Assembly: GCF_000003815.2 (NCBI RefSeq)
Contig: NC_049981.1
Location: 5,892,949 to 5,956,948, forward strand
Direction: 5' to 3'
Source: Branchiostoma floridae
Taxonomy: Eukaryota; Chordata; Leptocardii; Amphioxiformes; Branchiostomatidae
DNA length: 64,000 nt
Shown: piece after piece, positions 1 through 64,000 of the stretch
Layout of the letters: each line of letters opens with the position of its first letter
Numbering within the stretch: the first letter of the stretch is position 1
The notes under the pieces: generated by a model
Told to the model about the DNA's origin: nothing
The model's database searches: none
Seen by the model: the letters and a program-made list of their open reading frames with translations, nothing else
Translations under genes and position numbers: made by a program

Positions 1-378
1 ACTCAGGTTTGAAAGATGTTCAATGACAACGCCCAAATTCACGTGTGTCAGTTTGTTTCCAGACAGGTCTAAAAACTTCAACGCCGGCAGAGAGCGGAGT
101 TCCAACCACTCAATAAATTCGATGTTGTCGTTTCTCAAACTGAGAGAAAGAAGTTTTTGTAGTGGTGGAAAATATGCAAGATGCCCCAAATTGCTGAATG
201 AGACATAGAGGCGGGTTGTATTTGCCGGTAGGCCTTTGGGCAACGCAGTAAGTGGACTCGAGAAGCAATTGATCGTAGATGTATCTAGATTAGAACACCC
301 AGTTGGCAGGGCGTAGCACACCGTGCAAAAAAATAACAAACAAAGAATAATTCTTATGAACTGCCTATATGCTTTCAT
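1..378 (-). CDS. LRR type I membrane protein, N-terminal part (runs off left edge)
   Basis: Open on the minus strand for 126 codons from ATG at 378-376 to the window edge, with no stop. It starts with a signal peptide (MKAYRQFIRIIL, then a hydrophobic run ending CYALPTGC), an LRR N-terminal cysteine cap, and LRRs of the LxxLxLxxNxI type (LLSLSLRNDNIEFIE, LKFLDLSGNKLTHVNL). It matches the complete gene at 3375-4700 almost codon for codon, including the start and the phrase THVNLG, so the two are tandem duplicates. By homology the missing part should hold the LRR C-terminal cap, a transmembrane helix and a cytoplasmic tail. The ligand is unknown; LRR ectodomains of this kind usually bind proteins or microbial products. 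Confidence 0.85.
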   Translation of the reverse strand, partial: MKAYRQFIRIILCLLFFCTVCYALPTGCSNLDTSTINCFSSPLTALPKGLPANTTRLYVSFSNLGHLAYFPPLQKLLSLSLRNDNIEFIEWLELRSLPALKFLDLSGNKLTHVNLGVVIEHLSNLS

Positions 379-1045
379 TGTTGTATGGAAATGTAAAAAT
401 AAACTTTTACAACTTGGGATGACAGGATAGTTTTCTGGTTTGGGTTGTCGAATACGAATTTGAATGTGCAGGGACCGTTGTATGGAAACCTAAGGTAACT
501 AACATTTACAACCTGGATAGGCAGGATAGTTTTCTGCTTTAGATTGTGGACAAAAAAAATGAATGTGCAGGGATCAAATCAGTAGAAGACAACGGCACTG
601 TGACCTTGAAAAAGACAGTCAACTATTTCCTCACTATAGGCAGTGGAACATAAGTACTTAGCTTTAAGTTGAGACGCCCTCCCGTATTGTATGTAAATCC
701 GAAGGTCCTGATTGATGAAGCCACAGAAAAGTTGACCTGATGTGCCTCTGATGATTTTGAATGCTGCTGTCTCCTTTCCATAAAAAAGTACAATCTTTGC
801 ATTCAATTTTCAGATAGAGAGGCATCTAATAACTGAACCTTACAGAATGTCCATCATTTTCGTGACTTCCTGGCTTGTAAGAGAAGATATAGGGAAATAT
901 ATGATTATTCACATGTGGAAAGAAATGCGCACGTATTTTGAAATATTGATTTATTTACGGCCTCGATATTTTCTCGGGGTATCTTAGCACATTTTAGACG
1001 TTACGAACAATACAGAATCGAATGGAAACAAAGTTGTCACAAACA
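379..1045. other. 5' flank of LRR gene 1, shared with LRR gene 2
   Basis: No gene is seen. The stretch aligns with the upstream side of the second LRR gene. The blocks near 660-830 and 880-1040 match 4860-4990 and 6790-7045, including the shared phrase GGCCTCGATATTTTCTCG. The duplication unit therefore included several hundred bases upstream of the start codon, probably with the promoter. In the gene 2 copy the same flank is split by a 1.8-kb transposon, so this copy serves as the empty site. Confidence 0.6.
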
Positions 1046-3374
1046 CCCATAAGTTTTGTATACATCTTTTTATGTAAGTATATTAAGTTAACAATTTAAC
1101 AATTTTCAAGATAGGAAAATGTCACTGAATACGAACTGGATACAATGACCCTTACATCGCGTAAAGAATGCTAACTGCTTCTTCAAATCAACTGAATTTG
1201 CTGAATATAGGTAGGTAACGCCGTAATTTTGAGCTCTCTTCCCTAACGTAATACGAGAAAAAAAAAGTTTGGGAAGAAAAACTTGCGCGGATGCTTGACA
1301 ATGTGTTCGAAGCATTACAAAGTAGGCCAACGCTTCAGACTACCTGACCCCATTTCATGTCTTTTTTCTCTTGATGACACGTGTCTGTGTAGTATGTTAG
1401 TTACGTCAGAGCGACTAAATGATATTGTCTAGAGACACAGATATTTGATAACTGTTTGGGGCGCATTTTACTTTCGAACTATTAATTGCAAGGGGCGGAT
1501 ATTTTGTTGGTTGCTGCAGTACCATATCCCTTCGTCTTTCTCTCTTTATAAATGGCGTGACTTTCACAGTGGACTGTGTTTTCTTTGATGACCTGATAAA
1601 AGTTATCAACCAAATAATAGAGAGCTGACTGTGTGATAGTAGCCCACAAATGTGAATTGCCCAAACACTGACAATAATTTCACTTCCACTTTATTTGTTT
1701 AACCTTAAAAACATGTCGTTTTTAGGTAAGCATCAGCAAAAATTACATAACATACACATAAGTAAGTAATTATTGAATCCTTACTTTTTTTTTCTAGCAA
1801 CATATAAAGAGGTGTCATTAATGCACCGAGAGACAACAAAATAATACATCCATTTATACACAATATTTACAATTTTGTGATACATGTGTCTTTAGTCCAA
1901 TGTTATAGATACTCCCGTGACGAGTAGTCGTTTTATACCTGTAACAAGTAATTGTAAGATGAATTCAAAGATTAAGAGATGAAATCTAATCTCTATATTA
2001 TCACATCGAATCCTTTATAATGTCACAATTCAGAAAGGAGAAACAAATGCACAAAACAAAAAAGCATCTACGGCAAAAATAAAATTATGAATTAAAACTA
2101 TTACATTCCGTGTGCATCCTCTCCATAAAGCATAATGTTTCTATTTTTGTAATTCCAACTAAACGTTGCTACTTTATAATGTTAGTTAAATGTTGCTATT
2201 TATCGAACTAGAGTTAGTGCATTCGATCTATAAATGCATCAATTTTACAATCATCATAATTAGATCACTAACAGATTCAATTGAATAATTTTAAAGTTAC
2301 AAAACAGTATTTGTAATAAGCTGAATTATTTTGAATAAAATTCAAGTAACGGCATTTACATATTTTTCAAAAAGTTTAATAATTTCAACTTCAAATTTTG
2401 AATCTACCTTAAAGACATTTGAAGATATTTAGAAAACATTTTGAAATTGACATTAAAAACTCTCAATAACTATGATTTGCAAACATACATATGTTCTGAT
2501 TTTAGAAATATTGACAGAATGCTTAGTTCACATATAGCCAACATAAACATAATTCTTTGCAACTATTTATTATTTTGGTATGGTATTGTCATGCATTGTA
2601 TTGATGCATGACATCCATCCATACGTTGCATGAATGTGTACATTACTTTCTTTAAAGGCTACTCAGCAATTTACATAATGTGGCAGAAACTAATTAATAC
2701 ATTAAAAATGCTGTTACTTTTCTATTTAAACTAATCATGAATATTTCCAAAATTTCATGAACTGGGAATGTGTTTGGAAAGAAGAAATATAATTCAAATT
2801 ATACTTAAACCATCATCCACTTAGAGATATCATTTGAAGTAATTGCAAACAAATTTGTAGATAATTATAATGGACACATTTGCTCTAGCGTAGCATGGAC
2901 TAAATGATAAGGAGTTGCTAAATATATAACAGCACCATTCCAAAGCAGGGTACAACCATCCGACCTACGTTGATCAAGAGTACAACAATATAACACACGA
3001 ACTTTTGTTTCGTTCTGAAATATTCAAAAGTTACCTATTGTGACTTTAAGTTAATAAAGGTGATAACTATGTCAATTTAGTGAGGAAAAAATGAAGTTCT
3101 TCATATTCGTATTTTCAAATGGCCTCCTTCACAATTTTTTCTCGGTCCGTAATACTATTTGTACACCCCAATACAGTTCCCAAGATGGCCATGAACAGAA
3201 CGTCAAATTGGCCTTGCTAGTCGGAACTCTTTAGGAACCAAATTCGTCACTACCAATTTTAAGCGAGGAAACTCCGGGATGCAATGTTCAGAATCTTGCG
3301 GACTTCATGGAGGAGGGGAAACAGATGGAAGGGCAAAGCTGGGGGCATTAGCGTTGCTTCAAAGCGCTTTTCCC
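1046..3374. other. AT-rich intergenic region
   Basis: Between LRR genes 1 and 2. I see no coding pattern, RNA gene or clear transposon ends. Composition is strongly AT-rich, with no frame showing conserved domains. It must contain the 3' UTR of the minus-strand LRR gene 2 near 3300-3374. Confidence 0.5.
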
Positions 3375-4700
3375 TTAGTTTTGTGATCCAGTATATAAAG
3401 AGTTCACAATTGGTGGTATCAGTTGACTCGGATTTCTATGTTGCAGTGTTCCTACATTTGGGTTTACGTAGTATGCGGTGTTTTGTATGGGTGACACTAT
3501 GTGGCCAAAAATTGTATCCATCTGATTCAGGTCTTGTTGGATACCAGCGTTACAGACCGGGAAGAGGGTGTTGTTCTGGACATATCCGGTAGGTCTGAGA
3601 TGATGCATCATGATGTTGTTTTGGGCAACAGGATCGCTATTAGCTCTGAGCGCCACGATACTCTTGACTATCATAACAACAATGAAAACGAATCCCAGAA
3701 GACTTGCAACAGAGATAATAATGATTTGTAAAATCCCAAGCTTGGTTGCACTGTCAGACAGTGCGATTTTTGTCAACTTTGTCGTAGAGATAGAATAAAA
3801 AATACCAGTATCGGTCGTATTTTGTCCACGTACAGTTTCTGAAGAGGTAAGGGTCGAGTGTGTGATTGTTTGGGTCGTTAATGCATTTTCATCATCTGTA
3901 CCGTCTTTAGACAATGTTCGTATTCCTTGATCCGTCGCATCAACAGCATAAAATGACCGATTCGTTGATGCCTTAGTCTGAAAAGGAGCTTGAGTCCATA
4001 TTGCTGTCGTGCCAGGCCGTGTTGTCGTGCAGGAAGTCAGGTTTACATCAGCTAAGGACACTCCTTCCATGTGTTTTGGGCTCGCACATAGCAGTGTATC
4101 GTTCATAAAAGGAAGGTACCCAAGACCGCATGCCTCACACTCAAGACAGCAACGCGAAAATCTTCCCGTGCATTTTTCCAAACAGGTGATCTTTCTGATT
4201 AACCACAACAAGCCACAGTCACAGTCCAAAGGGTTATCGTCGATGAGTAAGGTATCTAAAAAGGGGAGCGCCAACTCTTTTTCCGAGACGTTTGCTAGTC
4301 TGTTACTCGTCAGATCCACCAAACACAGGTTTGGAAGATGTTGAATAACAAGCCCCAAATTAACGTGTGTCAGTTTGTTCCAAGCTAGGTGTAGATACCT
4401 CAACCCTGGCATAGAGCGGAGTTCCAGCCACTCAATAGATTCGATTTCGTTGTGTCTCAAGCTGAGTGAAACGAGTTGTTTTAGTGGTGGAAAATAAACA
4501 ATATGTCTCAGAATGCTGTAAGAGACATGGAATTGGGTTGTTTGCGCTGGCAGTCCTTTGGGCAGCGCAGTAAATTGACCTGAATAGCAATTTATCGTAG
4601 ATGCCCCTGAACTAGTACAACCGGTTGGTATGGCATATCCCCTCGTGCAGAAAAATAGAGAACACGAAATGATTTGTATAAACAGCCAGTACGCTTTCAT
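3375..4700 (-). CDS. LRR type I membrane protein with NxxY-bearing tail
   Basis: Complete single-exon reading frame of 441 residues. The frame is open upstream to 4835, but the ATG at 4700 is preferred because it begins a clean signal peptide (MKAYWLFIQIISCSLFFC) and matches the start of the neighbouring paralogue. Order: signal peptide, LRRNT (PTGC...INC), about four LRRs, an LRRCT cap with the CDCGLLWLI signature and extra CC/C cysteines, a Thr/Ser-rich stalk, a transmembrane helix at about residues 325-350 (GILQIIIISVASLLGFVF), and a tail of about 90 residues. The tail carries SPIQNTAYY and PPIVNSLY, motifs repeated more often in the third gene. NxxY motifs are known PTB-domain or endocytic signals; use here is inferred. 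No enzymatic domain is visible. Confidence 0.85.
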   Translation of the reverse strand: MKAYWLFIQIISCSLFFCTRGYAIPTGCTSSGASTINCYSGQFTALPKGLPAQTTQFHVSYSILRHIVYFPPLKQLVSLSLRHNEIESIEWLELRSMPGLRYLHLAWNKLTHVNLGLVIQHLPNLCLVDLTSNRLANVSEKELALPFLDTLLIDDNPLDCDCGLLWLIRKITCLEKCTGRFSRCCLECEACGLGYLPFMNDTLLCASPKHMEGVSLADVNLTSCTTTRPGTTAIWTQAPFQTKASTNRSFYAVDATDQGIRTLSKDGTDDENALTTQTITHSTLTSSETVRGQNTTDTGIFYSISTTKLTKIALSDSATKLGILQIIIISVASLLGFVFIVVMIVKSIVALRANSDPVAQNNIMMHHLRPTGYVQNNTLFPVCNAGIQQDLNQMDTIFGHIVSPIQNTAYYVNPNVGTLQHRNPSQLIPPIVNSLYTGSQN

Positions 4701-4991
4701 TTTTGTATGAAAAACGGTAACCTGCATTGACAACCTGGGAATGTAATTTTCTTGTCGAGGCGGAATCTTTATGTTAAGGGACAGGAACAATGACGCTATG
4801 CCATTGTGCAAGATAGTGCACACGTATTTCCACACGTATATACAGCTGTAAATGAGTACCTAGCTTTGGGTAGGGACGTTCTCTCGCATTGGACGTAGAG
4901 CTTGAGGTCTCGTAATGGATGGAAGCCGCAACGCAAGATTAAACCCTGCTGTCTTGTCTGCTTGTCTTCAATGCTTCTGTCTCTTTTCTAT

Positions 4992-6786
4992 TAGTCTCTA
5001 CCAGACTCCGGATCGCTGGAAAATCGTAGAAATGGAACAAATAGAGAGGAATATAACCGGCCAGGGAACAGCTCGCGACCCTAGGAGTCTGTCGACTTTC
5101 GGTTTGATGAAAGGCCATAAAACTAATCCGCTCATTTTCTGCACAAAGACAGTAGCTTCGGAGTTCAGATTATTTAAGCCATAAATCAATTAACGCGCCG
5201 TGGGGCGCGTCTCTCAGCGTCCGGCAAACGCGGCCTATTTCTATTAGCCTTTTTCGGTACAAACATCCTTGATTTTATAACGATAACTTACATCTAGCGG
5301 TTTTAACGACCACTAAATTTTCATCGTGGCTACTTTTTGATTACGCGAATCCACCCCCTCCCTCTTGATGCGGCACTGTTTACTGGTGTCAAGTCATGTT
5401 TATACTAGTACGTTCACAATCATGCACCATTTTGTAACCGAAACATGCGCACATAACACTAGTAATTCACACAGGAATAAAAAGTGTGTCGTTCTTCAAG
5501 AAATAAACATTTGTTTATACGGAAAATTTGTCGTAATTTTTTTACAAACGCAAGGGTATGAAAGCATGGGTATGAAAGCATGGCGTGTTATCATACGCAA
5601 ACAAATTCGTTACGAGCTGAACTTCGCTGCGTATTTACACAATTGTATTTATCAATACTATTTCACACTACACTTTCAAAGTTTCTCCATACAATTTACA
5701 GAATGCTTACGATATTCACGTTTTGCTAAGAGGTTACATAAATCTCCAGAAAATGCCAGTGTGCAGACAACAGCAGCAGAAATGGCGTCACACAAATTGT
5801 TAAAAAAAGAGCAACTACGAAAAAAATGCGTTTTAAACCTACAAATTTCTAGCTAGAATTATTCTAATTCATAGCGTCGAAAGTGTAATATGTAAGTGAG
5901 CTTTTTACTTATGTAAAAAAAATATATAATTAATAATTCGGAATCAAACCGACAGATTTCTCCCGCCAGCCGAGCGCACAAACAAAACAAAGAAAATGGC
6001 GCCGCCGTGTGGTTCTTACAAAGTCCGGTAACACCGTATCGAAGTCACCAAGTTTCTGGGGCCTGCCGATGTTTTTGTGTGGGAAGTTTGCGATCTCTTT
6101 CGTTTCGAGGCGGGTGGCTTCTTTCTGGGACGCCTTCTTGATCGATCACGTGGCCGATTCGCTGACGTCCTCCCGAGTTCTTCGCTGCTAAACCTCAATG
6201 CCGAGTTTGGTCCTGACTTCTGAACCATAGTCTGTGGTGGTTATCGCTATGTTTTCTCTTGTCGCTCGCCACTCGCATGTTTTTTCTAGATCTCCATTTC
6301 GTGACAGCAGTATCGAGTGGGCTGTTGTTGTTGTGTTGGCAGCCTCGGCCTTTAGCTGGCCGCAGACCGGCTAGAGTCGGCGGCCGTCAAGCGTACGGTA
6401 CTCGTCGTGTCAATAAAGTTTTGACTAATTATTCAGAACAACATGATGAACCGCGCTCATGCGTGTCTGTTATTTCTATTCATGTACTTTTTTTTCGGAA
6501 TTTAAGCCTGTAAACTGCCGAGTATTAATTTTAGAGGAAGGTCACATGTGACAGGCTCGCCTCGCTTGGACCGTCACGGGCGAGTCGGAAAGCAATAAAA
6601 GCCGTTATTTAGCCACTTCGCACCTATTGGATAGCGATTAGTGGACATCAAACAAGACACCGGGATTCCACAGACTCCGTGGATCGCGTGCTGTTCCCTG
6701 GCCGGTTATATTCCTCTGGCCGGCTTAAACCTCTATTTGTTCCATTTCTACGATTTTTCCAGCGATCCGGAGTCTGGTAGAGACTA
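4992..6786. mobile_element. Mutator-like (MULE-type) non-autonomous DNA transposon
   Basis: The ends are perfect inverted repeats beginning TAGTCTCTACCAGACTCCGG; similarity extends for about 100-115 bp (left arm 4992-5092, right arm 6671-6786, differing mainly by a 17-base indel). A perfect 9-bp target duplication CTTTTCTAT flanks the element (4983-4991 and 6787-6795). Long TIRs plus a 9-bp duplication are typical of the Mutator superfamily. The paralogous flank of LRR gene 1 (about 760-800) lacks it, confirming insertion. I see no transposase; the largest internal frame (5365-5856, plus) resembles nothing I recognise. The CpG-rich block 5950-6260 differs in composition and may be captured host sequence. 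Confidence 0.85.
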
Positions 6787-6795
6787 CTTTTCTAT

Positions 6796-7365
6796 AACAA
6801 CGTTCAATCCTTGCATTCAACTCTTACGGAGAAAGTAAAACACATTAAAGCAAAAAGATTGCTACGTGCCTTCCTGGTAGAAAGATACAAGATAGAATGA
6901 ATCATATGACTATTCATATGTTGAGACCAATTTGCACGTGTTTTGAAATATTCATATTTCAGTGGCCTCGATATTTTCTCGTGTTGTCCTTGTAATGATT
7001 AGACGTTACACAGTGTCAAAACAGACAAAGTTGTAACAAACCAATGACCCATGATATTGCAGTACGGCATTTTGAAAATGTTAAACACGTACGCAATCTT
7101 AGACTAAGATGATTAGTTGAGTTTCGTACGAAACCTACTCGTAGGTTTCGCTACACTGATTGGCTGGTAGTACAAAGGTCAGTAAACGGGACTACATAGA
7201 AGACATTTAAGAAAATATGAATATCCAATCTTCCCGGAAGGCAAAAATGAAAATGAAAATTTCGATTTTTCAATATACGGAACATACGCCTTATACGAAA
7301 CATTATTAGACAGCACTTACATTACATTGAAAGAAAAGTCTGTATATGTCGAATTCTAAGTATTG
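6796..7365. other. Duplicated LRR-gene flank and downstream side of LRR gene 3
   Basis: The first 250 bases continue the flank shared with LRR gene 1. The rest should hold the 3' UTR of the minus-strand gene ending at 7366. A short perfect palindrome-like stretch lies at about 7117-7152 (two facing copies of GAAACCTAC/GTAGGTTTC). No gene seen. Confidence 0.5.
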
Positions 7366-8904
7366 TTAATTGCATTCACCATATGCGGTGTTCTCTATTG
7401 GCGGTATAATTTGAGTCAGAGAGTTTGTCGAGGTTCCCATTTGGAGAGCCCCTACCCCTGCGTTTCTGTGGTAAGCGGCGTTTTGAATCGGTGGTATGAC
7501 CTGTGACAGGTCTACGTTGGTCGTATTTGACTGTTTGTGATTCTTTCCTATCGGTGGATCAATGGTAGTCAGTGTGCTGAATTGGTGATTTAATTTTAGC
7601 TGTGGTTCCTTAGCATTGCTGCATTCACCATATGCGGTGTTTTCTATCGGCGGGATCATTTGAGTCAGAGATATGTTTGTTGACGTTTCCGTTTGTGGGA
7701 CCCATGCCCCTTGGTTTCTGTGGTAGGCGCTATTCTGAATCGGTGGTACGACCTGTGACAAGTCTATGTTGGTCGTATTTGACTGATTTATTACCCCCAG
7801 GTCACGAATTGTAAGGTTAGAAGCGTTTTGAATAGGACGGTTGACAAAATTCATTGGTATGGTATTAGGGGCATCATTATGATAATCGTTTTCGGAACTG
7901 CGAGATCTAATTGCTAAAGTGATTTTTCTTGAGAAATGAAAGATGAAGATTACAGATAAAAGAGCGCAAATGGCAATAATCACGATTTGAAGAACCCTGA
8001 CATTTAGATCTATGTTTTTCGGTGGAAAAGTTGATTTGTATGTTGTATCAAACGATACCTTTGTTAGTGTTACCGACAAATTTGTACTATAGACACTACT
8101 AACTGAAGAAGATGTTGTGATTTTGTTTTTCTGACTGTATTCAGTAGAAGACGAACGCATTGTTTGTTGCACAAAATTTGTAGGGATATGTGTTTTTGCC
8201 TGACACGTCATCTGAGTTTTAACATCTTGTAAAGACACTCCCTCCATTTTTCTCGGACTGGCACACACAAGGGTGTCAAGTCTAAACTTGGTCAATATAA
8301 GGCAGACTTCACACTTAATGCAACATGATGTAAATGTTTCTGTACATTCATAGAGGCACTTGACACTGTCTATCATCCAAAGCATGGAACAGTCACATCT
8401 GAAAGGATTGTTGTTCAGATTTGCTTGAGTAAGGATGGGGAGTCCTAACTCGCTTTTAGAGAACGATGCCAGTCTGTTGTTCGAAAGGCTGACATATTTG
8501 AGTTTCGACAGATACGGTGTAACCACACCCAAGTTCACGTGTGTGATTCTGTTAAACGACAAGTCTAGATTCTCTAGAGCTGGTAAATTTCGTAGAGAAA
8601 TCCAAGACACAGTCTCGACACGATTCAATGTCACCTTTAGCCAAGTAAGTTGACTTAACGACGGAATGTTTTTAAGATGACTTATGCTATTGTACGAGAC
8701 ATCCAGGCGGGATACTTCTGTAGGTAAGTCTAAAGGTATTTCCTGTAATCTTACATGACGAAACGTGCAGTCTATAGATGAATCGGGTTTTCTAGTGCAT
8801 CCACTTTGAAGGATTCCAACACAAACTGTGTCCGAAAACAGGACAATGAATAGCACACCGTACCAGCAGCTCTTTTCTGCTTGTATATGAAAAGACTGGC
8901 GCAT
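7366..8904 (-). CDS. LRR type I membrane protein with four-fold PPIxNxAY tail repeat
   Basis: Single-exon frame of 512 residues. The frame is open to 8979, but ATG at 8904 (MRQSFHIQAEK, then a hydrophobic signal) puts the signal peptide at the N-terminus. Order: signal peptide, LRRNT (SGC...IDC), LRRs (LTWLKVTLNRVETVSW, LENLDLSFNRITHVNLG), LRRCT (CDCSMLWMI), Thr/Ser stalk, transmembrane helix (VLQIVIIAICALLSVIFIF), and a tail of about 180 residues. The tail is longer than in gene 2 and holds four copies of PPI(Q/E)N(S/T/A)AY in an alternating A-B-A-B arrangement: (V/I)DLSQV(V/I)PPIQN, then SLTQ(M/I)IPPIEN. Alternation suggests internal duplication of a two-motif unit. Likely a surface receptor; the NxxY motifs suggest PTB-adaptor or endocytic coupling (inference). 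Confidence 0.87.
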   Translation of the reverse strand: MRQSFHIQAEKSCWYGVLFIVLFSDTVCVGILQSGCTRKPDSSIDCTFRHVRLQEIPLDLPTEVSRLDVSYNSISHLKNIPSLSQLTWLKVTLNRVETVSWISLRNLPALENLDLSFNRITHVNLGVVTPYLSKLKYVSLSNNRLASFSKSELGLPILTQANLNNNPFRCDCSMLWMIDSVKCLYECTETFTSCCIKCEVCLILTKFRLDTLVCASPRKMEGVSLQDVKTQMTCQAKTHIPTNFVQQTMRSSSTEYSQKNKITTSSSVSSVYSTNLSVTLTKVSFDTTYKSTFPPKNIDLNVRVLQIVIIAICALLSVIFIFHFSRKITLAIRSRSSENDYHNDAPNTIPMNFVNRPIQNASNLTIRDLGVINQSNTTNIDLSQVVPPIQNSAYHRNQGAWVPQTETSTNISLTQMIPPIENTAYGECSNAKEPQLKLNHQFSTLTTIDPPIGKNHKQSNTTNVDLSQVIPPIQNAAYHRNAGVGALQMGTSTNSLTQIIPPIENTAYGECN

Positions 8905-9097
8905 GGTAGAACAGATGTCGCAAACTGCAAAAAAATGTGTACATTCAGCCAAAAAAATATATGACCTTTCCTCTTGCAATCTAATCTAAGTAATGAACCC
9001 ATCAAGTAAGTTTCATGTTGTGACGAATGTTTGTGTTGCATAGACCAAAATAGCAGTGAACAGTACAAGCTACAAATATCCTATCATACATTAGTTC

Positions 9098-9330
9098 AGC
9101 GGGGGGGGGGGGGGTACTTTTGAGGCCTGCGTCAAGTTTTGTGTGACATAAACGTAAACGACAGAACGGTATACGATAGAGCAACCAAGTTAAATAATTT
9201 TTTCTACAATTTACAAGCAACAGTTTCACAATTTTTTGGAAAATTTTCTGTTTTTCATGTCACCATGGCAACCGTTTGTTGACAGTTATTTTTGACAAAG
9301 ATCGTTAATTTTGGTTTTAAAAAAGGCAAT
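9098..9330. mobile_element. Fragment of TTAA MITE family 1
   Basis: Begins in a run of G and continues TACTTTTGAGGCCTGCG. It aligns with the 5' part of the intact element at 17275-18219 (shared CATGGCAACCGTTTGTTGACAG and the AGAGC(A/C)ACCAA segment). Only one end remains. It lies immediately upstream of LRR gene 3. Confidence 0.6.
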
Positions 9331-9339
9331 TTTTACGTT

Positions 9340-9490
9340 TACTTTTACAAAACGTAAAAGTGTGACTGAGAAGACAACAAAACACACAAGTAAAAGATTC
9401 GTTTCTTTTCTAAAGAATCACTGAGCGATCTGTCAAAATTTAGGTCGCAGAGAGAGAGCGCTTTCCTAGTGGGAAGGAGGTTTTAATACG
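9340..9490. mobile_element. Solo end of the CCTAGTGG/GCGCTCTC transposon family
   Basis: Shares GTGACTGAGAAGACAACAAA, the GGTCGCAGAGAGAG block and a terminal CCTAGTGG(G/A)AAGG(A/G)GG with the copy at 50150-50290, and the terminal motif with the full element at 24771-25971. Only one end is present. Confidence 0.55.
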
Positions 9491-10026
9491 ATCCCTATTC
9501 TTTTTCACAAGAGTGTTTGGTCGAATAAACAACAAAGCTGCACTTTCAAACCATTTCGAAGAAATACAGTACAGACTATTTTTTGCTTTTTCATCATACG
9601 ATTAACTGAATAAACGACTTACCATGCGTTGCCTAAAGACCAGAGGGAAGAAACTGAGATTGCCGGACCGAAAATGATGAAACGTTAACTGAAAGATTGA
9701 AGACTGAAAAATGTACTCTGGTAACCTCCGTGGTCTAAATAAAGGTCTACGAGGAACGTGTATCCTTGATAACCCCACGTTTCTGATATGCCGTTGTTTT
9801 CAAGGAAATGATTTTTTAAACATACGAAACCAACATTTGTAGGTCACGGCCTGAATCAATTTAGCAAGCAGCATTTCGTAAAAAAAACGTATGTTTTATT
9901 TGCAATCATGGCAAAACATTTCTGAAACACGGGGAACTTCAGTATTCAATTCTTTTTCGTAAAAACGTATCAATGATTGAACGCTTTACTTATTTTTGTC
10001 ATAGTCACTATGTACAGGTGAACTCT
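9491..10026. other. Intergenic, no gene seen
   Basis: AT-rich sequence between the LRR cluster and the giant gene. I see no domains, RNA genes or paired transposon ends here. Confidence 0.4.
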
Positions 10027-10247
10027 TACTGCACTTGCGTCAAGCTTGCGTCACTGTGGGGTTCAAAAGATACTCAACGCTTTTCAGAAATAAAGAACGG
10101 ATTTTCTTACTTTTTGTGTCTTCTAAGTCATCCTTACCCGTATTACGCAATATCTAAATCATCAAATTTTTGAGAAAATAACACAGCAGTGACGCAGTGA
10201 ACGAACCCCGCAGTGACGCAAACATGACGCAGGAGCAGTGCAACTTA
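10027..10247. mobile_element. Small inverted-repeat element (about 220 bp)
   Basis: Left arm CTTGCGTCAAGCTTGCGTCACT...GGGGTTC near 10033-10065 pairs with the right arm near 10201-10245, which on the minus strand reads CTGCGTCATGTTTGCGTCACT...GGGGTTC. Repeated GCGTCA motifs at both ends suggest a MITE. The interior (TCAACGCTTTTCAGAAATAAAGAAC) recurs near 23483 and 24963. Confidence 0.5.
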
Positions 10248-10804
10248 ATCGATAACACATAATGTACACTGCAGATGTACCCTGCTCTGACGTTACTCTG
10301 CATGGTAAATGTTGCAAGACAATTGAAACATTATGACACCTACTCAGCATTACATCATAGAAACGCTTTTACGTCTTATTTGTGCCGTCATATTACGTTT
10401 TGATAGGATCACATTTTATAAAACATTTGAATATTATGTATACATCATTCTAAATCTTGTAAAATTGGAGGGTATACACTCTGAAACCTCATGTATTTGT
10501 TGCTTTATTCATTCACAAAGCTTATTGTTTTTGTCAAGTTACATCCATTTATTTTTCCGTTGTACAAGTTTATATAAGTGTCACAGACTGAGCTCACCGC
10601 CACTTCGTCTCTGTCCTTTTATTTGTATCTTCTCATTCCTTACACCGGTTGCTATGATATAATCTACCGGAAAGACCAGTCCTTGTCTCTTTACAATCAC
10701 AATATCCCTGCGGCGCTAGTGTTAGCGGGTGAGGTCTCCCTAATGCAGGCTTATACCTGCTGTATACGCATGATTACACCCATCCATAGTCCACTCCGAC
10801 AAAC
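10248..10804. other. Upstream region of the giant gene
   Basis: Should hold the promoter and 5' UTR of the gene starting at 10805. No convincing core-promoter element or CpG island could be fixed by eye. A further non-coding 5' exon cannot be excluded. Confidence 0.35.
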
Positions 10805-10910
10805 ATGTCGGCTGTGAAGACGAGTCTTCTCGTCTGGATTACAGTTTGGTGTCTTGTGAGCTGCGTTTACGGTCGACACGAACCACATTCGGGATTCAGA
10901 TTATCTGGTG
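10805..10910 (+). CDS. Exon 1: start codon and signal peptide
   Basis: ATG at 10805 begins [18 protein letters not shown], a textbook signal peptide with likely cleavage after VYG (residue 23). The exon ends at GTG|GTAAGT in phase 1, matching exon 2. Intron 1 (10911-13679, 2.8 kb) holds a MITE, microsatellites and an interspersed repeat. Confidence 0.8.
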
Positions 10911-13900
10911 GTAAGTGGAAAGTTCTTTTTGCTTGTAAAAATTGCACGGGAAACGTGTTTATTACTTGCTTTCTGGTCGCATATTGTACATGTCGTGGCA
11001 TGTAGGGCAACAAGCTTTCCTAGGCTGTTATCTTTAATCGGACATATTTTATATGTAAAAAGGATCCCTCAAGGAATTATGAATTTCTATCATAAAGGGA
11101 CCCATTCCCCTTGCAATGGACAATCATTGACAAATCATACTTGGTAATCGACGAAATACGGGCTCATAAAAGTCTCATAGAATTACAGATAACTTCAGAA
11201 ATAGCCAAGATATTTGACAGCCGCGATAAATTCCGCTGGTCGGAATTTTTTTTTTTTTAAATTAGACTTTTGGACACTCGAGATAGTATGCTGCTGTGTG
11301 GGGTGAGTTCTTATGACCTGGAATGCTCACGGGTGAGATTATGACACCCTGAACTTGCCTATTTGTACGTTATGGCCAATGCAGATTTCTATTGGTGTTC
11401 ACTGCTCTCCAACAGGCCTTCTTACGGGGTACGGGGATCGTAGAATTCTGAAACAAAACAAAAAAATTGGCCAGAGGAGTACTAGTCGGTCCACGCTTAG
11501 GACATATTATCCCTACGGGTTTCGCGGCCGGTAGCAACTCCTCTGTTAGCAAAACTCCCCTGGCAAATTATGTTTCCTATAATAGCTACTGTTGTCAGTC
11601 TGGAAAAGACTATATTTTACGTGTGTTGTGGTGGGTAGTTGCTTTGATCACAAAGCCAAGATGTAAATGCAGAAACTTTCGCGGTGGTTTAATGTTCGCG
11701 GTTTTTGCGGTGGCTGCTTCATCGCGAATTTAAAAATACCTATAAAGGTCTGCAGTGCATAGTGCTAACGCAAACTTAAAACCAGAGAGAAAAGTCCCTT
11801 TTCACGGTTCCGCGAAATTAAATCCCCGCGAACTTAAATGCATTTACAGTATTCTGACTCCCGCGCGGTGCTCTGATGTTAGGGTTTCAAACACTAAGCC
11901 CAAAAAAATCACCGGGTGTTACCATATTGGCATTGGCTGGCACAGGATATATGCTAGTGTGAGAGACATGTATTACGTGGGTGGAGCTCTATTTAGCGTC
12001 CTAATTATCTTTAAAATGTATAATAATTCGCGCTGGTAGAATGTTGGGTGACCTTTAAGAAGTTACAATCTTTATAATCTGTTGTATATACAAAACACAG
12101 GTCATAATATCAGGTTACCTAAACTATATACACAAAATCTCTCAAGCACAACATGTATGAATGAACAAGTTTTAGCAAGACTAAATCACAACATATAATA
12201 ATAAAAGAAAAATGCTGTTGCTTATGGAAACAGTTACAATCAAGAATTTGTAATAACATGCCATGGAATTGATCATGGAATTTTTCGTATGTAGAAGTTA
12301 CAGTTTACTTTATTCACATATACCTAATGTTGCAAGATGTTGTTATCTGTCTATCTATTTATCTATCAATCAATCAATTTATCTATATCTATCTATATAT
12401 CTATGTAATTCTCTCCAGCTCTGTGTGTGTGTGATTGCGTGGTGAGAGAGAGAGAGAATTACACCTATTTTAAACATAAAGACGACGACATATTGTTTTT
12501 CTTTGCCTTATGACACCAACACAACGAGTGCAACACCTGCTCAAAGCTCATAAGATACCGTTGCAAGGCAACACATAAACAACGGATGGCCTCAATACAC
12601 CGGAACAAAGAACGTTGACGAAAATTTACATACCATGTCATTTTAATGGGATTAATTACACTGCATAATTACGGTGGGCCGAGCCGACGCCTCGGGACAT
12701 ACATAAACGTGTCGGCGAGGTGAATCAAAAGCTAATACAATTATGAATTTCAGACATATAAAAAAAAAAAAATTAAACATACAGTTCTGTCATCAAAGTG
12801 GAATATGGCTCAGTCCCAACAAGTATGTAAGAGACAACTTTTGCAAATTCATTCCCGAGGGCTAGTTGCAAGTGGAAAAAAAAAGATGGTAAACGCCATA
12901 GTTACCGACTCATCTAACGCTGACTCTAGAATATAAATACTTTAATCTTTATCCCTGATGAATAGACAAAAGTTGTGCCAATCGGCCTCAGACTTATGGT
13001 AAGTCGTAGGGCGCTGCCTGTATTGTACTATCGACTAGTACTAGTGGATATCAACTCTCTATGGCCATAGACATAGACGTCTAGCTCCTGGGAGACTATT
13101 CAGCCTATTTTACCACATTTTCATTATTTGAAACGTCAAATCAAAAGACTAGAAAAATCTCATATCCATGCAGTAAATATAAAACACGGTATATGTATAC
13201 GTGTTTCGTACCACCCGGTGTACCTTTGAAATCACAGGTAGGATCCCCTGAAGGCAGATGGGTGACCTTATTATTAATTACCCCCGGGAGCGTTTGGGGT
13301 TCGAGCGATGTGGAATACACCGTGATGTATTTTTTCATACACACCCGAGAAAACAAAGTTTGATGCAAAATGCGGCAGAAGTTGAGAAATTGAATGTCAT
13401 GGAACGAAAAATTTGCAACAACAGCAATTGCAACGACACACTAGCTTTTAATTTATTATACCTTATACAAATGCGTGGGGAGTTCGCTTTTTGGTAATAT
13501 GTAGCATCTACTCATAGGTTTTGAAGGATGCAGCAGTGAATGCTTTACGAGTTTTTTTTTTTTTTTTTTTTTTACATTTTCCTAACAAGAGAGTAGTTAG
13601 TAATAGAAAGAGGGGCCGGTGATAGGTAGTCATGAATACCATAAATGAAACGATAACGGCAAAACCTTTTTTTTTTCAGAATGTGACTCGGTAACCTACG
13701 AGCTATGCCAAGAAGTGCTGTCCAACGGCACGGATATGTGGGGCATGCTGGATAACTTCAGTAATGACACGACTGATGGGAACCAGACCTTTGAAGACAT
13801 GATGGGAGTAATAGAAAGGTGAGAAGATTTCGCTCACAATTGAAAAAAAGCCTCAGACATGTCCTGCAGTTATATAATAAAACACTAGAGTGCGCTCCAA

Positions 13901-16606
13901 TACGCTTTTATAAGGAACAAATTTCCAATCCGTTTTGGCACATGGTCTTGTAGATACTTGACGTCAAAATAGGAATTGGTCAAAATTAGTCAATACCGTC
14001 CCTCGCCAGTCTTGCATTTTGCCTTTTGTCTATCAAGGCCACATAGATGACCTTTATAGATTATTGTAGACATAATATGGTTCGTTCGTTATTATTCTTT
14101 GTTTTGTTTTGTTGATAAAATGCGCTTATTTTGCCACCCTTCCCCTCATTCTTAGAATACATTACTCCACATTTTCTTAATTGTTGTCATCTAGCAAATT
14201 ATTCAAGTATCTTGTTAACCACCTCTATCTAAGCGGTTGCCATGACAACGTGTCCCTCATCATTTGTGCCGCCTGCCTGGACCGCCCGCCCTGCCAGAGC
14301 CTCTGTGATGACGTCATGGCCCAGTGTGACGACATCCTAGAGATATTTAACATCACCAGAGAGTGCGATACTCTACCTGATGAGTTCGAATTCATCGGCG
14401 GCTGCATCTCACGTATGTTACTCGTATGCTCAATCGTTGTTACTTTGCATTAAATGTACATATATTTGCTTGTTTGTATTTAAAAGCATATGACCTGAAT
14501 GGCCTTATAGCAATATAGTGTCAAGCACGCAAGGTGGCGCTCTTAGGTGGCAGCCGCGGTTGTTGCACCCCAAAACAGTCCCTTTCGTACCATTAACTGC
14601 ACCGATGTCCGGGAAAAGTGCAATATATGTGTTACTATAAGTGATCCAATTATCTGTGGATAGTTTAAGACAACTATCTAAGGTAGAGAGGAGAACCGTA
14701 AGAGTAAACGTGGCTGTTACCGAGACTGGCTGCAGTGTGTAGACCAATACGAACAATGGCGTCGTCAAGTTTCCGTCGGTATTCTGTGGATTGCATCCGG
14801 AATCTGAGTCGCGTGGTCCCCAGGATTGATCCGCTGAAATCTTGTATACGCCTTAGCGAAATCTTCAAGAGAAGCAGACCAAGGGGGACAAAAGATGGGG
14901 AACACATTTTACGTAAGATTTCCAAAGTCTTGCGCCATCGTCCCTCCCCATGCCAACAGTCGGATACAAGTACTTCCTTTATATGCAAATCACGCGCCAT
15001 CGCTACCTGTCCAGCGTCAAAACAATTAGACACGACGATCCATCATTGGCTGCGGTAAGTGACGATAACCGTACTAATCCATTCCCTATGCCAAAAATCA
15101 TGTTGACCAATCTAATGTCTCTAGTAAACGACTTATTAGATGAATTTCAGGCTGTCTTGTTGAGCAACAACATAGACATTGTGGTTGTATCCGAGTCGTG
15201 GTTTACCCTTTCCGCGCCCGACCAACTTCAGTCCATCGACGGCTACGCCACCTACTCGACCCTTCGGCACAAAAATATTGTGGCGTCACCCTCAAAAGCG
15301 TACACTGGACCCTCGGAATCTTTGATTAGATATGCCATTTTACCTAGCTTTGCCTGCAAGCAAAAATTGCACCTCAAAATGTACGAAATAGTGATTCAGA
15401 GAGTAAACACTTTCTGTCGAGTGTTGCCAGCCTTCCAGAATTTAGCGTAAACCGTTGCCAAACGTTCTCAATTTAGCGTAAAACTTTGCCGACCTTCGTA
15501 AATTTGACACAAAGCGTTGTGACCGTCCCGAATTTAGGGCATAGCGTTGTCAGGACCCCCCATGCAGACCCTCCTCTAAGTGTCGCACCACTCGTCGTGT
15601 AGCACTCTACTTCTAGGACATCATTCCCTCTAGCACCATCCCTGAAGTCACAGTCTCACACAATCTCGAATGTTTGTGGGTCAAAGTACGTCCATATCGC
15701 CTACCACGCCACATCTCAGCCATCGCCCTACGCTGCATCCTCCGCAGTCTCCGCATGGAGAAGACCTTGTCGAGCACCTCATCGCAACCTCGGACTATCT
15801 ACGCACAACGCATCCGAATATTGGCCTGGTGTTCCTCGGCGATGTTAACAATTTAAACATCCGAGACATTTCGTGTATTTTGAAACAAACCTTGTCATAA
15901 ACCTTGTTATGGCTGATACAAGACGGAGGTTGCCCAGGCCTTTTCCCGGGTGATTTGTGGTGAATGGCCTACTCCAGACGAAAAGGTTTGAACGATTGCA
16001 CGCCGAGGCATGCCCTTACTCTTTGTCGAAGTGTATAGTGGGGTCTTTAACATGCGGTAGGTGTTGTTGCCCTAAAATATAGAACACAAAACCTCCTTTT
16101 AACGCCGTATCCGAGGAACGTTCCTGGCAGAAGTTAGCAGGTACTCATTTCTCCTGAGTGAAGTAATAAAAGTCGTGTGGAGTGCCTCTCCCATGGTTAG
16201 AATATCGATAATCGAAACCTGGAACTTTCGGGCCTGAGCCAACCTTTTACTTCTTACGGTATGTACGCTCAGGAAAACAAACATCTCTAAAATTCTGATA
16301 CCTTCCCTTAAAGGTGGAGTGTGTCCAGAAGGAGAGGTAGAGTGCTGGAGCCCTTTGTGGAACGGGACGGAGGTGCAGTGTGTGAACGCCAGCCTAGCAT
16401 GTGATGGAGACTGGGACTGTCCTTTCGGTGAAGACGAGGATCATTGTGGTAACCTTTCCTTTATTATGTTTCTAAAGGGAAAATACTACAGTCATTAGCA
16501 TGAAAAGTCCGTCACTTCTGTTGGAGATAGGTCAGATAGGTTAAAGAAACGGAGATTGATTAGGTCAATCAATCTATTTCACTACCCCTTATTTGTCTGC
16601 ACATGT

Positions 16607-16639
<33 letters not shown>

Positions 16640-19600
16640 CAGAAACACACACAGAAACACACACACACACACACTCATATAGAGATAGATTGAAAGAGGT
16701 TTATATAGATAGATATAGTTACATATTCCAAAGCATGAGCATAGTGGGTGAATAGGAAAGGAATAAATAAGCTTAGTAATGTGAAAGCCATGAGTTCTTT
16801 ATCAATTTTTTATGACAGAGCCAAATGGATTATGGACCTCAAACACTTGTGCTTATGTTATTTTCAGATGGTCGGTGTACCGCCTGGCAGTTCCAGTGTG
16901 ACCTGGACTTTCGGGGCATGATGAACAGTGCCGGATCCGGAAACAGTTCGACCCCGGAGTGCGTTGACCCCTGGCAAGTCTGTGACGGTTTCCACGACTG
17001 TTCCTCGGGAGAGGACGAGATGGATTGTGGTATGATGATTATCCATAACGAGTCTCTCATTCTATTACAACACAATCGCTTAAACCGGACAAAAAGGGAT
17101 ATTTACTTCGGGACGTTTCGAGTGACATCGATCACTCGATCATTAGTCTTCTTCAGCATCACTAGAACTGGCAGAGCTAAATTGATACAAGTACAGCTAA
17201 CTAGACAAACTGGTGGAACTATTATGCAGAAGTCACTTCATAAACCTATCCATAGTCTCATCGAATGGGTTTAACCCTATTCAGACCGGGGGGGGGGCTT
17301 TTGAGGCCCGCGGCAACTTCGATGTCCTATAACGCCAGAACGGCTTACGCTAGAGCCACCAAATTTGGTGAGTTTTCCTAAAATATTGTTGGCAAAAAAA
17401 TTACGAAGTTTGAAAAATTTTCCATTTCTTCGTGTTGCCATGGCAACCGTTTGTTGACAGGCTGTTTTGCCAAAAATTACTATTTTTGGTTCTAACAATG
17501 TATTTTTCATATTTATTTGTTATATTACTGCTATTTTGTAGCATAAATAAAATCTTATATTATTTAGCATATCTTTCATAATTATATATGCATAAATTAT
17601 GCTAATTTGATGACGTCATCAGCCCAAAATCCAAGATGGCGGACCGTATGGCAAGATCAAGAATAACAAGCTAATTATCCCTCAGAATTTGTAACTACCT
17701 GGTATTTTTTCATCAAAAACCATCTAAATGAATGAAATTAGTCTATTTCCATTGCCCTTTGTGATTATTTGTTGCAAAAAAAGGATTTTTAAAAATTCAA
17801 GGTGGTGGATATAATATGGCGGAGCCCAACTCGTATCTTAGATGTGCATGACGTCATTTTGTGACGTCATTTTGACGTTATCGATGTTGCTATTGGCAAC
17901 ACAAGTCGTAATAAACATTATTATTCTGTTATCTGCACTTGTTGTTACATTTTTTTAGCATAACTTGAAGTTTTCTGAGAAAAACCCTTTTTTCATGGGT
18001 CCGGCCAATATAATCAAATTGATGACGTCATAATTACGTCATCTTACGTCAACGTAACGTCAAACGTCAAATACTTGTCAGATATTATGTCGATATTATG
18101 TCCTGAAAATTTGGTGGCCTTACGGCACGTCGTTTTAGAGTTATAGGACTTAGAAATGGAGGGCCTCAAAAGCCCCCCCCCGGTCCAGGGATGACCAAAA
18201 AAGCCCGGTCTGAATAGGGTTAAACAGGCGAATTCGAGTTGGAATACTCTTTGCGGAAGCCCGACTCAGCGGGTTCGTGGTTTGATCTAAGCATGTGTGA
18301 GGTCAAGCATATGACTTGTAACAGTTCTTGACTAGACCATGCTTGATACGTTTTCTGTATGTTTAGGTACTAGGCTACTAGGTGGCCATAAAATTTGTTA
18401 CACTTCGTAAGCGCAGTGCAAACCATGGACCGACTTATGCCATGAAACTATGAAAGATGACCACTTATTTTACCTTGTACTATTTCTTTCGCCACACAGG
18501 TGAACGCTGTTCCCCCGGAGAGATAGAATGTTGGAGCCCCGGCGGAAACGTGTCCTGTCTGTTCAACGAGTTCGTCTGTGACGGCATCAAGGATTGCTTC
18601 ATGGGGGAGGACGAAGCTAACTGTACAAACGGTATGTTTCTGTATAACCATTCAGTTTTTGCGTAACATACCAGATTCATAGGCACGCTGTTGTATCCCT
18701 GACGTTCTTCTAACACAGAAATGCTTCTGGAATGGGGGGTATCCTTTGTAACCGCTTTGCGTGTATGAAAGCTTTGCTATGTTTGACAGTCTGCATTTTG
18801 GCTAAAGCTTTTTTTTTTCAAATATGAAAAAAGATAACCCCGGATCCTACATACCTTTCCCAGGTTTTCAGGACTGAAACAGGAAAGATAACTTATTTTT
18901 TTGCTAGGCATTTTTACATCATTATTTGTGTGTTTTTACAGGAAACTGCACTGAAGGAGAGATCGAATGTTGGAGCTGGGACGGAAACTCGACCTGCGTG
19001 AACGCCAGTCAGGCATGTGACGGCAACTGGGACTGTCCCTTCGGCGAAGACGAAGATTTTTGCGGTACAGTCAATATTTATATCGCATACATCACAGATA
19101 TGTATAGAATCCTTTGGAGACCCCAAAACTTATGCGGGAGGGAGGGTAAAAAAATCAGCAAAAATGCTAAACCACAAGACTGCAAATTACGAATTGAAAG
19201 TTTTCTGGTCCTATGCTTTTGTTGTCAATAATATCGTACTTCACGTTCCCCCCAACTGCCTACCCCGTGCCCCTATGTCGAAATGTGACGTTAGCTTTAC
19301 TCTTCTTTTTTCTCGATCAAAGACGGCCAGTGCTCGTCCTGGGGGTTCAAATGTTCCATATAAGATTAGCAGTCATACCACATACGGATACATGTACATA
19401 TTCATATTATGTCAATAAACATCATACTGATTCCGTGAAATTATTTTCAATATTAATTAGGCACCCAGGTTTCTCCTACCGTTGAAATGGAAACAGCCAC
19501 ATATACTTCGGCTGTCTCTCCGGAACGATCGTCTGTCACTCCGGAACAAACGTCCTCTACTCCTGAGCAAACGTCGTCTTCTTCAGAGCAAACGTCTGCC

Positions 19601-22600
19601 ACCCCGGAACAATCATCTGCTACTCCGGAGCAATCATCCACTACTCCGTACCAAACGTCTGCTACCCCGGAACAATCATATGCTACTCCGGAGCAATTAT
19701 CTACTACTCCGTACCAAACGACTGCTACTCCGGAGGAAACGACGGGTACTCCCGGACCTTCGGGACAACCACCTGGTGGTCCAAAACCTTCGGGACAACC
19801 CCCTGTTAGTCCAAGACCTTCGGGACGCCCGCCGTTAGGAAATCGCTGCGGTCCGGGTGAGCTGCCCTGTCGAACCGTGGGGATGAACGTGACATGTGTT
19901 AACGCTAGTCTGGCATGTGACGGGTTTTGGGACTGTCCTCTTGGAGACGATGAAAAACGATGTGGTAAGTATTGTTCTAAACTTTACATAACTAACCCAT
20001 TGAAGAAATTTAGACTGCGTCAGCCTTGTTGAAGGGATAAACCATTCTACTTCTTAGTCAGGAAGCTTTCCACACTTCACTCGGGTTCAAATGAGTATCA
20101 AGCTTTGGCTAGGGTCGTCCTTCCGATAGAACGTAAATGGAGGTCCCGTGTTTGGGGAGAGCCACACCCCATGCACGTTGAAGAAAATGCGATGGTGCGG
20201 TATGCGATGGTATAAATTCTGCTGTCTGGAGTTAGTGTTTCACTTCAAATGGAGGCCTAGCGTGCTTTCATACCGTATCAGCCATACGGTGATTTACATC
20301 ATTTCCCCGAACGGGAGACTTGGCGCATCCCCGTCGCGTATTCGGCTGGAAGAAAGTGCATGCCTACCCGTTAGGGGCGGTATGATACACCTGTAATACA
20401 ACGTATGACAATACTGACTTATTAATTACTCATTTTTGCATTTCAACTGTTTTTTTTTCTGATTCTAGGAAGACGCTGTGGCCCAGGTGAGATCGCCTGC
20501 CGGGATTGGTCGTGGAATTTGACCTGTGTCAACGCCAGTCTCGCTTGTGACGGGAACTGGGACTGCCCTTTTAGAGAAGATGAAGAAGGGTGTGGTAAGT
20601 ATTCTTCTAAATTTTATATAAGTAATCCTTTGAGAATTCAGGAACTCCGTCAGCCTTGTTAACGCATCATCATACGCAGGGACATCCAACGGCATCCACC
20701 TGTCCGGATGTTCCCTGCTCTTTCCACCATCACTCTTAGTTCCTGTGGTCGTCGCCACAATACAGTTGTCAGCCAATCAGAGAATAGGCCTTTCAGTTTT
20801 CAAAAGGGATCTCACATATGTAAGGGTAAGGCCATTAATATTTGTAAGCAGGGCGGTGAAGAACTAAGGGTGACCGTCAAGACAGCAGGGTACGGTACAT
20901 CCAGACACGAGGTTTCGCCGTTGTATGTCCCTGCGTACTAGGATGATGTGTTTACTGATGAACCATTTTACTTCTTACCCACAAAGCGTTTTTTTTATCA
21001 ACATGGAGCGAGAAAATGGTACTTTTAAAGGAGTTGAACTCTAACTATTTTCCCGTAATTTCGTTTTAAGGAGATCGCTGTACCCTGGATGAGATCGCAT
21101 GCTGGGATTGGTCGGGAAATATGACCTGTGTCAACAACAGTCTCGCTTGCGACGGGAATTGGGACTGTCCTTTTGGAGAGGATGAAGAACGATGCGGTAA
21201 GTACTTTTCTAAATCAGACGTAACCCTTCGAAGACAGTAGGTACTCTTTTAGACTTGTTCACAAGATGGACATTACTACTTTTTAGGCTTAGGTCCCATT
21301 TCGAAACGGGGCGGGGCCGGGATGTTTGCGGAAACGAAAAAATACGAGTGTTTACCAAGAAATATACACACATTATGCTCATGGCTGTTTTCCGTGTGTA
21401 TTATTACCGTTTTTTTAATAGTTTTTTCTCGTCTCCGAATTTCGAACGCTACTCGGCCGGCCCCCGCGTTTGGAATTGGGACCCAAGTCATGAATCATTT
21501 GTTTACCTGCATTCTTGAGAAAGATAATATATATGTAAATTTAATTCAATATCTGAATACCCCGAATGATTTTTCGTGTGATGTCTATTCTTTAGGAGAT
21601 CGCTGTAGCCCTGGTGATATCGCATGCCGGGATTGGTTTGGAAATGTGACATGTATCAGCAACAGTCTTGCTTGTGACGGAAATTGGGACTGTTCTTTCG
21701 GTGAAGACGAGATGAACTGTCACGGTGGTAAGAGCACCTGTCAAACAGTCCCCTTTTTACCGGTACATGACCGTCTTTTGTTTATTGTTGCACCGGTCAA
21801 GGTAAACCTTGGACAGAATAGAAAATGATACCGGCAGGCGTTTTTGGGCTTACTGGTCCAATAAATAACTATAGCAAAACAGGAGAGTTGATTGCCATTC
21901 TTACCAAGTTTATTATCATTCATAGTTCCTAGACGATTCTGTTGTGGCACCCACCCCTAGTGGTTTCCTTAGTGTGTCTTTGCCGTATAAGACTTTGCTT
22001 CAAATCAACAATGTTTGTATGAAGTATTTTGCTTGAAAATGATTTTTGCACGTTTAACCCTCAAACCACCGTAGCTTTTTTGTGACGTAGATTACCGTAT
22101 GGGGTCAAAACTGACCCCAAAACATTTTGTACAAAAACAGTTTTTTGTGTGACTCTTTTTGTGATTTGTATATATATTTAGTTTCATTAATCTATGTGGA
22201 ACAGTCTGACATGATTAGGTGAGAATATTTCTATCTCATTATCATAATTTATGCAAAAGATCATGAGGACCACATTTTGCACCAATGCTATTAAGACCGG
22301 GAAGGAGGTTTTTGATGCCAACTTCAATGCCGTATAGTCACTGAATGGCTCATGCTAGGGCCACCAAACTTGGTAACTTTTTAGAAAATGTTGAAGGCAA
22401 AAATTTTCAGTGAACAAAGTATGTTAATCATTTTTCATGTTGCCCTGGCAACGAAATTCTGACAGACATGTTTATTACTAATTATTATTATTATTAAGTT
22501 TTCTAATTTTGCATTATACATTTAAGTTTTAAGGTTTTCTTAGCAGATATCAGTTGTTTATCACATCTTATGAAATTCAACGTAAATTTCATAACTCAAT

Positions 22601-25600
22601 ATTCATAATTTATGCTAATTTAATGATGTCATCAGGCAAAATCCAAGATGGCGGCCGAGATTACCTAAATGACGTCATAATGTCGTCATATAACATGATA
22701 TTGGCACAAAAGCTGTTACAACAATTTTGGCTCACATGTACATCATTCTCTGAAAATTTCGTGATCCTACGATAAGTAGTCCAGGTGTGGGTCGCAAAAG
22801 TTTGTTTAAAAAAATGCTGGGGTCAGTTTTGACCCCACTGGACCATACATAATTTTTCTAAGATAACTTAATCAATAATGAGCCAATCTCGTTAAAAACG
22901 TATAAGAAGTTATAGGACATATATACAAACAAACTCATGGGAGGAAATTTGTTTTCGTCGACAAATGCCTTGATGGCACACATCGATATACGCCTGGGGT
23001 CAGTTTTGACCCCATACGGTGGTTTGAGGGTTAAGGAATCGACAATAGACTTGATTGGAATTAGTCACTTAAGATTTATCTCTAGATCTGAAATCTTCCT
23101 CTCTACAGTTTTCTTCAGCAAAGCCATTTTATTGATAAGCATGTCAGAATAATGTGTACATTTTGAGAGCATTTCAGCATGATGAGTACATGTTGTCTAT
23201 TGCTAAGCTATTTCAATCCTATATCTTAAATTTTATTCAAAAGGCAATGCAGGTTGTGAAGATTGGGAGTTTCGTTGTGGCCGAAATGTTCCGTCAATGA
23301 TGAGAAACCGCAGTAGGAGTGACATGAGAAACATCTCTGAAAGTGTGTGCGTGCACAGCATGTACGTCTGCGACGGACATTGGGATTGTCCTATGGGGGA
23401 CGACGAAGCGCGTTGCGGTAAGGCTTTTGTCCTTTGCTTAAATTACGGTGGTATCTCACCGCACCTGGGGCAACGGTGCGTCACTCAACGAATTTCAGAG
23501 ATAAAGAACACATTGTTGTACTTTAAGTCATGTTACTTTGACGTATTCAACAAAATCTAAATTATAAAACAATCAGCGAAAACATCACAACAATGGTTTC
23601 ATCCAGTTATAGACTAAGATTGAATGTAAGTATTGTGTACCTGTGTGCCTTATCTTTATAATTGTATACAAAGGGTTGATCCCAGTAAGTTGCAAAATGA
23701 GAACACAACAGATATATAAAGTTCTACCGTAACGTAAAACGTTACTAGGGTTTGCTGAATCTGCAGACTGCTTTCTTATTTTACAGGTTGCGAGGTATGG
23801 GAGTTCAGATGTGGAAGAAACATGTCTTCTTCCATGAGAAACCAGACTGGTGGTGGGATTAGGAACAGCTCTGCCCCAGTGTGTGTACAGTACATGCACG
23901 TCTGCGATGGGCACAGGGACTGCCCTATGGGAGAGGACGAGGAATATTGTGGTAAAACTTTCGTTATTATATACAAGAATAGGTTGTTGACTTGGGGCAT
24001 ATAAAATGGCCTTAAGGTTGTCAAACTAAATGTAATCTATGTTGTAAGAAGTATGAGTATACATAGGAACGGTTGTCCTGTGTTCATGCATATTTGGAAA
24101 GAAGCATTTTTAAGCATTTTTTTTTCATTAAGCAGTGCTAGTCTGGCGTCGTGTGTGGCGTATATAACTGGTCGAATGTTGGGAACTTCGTTCGCAAGCT
24201 CACATCTGTAGTACAGGGAACCCCTTTGTTCTTTACCTGCCATGCCAACCAGTATTGCAAATTGGGAAATACATTTTACATGACTATCCCTGACGGTAGA
24301 GTGACGCCCACCGAGCCTCTTCGGCTAATCTGTGTATAGCAAACAAAAAAACTGGAATCTAATGTGCCAGTGCCAATATGTACGTTTTAGTATTTGCCAC
24401 TAAGAACCGTATTTCTTATTGCTTGTCTTGATTCTATATGATGTAACCTAGTAAGCTAGTAGCCCCTACCAGACTCCATAGTCCACTGGAAAAACCATAG
24501 ATATATGGAACAAATAGAGGAGTCAGGAGTCAGAGAAGTACAGCCGGTATATAAAGAATACAATACGGTGTATACGAGGGGGATACGGAATACACCGTGT
24601 TGTATTTTATTTATGTCATAACCACCTGAGAAAACCCCTGTTTCGATGCGAAATGCGCCAGAAGTTGACCTAATTCGGTGCCCTCGAACAAAAAGTGTTG
24701 CAACAGTAATGTCCGAATCAGGAATTCAAACTTTCAATGGCGCCGCACTCGGCCCGCTGTTCCCTAAGGTCCCCATTCCACTTGACGGCGCTTTGACGGC
24801 GCTCTCACGGCGATGGCAAATTTGCCCCATCGCCGTGAAAGCGCCGCGATGGCAGAAAAAGCTGCTCTAGTGGAATCTTTACTGCGACGCCAGCGCGCTC
24901 TCAGCGCGACGGACAACTTAAAAGTCAGCAACTTTTATGGGCTGCCAAAGACTTAAAAGATTACTCAACGAATTTCATAGATAAAGAACGAAATTTCTTA
25001 CGTTTTGTGTATTTTATTGTCTACTAACTCATACCTTTACGTCTTATGCAGTTTTAAATTATAAAATGAAGGCTGTTAACAAATCCCATTTTGCTCACTG
25101 TACAGGGCTCAGCGTGAGTCTAAGATAACCCATACGTTTGATTTGCTGGCTTTAAAAAAATTAAATTTGCCATGTAACTTATTCAAAATGAATATCATTA
25201 TCATGCCACGTTATTATGGTAAATTATAAGATAGTGAAACGATTTGATGTATTGAAAATAAGTCTTCCATAATCTCAATCTACAGGTTAAGAACATGAAA
25301 ACTAAAATGTTATTATGTTGACATTTAAAAAATAAGTCAAGACATAATAATAGTGTTCTTGATTATTCCATCTCAGTTTATTCATTGTACATCATTTGTC
25401 CTTTTTTAAAACATTTCTCCTATTTCTTTTTCGCCAATTTATGTTATATCTAATCTGGAGAAATCATGTGATACAAAACGCTGAATAAAAGCATTGTATG
25501 ATTGTGTAGTTATCCAATTTGTATTACCCATGATTTTAATTAGGAAGTGATTCATGACACAAAAGTAAGATTTGACAAAGAAATTCATCAAAATATACTT

Positions 25601-28600
25601 CTTCAAGAATAAAGATTGTATGAACTATAGTTGAGAACGCAGCGAGAGCGCGGTGAGATCGCCGTCCTATCATTTACCATTGTTCAGCCCTATTGGCGCT
25701 CTCCGCGCTCTCTCTGCGCTCTCATGGCGTTCTCGTGGCGATCATTGTTGCATCGCCATCCTCGGCGCTCTCATGGCGATGGTATGGCAGGGCTCCATAC
25801 CATCGCCGTGGTGACGGCGCTCTCGCGGCGATGGCACTCCCACCGCGCTCTCACGGCGCTCTCACGGCGCTCCCACGGCGACCTTGGCGATTTCACCGCG
25901 CTCTCACCGCGATGGTCAAATTTGCCATCGCCGTGAGAGCGCCGCGAGAGCGCCGTCCCAGTGGAATGGGGGTATAACCGGTTGTACTCCTCTTCTCAGA
26001 TATTTTCTATCACTCACATTTATCGATGTCCTGCACAGGTCCGCTATGTGGAGAGTTTGAAGTAAGGTGTCGTGGTCGTGGGATGAACTCAGCATGTGTG
26101 AACGCTAGTCTGGTCTGTGACGGCATCAAGGACTGTCCCCTAGGAGACGACGAGGAATTCTGTGGTAAGATTATAACTTTTATAATCTTATAAAAATTAT
26201 ATATTCAATAGTGAACACAGTCCATCCTTTCGTCCATCCATTCATTCATTAACTGAAATAAATCTTCATGGAATCGTAGTTGTGATGGAATAAACCTGTA
26301 ACCCAAACATTTTGGAATGCATTTCAAAGTGTCAAAAAAAACAAAAACAGTCGTGGGTATGTAGTTTGAAGGAGACAGTCATTGCTCAATTGTCTAACAC
26401 ACACGTGTGATCCAAAGTGAATGCCAGTTTGAGCAAAAACTCTTTCAAATGAATTTTTTTAGATAATATTTATATGATTATATTAACAGGACGCAGTCGT
26501 TGCTTACGAATGAGGGAAACCGCCATGAGAAACATGTCTATGGGGATGTTCGGCATCTTTGTACCTGCGTGTGACGAGTTCGGAGAGTTTGAGTCGACGC
26601 AGTGTGACGGCAACACAGGGGAGTGCTGGTGCGTGAACGGGGCCGGTAGGGAGATACCTGGCACTAGGACCTGGCCCGGGGAGCCACCGCGGAACTGTTC
26701 CATAGGTTTGTACTGTTTGTTAATTCCGTTTGATGTACAGTCCGAATTTTCAAAGACCAATAAAAGCCAAATATATTTTTGAGCCGTTCTTCATTGGTTC
26801 TTATTCATATATCGATGAGAAAACTTATAAAGTGTATCACTAAAAATGTGTCAAATCGCCCATATTGCTCGTAGCGGTGATCGGTTGTAAAGTTTCACTG
26901 CATTAAACCAAAAAAAAAAACCCTTTGTGTCAAATGTACCCATAAAAGTGTGTTGACAACTGCTCTGATTTCCATGTACAAACAAAAAGCTTATACCAAC
27001 GGTTATTAAAAGGGGGTTGCAGTCCATAGCATTGAAATGGTTATCGTTAAAAAAAACTCAGTCCTTGGTTTGAATTCATCGTTATCAAAAGAACATTACA
27101 GATACGCTTCAGTCTAATTCAATGAATAGTTGAATATTGTTTACCTGGATGTCTAACTTTCATAAACGTACTATATAAATAGTTTTTGATTATAGACAAC
27201 CGGATGGACATTCCCTTTTCCCTCTTAATTTCAGGATGTGAGCCTTTGGAATATGGCACCTGCTCTGCCATGGGTTACCAGACCAGATTCCCCAACCCCT
27301 ATCTTGACTATGAAAGCCAGGGCGAGGCTTATGAGGAGTTCCAGAAGTACCTGCAGCTCTCTTCCTGTCACCCATACCTGACGGACTACCTGTGCGAGTT
27401 CTTCTTCCCAAGATGCACACCTAAAGGAGCAAGGTGAGAAGATTTTTTTTTACAAGTAGGTAGGTAGCGTGCGTAGTCAAGTGGTTAGCAGCCGTGAGTC
27501 CGATTCACCCGACACATACGCTACCGGCTTTGAGTTAAGGCGGGGTCACACATGCGTGTATATTCAAGTCCGTTTGAGGTGTGTATGAAGCTCTTAGTGT
27601 CTAGCAGGCTCCACATGTCGCGGGGAAATTTATACAAATTGGACAAATATAGATATGCCAGATGAGTTAGCTGACCAAAAAGTATAGTTAGCGACCCAGC
27701 TAACTCGTCTGACATGTTACCTGTTTACGTTTGTCCAATTTCTATTATTTTTCCACGACCTGTACATGTGGGGCCTGGTGGAGGTAAATACTCCCATGCG
27801 CGCCCCATACGGACTTAAATATATACGCAGGTGTGACCCCACCTTCACAGTCCTTAGGACAGGACTTTTAGCCGTGCTCCACAGTTTATTGTGCTTACCG
27901 GAAAGAGCTTGCTAAGGGGAATTACCCGGTACAATGAACCTGTATATACTGTACATAGCGTCTGTCCTCTCTGTCGAAACCAGCGAAAATCTAGCTTGTT
28001 AGTAAGATAAAACCAGATCAAGATCACTTTCCTAACAGCCTGGCGGAAAGAGTCGCTTCTGTCGATAATTATAAGTCGATGCAATGCTTTTCTTCAATAG
28101 TGAAATCATTTGTATTTGACATTAACCATGGTTTCGGAAAGTTTATCTTAACAAACATTTCAACGTTGTTTGTTGAGTTTATGACGATAAGATAATTTAC
28201 GTACGATCATTACATGATCACCGGTTTCCTAGTTAGGTGTGCTTGTATTGAATTGTTTTTCCAGTTCATTCTAGTGACGCTGAAAAGAGTGATGGATGTC
28301 ACTCAAAATTCCTGAAAAAAATTCATTATCAATTTGTAAAATTGAATTGTATTTGAATATTTTTAATAAACATGTGATAAATACTAGAACATAAATTTTG
28401 TGAAACATTGCACTTGCCCTCAATTTGACTTTTAAAATCTTCCTAGCGCCGTCATCGAGTGTCCTCCGCCAGATCTATTTCAAATGTACCATATAATAAA
28501 CCCTGATTTTTGTTCGTAGACCTATCTGTCGCTCCTACTGCTATGAGATGTCGGAGGCGTGCTGGAACGACGCGGTGGCAGTCGGGATCCAGTGGGACAC

Positions 28601-31600
28601 ACGGGGCTGTGATATGCTGGAACTACCCGAGGAAAACTGCATCAGGTCTCCTTTTGGTGAGTGAGATGACATGGATTTGGTTTTGAAATCTATGGAATGA
28701 GAGTAGGGGACGCTGGATGTAGAATTATCAAAAGAAATAGGGAAGGAAGAGAGAGTTAGCAAGAGAGGGAGGTTAAGGAAGGGAGGGAGAAAATTTAAGA
28801 GTAAAGGACGGGAGGTTTGAAGGGAGAAAGAAAGACATAATGAAGGATAGAGAGGAATAGAGAAAGTAATTTATGATAGTGATACATCTTCTACACACTG
28901 TCAGTCATTTGCCCGACAATAGATCCTCGTTCTACCTCCTAGAAATTGGACGTTGGTATACAGTTCAGTTGGTTTTTACCTTATTAAATCGCAGTGCTTT
29001 CTGGAATCATTCTATTTCTTTGTCTTGTCATTGCCTTTAAACGTAATAAGAGTGCGCATGCATCATGGTGTGTTGCCATCTTTAGCTGACGTAAGATACT
29101 GCAACCGGCGGAGCTGGGATAAGACCCAATCGAAGTCACCTAGTGCATTTACACTAATTCTTATTATTCTCGAATTTAGACTTAAAGCTATATCTAGGAT
29201 GATGTCTTTGCTGTATTAATAACCGGTGATTGAATTTCTGATTTTTCCAGCTAACGTGAAGCAGTGTAACCCAAGGCAGACGACCTGTCAGAGAAACTGG
29301 AACGAGACCCACGCGGTGTCGGCCCCGGTGTGCCTGGAGCCCGCCCAGATGTGTGACGGCAGGCGAGACTGTCCGCTTGGGGAGGACGAGCAGTTTTGCT
29401 GTGAGTGTTTTTTGACATGTGTATAACCTCATAGTTAGGCCACACTAAAACGAAAGGTGGTGTCTGCGTGGCGCAACGGCTGGAGCGTTTGAATCAGAAT
29501 CAGTAGGTCCTGAGTTCGATACTCGCCATGCCCATGTCCCCAACGAGCCTCAAGGCTTATCTGTGTAAAGAAGCTCAAAACACCTACGGATTTGGTGCGC
29601 CGGTGTGTCAACCCCTGAACACTTGCCACTAAGACCCGCGATTTTTGTAAATATGTCTTTAATTTTAATTCTGTGGATGACATCTTTGAGCGCATTGATT
29701 TCTCTGCTGTTTTTGACTGTTTAAAAAAATGTTATTCAATAGCATCCTTGGTTAATCAGAACTCTATGCTGGACACTCTCCATGGTACCGAGCCAAAGCG
29801 TCCTTGTTCCCTCTTTACTCAAGAAACATCATTGAAATGGTAACTATTCTATTACGGTCTTATTGGGGGTGAACATAGGACAAGCCTTTGAAAGAATTGA
29901 CTTAAAGGTTAATACTGTAATTTAGAAACTTTTTTTTGCTTGACCCCCCCCCCCCTTCTTTCGCCCGGAAGCATTAGTTTAGGGCCATCTACAAATCAGT
30001 GAAATGTGATGATCTTTACTGTGTGTTGACACTTAGATGCTTGACATTTTACTTTAACATCTACACCATTTATTACAGATTGTGAACCCCAAGACCTGGA
30101 TTCTTCCTTGGCGCGTCCAGAGAACGCAGAGATTCTCGAGTCGTCCCTGGAGCCTACCTGTGACGGTATGTTTTATTCCATTCTATCGTTTTAGCTGTAG
30201 AAAGTTAAACTATGCCCAGTTTCTTAACCCTTACATTTCGTAAGGCTTACGTCACAAACTACACGAAACGTGGCCATTATTAAAGTATACATTTTTTTTG
30301 TATACATTTCTATTTTTCGTTTCAACAAAGATACCGGTCGGGCCTCGGTTTGGAAATGTGACGTTAGCCTCATGTTGACATACCCTTTTGACCTTTTCTC
30401 ATGAACTTTGACATAGTCTTTGGCCTTTCACCTCTGCAGGTTATAAGCCAATCAACCTGCCCCTGTACATCATTGACATGGTCATTAACTCTGACCATTT
30501 ACCTTTGATTGCCAGGACCCTTAATCTTGATCTGGCCTCTAACCTTTAACCTGCAGCATCTCAGCCCATCATCCTGCCCATGTGTGTAATTAGCATGACG
30601 TTGACCCATGACCTGACCTCTAACCTTTACCCCTGCAGGTTGCCAGCCCATCACCCTGCCCCTGTGCTTGGACATGCCGTGGAAGGCGACCCGGTTTCCC
30701 AACATGCTGGGCCATCCGGGTCAGCTGACCATCCAGGCAGACAGGGATACCGGGATGTTGTTGAGCGTGCTAGCCAATAGGTAAGGCAGGTTAATTGGTT
30801 AGTCGGCCGATTGCATTTTGGCGGGCGGTTTGATTTGTTCGTTGGTTGTTAAACGATTGTTCGTCAATTGGTTTTCGTTGTGAATACGCGCCATCATCAT
30901 GTTCAGTATGCTACCAAACAGGTTAGTCAAGCAGTGATACTGCGTTGATATTTTTAGATCGTCGGGATTTTATTACTCTAAATGTTTATAGACTTTATTG
31001 GCATAACTAAAGCTTTAAGACTCATTATTAGCTTACTGTAAGACTACGAAGACAGTCTTGTAAGAAGGTACGGAAGGTAAACATTCAATGGATCTATTTC
31101 CCCATTCAGTAACTGCCATGAACACATCCACTTTGCCGTTTGTGCGGCTGTGACGCCGAAATGCGAGGCCGATGGCAGACTGGCTCCGTGTAGGAAGTTC
31201 TGCAAAGAGATTCAGGTTAGTTCGTAGAAATTTCCGAATACACCCTGAATATGCGTTGTGTCATTATACCCGCCTCACATTAGGCGCGATTCGATCGGAA
31301 GACTAGTTTACGAGCTCTAAATGACATTTTCGTGAGTAAGACGTCCGGTGTTCTCACGATCATCTTGCGATTTTTAGGGATCGCCGGCAATTTTCAGCAG
31401 TCTTACGACGGTCGCGGTGCAGCGAAACATGTTCTTAATACCCGCCTCACATTATATACGATCTTCGGACGTACTTCGCGATCGCAGGAAGGTCGGCTGA
31501 TTTTAAGATCTTAAGATGGTCTTGCGTATTTTTCGCCCAAAACCTGTTCCCCTCACATATAAGCGAGCCTCGTGCGATCGGCGGTGAATAAATCTATGAT

Positions 31601-34600
31601 AATGAACCTCCCATGACCTCTTGCACGCGGACAAGGGAATACAAAACGTTCCTCAAGAAAGGCAAGAGATCAATAAATGTTGCTTATTTTGTTGTCGGAA
31701 TCTTTTTAACCAATGAATGGAATGCGCGGGCATAATAGAAATGACACAAGAAAGGAAAGTGTGTCACAAAGCCAGCCTACATACTGCAACAGGGGCCACA
31801 ATGTTAGAATTACCCTCACATTCCCAGAAATTCAATATTTGTAAACAATCGGAAGTCGGGTGAACGTCGCCCGAATGTCGCCCGACTAACGGGCGTTCGC
31901 CATCCGATTTGCGTTCGATGATTAATAACTATGTCTGTGCTCGCCTATCGGTCTTCAATCGTTGGATTGACGCAAGACTATTGACCGATACCCTTGCGAG
32001 GTACGCACGATTTGCACGCACGATCTGCGACTCGGTAACGAGCTCTGCGATCTCGGAGATCTCCTGCGACTTGTCGCTTATGTTAAGAACATGTTTCGCT
32101 GCACCGCGACCGTCGTAAGACTGCTGAAAATTGCCGGCGATCCCTAAAAATCGCAAGATGATCGTGAGAACACCGGACGTCTTACTCACGAAAATGTCAT
32201 TTAGAGCTCGTAAACTAGTCTTCCGATCGAATCGCGCCTAATGTGAGGCGGGTATAACATAAGCGACAAGTCGCAGGAGATCTCCGAGATCGCAGAGATT
32301 TCATTTGATTATCAGAACAAGAGATGCAATTCACCTGTTGACGCCTTTCAAATTTTATACAAAATGCTCTTCGTAGACTTACATATTAAACACTTTTGAT
32401 AATTTAGAGAATGAAATCAACGAGTCACATACTTTGTATCCTTAGGCTAGTTGCGAGCACATCCTGACCAGTCTGGACGCTCTTTGGCCGTTCGACTGTG
32501 ATGGAATGCCCCTGCCCGAGGAGGATGTCCCCTGCATCACTCCGGATAAGCTCGTCGGTAAGCCAGAGCAAAACTACGGACAATGGATGCGCTGATCTAA
32601 CACAATGTCAGAACTAAGTTGCATATAGCGTGCCAGGCAGTACAATAGGATTTAAATGGTTTGCTTTAAAACTATTTAATAATCTGCGAAAGTGTACACA
32701 GCTCTCATTGACTAGACTGTTGATCTTCATGCAAGTGAGTTCATGCAATTGTCATCGTTTCTTAGCCACTAGAGATACATGTAAGTGTACATGTTCAATA
32801 CAGGTATATCTCTATGCTGCATAGTTTACACATTGAATCACACAGGGACCATTGTGCTTGTATCTAAATCATTGATCTATATATATATGCAGATGTCGAC
32901 GAGTGTGCAACTGAGCAGTACATGTGTGACCAAAACGCCCGCTGCAGAAACCTGTTCGGCTCCTACACATGTGACTGTAAACATGGTTACCGGAGCACTG
33001 CTGTCAACGGGACTGGGTTTCCTGGCGAGTGTGAAGGTAAAACATATACAACTTTTAATTTTCGCAAAGTTTACATCTTATTTTTTTATTGAAGACAAGG
33101 TTTAACGTAATTAACGCTTAGGTATCAAACACAGAAGGAGAAAACTTACTTAACCCTCATCCGACCGTTACATTTTTACGACGAATCTGACCGTATGGGG
33201 TCATTTTTGACCCCATTTTGTTTTGCTCATGGACATATTTCTGCTGGCTTATTTTGTTATTTCTATGTATTTACTGTTTCACTAACCTATGAAAAATATT
33301 TTGACAAGTTTTGGTGTCAGTAGTTATTACTCATTATCATAATTTATGCAGAAAATGAGGAAAAACCACATTTGCTCTGAAAATCTACCATACTCAACTT
33401 ACTTAAACAATGTTTTGTCTTATCAATTTCTAAACAATAATTGTGATGATGCAATAATACTGATAGCTTAATAATGTTATTTAACAAGAAAAAAATACAA
33501 TATTTGTGAAAAGTAACGGATTTATTACTTAATTATGCACCATATTCCGCCATCTAAAAACATACATACAATAACTCTTGTCTATTTTCCCGCAAAGATC
33601 TTTCTTGTAGGTTCTTTCTGCACATTCTGTTCATATATTGTTTTTTAATTAATTAGAAACATAAACACTTTAACTAGCATAGGTAATTAGTGCGTAGTAT
33701 CATAATTTATGCAGAATGTCGAAAAACTGCGTTTTACAATAAAATACTAAGTTTCTTTCCCCACATTCGGAGTTTACTCATCTAAGCAACTATAACTTGT
33801 TGNNNNNNNNNNNNNNNNNNNNNNNNNNNNNNNNNNNNNNNNNNNNNNNNNNNNNNNNNNNNNNNNNNNNNNNNNNNNNNNNNNNNNNNNNNNNNNNNNN
33901 NNGATAGCAATGATATGAGGATGTCTGTTATTTTATTGAAATGTCTTGATATTTATGTAATTAATGATTCATAATTGGCTGGGGTCATTTTTGACCCCAC
34001 CGAGCAAGACACAAACTTTCAAGTATAGCTTATACAATAATGGGCAAAACTCGGCGAAAAATTGGTAGATGTTGTAAGACATGAATACAAACAAATTCAT
34101 GGAAGGAATTTTTTCTCTGATGAAGGATGTTGCTATGGCAGATTAAAATATAGGCCTGGGGTCAAAAATGACCCCATACGGTCGGATGAGGGTTAAACCT
34201 AAAAGGTTTAGCACATTCATGCTAACAAACGTAGTGGGTTAAAGTACGAGTTTTGACAACTAAACATATATCGAAATCCGTGAATAGCTTCATCAGTTTA
34301 GTTCGTCACTGAATAAAGAAACTATTTTCACACAACCAATGCTTTGTTCTCACCAACGTTTTGGTGACCGTCTGTCACCTTCTTCAGGGCAATCTGACAG
34401 GTTCACATTGTACTGCAGAACACTTCAGATGTGAATTGTAAGCAGTGACACCTGTCCTGCAGTACAATGTCATCACCATCATTATCATAATGTAAACCAG
34501 TCAAAATTGCCCTGAAGAAGGTATCAGACGGTCACCAAATCGTTGGTGAGAATAAAGCAATGGTTGTGCAAAAAGACTGCATGCGAGATGCAGAAGAGTC

Positions 34601-37600
34601 TGTAGTAGTTCAAAGAAGGGGTCCTTCAGACTTTCAGGGAGGGAAACAATGCCATGCCATTGCTCTCAAAAAGGTGACAGACGGTCTCGGAAACGTGGGT
34701 GAGAATAAAGCAAAGGTTGTGTATAAAAATAGTCTCTTTATTCATGTACAAAATTGCAATTTGTTATGTTTTCTTCGAACATCTAGATATTGATGAGTGC
34801 AATGCTACGGAGCCTGCATGCGGACCCCACACGGAGTGTCATAACGCCCCTGGAGGCTTCAGATGCAGGTGTGACAAAGGATATGAGAAAATAAGCGCCA
34901 CACACTGTACAGGTGATTTGCTTTGTTGATGATAACAAACTACTCGGAAAAGAGAAGCACGACAACTTCATTGTACTGATTGTACCAAATAAAAGGCTCA
35001 CCTCAACCAAATTGTTTAGTCAAGGAATATCTTTTCAAGCTGTCTTGTGGCTGTTACTTAAAATTAAACAATAAGCTGCCCACCTGGCATACTTTATGAA
35101 ATATCTCCCTTGATAGAAATAAATTGAGTATGAAGTGTCTCCTTAATTACGCATAGATTGAGTATGAAACGTCCTCTTTGTTAACATTCAAATACAAATA
35201 TTTACCACACCTTCGCAATACTTATCTTTCTAATGGCTTGGTTAAAATTATTACAAACAAAAAGACTATAGTGGTGCATAGGTCGCCGAATTGTTAAACT
35301 ATGAGAATTGGTTTCAATTTACACCACTTTCAGTAATCAATTATGCCTTTATGCATATCACGAAATTATCATTTAAACGTATTATAACTTACAGATATTG
35401 ATGAGTGTAGCAGTGGTCTGAGCGGCTGTTCCGACCTCTGCAACAACACAGTCGGCTCCTTCTTCTGTCGGTGTCCGCGCTTCTTTGAGCTGGATCCGCG
35501 TAATAACAGAACCTGCAAAGGTAAGGTCTTACTATATAAGATTAAGATTAAGAGTGAGGTCTAAAGATTGATAACGTTGTCTAATCGCTACATAATTAGT
35601 TGCAATTAATCCACAAAGTATGCACTAGTCACCGGTGTAAAAATTATTCTAAATCATTTCAGTTCAAAAGTATTTTTAACGCAAGCATGATTTCAAAATA
35701 GATTGCTTGATTTGTTATTGTTTTATAGTTAAAGGCATTTGAAGGAAGATAAAACTCTTTGATTGCTGTTATATATGTATGGAAGTTTATTTGTAAGTTC
35801 ATACACGTAGGCTAATTGCAAGTTCTTGGTAGAGACAATATTGGGAATATGCATGTAACAATGAACTGTGATGGATATCATTATGCAAAGAGACTACTGG
35901 AATGCTAATGTTGACTATATCTTATAACGCTGTGGTTCATTTGTTTCCCTTATAACGGTATCAACGGTACATAATTGTGCATTTTTTAAATAAAACAACT
36001 ATCCTCTCTTGTGCAGCTGCCTTGTCCTGTTCATCCTCCAACCCCTGTTCACCTAACGACGTGGCGACATGTGCAGTGACCGATGACGGGTATCTGTGCG
36101 GCTGTGAAGCAGGCTACAGACTGGCACCTGGAAGCGAGACACTATGCATCAGTCAGTACACTGTCTTCATAACATTTCCATAAAGAAGTAGAATACACAT
36201 TCTAAAGTATTTGCTATGTATTGCCATATGACTGTGAATGAATGACCAGAAATAATCTGGATATAGCAATCATAATAAAAAAAATGCCATAAATGTAATC
36301 TATTATCAACTATCCGAATGAAAGAAACTATGAACCTACAGCATATAGCACAATCCAGCATGAATTTCTATTAAAGAATATTCTAACTATTGCAGAATAT
36401 TAACAACTAGGCGTTCATTTTCGTACTGAATATGTATGTATTTGGCAACATCAAACTAGTTAGCTGCCTTGTGTCTACATTATATTTCCCCTGTAGCGAT
36501 TAGGATAAAGTAAAAGACTATGCATTATTGTTACATGTACATTAGTGGCTGTACCTTGTATTTCCTATTACAGATATCAATGAGTGCAGGACAGGTAACA
36601 ACAACTGCGACCGGCAGCTGGCTATGTGTATGGACACGCGGGGCAGTTTTACATGTTCCTGCAAACCTGGATACACAGGAGCAGGGACGGTTGGAGAGTG
36701 TGAAGGTAAAGATTCGTGGTTTAGCTTAACCCTTTTGCTGTTGAAGGAAAAGTAAATTTTGATTGTATGGATATTCATTTTCCGTTAAAGTTATCATTCT
36801 TACAAACAAGCAATACGTCTTTGTATTTTGCAGGAATGACCACGCAATGGTCCTTTTCCTTCTAGCTACGTATTGTTTTCCCAGTGCTCTGGTTAATATG
36901 GATAAGGCCTACCTCACATTTCCAAACCGGAGCACAAGGTATGATATTAAAGACACCAAAATATCTAAGATGTAAAGAAAATTGTCATGATGGGCATTAT
37001 TTGTGTATATTTTTACGTATACATGTCTATGTTTCGTTTCTGCTGGGCCCCGGTTCGGAAATGTGACGAGGGGATTTTCGTAGGAAATGTTTGTAAAATC
37101 TTAGCATTATTTAAAGTCAAGCCTATCGCCAATGTCATTGCGTACACAAACACGCAATGCATATATTGTTTTCTGTCTAGATACAAAACCTAGGTACCTT
37201 TTTCTAGTGTTATATGACAATTCCTTTATCTCAAGTTATTTCGGTCACCAGATGTCGACGAGTGTGCCACTGGCGAGTACACGTGTGACGACAACGCTGA
37301 CTGTGTGAACGAGGTCGGCTCCTACACCTGCCAGTGCCGTACTGGGTACATGAGTGTCTCACGTAGGGGAACAGGTTTCCCTGGGGAGTGCAAAGGTTTG
37401 TTTGTTTGTTTGTTATGTTAAAGGTAGGGACACAGCATGAGTTTGCCCATAAGTTTTTAAGGTCGGCATCACACTGGGTACATAAATGAAAACCGGCTTT
37501 CATGTGGAATGCAAAGGCGAGAGAACTTCTCTGTGGTTTTGATTGTTGACCTTGGTCCAAATAGATTTGAAAACTGAGATGCTGTTTGCCAATGCACATT

Positions 37601-40600
37601 GTATGATACGTTAATGTAAGATAAACATCCGGGCAGAACTAAGTGTAATACAAAAGAAAAGAAATAAAAAGGCAAGAGGCCGTGGCAAAATAAGAGTAAT
37701 AACACTATTTTTGATGTAAACAATTGTATACGATTACATATAATATCATACTTATAGTGGACAAATACTTTTAATAATAATAGTCTAAATCTATGGTGGA
37801 ATAAAGTAATGATCCTCCACCTTGTCTATTGACCAACAGAGCAGCGCCTTTTCCCGTACGGTGCCGGCTCGGGGCACCGTCGGCTCGCTGTTCGGGCTGG
37901 AAGAGACGCCGTCTCCCCGCTCATCCCCGTACCGAACGGACTCCCCATCAGGGGCGGACAACTCGCCAACTCTCTATACGTAGGTTGCTTACTGATAATG
38001 TCTGGTAGTTTTTTATTGATTTTAATTTCTCTGGCTAGATTATCAAATTTATCAATGAGTTCAATTTATCAATGGTATCGGTTGATGGATGTAGATAACT
38101 CCATAAGCGCTGTTGAATTGATGAGACAGGAGCGGTCAGCTTTATAAACTTCCTGGAACGTTTGACCAACTGGTGACTTCATGTATCAAGATCACGTGTT
38201 AATAGGGTCACGTGTCTGGAACTCTCGCAGGCTTACGTTTCAAAGTGATTGGTCACCGGTATTGATACGAAAAAAGGTGACAGTGGTCGTTGAAAAGTGT
38301 TGCAAGAAAGTTTAGTATTGTAATAATAGATTGTAAAAAAGTCCTCTTCACACAACGGATTTTTTCCCTGACTCAAATTGCTGAAAGTGTGTTTACAATG
38401 CTTTTTGGTGACCTTAGTATATAGCTTGCTGTATCGTAACATGAATGCATTGAATGATGGGTACATATAGCCAGTAAAGTCCTTCTATAGGCTTTAAAAG
38501 ATTGTTGCCTGTGTAGCTCTGCCCACACAGCTTGAAATATTTCATATGTCTTAAGGTTTTAGAAGACGGAGTTATCGTGGCCACCAGCCTAACCTCCCGC
38601 CGTGACGGGGCAGCTAAGAAGATTTACCGCCACCCGACCACCGCACAGGAAGCGTTTGACGGACCTCTGCTGGCCGTGTTCGCACCGTTCTGGGCAGACA
38701 GCATCACGGGGCAAGGGTACCCTTCTAAGGTAGGTTCATTATTGAAAAAGAACATTGTTTAACCCTCAAACCACCGTATGGGGTCAAAACTGACCCCAGG
38801 CGTATATCAATGTGTGCCATTATGGCATTTCTGGTCGAAAACAAATTTCCTTCCAGGAGTTTGTTTGTATATATGTCCTATAACTTCTGATACGTTTTTA
38901 CCGAGATTGGCTTATTGTTGATTAAGTTATCCTAGAAAGTTTATGCATGGTCCAGTGGGGTCAAAACTGACCCCAACATTTTTTATAAACAAACTTTTGA
39001 GACCCACACCTAAACTACATATTGTAGGATCACGAAATTTTCAGAGAATGATGTACATGTAAGCCACAAATATTGTAATAACTTTTGTGCCATTATCATA
39101 TTACATGACGACATTATGACGTCATCTAGGTAATCTCGACCGCCATCTTGGATTTTGACTGATGATGTCATCAAATTAGCATAAATTATGAATGTTAAGT
39201 CCTGAAATTTACGTTGAATTTTATAAGATGTGATAAACAACTGTTATTTGCTAAGAAAACCTTAAAACTTAAATGTTTAATACAAAATTAGAAAATTTCG
39301 TAATAAATATGTCTGTCAGAGTTCCGTTGTCATGGCAACATGAAAAATGATGAACATACTTTGTTCACTGCAAATGTTTGCTATTAGTATTTTCTAAAAA
39401 GTTACTAAGTTTGGTGGCCCTAGCATAAGCCATTTAGGCGCTATACGGCATTGAAGTCGGTACAGACATCAAAAACCCCCTACCCGGTCTGAATTGCGTT
39501 GGTGCAAAATGTGGTCCTCATGATCTTTTGCATAAATTATGATAATGAGCTAGAAGTATTCTCACCTAATCATGTCAGACTGTCCCATATAGATTAATGA
39601 AACTATACATATATACAAATCACAAGAAGAGTCACACAAAAAACTGTATTTGTACAAAACGTTTTGGGGTCAGTTTTGACCCCATACGGTAATCTACGTC
39701 ACAAAAACGCTACGGTGGTTTGAGGGTTAACTAGCAGGTTTACGGTGGCTGGGTATTCAGGAAATTTTAGAGACCGGTGAAACTTTGCAAAGGAACAAGA
39801 TAAAGTGATTTTCATTCTTGACAAATCGCCATTTGTTTTACAGATGAATAGGTTAATTTGTCTTTAAATGTTGCTAAACCGTCTTCTTAAGAAAATGATA
39901 TTTTCATAACGGATTTTTTGATACCCTAGGTATCTGATTCTTTGTTAAGCATTTTAGTTTTAAAAACACTGTAGTGATAAAAGAGGTATTCTGGACAGTA
40001 TCAGCCGTTAAATTACCATTTGTCAAAGTAGATAATTCTTAACCGTACATCGTACCTCTTAAATAATCAAGTAATTCTTTCTATTCACAAGTTTTACAAG
40101 TTTTATTTTACAGATGCACGGCATCATTTATTGATTATTCCTTTACTTCCCCAGGTTTGGTACTTCCCCTACACCCCTGGCACCCCTAACTATGACGAGG
40201 TTTTCAGCGTGGCGTCAGAAAATGTACAGAACCATTTCGGAGTGGAGAACTTCGACCCAACGTTTGTTCTCATAGTCACCTGGGAAAACATGGCTATGGC
40301 AGGAGACGTGGCTAGGGAGAATATGCAGGTGCGGTAACCATCACTTTACTTTTACTTTCAATGTATTGTTTGTATGTTTGCTTGTTTGTTTGTTTGTTTT
40401 CGGTGCGCGTTTTGAAAAGACTTCCCCGCGCTCGTCGGACGGCGTCTGTCTCCATTTCTGTATCCCTGGCCACACAGATAAGTGCAATCACTACAGTAGG
40501 GGCTAGTACTAGTCTACGCATGCACTTGTAGCGGTGCATGTTTATGAACCATAGGCAACTTTTATAGTCTTTGCATGCGATATTTTTAAAGCAATAATAA

Positions 40601-43600
40601 TGACGTGGCTGGGCTCAAACTGACGACCTACTGACTGCAAGGCAAACACTCTACTTCGGGAGTGTACCGGTTATTTTTTACGTCATGCAAGTGTACAAAA
40701 CATCTCTTCTCTGTTTTGAAAGCGATCAAATGGGATAGGAATGGCTGATGTTGAGGTAACCATCTATTCTGCTACAGCTGTTAAACGATATTGTTAGGAT
40801 CTGTACCTATTTTTGACACTTCACGAAGATTAAAATATTTGATAAACTCAATACAGTAATTTACAAAGTAACTGCATAAAGTTTTTACCATAGTAATGCC
40901 CTCATCAAGTCACTATGGACTCTTTTAAATTCTAATTGAAATAAGTGGACAGAGTGACTATATTGAGGCATGAAAGCCGGGTTCAAAAGTGGGTACACAT
41001 TCAAGTCCGTATGAGGTCCGAATTTGTAACCTTGAACAGTCTCTACAATTCGCTGAAAAAGTAATAGAAAGTTGAGAAATCGACCTCATAAGGAACTCAT
41101 ACGGACTAGAATATATACGCACGTATGAAACCACCTTAATCTATACTCACTTTCCAGACAAACACGTTCCAAGCTGCCCTGGTGACCGACAATGTCCACA
41201 CGTACCTGGGTACGTACTACGCAGACGGCGGGATGCGGTGGGACCCTCAGATCACCCCTAGCAACCTTGTGGGTGGGAAATGGCCAGCCTTCGTGGGGAT
41301 GGTCGTCAAACATCCGTGGGAAGGGGTGCAGATTTTAGAGGAAGACAATTCTAGGTATGTGTGTATGTGTGTACAATGGGATGCCCTGCCTGGCATGGTC
41401 GTGACGTCTCTCACAATTCAGTCTTACCGTGCCAGACTCATGGTCCACTTCCGGGACCTCAACTCCCACCCATCCTACCGAAGGGGCTATCTGGGGGTAT
41501 CTTGATGTAGATGTGGACATATATTATAACGTTTCCAATTGGGTCAACAACATTTCTTTTTGTTTCTGAATAGTGTTTATTGTTTTTATTTGGCTCTATC
41601 TATATAGAAATACAGCCCGGGGTAACCAACTAGCCGGAGGCTATTATTAAGACTAGTCCTTGTAACTAGACAATGTACAGTCAACAATACGAATGGTGTT
41701 TAGGTTAAAAAAATAATGTGTGTGTTGATGGTGTTTAGTACCAAGGGCAGATATTCTTCCCGTATGTAGATGGTGTTCACCGCCAGGCACAGGTGTGTTT
41801 GCATGCGTGGTAATCAGCACCTAGGACAGGTCCATTTCGACCGTTTCAGGACAACTATCATACATTTGCTGTTTTTGCTGAAAAATGCTCCCAATATTGT
41901 TTCGCCCTGAAGAATATATCTGTATCTGTATCTATATAGCCGGTATAACCGCCTTTCGGCGTAACACACCAGCTTGGCAGGCACGCGGTGCGGCAGCAGC
42001 TTGTTATACTACACTGAACGATCCGTGACACCTAAATATACCGATCATTCACAGCTATTGTATTTCTATCGATTAACTGCTAAATGTATCTAACCGTTTC
42101 AGAATGAAGACAAGGTTTGCTAACGGCACCAAAGACTGCTCGGGGCCTAACGTGTACTGTATGGGTGAGAAGACATCTCCCACAACCAACCGGACAGGCA
42201 TCAGTGTGGTGCAGGTGGACGACAACCCGACGGACTGGGTCAACCCCAGACTCTGGTGTGCAGACTGGTACAAGGTCAGTCATTATAAAGATTCCGTACC
42301 TTATGGAGAAGGCGCATTGCCTGTATCTGTATAGCCGGTAGAGCCACTCTTAGGCTTTACACACCGACTTTACAGATACAAGGTAGAGCAGCAGCATTTT
42401 AATATTATAACATGGAACGACCTGCCACACCCATTAAACATTACACATCTGACTGCAAATGTTATATGCAGCTATCTAGTTCGGCTACGCCTTCTGTAAT
42501 TGGTCAACGGTAATCCTAGGAGTAGGATTTTTAAGCAGACTATAGCATCTCCAACAAGAATCTAAGGCAACCTTTCGATATACAATCATACACAACAGTT
42601 AACGTGTGTACGACTCATGCAAAACTAATTAGCTAATTCCTTCAAGTTGCGTTTTAAGGTCGATCAGACAAAAAAATTTCTTTTCGGGTATATTTTCGGT
42701 ATCTATTGTACATATGTAGCTTGAATTTAGATTTAAAGTCTTACGTATATAAACTGCCTCTAACTAGTTGGCCTCTAACTAGTTGTCATCTAAAAGTGCT
42801 TTGAATTGCCCTTACCTCTCACAGAGAGAGCCGGAGCCGTTCCTCTACTCAAGCCCGCTGTCGTGCCCGCTCACTACTATTCACGCAGGCCTGGACCTCA
42901 GATGGCGGGAGGTCACAAACTTCGGGGACCCGAGAAGAACCTGCTACGAGCAAAGAGACAACTCTGGATTCGCTGATGGTGTGGAAAAAAAGACTAACAT
43001 TTAAACATTGAAAACCTAGAACAATGACAGCGTTTGATATGGAAATAAGTAATTATAGAAATAGAAAAATTCAGTGATAGACCTTTATGCATTTTTGTAG
43101 GTCGTAAACATTAACATTCATTTAAATGAAAAAATACCGAAAGTCAAACAATTACACTAAATACACAACTTTCTTAACACATTTCTAAATACTATGATTC
43201 TTTGCGCACAAACATGAGGTTTGCCTTCTCCATACATTTGTTGTCATTAATGCATCAGTACATTATTTTCCAATTGCAATGGCCTATTAGTACATAACAT
43301 TATGTGCTAACTTTCCTCAATCATTATTAGGTGGGAACAACTTGTGCTGTTATCGCCGGTCTGGTGCGTTCCTTTGGCAGAACCGGGCCCTGTCCGGAAA
43401 CTTACACAGATATGCACGGGTAGGTCAATGTCATTTTTAATTTCTGCTGGTAATGTAAAAAAAAAGTGTCATTGAGTATCTTTGAAGGGATCCTCTGGTA
43501 TGGAGTGTTATTAACCATGTTTAGAACACGGTATAAGAATGTGGAGGCCATCGATTTACTTTCACTGTCTTTACCTCCCCAACCGAAGATGGTCAAAGAA

Positions 43601-46600
43601 ATGGATTTGAAAGACATCAGCCTTTTTATCAGTACTTTATTTTAACAACAGTAGAAATGGCTTATTTAAATGTTGTACCAGAGAACGGGTACATTAACAA
43701 TTTGTGGACATAACGCTAGTTTGCCTTCATCCGCCTGGTAACATAGATACCTTGTATCTACAAACAGGGTATTTATGGATAGGAAGTCGACGGACAGCTG
43801 TTTGAAATTGCTTTCGTTTAAAGAATATTGCAGTTTGAAATCACCGTCCGTCGGACTTGATGGATGTAACTACACTGTTTTAAATACATCAGATATAGGT
43901 TACCCAGCGCATGAAGGGGAACTATCGTTACATACAGTGATTTTTACAGAAAAGATAATTTAAAGAATATCACAGCTACAAGATTCATCGTCAATACTCC
44001 CTACAGGACACGCAGGAATTCCAGGACCAGGACATTCTCCCCTGGACCTACTGTTGTCAGGATACCGGCAGCTCTTACTGCAGTCTGTACTTTGACAAGC
44101 GGCCCATGCAGACCAACGTTGGTTATGAACCACCACGACAGAGTAAGTGTTGACAATTTCTCAGAGTATTTTGCAATTTCTCAGAGTATTTTGCTTTTAT
44201 AAGCCAAACATAAGGTTTCGTGTGGGGTACCGGTACTGAAGGTGCCAATAAGTATTCTTAGCTAAAACAAAGAAGAATGTACGAGGGATAATTAACTATT
44301 TCTGGTATATTCGTTTTGTAAAATACCACGTCACGTTTTTAAAGGTTAGACATCCAGGTTAACAATATTCAAATACAATTCAATATCTACAAAACAACGA
44401 AGATTTACTTCTGGACGCTTCGAGTGACGCCTAAGAAGTGTGATGGTGTGTAAGCACGTCGACAGATGATGATAATAATGATGATGATGATAATGATAAT
44501 GATGATGATAATGATGATGATGATGATGAGATACAACAGTTATTAACACAATTTCGGCTGTGTGTCTTCATTTTACAAATTGCAGTGAATAACATAGAAA
44601 TAGCAAAGAAACTTTGTCACTAATATTAGATTTAGCTTAAACGAGGGACAACAAATATTACAATTCTAGTTGTACAAAGCATGGTACATATCATTTAGAG
44701 AAAAAACAAACATGTAAATTGTAACCTAGCATAATACATTTCCATTATCCAGGTGCAGGAGCAGGTGATCCTCACCTCACCACGCTGGACGGCCTGTCTT
44801 ACTCCTTCAACGGTTTCGGCGAGTACCTCATGGCCAACACTACCAACAGCGCCCCACGCGGATTTCTCATGCAAGGCAGGACTGCAATGGCGGATGTGGA
44901 AGAGGGGAAAACACCACAGGCTACAGTATTTAAGTATGTGAAAAATACGAGAATGAAAAAATTGATACATAAAATAAACGAGAAGAGGTGTATAAAATAT
45001 TGCGTTGAAATATAAAAAATGCCAAGCATTGAAAATGTTGACAGTTATTATAGGTATTTGATATTTTGTTAAAGATAAAACCTGCTGAAAGTAAATACCA
45101 TTTTAAAATGGTGATGATCAAATGCATTTACTATAGTTATGTTTTATGTTGATCGCAATAACCACCTATAAGAATTAGTATACATTGAAGAAGTCCAGGT
45201 TGTTATATTTTCCAATGCTATTTCTGTCACTTAAAAATTATTGGAGAAAGAAAATTGATATTATGTCCCATATATCCTAGTCACGACCTTTATTGTGATT
45301 GATAGTGTTGTCGTGCTATGTGTGTGTCGAGTGGCATTGCTGTCCACTAGGACAGCACAAATGACCAGCATAACTAAACTTTTTTTTTCAAATTGTGACA
45401 TTATATTTCATCCTATAACACTAATGTTGACTATGATTTTAATGTAGTATTCTCTGCTTGGTTTAGTGGCATTGCTGTCCAGCAGGGCAGCGCAAGTGTA
45501 CAGCTGTACCTGGATAGCACAGGCTCCAGTCTGGACGTATATGTGGATAGCACACAGGTAGCGCTGTCCGACATCGCCAGCGGCAGCAGCAGCCAGTTCA
45601 GCGATGGGGAATTCCAGCTGATCACAGGTAAAACTATGTTATCTGTAAATCAGAAGGATAGCATCCTTAGCCAGTAGTTTTACAACATTTTGATAAATTT
45701 TTATTGACGAATAAGTTCTATTCATTTGCTCATTGCAAGGTCATAAAGAACACGACTCTTACTGGAACAGTATACATTAAGAAACATTCAGATTTAGACG
45801 AGCTTGACTCACTGACCTAATGGGAGAAACAGTGGCGAGAAGTGCTACTCGGAAGATTTCAGACTCCATTTTCATCAAGTTACTAGTACATGCGCCATAT
45901 CATTCTAAATCCTAAACCTCTTTTTAACGATCATGTGGAGTATGAAGTCGACGGATGGTAGTTTCAAATTGCAACATTGTTTTTACATTTCCAAATATTT
46001 CAATTTTGAAATCACAAACTCTTATTATAAATAAGTACTATGTCTTTAAAAACAACGGGTATATGTTATCCAGTGGGTAAAGGTGAATTATAGTTTAACT
46101 TCGTTGTGAAAAGAACGAAGTATGCCCATAAAAGGACGAATCCTAGTGACTTTTACAAAAAGGGAATTTTTTTAAACTAAAAATACGTGATGAATTTTTA
46201 AAAGATGTGCATACATCGATTGTTTGTATATCTTTACAGATTCCTCCAGCGGTACTGTGACCGGTGTCAAGGTGATTTTCACATCCGGGATATCCGTGCA
46301 GGTGGACGCCGGCCTAAGTATGCTCACCTACGCAGTCTCCATGACCCCTGACATGAAGGGGCACGTGCGGGGCATGCTGGGTAATTTCAACGACGACAAG
46401 AATGACGAATTCTATTGGCCGAACGGAACTGCGGTTGCCATTAGCAACGTGACTAATCCAGCTGAGGCTGAAACATTTCCATGGGGACAGGCTTGTAAGT
46501 TGTCTTAGTTTGTGATAGCATCTTCATTTGTTAGAATCGTTTTCTTTCTTTTTGTTGGGGTTTATAGAATAAGAAATTTCAGCATATTTTTGAGCATGAA

Positions 46601-49600
46601 GCCACTTATTATTCTTTTTACAATTTACTTTGGGACAGAAAGGACAATGTGACACTGCAGTCAAGTTAGTAATTTATTTTCACAGTGCCACATAAAAAGT
46701 TCAGACAGAAGGTAAAGGTAGTCTTTTTACCTCCACAACTTAAGTCAGGTATCTACTTTTACACATAGGTGAAGTGAGCTCATGTACTTTGTATTTGCCA
46801 AGGGCTCAACTTCGAGGACCCAGCGAGTATCGAACTCGAGACATCTGGGGTTCCGAGACCAATACAGTAGCTTTCAGTTACCCCACAAACGACGCCACAA
46901 TTGCAGCAATACTGTAAATGAAGAAATGTTCGTGGTGATTTAATGTTCTCGCTTTTTTTTTTCAAATTTAAAACCACCGCGAACATTTTTCCGTGGCAGT
47001 AAGAGAATACAGTGTGTGGTGTTACCGCGAACTTGAAACTACCGCGAAAAATACCGCGAAATTAAATCCCCGCGAAATTAGATATATTTGCAGTATTTTG
47101 ACAAGCATACTGTAACAGGTATGTGGTTTTCCCTTTGACAATGACGGGTTAAAGATACGATTTCTTTTTCAAGGGGCTTTGCCAAACTACGCTGCTGATG
47201 AACTGAGCGCAGACCCGTCCACGATCTCGCTCTTCAGTGTTTATCCCGGCGGCAAAAACGCCGCAACCTACGGCAACCTGACCTTCCAACCGCTGTTCTT
47301 TGATCTGGACACCATGTTTGCAACAGAGGCGGACAAGTTGAGGGCTATTGAGGTGAGAAATGTCATTTTCTGATTTTGTTTTAAGGTTTGAGTGCTTTTT
47401 GAGATTACAATGTTTTAATATGATGATATCGTTTTTCCGATATCAATCGGAGTTTGAAATCTCATTTTGGCAAAGATTGATTTGACAACAATCTGTCGGT
47501 GAAATACGATCTTAGCTTTACCAATAATAATTTCTCAAACCATTGATTAAGAAGATACCTCAGGTAGATCGTGGACTTTTGTTAATTAGAAATTAGCATT
47601 TTGTCCTGTTTTGTCTTGGTTGTCTCCAAGAAACGAAGGGTTTATATTGACTGCCCTTTGTATGTCAGAGCGTTGTTTGTATGCAAGACTATGAGAGAAT
47701 GCATAAATGGATTTTATTGATATTCGGTTTGTAGCTAGGTGTTTATATAAAGAAAGGAATGGTAGGAATGACTTTTCGATAAGGCGCTCTAGAGACTTGT
47801 TATGGTACTGTAGCAGAATGTCCGGTTCTATTTTTTTTTTAATTTCTTTTCTGTCTTAAATGCATCTGTTGCAATCTGTGAGCAGGAAACTTCTTTTACT
47901 TGAACTGCTTGAACGTCTTTATATCTATAGCTGACTTACATAACTTTTTGCCAAAGGTTTGCGGTAGCGCCACTGCGAAGGAATGTTTGTTTGACATCGC
48001 GCTGACGGGGAACGAGGCAGTCGGAGCTGCCGCGGCTGCAGCGCTGGAGGCGGTCGCTAGTAGCAACGCTGCTCTGGGTACGTTCATACCTCAAAGTCTT
48101 CACCATGGCAATGACTCCTGTCTAAATTATACTTCAACAGAAGATCGCATGTCCAACATTGTTATTTAACCGTATCGAAAATGTTGGACAACGAGGAAAT
48201 CAGGAAAATAGGGCTTGTAGGGCCAATGCCAACACATTCCCCTCGTACAAAGAAAATGCATTTCCTCGGAGTAACCTGATCGAATATTAGTTAAACGGTC
48301 GTTTCAAATTACAATGTTTTCAAAATTTTGCAGTTTGAAAGCACTAACAGTCGATTCGCAAATACCCTGTTTTTGATACAGCGGATATATCTATATTTCC
48401 TGTCATGAAAAATACAAAATACAATGCTTTATTGGTTCAGAAAAGATTAGATATTTTACGACTGAGATCTATCCTATCTAGACAATACGCCGCCCGTGTT
48501 TAACGTGACGTCCGAGGTTCGCGCGACGGTTGGGCAGGAGTTTGGTCTGCAGCTGGAGGCCACTGATGACGGGACGGTCACCATCTCACTACAGGACGGG
48601 ACGCCGGGAAGTATCAACGCTACAAACTACTACACGTGAGTCCGGTATAGTAAATCTTATACTTACACTTACTACAGAACAGGCACTGTCACCATCTCAA
48701 TACAGGACGGGACGAGTTATTATTTACTGAATACAATAATACGAGGGTTTTTAAAAAAAACAGTGCCATTGAAGGACCCTTGTAACTTCATTTGGCTTAT
48801 AAACAAACTTTCTAAGAGGTCGGTGAAGAATGAACTCCACTAGCTATTACACGTACTATTTTTTTTTAAATTTAACAGTAACCTCGACACTAACACTACG
48901 TAAATGTCCTGTCTATGAGTGATAGGAAAGTCGCACTTCCGGCTCTATGGTTTTATAGTATTTGTATTGATTTAAAGATAAATTAGACGCAGTATTCTTG
49001 ATTCAGGTATAGCCGGTGTGACCTGTGCACCCTGCATTACAATGAGACATAAATAATTGTTGACTTTCGAATTAGATATGAAAATTGACCTCAAAGATCT
49101 TAAGTTGATACGTTGTCACACACTACCAAATAGATGGACCCCTACTGACACCACCAATGTCACCCTGGAGTTCCTGGCTACTGATGATGCCGGTGCTGCA
49201 ACCCTCGCGTCTCCTGACGTCACAGTCTGCTCCTGCCAGAACAACGGTACGTCTGTTGTTTTTCTGTCCGTTTGTTTGTTTGTTTGGTTGTTTGGTTGGT
49301 TGGTTGATTCTTAGGTTGGTTGATTGGTTGGCTGATTCGTTGGTTGGTCGATTAAATGTTTGAAGGGTTTGTTGGATCTCCTCAGTTCTTGCTGTTCAAC
49401 CATGAGTTTATGAACATATACAGTAGAAGCTAGTTAATTGCACATAGGCTTACCGCATACTTCTTGCACGAAATACTAAATCCTAAACCGGTGCGGTCCA
49501 GCTGGATTGCTTCGCATTTTTGCATTACCCGAATAATTGTACAAAATAGGTTGGCAAATCGGATGTGCAATTAAGGGACCTCTAATGCAATAACCATCAT

Positions 49601-52600
49601 TGAAATACCGGTGAAACAGTTGTAATATGTAACCAAACCTAAAAAGAGAAGAATCTCTTATGAGCAAGAGACAGTGTTCTTAAATGTCGATAATAAATAA
49701 AGACTACAAGTGTTTACCCTTGACCACATATGTATTTACGCTTTTTGCACTAGCTACCAAATTTATATCTCTAAGCTATTTCCGTTGCAATCCATTTTCA
49801 GGCACTTGTAACTGGGAAGCGACCCTTGCTGAGCGGAGTAACGGGTTTGCCCTGGCCTCCTGCGACTGTTTGCTGGGGTTCGAGGGGGACGAGTGTGAGA
49901 CTGACACCGACGGCTGCTCGGTCACTCCCTGCTATCCTGGTGAGTAGGAGTGAGGGAATGAATTAGCTAAGCCAACGAATTAATAAATGCCTCGATTAAT
50001 GATAGAGTGGACGATTAAAGCGAGCGAATGAATGAATAAGTAAACGAATCAAAAGGACGAATGAATGAACGAATGAATAAATGTACGACGGAATGAAATA
50101 GGCTATGTTTAACCTTCGCCTTCACATTGAGTATATCACACAAAACGTAAAAATGTGACTGAGAAGACAACAAAACACACAAAGTATAAAATGATTCAAT
50201 TCTTTTCTATACAATTCGTTGGGCGATAGGTCAAATTTTAGGTCGCAGAGAGAGCGTGGCGAGATCGCCGTCCTAGTGGAAAGGGGGTATGAGTGACGGA
50301 CACGTGACTCAAAGAGTGGATTATAGTTTGCCATTATTTCATATCATTATATTTTGTTTTCTACCTAGGCGTGAGCTGCACAGACGCTACGGCCCCCTTA
50401 GACGCCGACTCGGCCGGGTATACGTGCGGAGACTGTCCCACGGGCATGGTGGGGGACGGTCAGTCTTGTGCAGATCTGAACGAGTGTCTCCTCCTGCCTA
50501 ACGAGACCGACGTGCACCAGTGTAAGAACGCTACGTGTAACAACGAGGCTCCCGGCTACAGCTGTGAGTGTCTGGCAGGGTATACCATGCTGGTTGACAA
50601 CAGAACATGTATAGGTAGGCATATTTCTTGTTATGATAATGATAAATGTTAACGAGACTGATGTCCATCTGTGTAAGAACGCCACGTGTAACAATGAAGC
50701 CCCTGGCTACAGCTGTGAGTGCCTGGTAGGGTATACCATGCTGGCTGACAACAGAACATGTGTTGGTAGGTTTATACCTTGATACGATAATGATAGATGA
50801 TAACAAGACTGATGCGTATAGGTTTCAAACTACAGCTGTGACTGTAATAAGTGCCTTGCGGGATAACCATACTGGTAATCAACAGAACATGTCGAGGTAC
50901 ATGTAGGTTTATTTCTAGTGTTTCTTTAGTTAATTGACAGCTACCAATCTTACTTATTTTTTGTCTAATTGCTCGTCATAAGACATTGGAATTGGATAAC
51001 TCTTACAATACATTGTGTGGACTGCATACGTATAGAAAGGGAGGCAATATTGAATTTATCACCCTTTGTTGTTGCAGATGTTGATGAGTGCAGTACAGGT
51101 TCACATGACTGTGCTGCCCAGGCCACCTGCACCAACACCGAGGGTTCCTTCAACTGTACCTGTAACACGGGGTATACAGGTGATGGGAACACCTGCACAG
51201 GTAAGAACACACCTGCGCTAGTAGAACTACCTACTTTATGCTAATGTCACCGCTATCGTGGCAAATGCATACACAGAGACAAGTTGCAAGTACCTGTAAC
51301 ATAGATATATTTATCATAAATACGATGATATCAAGTTGAGATGTAGATCATTCCGTTTGCTACATTTAAAAAAAATATAGATATAATGAATCTTTTTGGG
51401 TTTGACGTCTTCTTTGAAGGTAGAGGAATATGAATCTCCCACTTCACGTATGATGTTCGGGTTTCATTACAAATTATTTTTTCGCATTTGAATTTCGACA
51501 GCTCCTCGTGCATTTTGAAATATGAAACTTTAGTATGTTAAATTGCTTGTTACCTTATCCCGTCAGATATTGACGAGTGTCAGACAAGTAACGGCGGGTG
51601 TGACCGCATCTGTCTGAACATGGAGGGAAGTTACCAGTGCGCTTGTGACTCAGGATTCAGACTAGCAGACGACATGCACTCCTGCGAGGGTAAGACTTTT
51701 ATTGTGAACCGTTTAGAGAATCACAATGGATTGACAAAAATAAATCCACAATAATTTCAAGATTTGAGGCCTGTCCAGAGCCGTGTCCATAGAAGTAAGA
51801 ACAACGACTTCTATATGCTTTAAGTTTCCTCACAGACTGTTAATAATATTTTTACCATAATGATGAAGTTAAAAAAAATTGATTTCCTGCATGGTTCAAA
51901 ATATACATCGATTTACAGTCGGTTCACTAATAATAGAAAGAAGCGTTGATATTAAGAACATTAAAATGTATATTGTTTATAGTAAAACACCCGAACAGTT
52001 GAAACTTAAGAAAGCTGACTTCTTCCCCACAGACATAGACGAGTGTTCAGGACCGAACCACGGCTGTACCCAGTTCTGCACCAACACAATGGGCGGGTTC
52101 GAATGTTCCTGTAAGGACTACTACGTACTGACGTCCGATGGAAAGTCTTGCGAAGGTGTGTTTTTTATCCATAAAGAGAAAATTACTTTACATAAAGTGT
52201 TAGGTAACATAATATCCTTATGACCTAGTGGAAGAGACATAATGTTAAATTATGTTATCAATGTGAAAGTCTTACTAAAAGCATGAAACTGATGCCAGTA
52301 TCAACTGATATGATATGGTTGCTGTGTACATATTTCTAAGAATGATTTAAATATCCGTTTGATACAAATCAAAACAGAAGAAAATCTACAAGGAATATTC
52401 ATATTCTTGCAAAATAGCCGTAAGAAAACAACTTTCGAAATGAAATTATGTTTACACCAGCATAGTAGTTTTAATAGTCTAAAAGTTTGTGGAAAAACTA
52501 ATCATTTATCTTCCCATCAGCTGCGCAGTCTTGTAGTAACGACACTGCCTGCACCCAGCTCTGTGCTGTCATCAACGTGACAGAAGTGTGTGACTGTATC

Positions 52601-55600
52601 AGTGGATATACACTGGCTCAGGACCTACAGACTTGTACAGGTAAAACAATTGTTATTTATTCAGCAACGGTGTAAAAATTTGAAATGTAACAGAAGTGCG
52701 TGACTCCACTAGTGGATACACACTAGCTCGGGACCTACAGAGTTGTGCAAGTAAAGCACTTGTTGGTTATTCTGAAACGGTGTAACAATTCTAAATCTTA
52801 AACTGCATCAGTAGTTACACACTTTCTAAGGACCTACAGACTTGTGCAGGTAAAACAGGTTTCAATTATTCTGCAACAATGTAACAATTGGAAATGTAAC
52901 AAAAGTGTAAAGGTAAAACAGGTTACAGAGATAGCTTCAGTCATAGTTGTTTATCATTGTTTGTAATTCTAATTACTATGTTGAAATTTGCTGTAAAACT
53001 TTATTTTACATCCTAGAAAAATAAATTGAATGTGAGGTAACATTTAATGTCGTATTTTTCCAGATATTGACGAGTGTGCTGCCAATATGAACAACTCGTG
53101 TGACCCCGTGAACGGAGCATGTACCAACACCCCCGGCAGTTACAACTGTTCCTGTCAGGCTGGTTATCAACTGGAGAGCAATGGTGGTACTTTGTGTGAA
53201 GGTACGTTCCACGAACAAACAAGTGTTATTACAGAAACCCTGCCACATCTTTTTCGTACATTTATAACATTACTGAAAACTTCGGTAGTTTCCTGTGTTG
53301 TTTACTCAGAATATTTTAGAACGCCTTAGCAATTACTTGTTATGTCTATTCCGAACAATAAGAAGTATTCTTTGTTCTGTAAATCGTACATGCTTTATTT
53401 CATTTCCCTGACAAAAACAGCGGATGCTGTCTGAATTTTATTTGATAAACAGTGTAGACAGTAGAGAGATTGATTCAACTTCTTTTACGTTTTATGAATG
53501 TATATTTATATAGAACGCTGATGCGAAAGAAGAAAAGGTAGTGAAGTTTTATGTTTTATCTGTCACATTACCAAATGCTGCTGGATACTTTGATTATTCT
53601 TGAACAACTAGTAAAAATGATTGTATTGGGGTTTTAAACATCCTTGTTGTTACGCGAACATAACGGAACGTCATGTATGTGCTTTGTCTGTAGATATTGA
53701 TGAATGCAGCACTTCTAATGGAGGATGTGGACAGGTGTGCGAGAATAGCCCCGGGACTTTCTCCTGCGCCTGTCACCATGGTTACACACTGGGGGCTGAC
53801 GGGAAGGCATGTAATGGTACGTGATGACAAAAAGGAACATTTGCATTTCAATTGTTCTCGCAACATGACGCTAGTTCCGTAATAGAATTTCAAGAGCTGC
53901 ATGTAGGGGTCTTTCCCGGACTAAGTTGTTAAAAACCTACAGTTGTCGCATGTATATAGGCACGCCTGGAGCAATTGCTGTCATAGTTAGATCACTAGAA
54001 GTAGCACCGAATATAGCAGTTGCTCCAGACGCTTGCATATTACGCCAAGTGTAACCCCCTCAAGTCAGCTCCTGGCTTCGAAGACAATAACAATAACTAT
54101 TTACCTTAGAGGACATAGTTTAACAATTAATCCCCTCTCTGTTTCTGGATCTGATCAGATATTGACGAGTGTGCGCTGAACACGGACGGTTGTGAGCACC
54201 TCTGTACCAACACCAACGGTTCGTTCGTCTGCTCCTGTCCGGAGGGACTTAAACTGGACAACACTGGTACCAACTGTGTCGGTAAGTGTAGAAATAATTT
54301 ACACGCAAACAAAATACTGCACTAAAGTTGGCGTTTTTCACTTATTTGTTTTGTACAAAATACATTAGCGTGAACATCGCATGCTAGTTAACGTACGGTA
54401 TGTCCGCGGGGGAAACAAAACTTTAATGTAATCAATTTATTGGATATTTGACAACATCGGTAGAGCAACTAAGAAAAGCATTACGGGAAGAAAAAAAGTA
54501 TTACTTTTGAATGGCGTAAGTGCTGAGTGTTAAGCCTTATTAAGCCTAGAAACCTGAAGGCTTGGGTCAAATCCTGTCAAGCTACGCAGCTTGTGCTTTT
54601 GGGAAGGGTACTTTACACGACTTTCTTCACTCCATCCAGGTGTAAAAAAGGGTAGCTGACTTTAGTTTTAAAGGTAAAAGGTGGTTGGAGGAGAAAGATG
54701 CACACTGTACTATCGTATGTCCTTGACACATGTAGTGGCTAACATCCAACTGCCCTACGGTCAGAAGAAGGCAATGAAAGCTACTTCTTACCTCTTTGAA
54801 AGGAAGAAACAATGGGACAAAGCAAACCATGACATTTCCATTTTCTCTTTCGTAGCCGCTGATGCTTGCTTGATCACCACCTGTTTTCCTGACGGTATCG
54901 CCACCTGTGCCGTCATTTCCGGTACAGAGACTTGCATGTGCACCACCGGATATGAACTGGACAGCAATGCTACAACCTGCCAAGGTAAAGATCTTGAAAC
55001 ATGTTTGCACATGGTTTGCACATGGTTTTAGCTTCATCATTAGCAATACACCTCCGATTGATACTTCAGAACTGTTGCTATGGTGCAAATAGAGTATCGT
55101 GTAAGCAAAACAAAACAAAAACAAACAATAGTGAAAAGGCTCTCGTTACCGAACCGCAGGATGTTTGAACCTATACCCAGATTAAAGTCTTATAAATAGC
55201 CTTAAAAGGGGCGAGTTGGGCTCCGCTTTCAAATACCGTGTCCTAGAGACATCGGATAACAAACCACTGCCACTACGGCCTTAAAGGTCACATAACTGCA
55301 TTTACCTTTAGATTTTGCGCTTTAGTAACTACAGCCATTGTTCATGGACATTTATGTGTCCTCGAACGTGTAAAGTTTACACTAATTTAGCAACATGAAG
55401 TCATAAAGTGTTCGTCTTTTATTTTACCCAGGACCTATTTTATAATAAGTATACATAACACAATCTATGCAATTATCAAATCATATAACGTTACATTTAG
55501 TACGTTCTTGAAACTTCTACAACGTTGCTTGGTGTATGGGATGTAAATAGAACACTAAGGTTCGATATGCTGACGTTCTAGCTGTGTTCTTTTCAGATAT

Positions 55601-58600
55601 TAACGAGTGCAACACAGTGTGTAACGGCACGAACATCGCCTGCACCAACACGGAGGGATCCCACACGTGCGGCTGTGTGGCAGGGTTCTATTTGGAGACA
55701 GCAGGGGATGGGGCTGTCAGCTGTGTTGGTGAGTACTAGTAACATTTGCACCAAAGCTTTCAACCAAGGATTGATGTGTTAAAATAGTCGTTCTTTTTTC
55801 TGTTACTGAGTTGGATTCGTCGCCGTCACGTACAGTATGTGCATTCTCACTAGATAGCTTCAAACAAAATGTGCAATGTACAAAGGTTAGGTGTGACAAG
55901 TCGTTCAGTGTAATATAGCAAAATATTGCCACGTTACGTGCCTGCGAAGCTGGTGTGTTTAGCCGAAGGGTGGATATAACAGCTATAGAGATACAGATAC
56001 AAATAAAGATATGACATTTTCAGCGGCGGTGCATGAATAATAGAGGATCTTGTAGTTCTTCGGTTGAATATCTATCAGTTACCATGCTTTGGTGTAGTGA
56101 AAGCTTTACGTTTATACTCGACTCATGATAAGATGAGCAGCTTCTTAGTTATTGCCACTGTAAAGCATACCGTTATAGTTTGTGTATTAAAGAAGATTGG
56201 CTTCTTTTTCTTCCAGCCACAAAGTCGTTTTCTGGTTCGATCAGGATCACCAGTAGAACCTACACGGCCGATCTCGCTGACACGACGTCTTCGGCCTTCA
56301 AAACTCTTGCTGCTTCTGTCAAAACCACGGTAAGCTATCTAATGAATATTCTAAATTTGTTAACATGTTACTTAATAGGGAAATGTGACGTGGACTGGCA
56401 AAAAATAGCGTTAGATGGCACCCAATCAAACCTTTGTGAACCTAGCAACTCATCAGTATACGAATGAATTAAGAAACCACCATTAGATATAATATATTAA
56501 ACTTTTATTATATAATCATGATAGGTTTCAGCATAAAGAGTCTCCGGAAATGTAAACAAATTGACTCAAATATTACCCCTTATCTGCCAATTTCCTTCCA
56601 GTTAAAAATTTGGCACTCTTCATAACACGTCTGACGAATTTATGTTTGGAGGCTTATAACTATGGCACCTACAGGCTTAAATTGAAAGGAATGTTTTTTT
56701 TTTTTTTTCACACACGTGGGATAAGAGAATAATTTGAAGTTCCAGTTCACTATGTTGAATGTTTCTTCTATTTTCAACCCAAAGCTGGACGACTTGTACA
56801 CATCCAAACTCGGAGACGCTTTTAAGGGAACGGAGATCACCGGGTTTAGTAACGGCAGCATCGTTACCGACTACAACGTCAACCTGGCGCCCAGCAGTAA
56901 CGAGACGGCGGGCAGTCTGTCAACTGCGCTGTCTGAGGCCGTCCAAGACTCTGGCGGCGGCTCGTTCTCGTTCGACCCTACCAGCATCAGTGTCACTGGT
57001 GGGTTCTTGTAACACTTGTACAACATTTTCTATGCTAGCAGCATCTTTGAGCAACTAGAACTAACCTCTTGCCTGTATACAAGACATGAACCCTCATGTG
57101 TTTTAGCTATCTTTTAGCTGCTGAGACTGCCAAGCTAGAATGAACCATTTCGTTCCAAACTAGTGGAACAACTACCACGAAGAAAGTCACTTGTAAGTGT
57201 ACGCATACTTGTACATCTGCACCAATGTGATCTTTGTATCTGTATACACATATGATTGTTCTTTTCTTACGGCGTAGATGAGTGCACCAGTGCAGTGCAA
57301 GCAGCTGCAATATGTTGATTAAATGACTGTATATTTGATACCTGTGCGTACATGTCTGTCTTTGATACCCGTGTGTAGATATGTGTCTTTACTCTGCGTA
57401 AATGTGTGTCTTTAATACCTGTGCTAACAATAGTGATTTTTTTCACCCCGCAGATGTGGATGAGTGCGCCACTGCAGGTGCGAACAACTGCCACATGCAG
57501 GCCACCTGCGCCAACACGGAGGGGTCCTATACCTGCACCTGTCTCACCGGCTACACAGACAGCTCACCTGCCGGTACCAAGTCTGGTTCCGTGTGCGAAG
57601 GTGGGTAAAACCGATTTAAAAAATCTATAGACCAGCGAATGCAAAAATCGAATAAATCAGTATGTCAATCAATCAGTTGATTTTTATTAGTAAATCAATC
57701 AATGATTTCATTTATAGATATAAATGAATAAACAATAGATAAATAAATCAGCATATCAATCAATAGTTTAGTAAGTAGACTTATCAATAGATATAGCAAT
57801 AGATCCAGTGACATCAATAAATCAACAGACTGGAATAGATCGAAGACAAAGTGCCAGAAAATGGAATTGACTATTCAACAGTTTAAGCAGGTTTTTGAAG
57901 CCGTGTCGTCCTACTATTTTATGCCGTTGCCACATTATTTTCACATTTATCTGACGTCAAATGATAACCGACCTCACCCCACCCCCCCTCCTTACAGCTG
58001 TCAGGCCGCTGTCTCCGGACGGAAACATAGGCGTAGCCATCGGCCTGGGAGTGACGTGTGGCATTCTGGGTATCATCATCATCGCGGCAGTACTGTGGTA
58101 CTTCATATCGTACAAAACGAAAAGGGTAAGGTTAAATTCAAACTTTTAAGGCATATACGAGCAGTTATCTCAATTTAAGATTTTATGTCCACCAACTTTT
58201 TTGACTTAAAACTCATCATGAATGAATGCATGAGCAGTTATCTTAATTTAGGATTTTATGTCCACCAACTTTCTTGACGTAAAACTCATCATGAATGAAT
58301 GCATGATTTAGTCCGACTACAAATTAAAATGGCGAGTATTTTTTCGAACACGAAAACAAATGTAGCCTCCGTTGCAGTCTTCGAACGGGGCTTTTTATGT
58401 TATAGGGGGGCAAGGTTCTCTTGTGCCGTTAAAGGGAGTTTGTCGAAGAAGGGAGTTTGATATGGAAGGGCGCTTGCCGTGAAAGCGAGCTTCGCCCCGA
58501 AACGGCAAACTCCCTTTCCTCCCTTCCTAGGCAAACTCAATTTCCAGGCACAAGAAAACCTAGCCAATGTTGAAAATCACGAACCAACGCCCCCACCCCC

Positions 58601-58872
58601 TAAAATAAAAACCAGCCCCGTTCAAAGACTTCAACGTAGGCTGAAACAAATGAATGCTGAATTAATGATCATTAATCTCAACCTTGGGAGATGGTCACTT
58701 CATAAACTGGTTTGGTATGTAGTTTTCTATCTAAAACAAGTTATGTATAAAACTCGAAGTATTGCCCCCCTGAGGAAAAAACTGAAATTAGAACCGAGCT
58801 TTCAATTTGATTAACTAAATATTGTTCTTTTTCTTTCATTCGCAGGGATCTGCAAAAATTAATCCGGAGTAA
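10805..58872 (+). CDS. Giant mosaic type I membrane protein (FZ/LDLa/TY/EGF/NIDO/AMOP/vWD/SEA), 59 exons
   Basis: I chained 59 exons by GT-AG sites with matching phase at every junction. The total is 8,862 nt including the stop, about 2,953 residues. Residue map: signal peptide 1-23; FZ1 36-154; LDLa1-4 155-338; mucin stalk 339-460; LDLa5 to 506; LDLa6-11 507-786; thyroglobulin-1 787-858; FZ2 859-970; LDLa12 971-1020; linker to 1049; FZ3 1050-1169; EGF1-6 1170-1438; NIDO 1439-1666; AMOP 1667-1850; vWD and following segment 1851-2149; Ig/cadherin-like 2150-2238; EGF7-18 2239-2744; SEA 2745-2853; EGF19 2854-2902; TM 2903-2945. Most modules are flanked by phase-1 introns, as expected for shuffled domains. 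The first half resembles the corin ectodomain and the second half MUC4/Mesh, but I know no protein with the whole order. A split into two adjacent genes is possible; nothing in the phases suggests it. Confidence 0.8.
11660..11851. mobile_element. MITE with TACTGTAAATGCA-type ends, copy 1
   Basis: The right end read on the minus strand is TACTGTAAATGCATTTAAG followed by TTCGCGGGGATTTAA. The left end is GATGTAAATGCAGAAAC followed by TTTCGCGGTGGTTTAA. A second copy of the same length class lies at 46910-47095. The element is non-coding and rich in CGCGAA/TTCGCG. Confidence 0.65.
12344..12460. repeat. TATC, TG and GA microsatellites
   Basis: An imperfect (TATC)n and (AATC)n tract at about 12344-12412 is followed by short GT and GA runs at 12421-12456. 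Low-complexity intronic DNA; the short frame across it is not a gene. Confidence 0.8.
13300..13440. repeat. Interspersed repeat shared with 24580-24720
   Basis: GGAATACACCGTG(A/T)TGTATTTT, GAGAAAAC, GCAGAAGTTGA and TTGCAACA occur in the same order at 24580-24720. The copies are diverged, with no visible coding capacity. Class unknown. Confidence 0.6.
13680..14412 (+). CDS. Exons 2-3: frizzled cysteine-rich domain 1
   Basis: Exons 13680-13818 and 14195-14412, joined in phase 2. Residues 36-154 begin [10 protein letters not shown] and continue to the signature [20 protein letters not shown], the conserved C-x(2)-PC-x(2)-LC core of frizzled CRDs, followed by two more cysteines (RECD, GGC). Frizzled CRDs bind Wnt lipids in receptors and act as protein-binding modules in corin and collagen XVIII. 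Several Asn-x-Thr/Ser sites (NGT, NFSND, NQT, NVS, NIT) predict N-glycosylation. The internal intron position is shared with FZ2, supporting duplication within the gene. Confidence 0.83.
14735..15900 (+). mobile_element. Degenerate LINE (CR1/L2-like) endonuclease fragment
   Basis: Inside intron 3, same strand as the gene. A frame near 15105-15265 reads [19 protein letters not shown], then [12 protein letters not shown] and IDGYATYS, the start of an apurinic-type LINE endonuclease. A later frame (about 15735-15880) reads [15 protein letters not shown] and [12 protein letters not shown], the GDxN motif of the same domain. Intervening sequence is frame-broken and no reverse transcriptase is visible, so this is a dead 5' fragment. 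Confidence 0.7.
16314..17029 (+). CDS. Exons 4-5: LDL-receptor class A repeats 1-2
   Basis: Exons 16314-16448 and 16868-17029, both phase 1-1. Repeat 1 ends [16 protein letters not shown]; repeat 2 ends [16 protein letters not shown]. Each has six cysteines and the acidic CDGxxDC-x(3)-EDE calcium-binding pattern. Both have a longer loop than usual between cysteines 2 and 3, with glycosylation sites (NGT, NSS). LDLa modules bind basic protein ligands in LDL-receptor relatives and space the ectodomain in corin. Confidence 0.85.
16603..16674. repeat. (CA)n microsatellite
   Basis: An interrupted CA dinucleotide run with occasional ACAAAC/AGAAAC units, in intron 4. Confidence 0.95.
17092..17190 (-). 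repeat. Penelope-like repeat fragment
   Basis: On the minus strand it reads GCTGAAGAAGAC..., then CACTCGAAACGTCCCGAAGT. CTGAAGA followed by a CACTC-bounded hairpin and GAAAC recalls the repeated ends of Penelope-like elements. A shorter relative (CACTCGAAGCGTCC) lies at 44395-44440. Confidence 0.4.
17275..18219. mobile_element. piggyBac-type MITE family 1 (TTAA-flanked)
   Basis: Flanked by TTAA on both sides (17271-17274, 18220-18223). The ends are inverted repeats CCCTATTCAGACCGGG / CCCGGTCTGAATAGGG, followed by a G/C run and TTTTGAGGCC on both arms. A TTAA duplication with CCC-start ends is the hallmark of piggyBac elements. There is no transposase in 945 bp. It lies in intron 5. Confidence 0.8.
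18500..19064 (+). CDS. Exons 6-7: LDLa repeats 3-4
   Basis: Exons 18500-18631 and 18942-19064. Each exon is one module: [17 protein letters not shown]...[16 protein letters not shown] and [17 protein letters not shown]...[16 protein letters not shown]. An N-glycosylation sequon immediately precedes cysteine 3 (NVSC, NSTC), a pattern kept through repeat 8. Confidence 0.85.
19461..19964 (+). CDS. Exon 8: mucin-like Ser/Thr/Pro stalk plus LDLa repeat 5
   Basis: One 504-nt exon. The first two thirds encode ten tandem 7-residue units (consensus TPEQTSA) followed by three 10-residue proline-rich units around PSGQPP. This should be a densely O-glycosylated, extended stalk. The last part is an LDLa module ([17 protein letters not shown]...[16 protein letters not shown]). 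Fusion of stalk and module in one exon suggests the repeat expanded within an existing LDLa exon. Confidence 0.85.
19538..19747 (+). repeat. Coding 21-bp minisatellite, ten units
   Basis: Exactly ten 21-bp units (210 bp) around ACTCCGGAACAAACGTCTGCT, in frame. Units 4-6 (19601-19663) and 7-9 (19664-19726) form a 63-bp higher-order pair with four differences, so the most recent growth was by a three-unit block. Confidence 0.9.
20469..21727 (+). CDS. Exons 9-11: LDLa repeats 6-8
   Basis: Exons 20469-20594, 21071-21196 and 21596-21727. They are near-copies of each other: (R/D)RC-x(3)-EIAC(R/W)DW-x(3)-N(L/M)TC followed by LACDGNWDC. The high similarity, with identical 126-nt length for the first two, marks recent tandem exon duplication. 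The donor of exon 11 is ambiguous: GTAAGA at 21728 is the better match, while GTGGTA at 21725 also keeps the frame. Confidence 0.84.
20665..20948. mobile_element. Inverted-repeat element in intron 9
   Basis: The left arm CATCATACGCAGGGACATCC pairs with the right arm, which on the minus strand reads TAGTACGCAGGGACATACAA. The arms are about 30 bp and the element about 285 bp; non-coding. Confidence 0.5.
21281..21487. mobile_element. Inverted-repeat element in intron 10
   Basis: The left arm AGGTCCCATTTCGAAACGGG pairs with the right arm near 21455-21487 (minus-strand GGGTCCCAATTCCAAACGCG). Element about 207 bp. The AAATGTGAC/CATTTC ends resemble copies near 30345 and 36907-37078. Confidence 0.5.
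22058..23030. mobile_element. piggyBac-type MITE family 2, copy A
   Basis: TTAA on each side (22054-22057, 23031-23034); terminal inverted repeats CCCTCAAACCACCGTA. Subterminal palindromes GGGGTCAAAACTGACCCC or GGGGTCAGTTTTGACCCC occur four times. The centre carries sequence related to family 1 (AGACCGGG, GCCACCAAACTTGGTAA, TGGCAACG). A copy in the opposite orientation is at 38763-39726. Confidence 0.8.
23253..23951 (+). CDS. Exons 12-13: LDLa repeats 9-10
   Basis: Exons 23253-23417 and 23787-23951, both exactly 165 nt, so a tandem exon pair. They begin GCE(D/V)WEFRCGRNM-like and end [16 protein letters not shown] / [16 protein letters not shown]. The loop before cysteine 3 is longer (about 20 residues, with Ser/Arg/Asn) than in repeats 3-8. 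An alternative acceptor for exon 12 at 23244 also keeps the frame. Confidence 0.83.
24280..24440 (+). repeat. SINE tail fragment
   Basis: Shares GAGCCTC...GGCT.ATCTGTGTA and TTGCCACTAAGA.CCG, in the same order, with the tRNA-headed copy at 29459-29650. Confidence 0.45.
24465..24550 (+). repeat. Solo terminal repeat related to the MULE at 4992-6786
   Basis: CTACCAGACTCC, CTGGAAAAA and ATGGAACAAATAGAGG occur in the same order and spacing as in the MULE arm, but diverged. The other end is not seen nearby. The repeat shared with 13300-13440 follows it at 24580-24720. Confidence 0.55.
24771..25971. mobile_element. GC-rich DNA transposon with GCTCTCACGGCG subterminal repeats
   Basis: The ends are inverted repeats CCCCATTCCACTTGACGGCG (left) and the complement of CCCCATTCCACTGGGACGGC (right), each followed by CGGCGCTCTCACGGCGATGG and CAAATTTG. 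The right arm has about ten degenerate direct copies of GCTCTCACGGCG. Such clustered repeats are typical transposase-binding arrays. The core is AT-rich and lacks a transposase. Its interior TCAACGAATTTCATAGATAAAG recurs at 23483 and 10090. Confidence 0.65.
26039..26705 (+). CDS. Exons 14-15: LDLa repeat 11 and thyroglobulin type-1 domain
   Basis: Exon 14 (26039-26164) is an LDLa module ending [16 protein letters not shown]. Exon 15 (26490-26705, 72 residues) is a thyroglobulin type-1 domain: C-L-R near the start, then [16 protein letters not shown] and the diagnostic [15 protein letters not shown], ending NCS. These domains occur in nidogen, testican and saxiphilin, often as cysteine-protease inhibitors. 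The exon 15 donor (GTTTGT) is weak but is the only one keeping phase 1 before a stop-bearing extension. Confidence 0.85.
27235..28656 (+). CDS. Exons 16-17: frizzled cysteine-rich domain 2
   Basis: Exons 27235-27433 and 28520-28656, joined in phase 2. Residues 859-970 begin [20 protein letters not shown], then [19 protein letters not shown], then [19 protein letters not shown] and a final C. This is the most canonical CRD of the three (ten cysteines; the YxxTxFPN motif present). Confidence 0.9.
27540..27841. mobile_element. MITE with GGTCACAC...AAGTCCGT ends, copy 1
   Basis: The left arm GGCGGGGTCACACATGCGTG then TATATTCAAGTCCGT pairs with the right arm (minus strand GGTGGGGTCACACCTGCGTA then TATATTTAAGTCCGT). 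About 300 bp. The same family is at 40980-41137. A weak tRNA-like segment (GTAGTCAAGTGGTTAGC) lies just before it at 27476-27540. Confidence 0.65.
28735..28865. repeat. Purine-rich GGGA/GAAGGA tract
   Basis: About 130 bases of almost pure A/G on the plus strand in intron 17, after the exon 17 donor. Low complexity. Confidence 0.75.
29251..30165 (+). CDS. Exons 18-19: LDLa repeat 12 and acidic linker
   Basis: Exon 18 (29251-29400) is an LDLa module, [15 protein letters not shown]...[16 protein letters not shown]. Exon 19 (30079-30165) encodes a 29-residue acidic linker ([20 protein letters not shown]) with two cysteines and no domain I recognise. It joins LDLa12 to FZ3; its phase-1 flanks make it skippable without a frameshift. 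Confidence 0.8.
29459..29650 (+). repeat. tRNA-derived SINE
   Basis: An A-box-like TGGCGCAACGG near 29468 and a B-box-like GAGTTCGATACTC near 29513 are spaced as in a tRNA, followed by a non-tRNA body. The acceptor stem does not close, so this is a polymerase III-derived SINE rather than a functional tRNA gene. Confidence 0.6.
30388..30638 (+). repeat. Two decayed copies of the FZ3 acceptor and exon start
   Basis: Just upstream of exon 20, the unit (CT-rich tract, CTGCAG, then the first coding bases) occurs three times: CTCTGCAGGTTATAAGCCAA at 30433-, CCTGCAGCATCTCAGCCCAT at 30550-, and the real exon CCTGCAGGTTGCCAGCCCAT at 30632-. Translated in the exon phase they read [18 protein letters not shown] and CQPITLPLC. 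Spacing is about 80-115 bp. Confidence 0.75.
30639..32557 (+). CDS. Exons 20-22: frizzled cysteine-rich domain 3
   Basis: Exons 30639-30780, 31110-31215 and 32446-32557 (phases 1-2, 2-0, 0-1). Residues 1050-1169 read [57 protein letters not shown] and a final CITP. Unlike FZ1 and FZ2 it is split by two introns, so it either gained one or was acquired separately. The second intron contains the palindromic element at 31248-32300. Confidence 0.88.
31248..32300. mobile_element. Long inverted-repeat element, nested fold-back
   Basis: A near-perfect inverted repeat of about 180 bp: 31248-31437 (starting ATACCCGCCTCACATTAGGC) against 32083-32259. Outside the right arm, 32262-32300 is the reverse complement of 32045-32082 (TCTGCGATCTCGGAGATCTC...), giving a second, nested inversion. 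CCCGCCTCACATTA also recurs at 31441. It lies in the FZ3 intron 21; matching short frames in the two arms merely mirror the repeat. Confidence 0.8.
32893..37395 (+). CDS. Exons 23-28: EGF-like repeats 1-6
   Basis: Exons 32893-33036, 34787-34912, 35395-35520, 36017-36151, 36574-36705 and 37252-37395, each phase 1-1 and one module. Five are calcium-binding type (D(V/I)DEC or INEC starts; EGF4 is not). EGF1 and EGF6 are close relatives: both 144 nt, [14 protein letters not shown], ending GTGFPGEC. The EGF4 donor is a non-ideal GTCAGT; the EGF6 donor is GTTTGT. Calcium-binding EGF arrays form stiff rods. Confidence 0.86.
33154..34192. mobile_element. piggyBac-type MITE family 3
   Basis: TTAA flanks (33150-33153, 34193-34196); ends CCCTCATCCGACCGT and its complement. 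Subterminal palindromes GGGGTCATTTTTGACCCC and variants sit at both ends, as in family 2. The 100-N gap falls inside, so its true length is unknown. Confidence 0.78.
33803..33902. other. Assembly gap (100 N)
   Basis: Exactly 100 N, probably a placeholder of unknown true size, within the intronic MITE. It does not touch an exon. Confidence 1.
34340..34770. repeat. Penelope-like repeats with hammerhead-like core, three copies
   Basis: Copy A on the minus strand (34341-34400), copies B (34505-34570) and C (34665-34735) on the plus strand. The shared order is CCTGAAGAAGGTGACAGACG, GTCACC, (G)AAACGTTGGTGAG, AATAAAGCAA.GGTTGTG. CTGAAGA fits the hammerhead CUGANGA core, GGTGAC-AGAC-GGTCACC is a perfect stem II, and copy C keeps GAAAC; A and B have lost the first G. 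Confidence 0.5.
36907..37078. mobile_element. Small MITE in intron 27
   Basis: CCTCACATTTCCAAACCGG on the left pairs with the right end, which on the minus strand reads CCTCGTCACATTTCCGAACC. A lone right end of the same kind (CTCGGTTTGGAAATGTGACG) is at 30344-30366. Confidence 0.5.
37840..41354 (+). CDS. Exons 29-32: NIDO domain
   Basis: Exons 37840-37979, 38556-38729, 40155-40328 and 41158-41354, joined in phase 0. The start [12 protein letters not shown] and later [18 protein letters not shown]..., [21 protein letters not shown] and [15 protein letters not shown] match nidogen-type NIDO domains, seen in nidogen, MUC4, SUSD2, Mesh and alpha-tectorin. About 228 residues including the boundary. 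It opens the MUC4-like block. Intron 30 carries a piggyBac-type MITE. Confidence 0.87.
38763..39726. mobile_element. piggyBac-type MITE family 2, copy B (inverted)
   Basis: TTAA flanks (38759-38762, 39727-39730); ends CCCTCAAACCACCGTA and complement. It aligns over its whole length with the reverse complement of 22058-23030, including the GGGGTCAAAACTGACCCC palindromes and the family 1-like centre. Confidence 0.82.
40390..40680 (-). repeat. tRNA-derived SINE, minus strand
   Basis: On the minus strand, a tRNA-like head (AGAGTGTTTGCCTTGCAGTC, then TCAGTTTGAGCCC as B-box-like) is followed by a body with CCCCTACTGTAGTGATTGCA and TGTGTGGCCAGGGATAC. Intronic, no coding capacity. Confidence 0.5.
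40980..41137. mobile_element. MITE with AAGTCCGTATGAG ends, copy 2
   Basis: Left CACATTCAAGTCCGTATGAG pairs with the right arm (minus strand GCGTATATATTCTAGTCCGT). A shorter relative of 27540-27841, ending only 20 bases before the NIDO exon 32. Confidence 0.6.
41925..42060 (+). repeat. TATAGCCGGTATAACC interspersed repeat, copy 1
   Basis: Reads CTGTATCTATATAGCCGGTA then ACCGCCTTTCGGCGTAACAC. Copies are at 42315-42500 (plus) and 55925-56015 (minus). Two copies bracket exon 33 of the AMOP domain. Class unknown. Confidence 0.6.
42103..44142 (+). CDS. Exons 33-36: AMOP domain
   Basis: Exons 42103-42274, 42825-42978, 43331-43419 and 44007-44142 (phases 2-0, 0-1, 1-0, 0-1). Diagnostic pieces in order: [42 protein letters not shown] and [14 protein letters not shown]...FDKRP. 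AMOP (adhesion-associated domain in MUC4 and other proteins) always follows NIDO in MUC4, SUSD2 and Mesh, as here. The role is structural or adhesive; no enzyme activity is known. Confidence 0.87.
42315..42500 (+). repeat. TATAGCCGGTA interspersed repeat, copy 2
   Basis: CTGTATCTGTATAGCCGGTA, then ACACACCGACTTTACAG; same order as at 41925. It lies immediately downstream of exon 33. Confidence 0.55.
43735..43975. repeat. Diverged interspersed repeat (three intronic copies)
   Basis: GAAGTCGACGGA, GTTTGAAATTGC, GCAGTTTGAAATCAC and GTTACCCAGCG occur in order. Similar strings follow the same order at 45935-46110 and 48290-48425. The copies are strongly diverged; class unknown. Confidence 0.45.
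44466..44530. repeat. (GAT)n microsatellite
   Basis: About 65 bases of GAT/AAT triplets in intron 36. A histidine-rich frame on the minus strand is only this repeat. Confidence 0.9.
44753..47352 (+). CDS. Exons 37-40: von Willebrand factor D-type domain
   Basis: Exons 44753-44933, 45467-45627, 46240-46494 and 47174-47352. The start [20 protein letters not shown] is the classic vWD opening with the GDPH motif; [20 protein letters not shown] is the classic C-terminal core. As in MUC4 it is nearly free of cysteines, unlike gel-forming mucins. In MUC4 the GDPH Asp-Pro bond is cleaved autocatalytically; the same site here could split the protein into two associated subunits (inference). Exon 40 continues into a MUC4-like segment. 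Confidence 0.86.
45331..45372 (+). repeat. Decayed copy of the start of vWD exon 38
   Basis: AGTGGCATTGCTGTCCACTA then GGACAGCACAA in intron 37 matches the exon 38 start AGTGGCATTGCTGTCCAGCA then GGGCAGCGCAA at 45465, about 135 bases upstream of it. The copy stops soon after and has no usable frame extension. Confidence 0.7.
46690..46890 (-). repeat. tRNA-derived SINE, minus strand
   Basis: The minus strand shows a tRNA-like head ending CTCGAGTTCGATACTCG (B-box-like), then a body with ACTTCACCTATGTGTAAAAG. The same body recurs at 54590-54690 on the plus strand. Confidence 0.55.
46910..47095. mobile_element. MITE with TACTGTAAATG ends, copy 2
   Basis: Left TACTGTAAATGAAGAAATG then TTCGTGGTGATTTAA; right end on the minus strand TACTGCAAATATATCTAAT then TTCGCGGGGATTTAA. 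Homologous along its length to 11660-11851. It ends about 80 bases before exon 40. Confidence 0.65.
47957..49246 (+). CDS. Exons 41-43: post-vWD segment and Ig/cadherin-like domain
   Basis: Exons 47957-48077, 48482-48635 and 49134-49246. Exon 41 reads [20 protein letters not shown] followed by an alanine run ([11 protein letters not shown]); this cysteine pair and D-x-A-x-TGN pattern follow vWD in MUC4. Exons 42-43 start [20 protein letters not shown] and end [17 protein letters not shown], an all-beta repeat resembling cadherin-like or Ig-like segments of MUC4 and Mesh. Five or more N-glycosylation sites. Confidence 0.78.
49262..49350. repeat. (GTTT)n/(GGTT)n microsatellite
   Basis: GTTTGTTT grading into GGTTGGTTGATT repeats directly after the exon 43 donor. 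Imperfect. Confidence 0.85.
49802..50614 (+). CDS. Exons 44-45: EGF-like repeats 7-9
   Basis: Exon 44 (49802-49939) encodes an EGF module ([13 protein letters not shown]...[12 protein letters not shown]). Exon 45 (50369-50614, 246 nt) encodes two modules in one exon, the second starting [17 protein letters not shown]. All other EGF modules in this gene have one exon each, so an intron was lost here or the two modules were never split. The introns around it carry (GAAT)n repeats (50015-50090) and a transposon end (50150-50290). Confidence 0.85.
50150..50290. mobile_element. Solo end of the CCTAGTGG/GCGCTCTC transposon family
   Basis: GTGACTGAGAAGACAACAAA, GGTCGCAGAGAGAGCG and GATCGCCGTCCTAGTGGAAA then GGGGGTAT at the outer end. 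It matches 9340-9490 and the termini of 24771-25971. Confidence 0.6.
50645..50905 (+). repeat. Two decayed copies of the second half of exon 45
   Basis: 50648-50765 repeats the EGF9 part of exon 45 (AACGAGACTGATGTCCATCT...CAGAACATGTGTTG, then GTAGGTTTAT like the exon donor). The copy still reads [20 protein letters not shown], but lacks the first part of the module and a proper acceptor. 50795-50905 is a third, more eroded copy (ACTACAGCTGTGACTG, CAACAGAACATGT). Period about 140 bp. Confidence 0.85.
51078..55728 (+). CDS. Exons 46-54: EGF-like repeats 10-18
   Basis: Exons 51078-51200, 51567-51689, 52033-52155, 52521-52640, 53064-53201, 53694-53816, 54159-54281, 54856-54984 and 55597-55728, all phase 1-1, one module each. 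Most begin D(V/I)DEC or DINEC and carry the Asn/Asp and aromatic positions of calcium-binding EGFs ([16 protein letters not shown]); modules 13 (AAQSCSND) and 17 (ADACLITT) lack the calcium-binding start. Five are exactly 123 nt, pointing to recent tandem duplication. The run forms a long rod between the vWD region and SEA. Confidence 0.87.
52681..52936 (+). repeat. Three decayed copies of the 3' half of exon 49 plus its donor
   Basis: After exon 49 (52521-52640) the intron repeats its end three times: 52681-52792 (GTAACAGAAGTGCGTGACTC, GGACCTACAGAGTTGTGCAA), 52793-52889 (GGACCTACAGACTTGTGCAG, GTAAAACAGG) and 52890-52936 (partial). Each includes exon-end sequence, the donor and the first ~45 intron bases, so the duplicated unit crosses the splice site. 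Period about 100-112 bp. Confidence 0.85.
54500..54690 (+). repeat. SINE body fragment
   Basis: GGGAAGGGTACTTTACACGA, CTTCACTCCATCCAGGTGTA and GGTAGCTGACTTTAG match the order of the SINE body at 46690-46890. The tRNA head is eroded. Confidence 0.45.
55925..56015 (-). repeat. TATAGCCGGTATAACC-family repeat, copy 3
   Basis: On the minus strand: GTATCTGTATCTCTATAGC, then CACCCTTCGGCTAAACACAC and CAGCTTCGCAGGCA. Matches the copies at 41925 and 42315. Confidence 0.55.
56217..56998 (+). CDS. Exons 55-56: SEA domain
   Basis: Exons 56217-56329 and 56785-56998, joined in phase 0. Begins [20 protein letters not shown] and contains [20 protein letters not shown], the hallmark of SEA domains. In membrane mucins SEA folds and self-cleaves at Gly-Ser in GSVVV; here the site reads GSIVT, so the Gly-Ser is kept but the last position differs. 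SEA-EGF-TM order matches MUC17/MUC12-type mucins. Confidence 0.83.
57270..57310 (+). repeat. Decayed copy of the EGF 19 exon start
   Basis: GTAGATGAGTGCACCAGTGC then AGTGCAAGC at 57276 resembles the exon 57 start GTGGATGAGTGCGCCACTGC then AGGTGCGAAC at 57456, about 180 bases upstream of it. It soon reaches stop codons. Confidence 0.6.
57454..57600 (+). CDS. Exon 57: EGF-like repeat 19
   Basis: Calcium-binding EGF ([19 protein letters not shown]...[10 protein letters not shown]), 49 residues, between SEA and the membrane. Phase 1-1. It is followed by a long (AATC)/(ATAAAT)-rich stretch at 57625-57840. Confidence 0.87.
57998..58872 (+). CDS. Exons 58-59: transmembrane helix, short tail and stop
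   Basis: Exon 58 (57998-58125) encodes a membrane helix ([20 protein letters not shown], then LWYFI) followed by the basic stop-transfer SYKTKR. Exon 59 (58846-58872) adds GSAKINPE and TAA. The cytoplasmic tail is about 13 residues with no tyrosine signalling motif beyond one juxtamembrane Tyr, so signalling would need a partner. Confidence 0.83.
58159..58306 (+). repeat. Two-copy 73-bp tandem repeat
   Basis: GAGCAGTTATCT(C/T)AATTTA, ATTTTATGTCCACCAACTTT and AAAACTCATCATGAATGAAT occur twice in a row (from 58159 and 58232), nearly identical, in the last intron. Confidence 0.8.
58405..58562. mobile_element. Inverted-repeat element in the last intron
   Basis: GGCAAGGTTCTCTTGTGCC and AAAGGGAGTTTG on the left pair with CAAACTCCCTTT and GGCACAAGAAAACCTAGCC on the right. 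About 155 bp, hairpin-forming. Confidence 0.5.
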
Positions 58873-59560
58873 CAGCTGTTGATATACTTTTAGGACGTCC
58901 TACTTGGTAAACGTTCCTAATTTATATTAAGCATCGTCCAAATATAAAAATTTTGCTGAACGAAGACTTCAATTGCTGCTGTTCTCAGTATAAGCCATAC
59001 ATGTGCCCCCTACTCCTGCACTTTTGATTATTTTTTCTTTATTGTTATTGTTTTATGTGCTAAACAACCAAACATATTCGCAGGTAGGCAGTCAGAGACT
59101 GACTGATAAATTCAAAAATAGATTTTCCTTTTCTATCATTGAGATTATGTTTCATGCCATCCCTTGAAAACAAGTATATTTTTTTAGTTATTTGTGCCTA
59201 CTAAATCTATATATCTTGTAAATATTATTATCCGTGTTGCTGTGCATTTTCCTATCTATTATGCTTGTTTTGCGGTGTATGTCTATATCGTGTGTTAATT
59301 TGCGTGCATATATACTAATTTTAGTCAATAGATAAATCAATCAATATTTTGCATCAAGTCAACAGATCTATGAATTTTATAGAAATTGAAAAACTGCCTT
59401 TACGTCATTTTGTATAATTGTTTTCTAATTTTTAGTATTCCGGTAATAATAGTAATGTAATTGTCAGAGAAATTTCAGGGCCCAATGTCAATGTCCTGCT
59501 ATTCTGTACAACTACAATCACTGAATAAAACCAAATGTTATTGGAATTGATAATTGCTAC
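58873..59560 (+). other. Probable 3' UTR of the giant gene
   Basis: AT-rich sequence after the stop. AATAAA occurs at 59524-59529, with a further one at 59951-59956; either could be the polyadenylation signal. The true end cannot be fixed from sequence alone. Confidence 0.4.
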
Positions 59561-60640
59561 AAAGCAGAATAAAATCACCATTAATATAAAATTACAGCCA
59601 AGAAAAACACAAAAAAGTATATTTTGTTATGAATTGGGTAGAATTTGTCTACTGTTACGTGAAGCTTATGATATTCATGTCAAAATAAATTGAAAATAAA
59701 ATTAAGAGACGTCCTTCGTAGAACTTCTTCAGCTCATTATTTCCGTGTACGACAATGGCCTTCTTTACAAATGTTTTGTCCGTAGAATTATTATCTGTAG
59801 ACAATTGGAATAGTTAGATGTAATTCCGTCAGAGGATGTCTCTGATGTGTGACAAGTCAGCCACTAAGTATCATTTGAGTCAGTTTTTTGCAAAAATGCA
59901 AAGTTACAATGAAATGATTTTTAAGTATTGTACAAAACCTTCATGTCAACAATAAAAACTGACTAACTGGAAGTACAGATTTCAAGGACTACAGGAGACA
60001 CTTTTCTTAGAATGTTCAATATTCAATCTTACCTAAGAAACAAACTTGTCCAGACTGCCTTGCGTACTAATAAAATGCTTTAATCAAAAACAATTCTCAA
60101 TTCGCCAGCTACTCTTACCATATTGTTGTATAGCGAATGTTCACATCACTTTGGACGAACGGTCTCCATTCTTTCAACACATATTTCTGATACATTTTAA
60201 AGTAGTCGGAAAGTGTCGGTTTTGTAAACGATGCACTTACCCCAAAGCTTTTGCAAGCACATGTAGGAATTCATTCTGTGAATCATAATAAACAGATGTA
60301 CAAAAAAAAGCCCTTGATACTTCAGCTAAGATATCAATTTGGTGTGTTGAAATCACAAATAAACACACACTTCTAATAGGAACAGAAATCCGCTGTATAA
60401 TTCTTATAAGATTAAAAAGAAAACACTCAAACACATTTCGCCTATTTCTTCTTGAGTGGCAGTCTGTTATGAGTAATTAATAAATGAATCGTTGTCGTGT
60501 ATAGTATAATCAGTTTCCATTGAAAAAAGATAGATTTAAGGTATTGCTTTCTAGTTTTGTGCTATGTACATTACAATGGCAAGCGCTTTATGGTAAGGGA
60601 ACAAATATGGAAAATAGTAGCTCGTTGAATTTCTATCATC
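59561..60640. other. Intergenic, no gene seen
   Basis: AT-rich region where the plus-strand giant gene and the minus-strand LRR gene 4 converge. No domains, RNA genes or paired repeat ends noted. Confidence 0.45.
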
Positions 60641-61717
60641 TCAGCAATTATCTTCGATAGCGTCAGCGTTTCTGATCATTATAACCTTGTAGAGAAGACT
60701 GCAGGAGATAATGATCATCACAGTAATGCAGCTTATAGTCAATGTCATTGCAGTGATGAAAAGCAGTTCCAAAGAATCGGTGAGAGAAGATATGACGATT
60801 GTTTTAGGAGAGGAAGGGGCAGTGTTGGTCATTGCTATGTTTCCGATGAATTTCTTGTTGTAATTCGCACCGTAGACGTCAGTGCCAAGCCGAAAACTGT
60901 CCGGGAAGTCATCATCTTTTGTGGCGTTTGTAGTAACCGTTATAGCTGTAGTCTTCTTTCTGTTGCTCGGTCCAAAACCTGACATACCCTGTTGGAGAGA
61001 GATCGGGCCAATCTTTGACTGAGTTGCAGAGCGACTGCCTTGCTTCTTACAGCCCGATATCTCATGGGACACGTCTGACAGTAGACGCCCTTCTAGTCGT
61101 CTGGGAGTCTCGCATTTGAGATATTCTTTAACATGGTGTTCCGTAAGAAAGCAGGCTGCACAGGACGAGCAACAAGTCTTCTCTTCCTCCTCACATGACT
61201 CTAGGCAAGCCAGTTTAGCAATCAGCCAGGCCATGTTGCATCCACAGTTGTAGGGATTGTGGTTAATATTCGCGTTGGTCACCTGTGGCCATCCAAACTC
61301 GTAAGGAGAAACCGACACGAGTTCGTTATAAGAAAAGTCCACGTACGTTAGCTTTGGAAGATGGGTGATGACAGTATCTAACTTCAGTTGTGGGAGTCTG
61401 TTGTTACCCAACAGAAGGTATTTTAAAGATGGCAACACGCGTAGTGCTGGTCAGGACATGTGTTCTATGGCGTTATAGCTGAGGTCTAGGGTGGACAGCA
61501 GCGACAATGCCGGGATGTACGTAACATTTCTGATGTTGTTAAAACTGACCTCGAGTCGCTCTGCGTTTAGAGGGATGTCCACGGGAATTGTCTCAAACTT
61601 GAGGTGGTTACAAAACACGAACTTCAGGTAGGCCAATCTCGAAACTATACATTCTGGCGTAAGACTAGAACATACAGCCCAAAGGACAAAAGTCAGGATC
61701 AAGCTTTGATATTTCAT
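60641..61717 (-). pseudogene. LRR type I membrane protein gene interrupted by one in-frame TGA
   Basis: One continuous minus-strand frame from ATG 61717 (signal MKYQSLILTFVLWAVCSS) to TGA 60641, broken only by TGA at 61453-61451 (codon 89). Before it: LRRNT and LRRs (LSTLDLSYNAIEHMS). After it, still in frame: PALRVLPSLKYLLLGNNRLP, further LRRs, LRRCT (CGCNMAWLIAKLACL), a membrane helix (LLFITAMTLTISCITVMIII) and a tail of about 10 residues. Paralogues have Trp at the stop position (IEWLELR, VSWISLR), so TGG to TGA is the simplest change. Everything else is intact, so this may be a young null allele or a sequencing error. The tail lacks the NxxY motifs of the other LRR genes. Confidence 0.75.
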
Positions 61718-63282
61718 TTTAAAGTGAATTATTACACCGTACCGTCAAAATTGGGATGTCCCTGCAGTTTCAACTAGTTGACATCCTGCATCCATTTAGT
61801 AGGCAACTGGGAGAGCGCGATTCAATCCCCAAAAGTTCACCCTGTTTTGGGCTGCACCAATATTTCGGGTGAGATGCAAATGGGAGCCTGGTCTCGTGTC
61901 TTAGGAATGCCTCAACCACATGGAATAAGAAGGACATGCAAACAGAATCATCATGGTTACCTAGTGACCAGTGTGCCATGTATAGGAACTAGCTGGGTCC
62001 GTCACAGTAATCTAAGAACGATTCTTTTTAAGTGAGGACCGCTGGATTTCTAGGAAGCAGGTTTCTGTTTTTATTCTCGGAGCGAGCCCTACATAAATCT
62101 TGAAAATAGAAATAGCATTTGCGCGGTTGTGTAGGCAGGAGTGCCAATTCAATCTCAAGTCTGGACCAAGATAGAAGGAAATGAAACACTCTACGAATAT
62201 CTCTCAGCATATAGAAAGTAAGAGGTAATCTATATCTCCAAGGTGACATGGCAATGTTTCTTATTTAATATTGGTTAAAGCGTCAAATATTGACTCTGAG
62301 AGCGTTAGAAATAAACGCTCTTATAAAACTTTTCTGTCGGAATTCAATCAAGTCTATTGTCAAAACTTACAATAAAACTATTACTTGTACAGTCACATAG
62401 AACACGGGAAAACAAATCTTTTCATCGTAAATCGACGGGATAAAATTGCGCCATTTGCCATGGCATGTGGACATGACAAAAGTGAACATTCTGACCAACG
62501 TTTTCTGACTGTAATACGCGGACAAATCTGATAAAGCCTAACCCAGAATAGCAGTGAGCGGGAATCACAACAAAACGTGCTGTTACTTTTCAAACAGATA
62601 TCTGAACTGCTATTTAATTTCTGTACACCAGGCGTAACACGACCATTGTACCAGTAGGACAATCTGCATAACATATATCCTCGACACCGATTGGACCTTT
62701 TTTTATCAATAAGTGTGCTGGGTTCTTTACTTTATGCCCCAGCTACGACCCCTCTCCACGCTCCTTATGAAGCACATTGCTCTAAACGGATTTATGATTG
62801 TGTTACGTGAACCACCAGGAAAGACAAAAAAATATCAGACATAAAATTCTGTGCAACAAACCGGAAAACATGCATCGTAAATCGTTAAGATGTCTGCAAA
62901 GTAGAAATGGCAGATATAAACGTTCTAATGGTTCTCTATGATGACACTGCGTGACTGAATTTAATGAAGTCTTCAAGGTAGAATCTATAATGGAATGGTA
63001 AATACATCATACAGTATATAGAGTTTTAAGATGTTTAAGTGATTCATGCGTATCATTCAATTATCAAGTACCATAACATAAGCAATAATATTATTTGCAT
63101 TTGCACTAATGAAATATGCGTTCTGGTGGTTATAATTTGCCATTATTGAGACATAGATATCATAGATACACTGATCATGTTCCATCCACAAATAATATTC
63201 AAAACACATTGTCTGTATATCTTACAAGTCACAGGCATTCCAAATACCCCATCTGCTTCCCACAGCCAGCATCTTGTGCTGC
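61718..63282. other. Intergenic, no gene seen
   Basis: Upstream side of LRR gene 4 and downstream side of the LDLa gene at the right edge. No convincing coding sequence; the short frames here have no recognisable domain. No core promoter could be fixed by eye. Confidence 0.45.
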
Positions 63283-64000
63283 TTAGAAAACCAGGTGATA
63301 TAGAAGCTGACCAACAAGTGCGGTGGCTATCATCCACCCTTTGGCCAGGTCCTGGTGCCTAGGACTCGCCTTTGACCGTCCAGCTGAAACAAAATGTATA
63401 TCGTTCAATAATGATGAATAATGCCAAAGTCAATGTCGACAAGAACCAAAGATAGAATCAACTATTACATAAAAGATTGCTTTGTAATTAGAAAAGATAG
63501 TTGCACTCATGTTTAGCCCCACCTGATTGAATAGAGATTTTCTAATTATCCTATATTGTTTAGCTAGTTGAATATAAAGATTTATTCTATTTTTATTTTA
63601 TTTTTTATTTTATAATTGACCATACAAAAGTCACTGTACTTTCCGTCTTGTAAATAAAAAGCTGTGTAAGAGAATAGTTAACTCAACAGTTTTTATTTAC
63701 ATGCATCAACATATTATGTATCTATTTGCGTAACAAGACATTAAGGCAGTTGTATTTAGCAATAACTACCTGTTTGGTCTTCGGGTGATCCTTGACCCTT
63801 TGGCAGTTCTGTGTTAGATTCTTGATCCCCTGGCGCAGTTTGCTCACCAACGCTCGGCGCGGTGCTGGTTTGCGTGGACACACCGTCTGCGTCGCCACAC
63901 CCCTGCTCATCCTCTCCTGACGCACAGTTCGGGTACCCGTCACAGACCCAATGAGGCGGTACACAGATTGAACCCATGGCGCTACCGGGCCTACCGGGCA
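63283..64000 (-). CDS. 3' end of an LDLa-containing gene, possibly GPI-anchored (runs off right edge)
   Basis: Exon A (64000-63770, open to the edge) holds the end of an LDLa module (ICVPPHWVCDGYPNCASGED, then EQGC) and a Ser/Thr/Pro/Glu-rich linker, ending ACAG|GTAGTT in phase 1. A matching acceptor (GTTTCAG) at 63384 opens exon B (63383-63283), which continues in frame to TAA with the C-terminus GWMIATALVGQLLYHLVF. A final hydrophobic stretch with no tail after it, preceded by a small-residue, basic spacer, looks like a GPI signal or a bare membrane anchor. Its LDLa is more canonical than those of the giant gene. Exon B is the less certain part. Confidence 0.6.

Follow-up and report, generated by a model that had tools for sequence, protein, structure and literature searches.

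Does a single amphioxus gene carry Frizzled (FZ) and LDLa domains in front of a MUC4-like membrane stem, or have two neighboring genes been read as one? The window analyzed here is a stretch of 64,000 nucleotides of the Branchiostoma floridae genome (G000:C3:5892949-5956948), and own-genome searches covered 513 Mb in 431 contigs. A first-pass annotation had described the locus as corin-like plus MUC4-like. Our answer, which we hold to be very likely, is one gene with one architecture, in which an FZ/LDLa/thyroglobulin-1 front sits on a MUC4-like stem.

Gene model and domain content

A self-trained exon-chain gene-finder recovered a phase-consistent model of 59 exons on the + strand (10805 to 58872; 2,969 aa), in line with the 59 phase-compatible exons first proposed. 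The model protein has 240 cysteines and 55 N-glycosylation sequons, and 32 of the 59 exons are symmetric 1-1 exons. The gene-finder was constrained to start near 10805 and to end before 59000, so both ends of the model are taken from the annotation rather than discovered; an unconstrained run added noise exons outside 10805 to 58872. The best exon chain in 10791 to 59000 (60 exons, free start) scored 1323 bits, compared to 141 bits on the reverse strand and 8.3 to 18.9 bits in 10 of 10 dinucleotide shuffles. Training of the codon table on this very gene biases the comparison between strands and, to a lesser degree, the comparison with shuffles. Exon 41158-41496, 68 codons of which are matched in paralog P2 (see below), is probably too long in the model, which also misses the second exon of the Ig/cadherin-like stretch (ending at 49246) and a duplicated EGF at ~50639 to 50765. 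The EGF exon there is tandemly duplicated (151 bases, 50499 to 50814), and a good acceptor is absent from the second copy. Scanning the window for Rfam families (at gathering scores) and for tRNAs returned no match.

Domains were called with Pfam tables on four pieces covering the whole model, at E up to 0.1 (Table 1). The predicted front runs FZ1, LDLa 1-4, a short Thr/Ser/Pro stretch, LDLa 5-11, thyroglobulin-1, FZ2, LDLa12, and FZ3; the predicted stem continues with EGF1-6, NIDO, a putative AMOP, VWD, C8-3, an Ig-like stretch, ~12 EGF, SEA, EGF, and the transmembrane (TM) helix. This agrees with the domain order of the first-pass annotation. Its three frizzled CRDs are each found by Pfam Fz and have 10 cysteines apiece by our count, and its thyroglobulin-1, SEA, and single TM helix are all present. 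The regular expression for the LDLa core, CDGxxDCxxxxDExxC, gives the 12 LDLa claimed, while Pfam gives 11 stretches (10 in one piece and 1 in another). Pfam finds EGF_CA, and by our count eighteen exons bear EGF domains and hold ~19 EGF, compared with the nineteen reported. A mucin stalk had also been named; a Thr/Ser/Pro stretch does exist (71 of its residues are T, S, or P), but at 126 aa it is thin for a mucin.

Table 1. Features of the gene, all on the + strand of the window
Feature	Coordinates	Strand	Evidence
Exon 1, signal peptide	10805..10910	+	Hydrophobic N-terminus; phase-1 donor 5.6 bits
FZ1, two exons	13680..14412	+	Pfam Fz E 2e-8
LDLa 1-4, four exons	16314..19064	+	Gene model, Pfam, core motif
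126-aa Thr/Ser/Pro repeat stretch, then LDLa 5	19461..19964	+	Gene model, composition
LDLa 6-11, six exons	20469..26164	+	Gene model, Pfam, core motif
Thyroglobulin type-1	26490..26705	+	Pfam E 7e-18; present in paralog P4 too
FZ2, two exons	27235..28656	+	Pfam E 2e-17; P2 identity 65% and 96%
LDLa 12	29251..29400	+	Core motif; P2 identity 80%
FZ3, three exons	30639..32557	+	Pfam E 1e-21; P2 identity 79-96%
EGF1, last exon left of assembly gap	32893..33036	+	Pfam; P2 identity 87%
TTAA-flanked terminal-inverted-repeat element, 1,039 bases, holds 100-N gap	33154..34192	+	Repeat comparison
EGF2-6, five exons	34787..37395	+	Gene model, Pfam; P2 identity 76-89%
NIDO, four exons, end of last uncertain	37840..41496	+	Pfam PF06119 E 3e-20; P2 identity 78-91%
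Divergent AMOP (putative), four exons	42103..44142	+	Own-genome AMOP profile
VWD, three exons; GDPH motif 44764-44775	44753..46494	+	Pfam PF00094 E 2e-16
C8-3_MUC4, two exons	47174..48077	+	Pfam PF23263 E 6e-7; P2 identity 95-98%
Ig/cadherin-like stretch before EGFs, named by eye	48482..49246	+	P2 identity 92% for 48482-48635
EGF7-18 array, eleven exons	49776..55728	+	Gene model, Pfam; P2 identity 71-100%
SEA, two exons; GSIV motif 56854-56865	56217..56998	+	Pfam E 3e-16; motif identical in P2
EGF19	57454..57600	+	Gene model, Pfam; P2 identity 92%
Transmembrane helix exon	57998..58125	+	Read by eye; P2 identity 48%, hydrophobic helix kept
Putative terminal exon, 8 aa + stop	58846..58872	+	Gene-finder model only

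A PDB search with FZ2-LDLa12-FZ3 placed the best stretch in FZ3 for all 43 matches, which were to Frizzled, SFRP3, and sizzled CRDs. The closest were the Frizzled-10 and -6 CRDs (E 2e-15 and 2e-14 with this query), so lipid binding may be possible. For the stem, 17 PDB matches were obtained, most of them to VWD chains (IgGFc-binding protein, mucins, von Willebrand factor); one of the 17 is a chance flagellar protein. The match to C8-3_MUC4 (PF23263) scored 29.0 bits against a cut-off of 25. SEA domains are known for a G-S self-cleavage motif, and GSIV is identical in the window and P2. The GDPH motif of the VWD, identical in the window, P2, and P4, is described in PMC5354666 as the site at which the vWD domain of MUC4 is putatively cleaved.

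The segment between NIDO and VWD is a candidate divergent AMOP, an identity that is not proven. Pfam AMOP had no match in the window, in P2, or in the corresponding P4 exon, and genome-wide it matched seven exons, none of them in the window. A profile built from four of the five AMOP loci of this genome (L010 left out) gave 15.7 bits on the window segment, compared to 9.7 bits for the best of 500 shuffles, and only 4.7 bits on the whole model protein. With hhalign, the window/P2 pair aligned to nearly the full AMOP domain (score of 31.4, probability 68%; best of 60 column shuffles, 20.8). From the NIDO-AMOP-vWD series first reported, NIDO and VWD are borne out by Pfam; AMOP, missed by Pfam, is supported as a divergent candidate by the profile and the hhalign comparison.

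Continuity across the assembly gap

One 100-N run (33803 to 33902), absent from the earlier annotation, interrupts the window in the EGF1-EGF2 intron. It lies inside a repeat element that begins TTAA-CCCTCATCCGACCGT and finishes with its exact inverse plus TTAA; such TTAA ends are typical of piggyBac-like elements. Two relatives occur in other introns (22058 to 23030 and 38763 to 39726), bringing the TTAA-flanked inverted-repeat elements in introns of this gene to three, each ~1 kb. The two relatives are 89% identical to each other over their full length and ~70 to 72% identical to ~215 to 220 bases at either end of the gap element. A second inverted-repeat element lies to the right of the gap element (34310 to 34744; arms of 69 nt, 90% complementary).

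Since repeats are where assemblies break and false joins arise, the window alone could not settle the link from FZ/LDLa to NIDO. Two neighboring genes, or a scaffold joined wrongly across the gap, would make the combination an artificial chimera of an FZ/LDLa part and a MUC4-like part, a reading that we consider very improbable. In addition to the gap and its repeat, a start-like reading directly before EGF2 at 34744 is in its favor. Against it, two observations inside the window already favor the link: FZ3 and EGF1 lie only 335 gap-free bases apart, left of the gap, and EGF1 is most similar to EGF6, beyond the gap, with the top score of 171 EGF exon pairs (69% of 143 bases).

Scoring a two-gene split at 57 of the 58 introns, with the extra start and stop cost-free, bears on both sides. 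Among the best 30 splits, the score rose at introns 43 (+24.6), 45 (+11.6), 13 (+5.9), 5 (+4.5), and 18 (+4.1). Exons missed by the model lie in introns 43 and 45, and P2 bridges both of these as well as intron 18; the slightly higher scores at introns 5 and 13, which lie in the region outside P2 coverage, speak for two genes. Splits at introns 22 and 23, in contrast, lowered the score by 5.3 and 2.6, which speaks against them.

The strongest evidence came from the paralogs. Twenty genome stretches were compared exon by exon with the window, and two loci were then extended; exons shorter than 12 aa (33 and 59) were left out of the queries, and 41770-41792 was too short to query. Paralog P2 (C3:1995437-2027243, - strand) is located 3.9 Mb from the window on the same contig. 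Of the 42 exons queried between exons 16 and 58, 41 were matched there in order, the exception being exon 19 (30079 to 30165). Its order is FZ2, LDLa12, FZ3, EGF1-6, NIDO, AMOP (putative, as in the window), VWD, C8-3, Ig-like, EGF array, SEA, EGF19, and TM, and the five loci used contain no N. The P2 intron between EGF1 and EGF2 is 998 bases long, free of N, and bounded by AG/GT splice ends, and it has no match above 24 bases to the corresponding window intron. Because P2 is collinear across the gapped junction without any N, FZ2 to TM is one gene, and the claim of a single gene is strongly supported over this range. P2 also illustrates how a paralog from the same genome can resolve an assembly gap located exactly where two parts meet.

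Comparison of the window with P2 also reveals purifying selection from FZ2 to EGF19, with a Ka/Ks of 0.119 (41 aligned rows; 1,946 codons), a total that includes one off-target 23-codon row (LDLa9) and excludes the TM exon, which fell below the 60% identity cut. By block, Ka/Ks ranged from 0.05 (VWD-C8) to 0.18 (AMOP), with single exons up to 0.33; Ks was saturated (nan) in rows LDLa9, EGF1, and AMOP4. Together, this ratio and the collinearity of P2 show that the exon series is protein coding and that the fusion was inherited, not made by the assembly.

For exons 1 to 15, the sequence read at P2 contained no one-to-one match, and other FZ and LDLa exons lie upstream of its FZ2. Thyroglobulin-1 had no match at P2 within 1991001 to 2040000 and 2060001 to 2080000 (2040001 to 2060000 lay outside the search). 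The part from the signal peptide to thyroglobulin-1 therefore rests on the gap-free sequence of the window and on P4. P2 further differs in the third Frizzled domain: intron 31216-32445, between the second and third FZ3 exons of the window, is absent there (one fused exon). This intron, which holds an element with perfect inverted arms of 175 bases (31264 to 31438 and 32083 to 32257), appears from the comparison to be a case of gain or loss.

A third family locus, P4, is found on another contig (C4:10.18-10.24 Mb, - strand). Profiles derived from the window detected 20 FZ first halves, 23 second halves, and 7 LDLa, and the order is FZ/LDLa, thyroglobulin-1 (Pfam 2.5e-18), NIDO, putative AMOP, VWD with GDPH, C8-3, and EGF. 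P4 is thus like the window gene in all of these domains and their order but differs in having ~20 FZ and in lacking EGF1-6 between FZ and NIDO. Its thyroglobulin-1 is separated from its NIDO by a 100-N gap, so P4 alone proves less than P2.

Across the genome, the Frizzled-domain search gave at least 145 listed matches (150 of 230 candidates scored), many in tandem clusters. NIDO matches numbered at least 55, a lower bound considering that the NIDO of the window, split over exons, is itself missing from them. Compared by eye with the 145 listed FZ matches, NIDO lay within ~50 kb of FZ at C4:10.187M (two matches), C3:2.015M, and, weakly, C2:17.541M; the last is 29 kb from a single FZ match at 17.511M, on opposite strands. 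Tandem FZ arrays extend over C4:10.190-10.231M (L016-L020) and C3:2.024-2.070M (L028-L031), with 23 and 22 matches, ~20 FZ each. Contig C290 has nine FZ matches spaced roughly as in the C4 stretch, of which they may be a second copy.

Relation to known proteins

In corin, FZ and LDLa modules alternate in a type II membrane layout. The label corin-like holds for the pairing of FZ with LDLa modules but not beyond it: trypsin-like protease and SRCR domains were absent from the Pfam tables of the whole model (E up to 0.1), and the window protein has an N-terminal signal peptide, a C-terminal TM, three FZ, and a MUC4-like stem. Mesh and SUSD2 have the order NIDO-AMOP-VWD, which the window protein shares if its putative AMOP is one. 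It differs from both in lacking a sushi domain (same Pfam tables and threshold) and in its added FZ, LDLa, SEA, and EGF arrays.

The label MUC4-like is better founded, as NIDO, VWD with GDPH, C8-3_MUC4, EGF, and TM are all present, and these, along with the putative divergent AMOP, are common to MUC4 and to cnidarian mucin4-like proteins. According to PMC9080433, the cnidarian proteins carry SEA and diverse N-terminal domains (CUB, ZP, FN3) together with NIDO-AMOP-VWD, whereas MUC4 as described there is without SEA; SEA and added N-terminal domains are features that the window protein shares with the cnidarian proteins. Since they already combine SEA with NIDO-AMOP-VWD, the stem is of an already known kind. 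In the window protein, an FZ/LDLa/thyroglobulin-1 front replaces CUB/ZP/FN3 or the giant PTS region, PTS is limited to 126 aa, and 18 to 19 EGF accompany the SEA. This combination is consistent with the hypothesis, mentioned in PMC9080433, that ancestral MUC4 had a SEA domain.

The earlier statement that no described protein has all of these domains was not contradicted by full-text searches of the open literature, in which an FZ/LDLa/thyroglobulin-1 front on such a stem was not found; sequence databases may well hold such proteins. NIDO, AMOP, VWD, and frizzled are all mentioned in PMC7853314, where a table has Frizzled-domain proteins and mucin as separate entries. Overall, the comparisons argue for a real family of MUC4-like membrane proteins with a variable FZ/LDLa front, not for corin. 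With its conserved stem and changing front, such a family would clearly exemplify how symmetric 1-1 exons allow exon shuffling.

Possible functions and neighboring loci

As a whole, the locus is reasonably well explained by a type I MUC4-like membrane glycoprotein from one gene, acting by the mechanism outlined here. The mechanism itself, an apical, self-cleaving barrier or capture system, is more tentative. Calcium-loaded LDLa and cbEGF arrays would form a long rod on the apical epithelial surface. The chain might cut itself at GDPH and in SEA and hold together until shear or protease load shed the front. The FZ/LDLa front would serve as a binding face for lipid-bearing ligands, lipoproteins, or microbes and would be the part that varies among family members. 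The junction, cilia, and lipid/Wnt-presentation roles suggested in the first-pass annotation are conjectural.

It is possible, although rather unlikely, that front and stem of this same gene are used apart through alternative promoters or splicing, for example, with the FZ/LDLa part secreted and a short form kept in the membrane. The symmetric 1-1 exons would permit in-frame skipping of many domains. A signal-peptide scan for additional starts, at a threshold of 1.8 in place of 2.4 (which missed exon 1), passed 58 hydrophobic ATG readings on the + strand and 31 on the - strand, too many to mean much and useless as a test. The difference in front between paralogs with a constant stem fits a change at the gene level equally well.

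Amplified and varied FZ/LDLa fronts might instead, carried by a conserved mucin stem, act as arrays for pattern binding and so form a defense or recognition surface, which we regard as unlikely. Three loci have FZ beside a NIDO stem, with 3 to ~20 FZ if the arrays share transcripts, and the high identity of EGF7-18 between the window and P2 accompanies front exons that are unmatched one to one. However, Ka/Ks is 0.11 in FZ2-LDLa12-FZ3, with no sign of diversifying selection there. An endocytic lipoprotein-type receptor is quite improbable: the twelve LDLa with acidic core, EGF repeats, and TM helix would suit one, but the Pfam tables (E up to 0.1) contained no YWTD beta-propeller for the whole model, and the putative tail after the helix exon is only 8 aa long.

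Returning to the capture mechanism, FZ domains have been described chiefly as modules that bind Wnt or lipids, in receptors and in a few proteases and collagens. A MUC4-type stem that bears them, possibly as long arrays, would tie mucosal surface proteins to the capture of lipid ligands. A bolder version, which we consider speculative and unlikely as it stands, is an undescribed membrane mucin-like family in which a conserved, self-cleaving NIDO-AMOP-VWD-SEA stem would carry a freely varying 3 to ~20 FZ with LDLa, a sheddable sponge that would take up either lipid-modified ligands such as Wnts and lipoproteins or the lipids of microbes. If true, high-capacity FZ arrays released by shedding would buffer a morphogen or microbe in the glycocalyx.

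Tandem intronless LRR-type genes on the - strand flank the mucin-like gene (1 to 489, 3375 to 4859, 7366 to 8985, and 60641 to 61744). In the two complete copies, 3375-4859 and 7366-8985, Pfam finds LRR_8, and a signal peptide, a TM segment, and PIxNxAY-like motifs in the tail can be read by eye. An in-frame stop (61451 to 61453) interrupts the copy at 60641-61744, and LRR_8 is below the cut-off in 60641 to 61450. Another LDLa-rich locus starts at the right edge of the window (63759 to 63998, - strand) and continues in L034 and L035, where the next 20 kb contain 14 LDLa matches (E 1e-8 to 2e-2).
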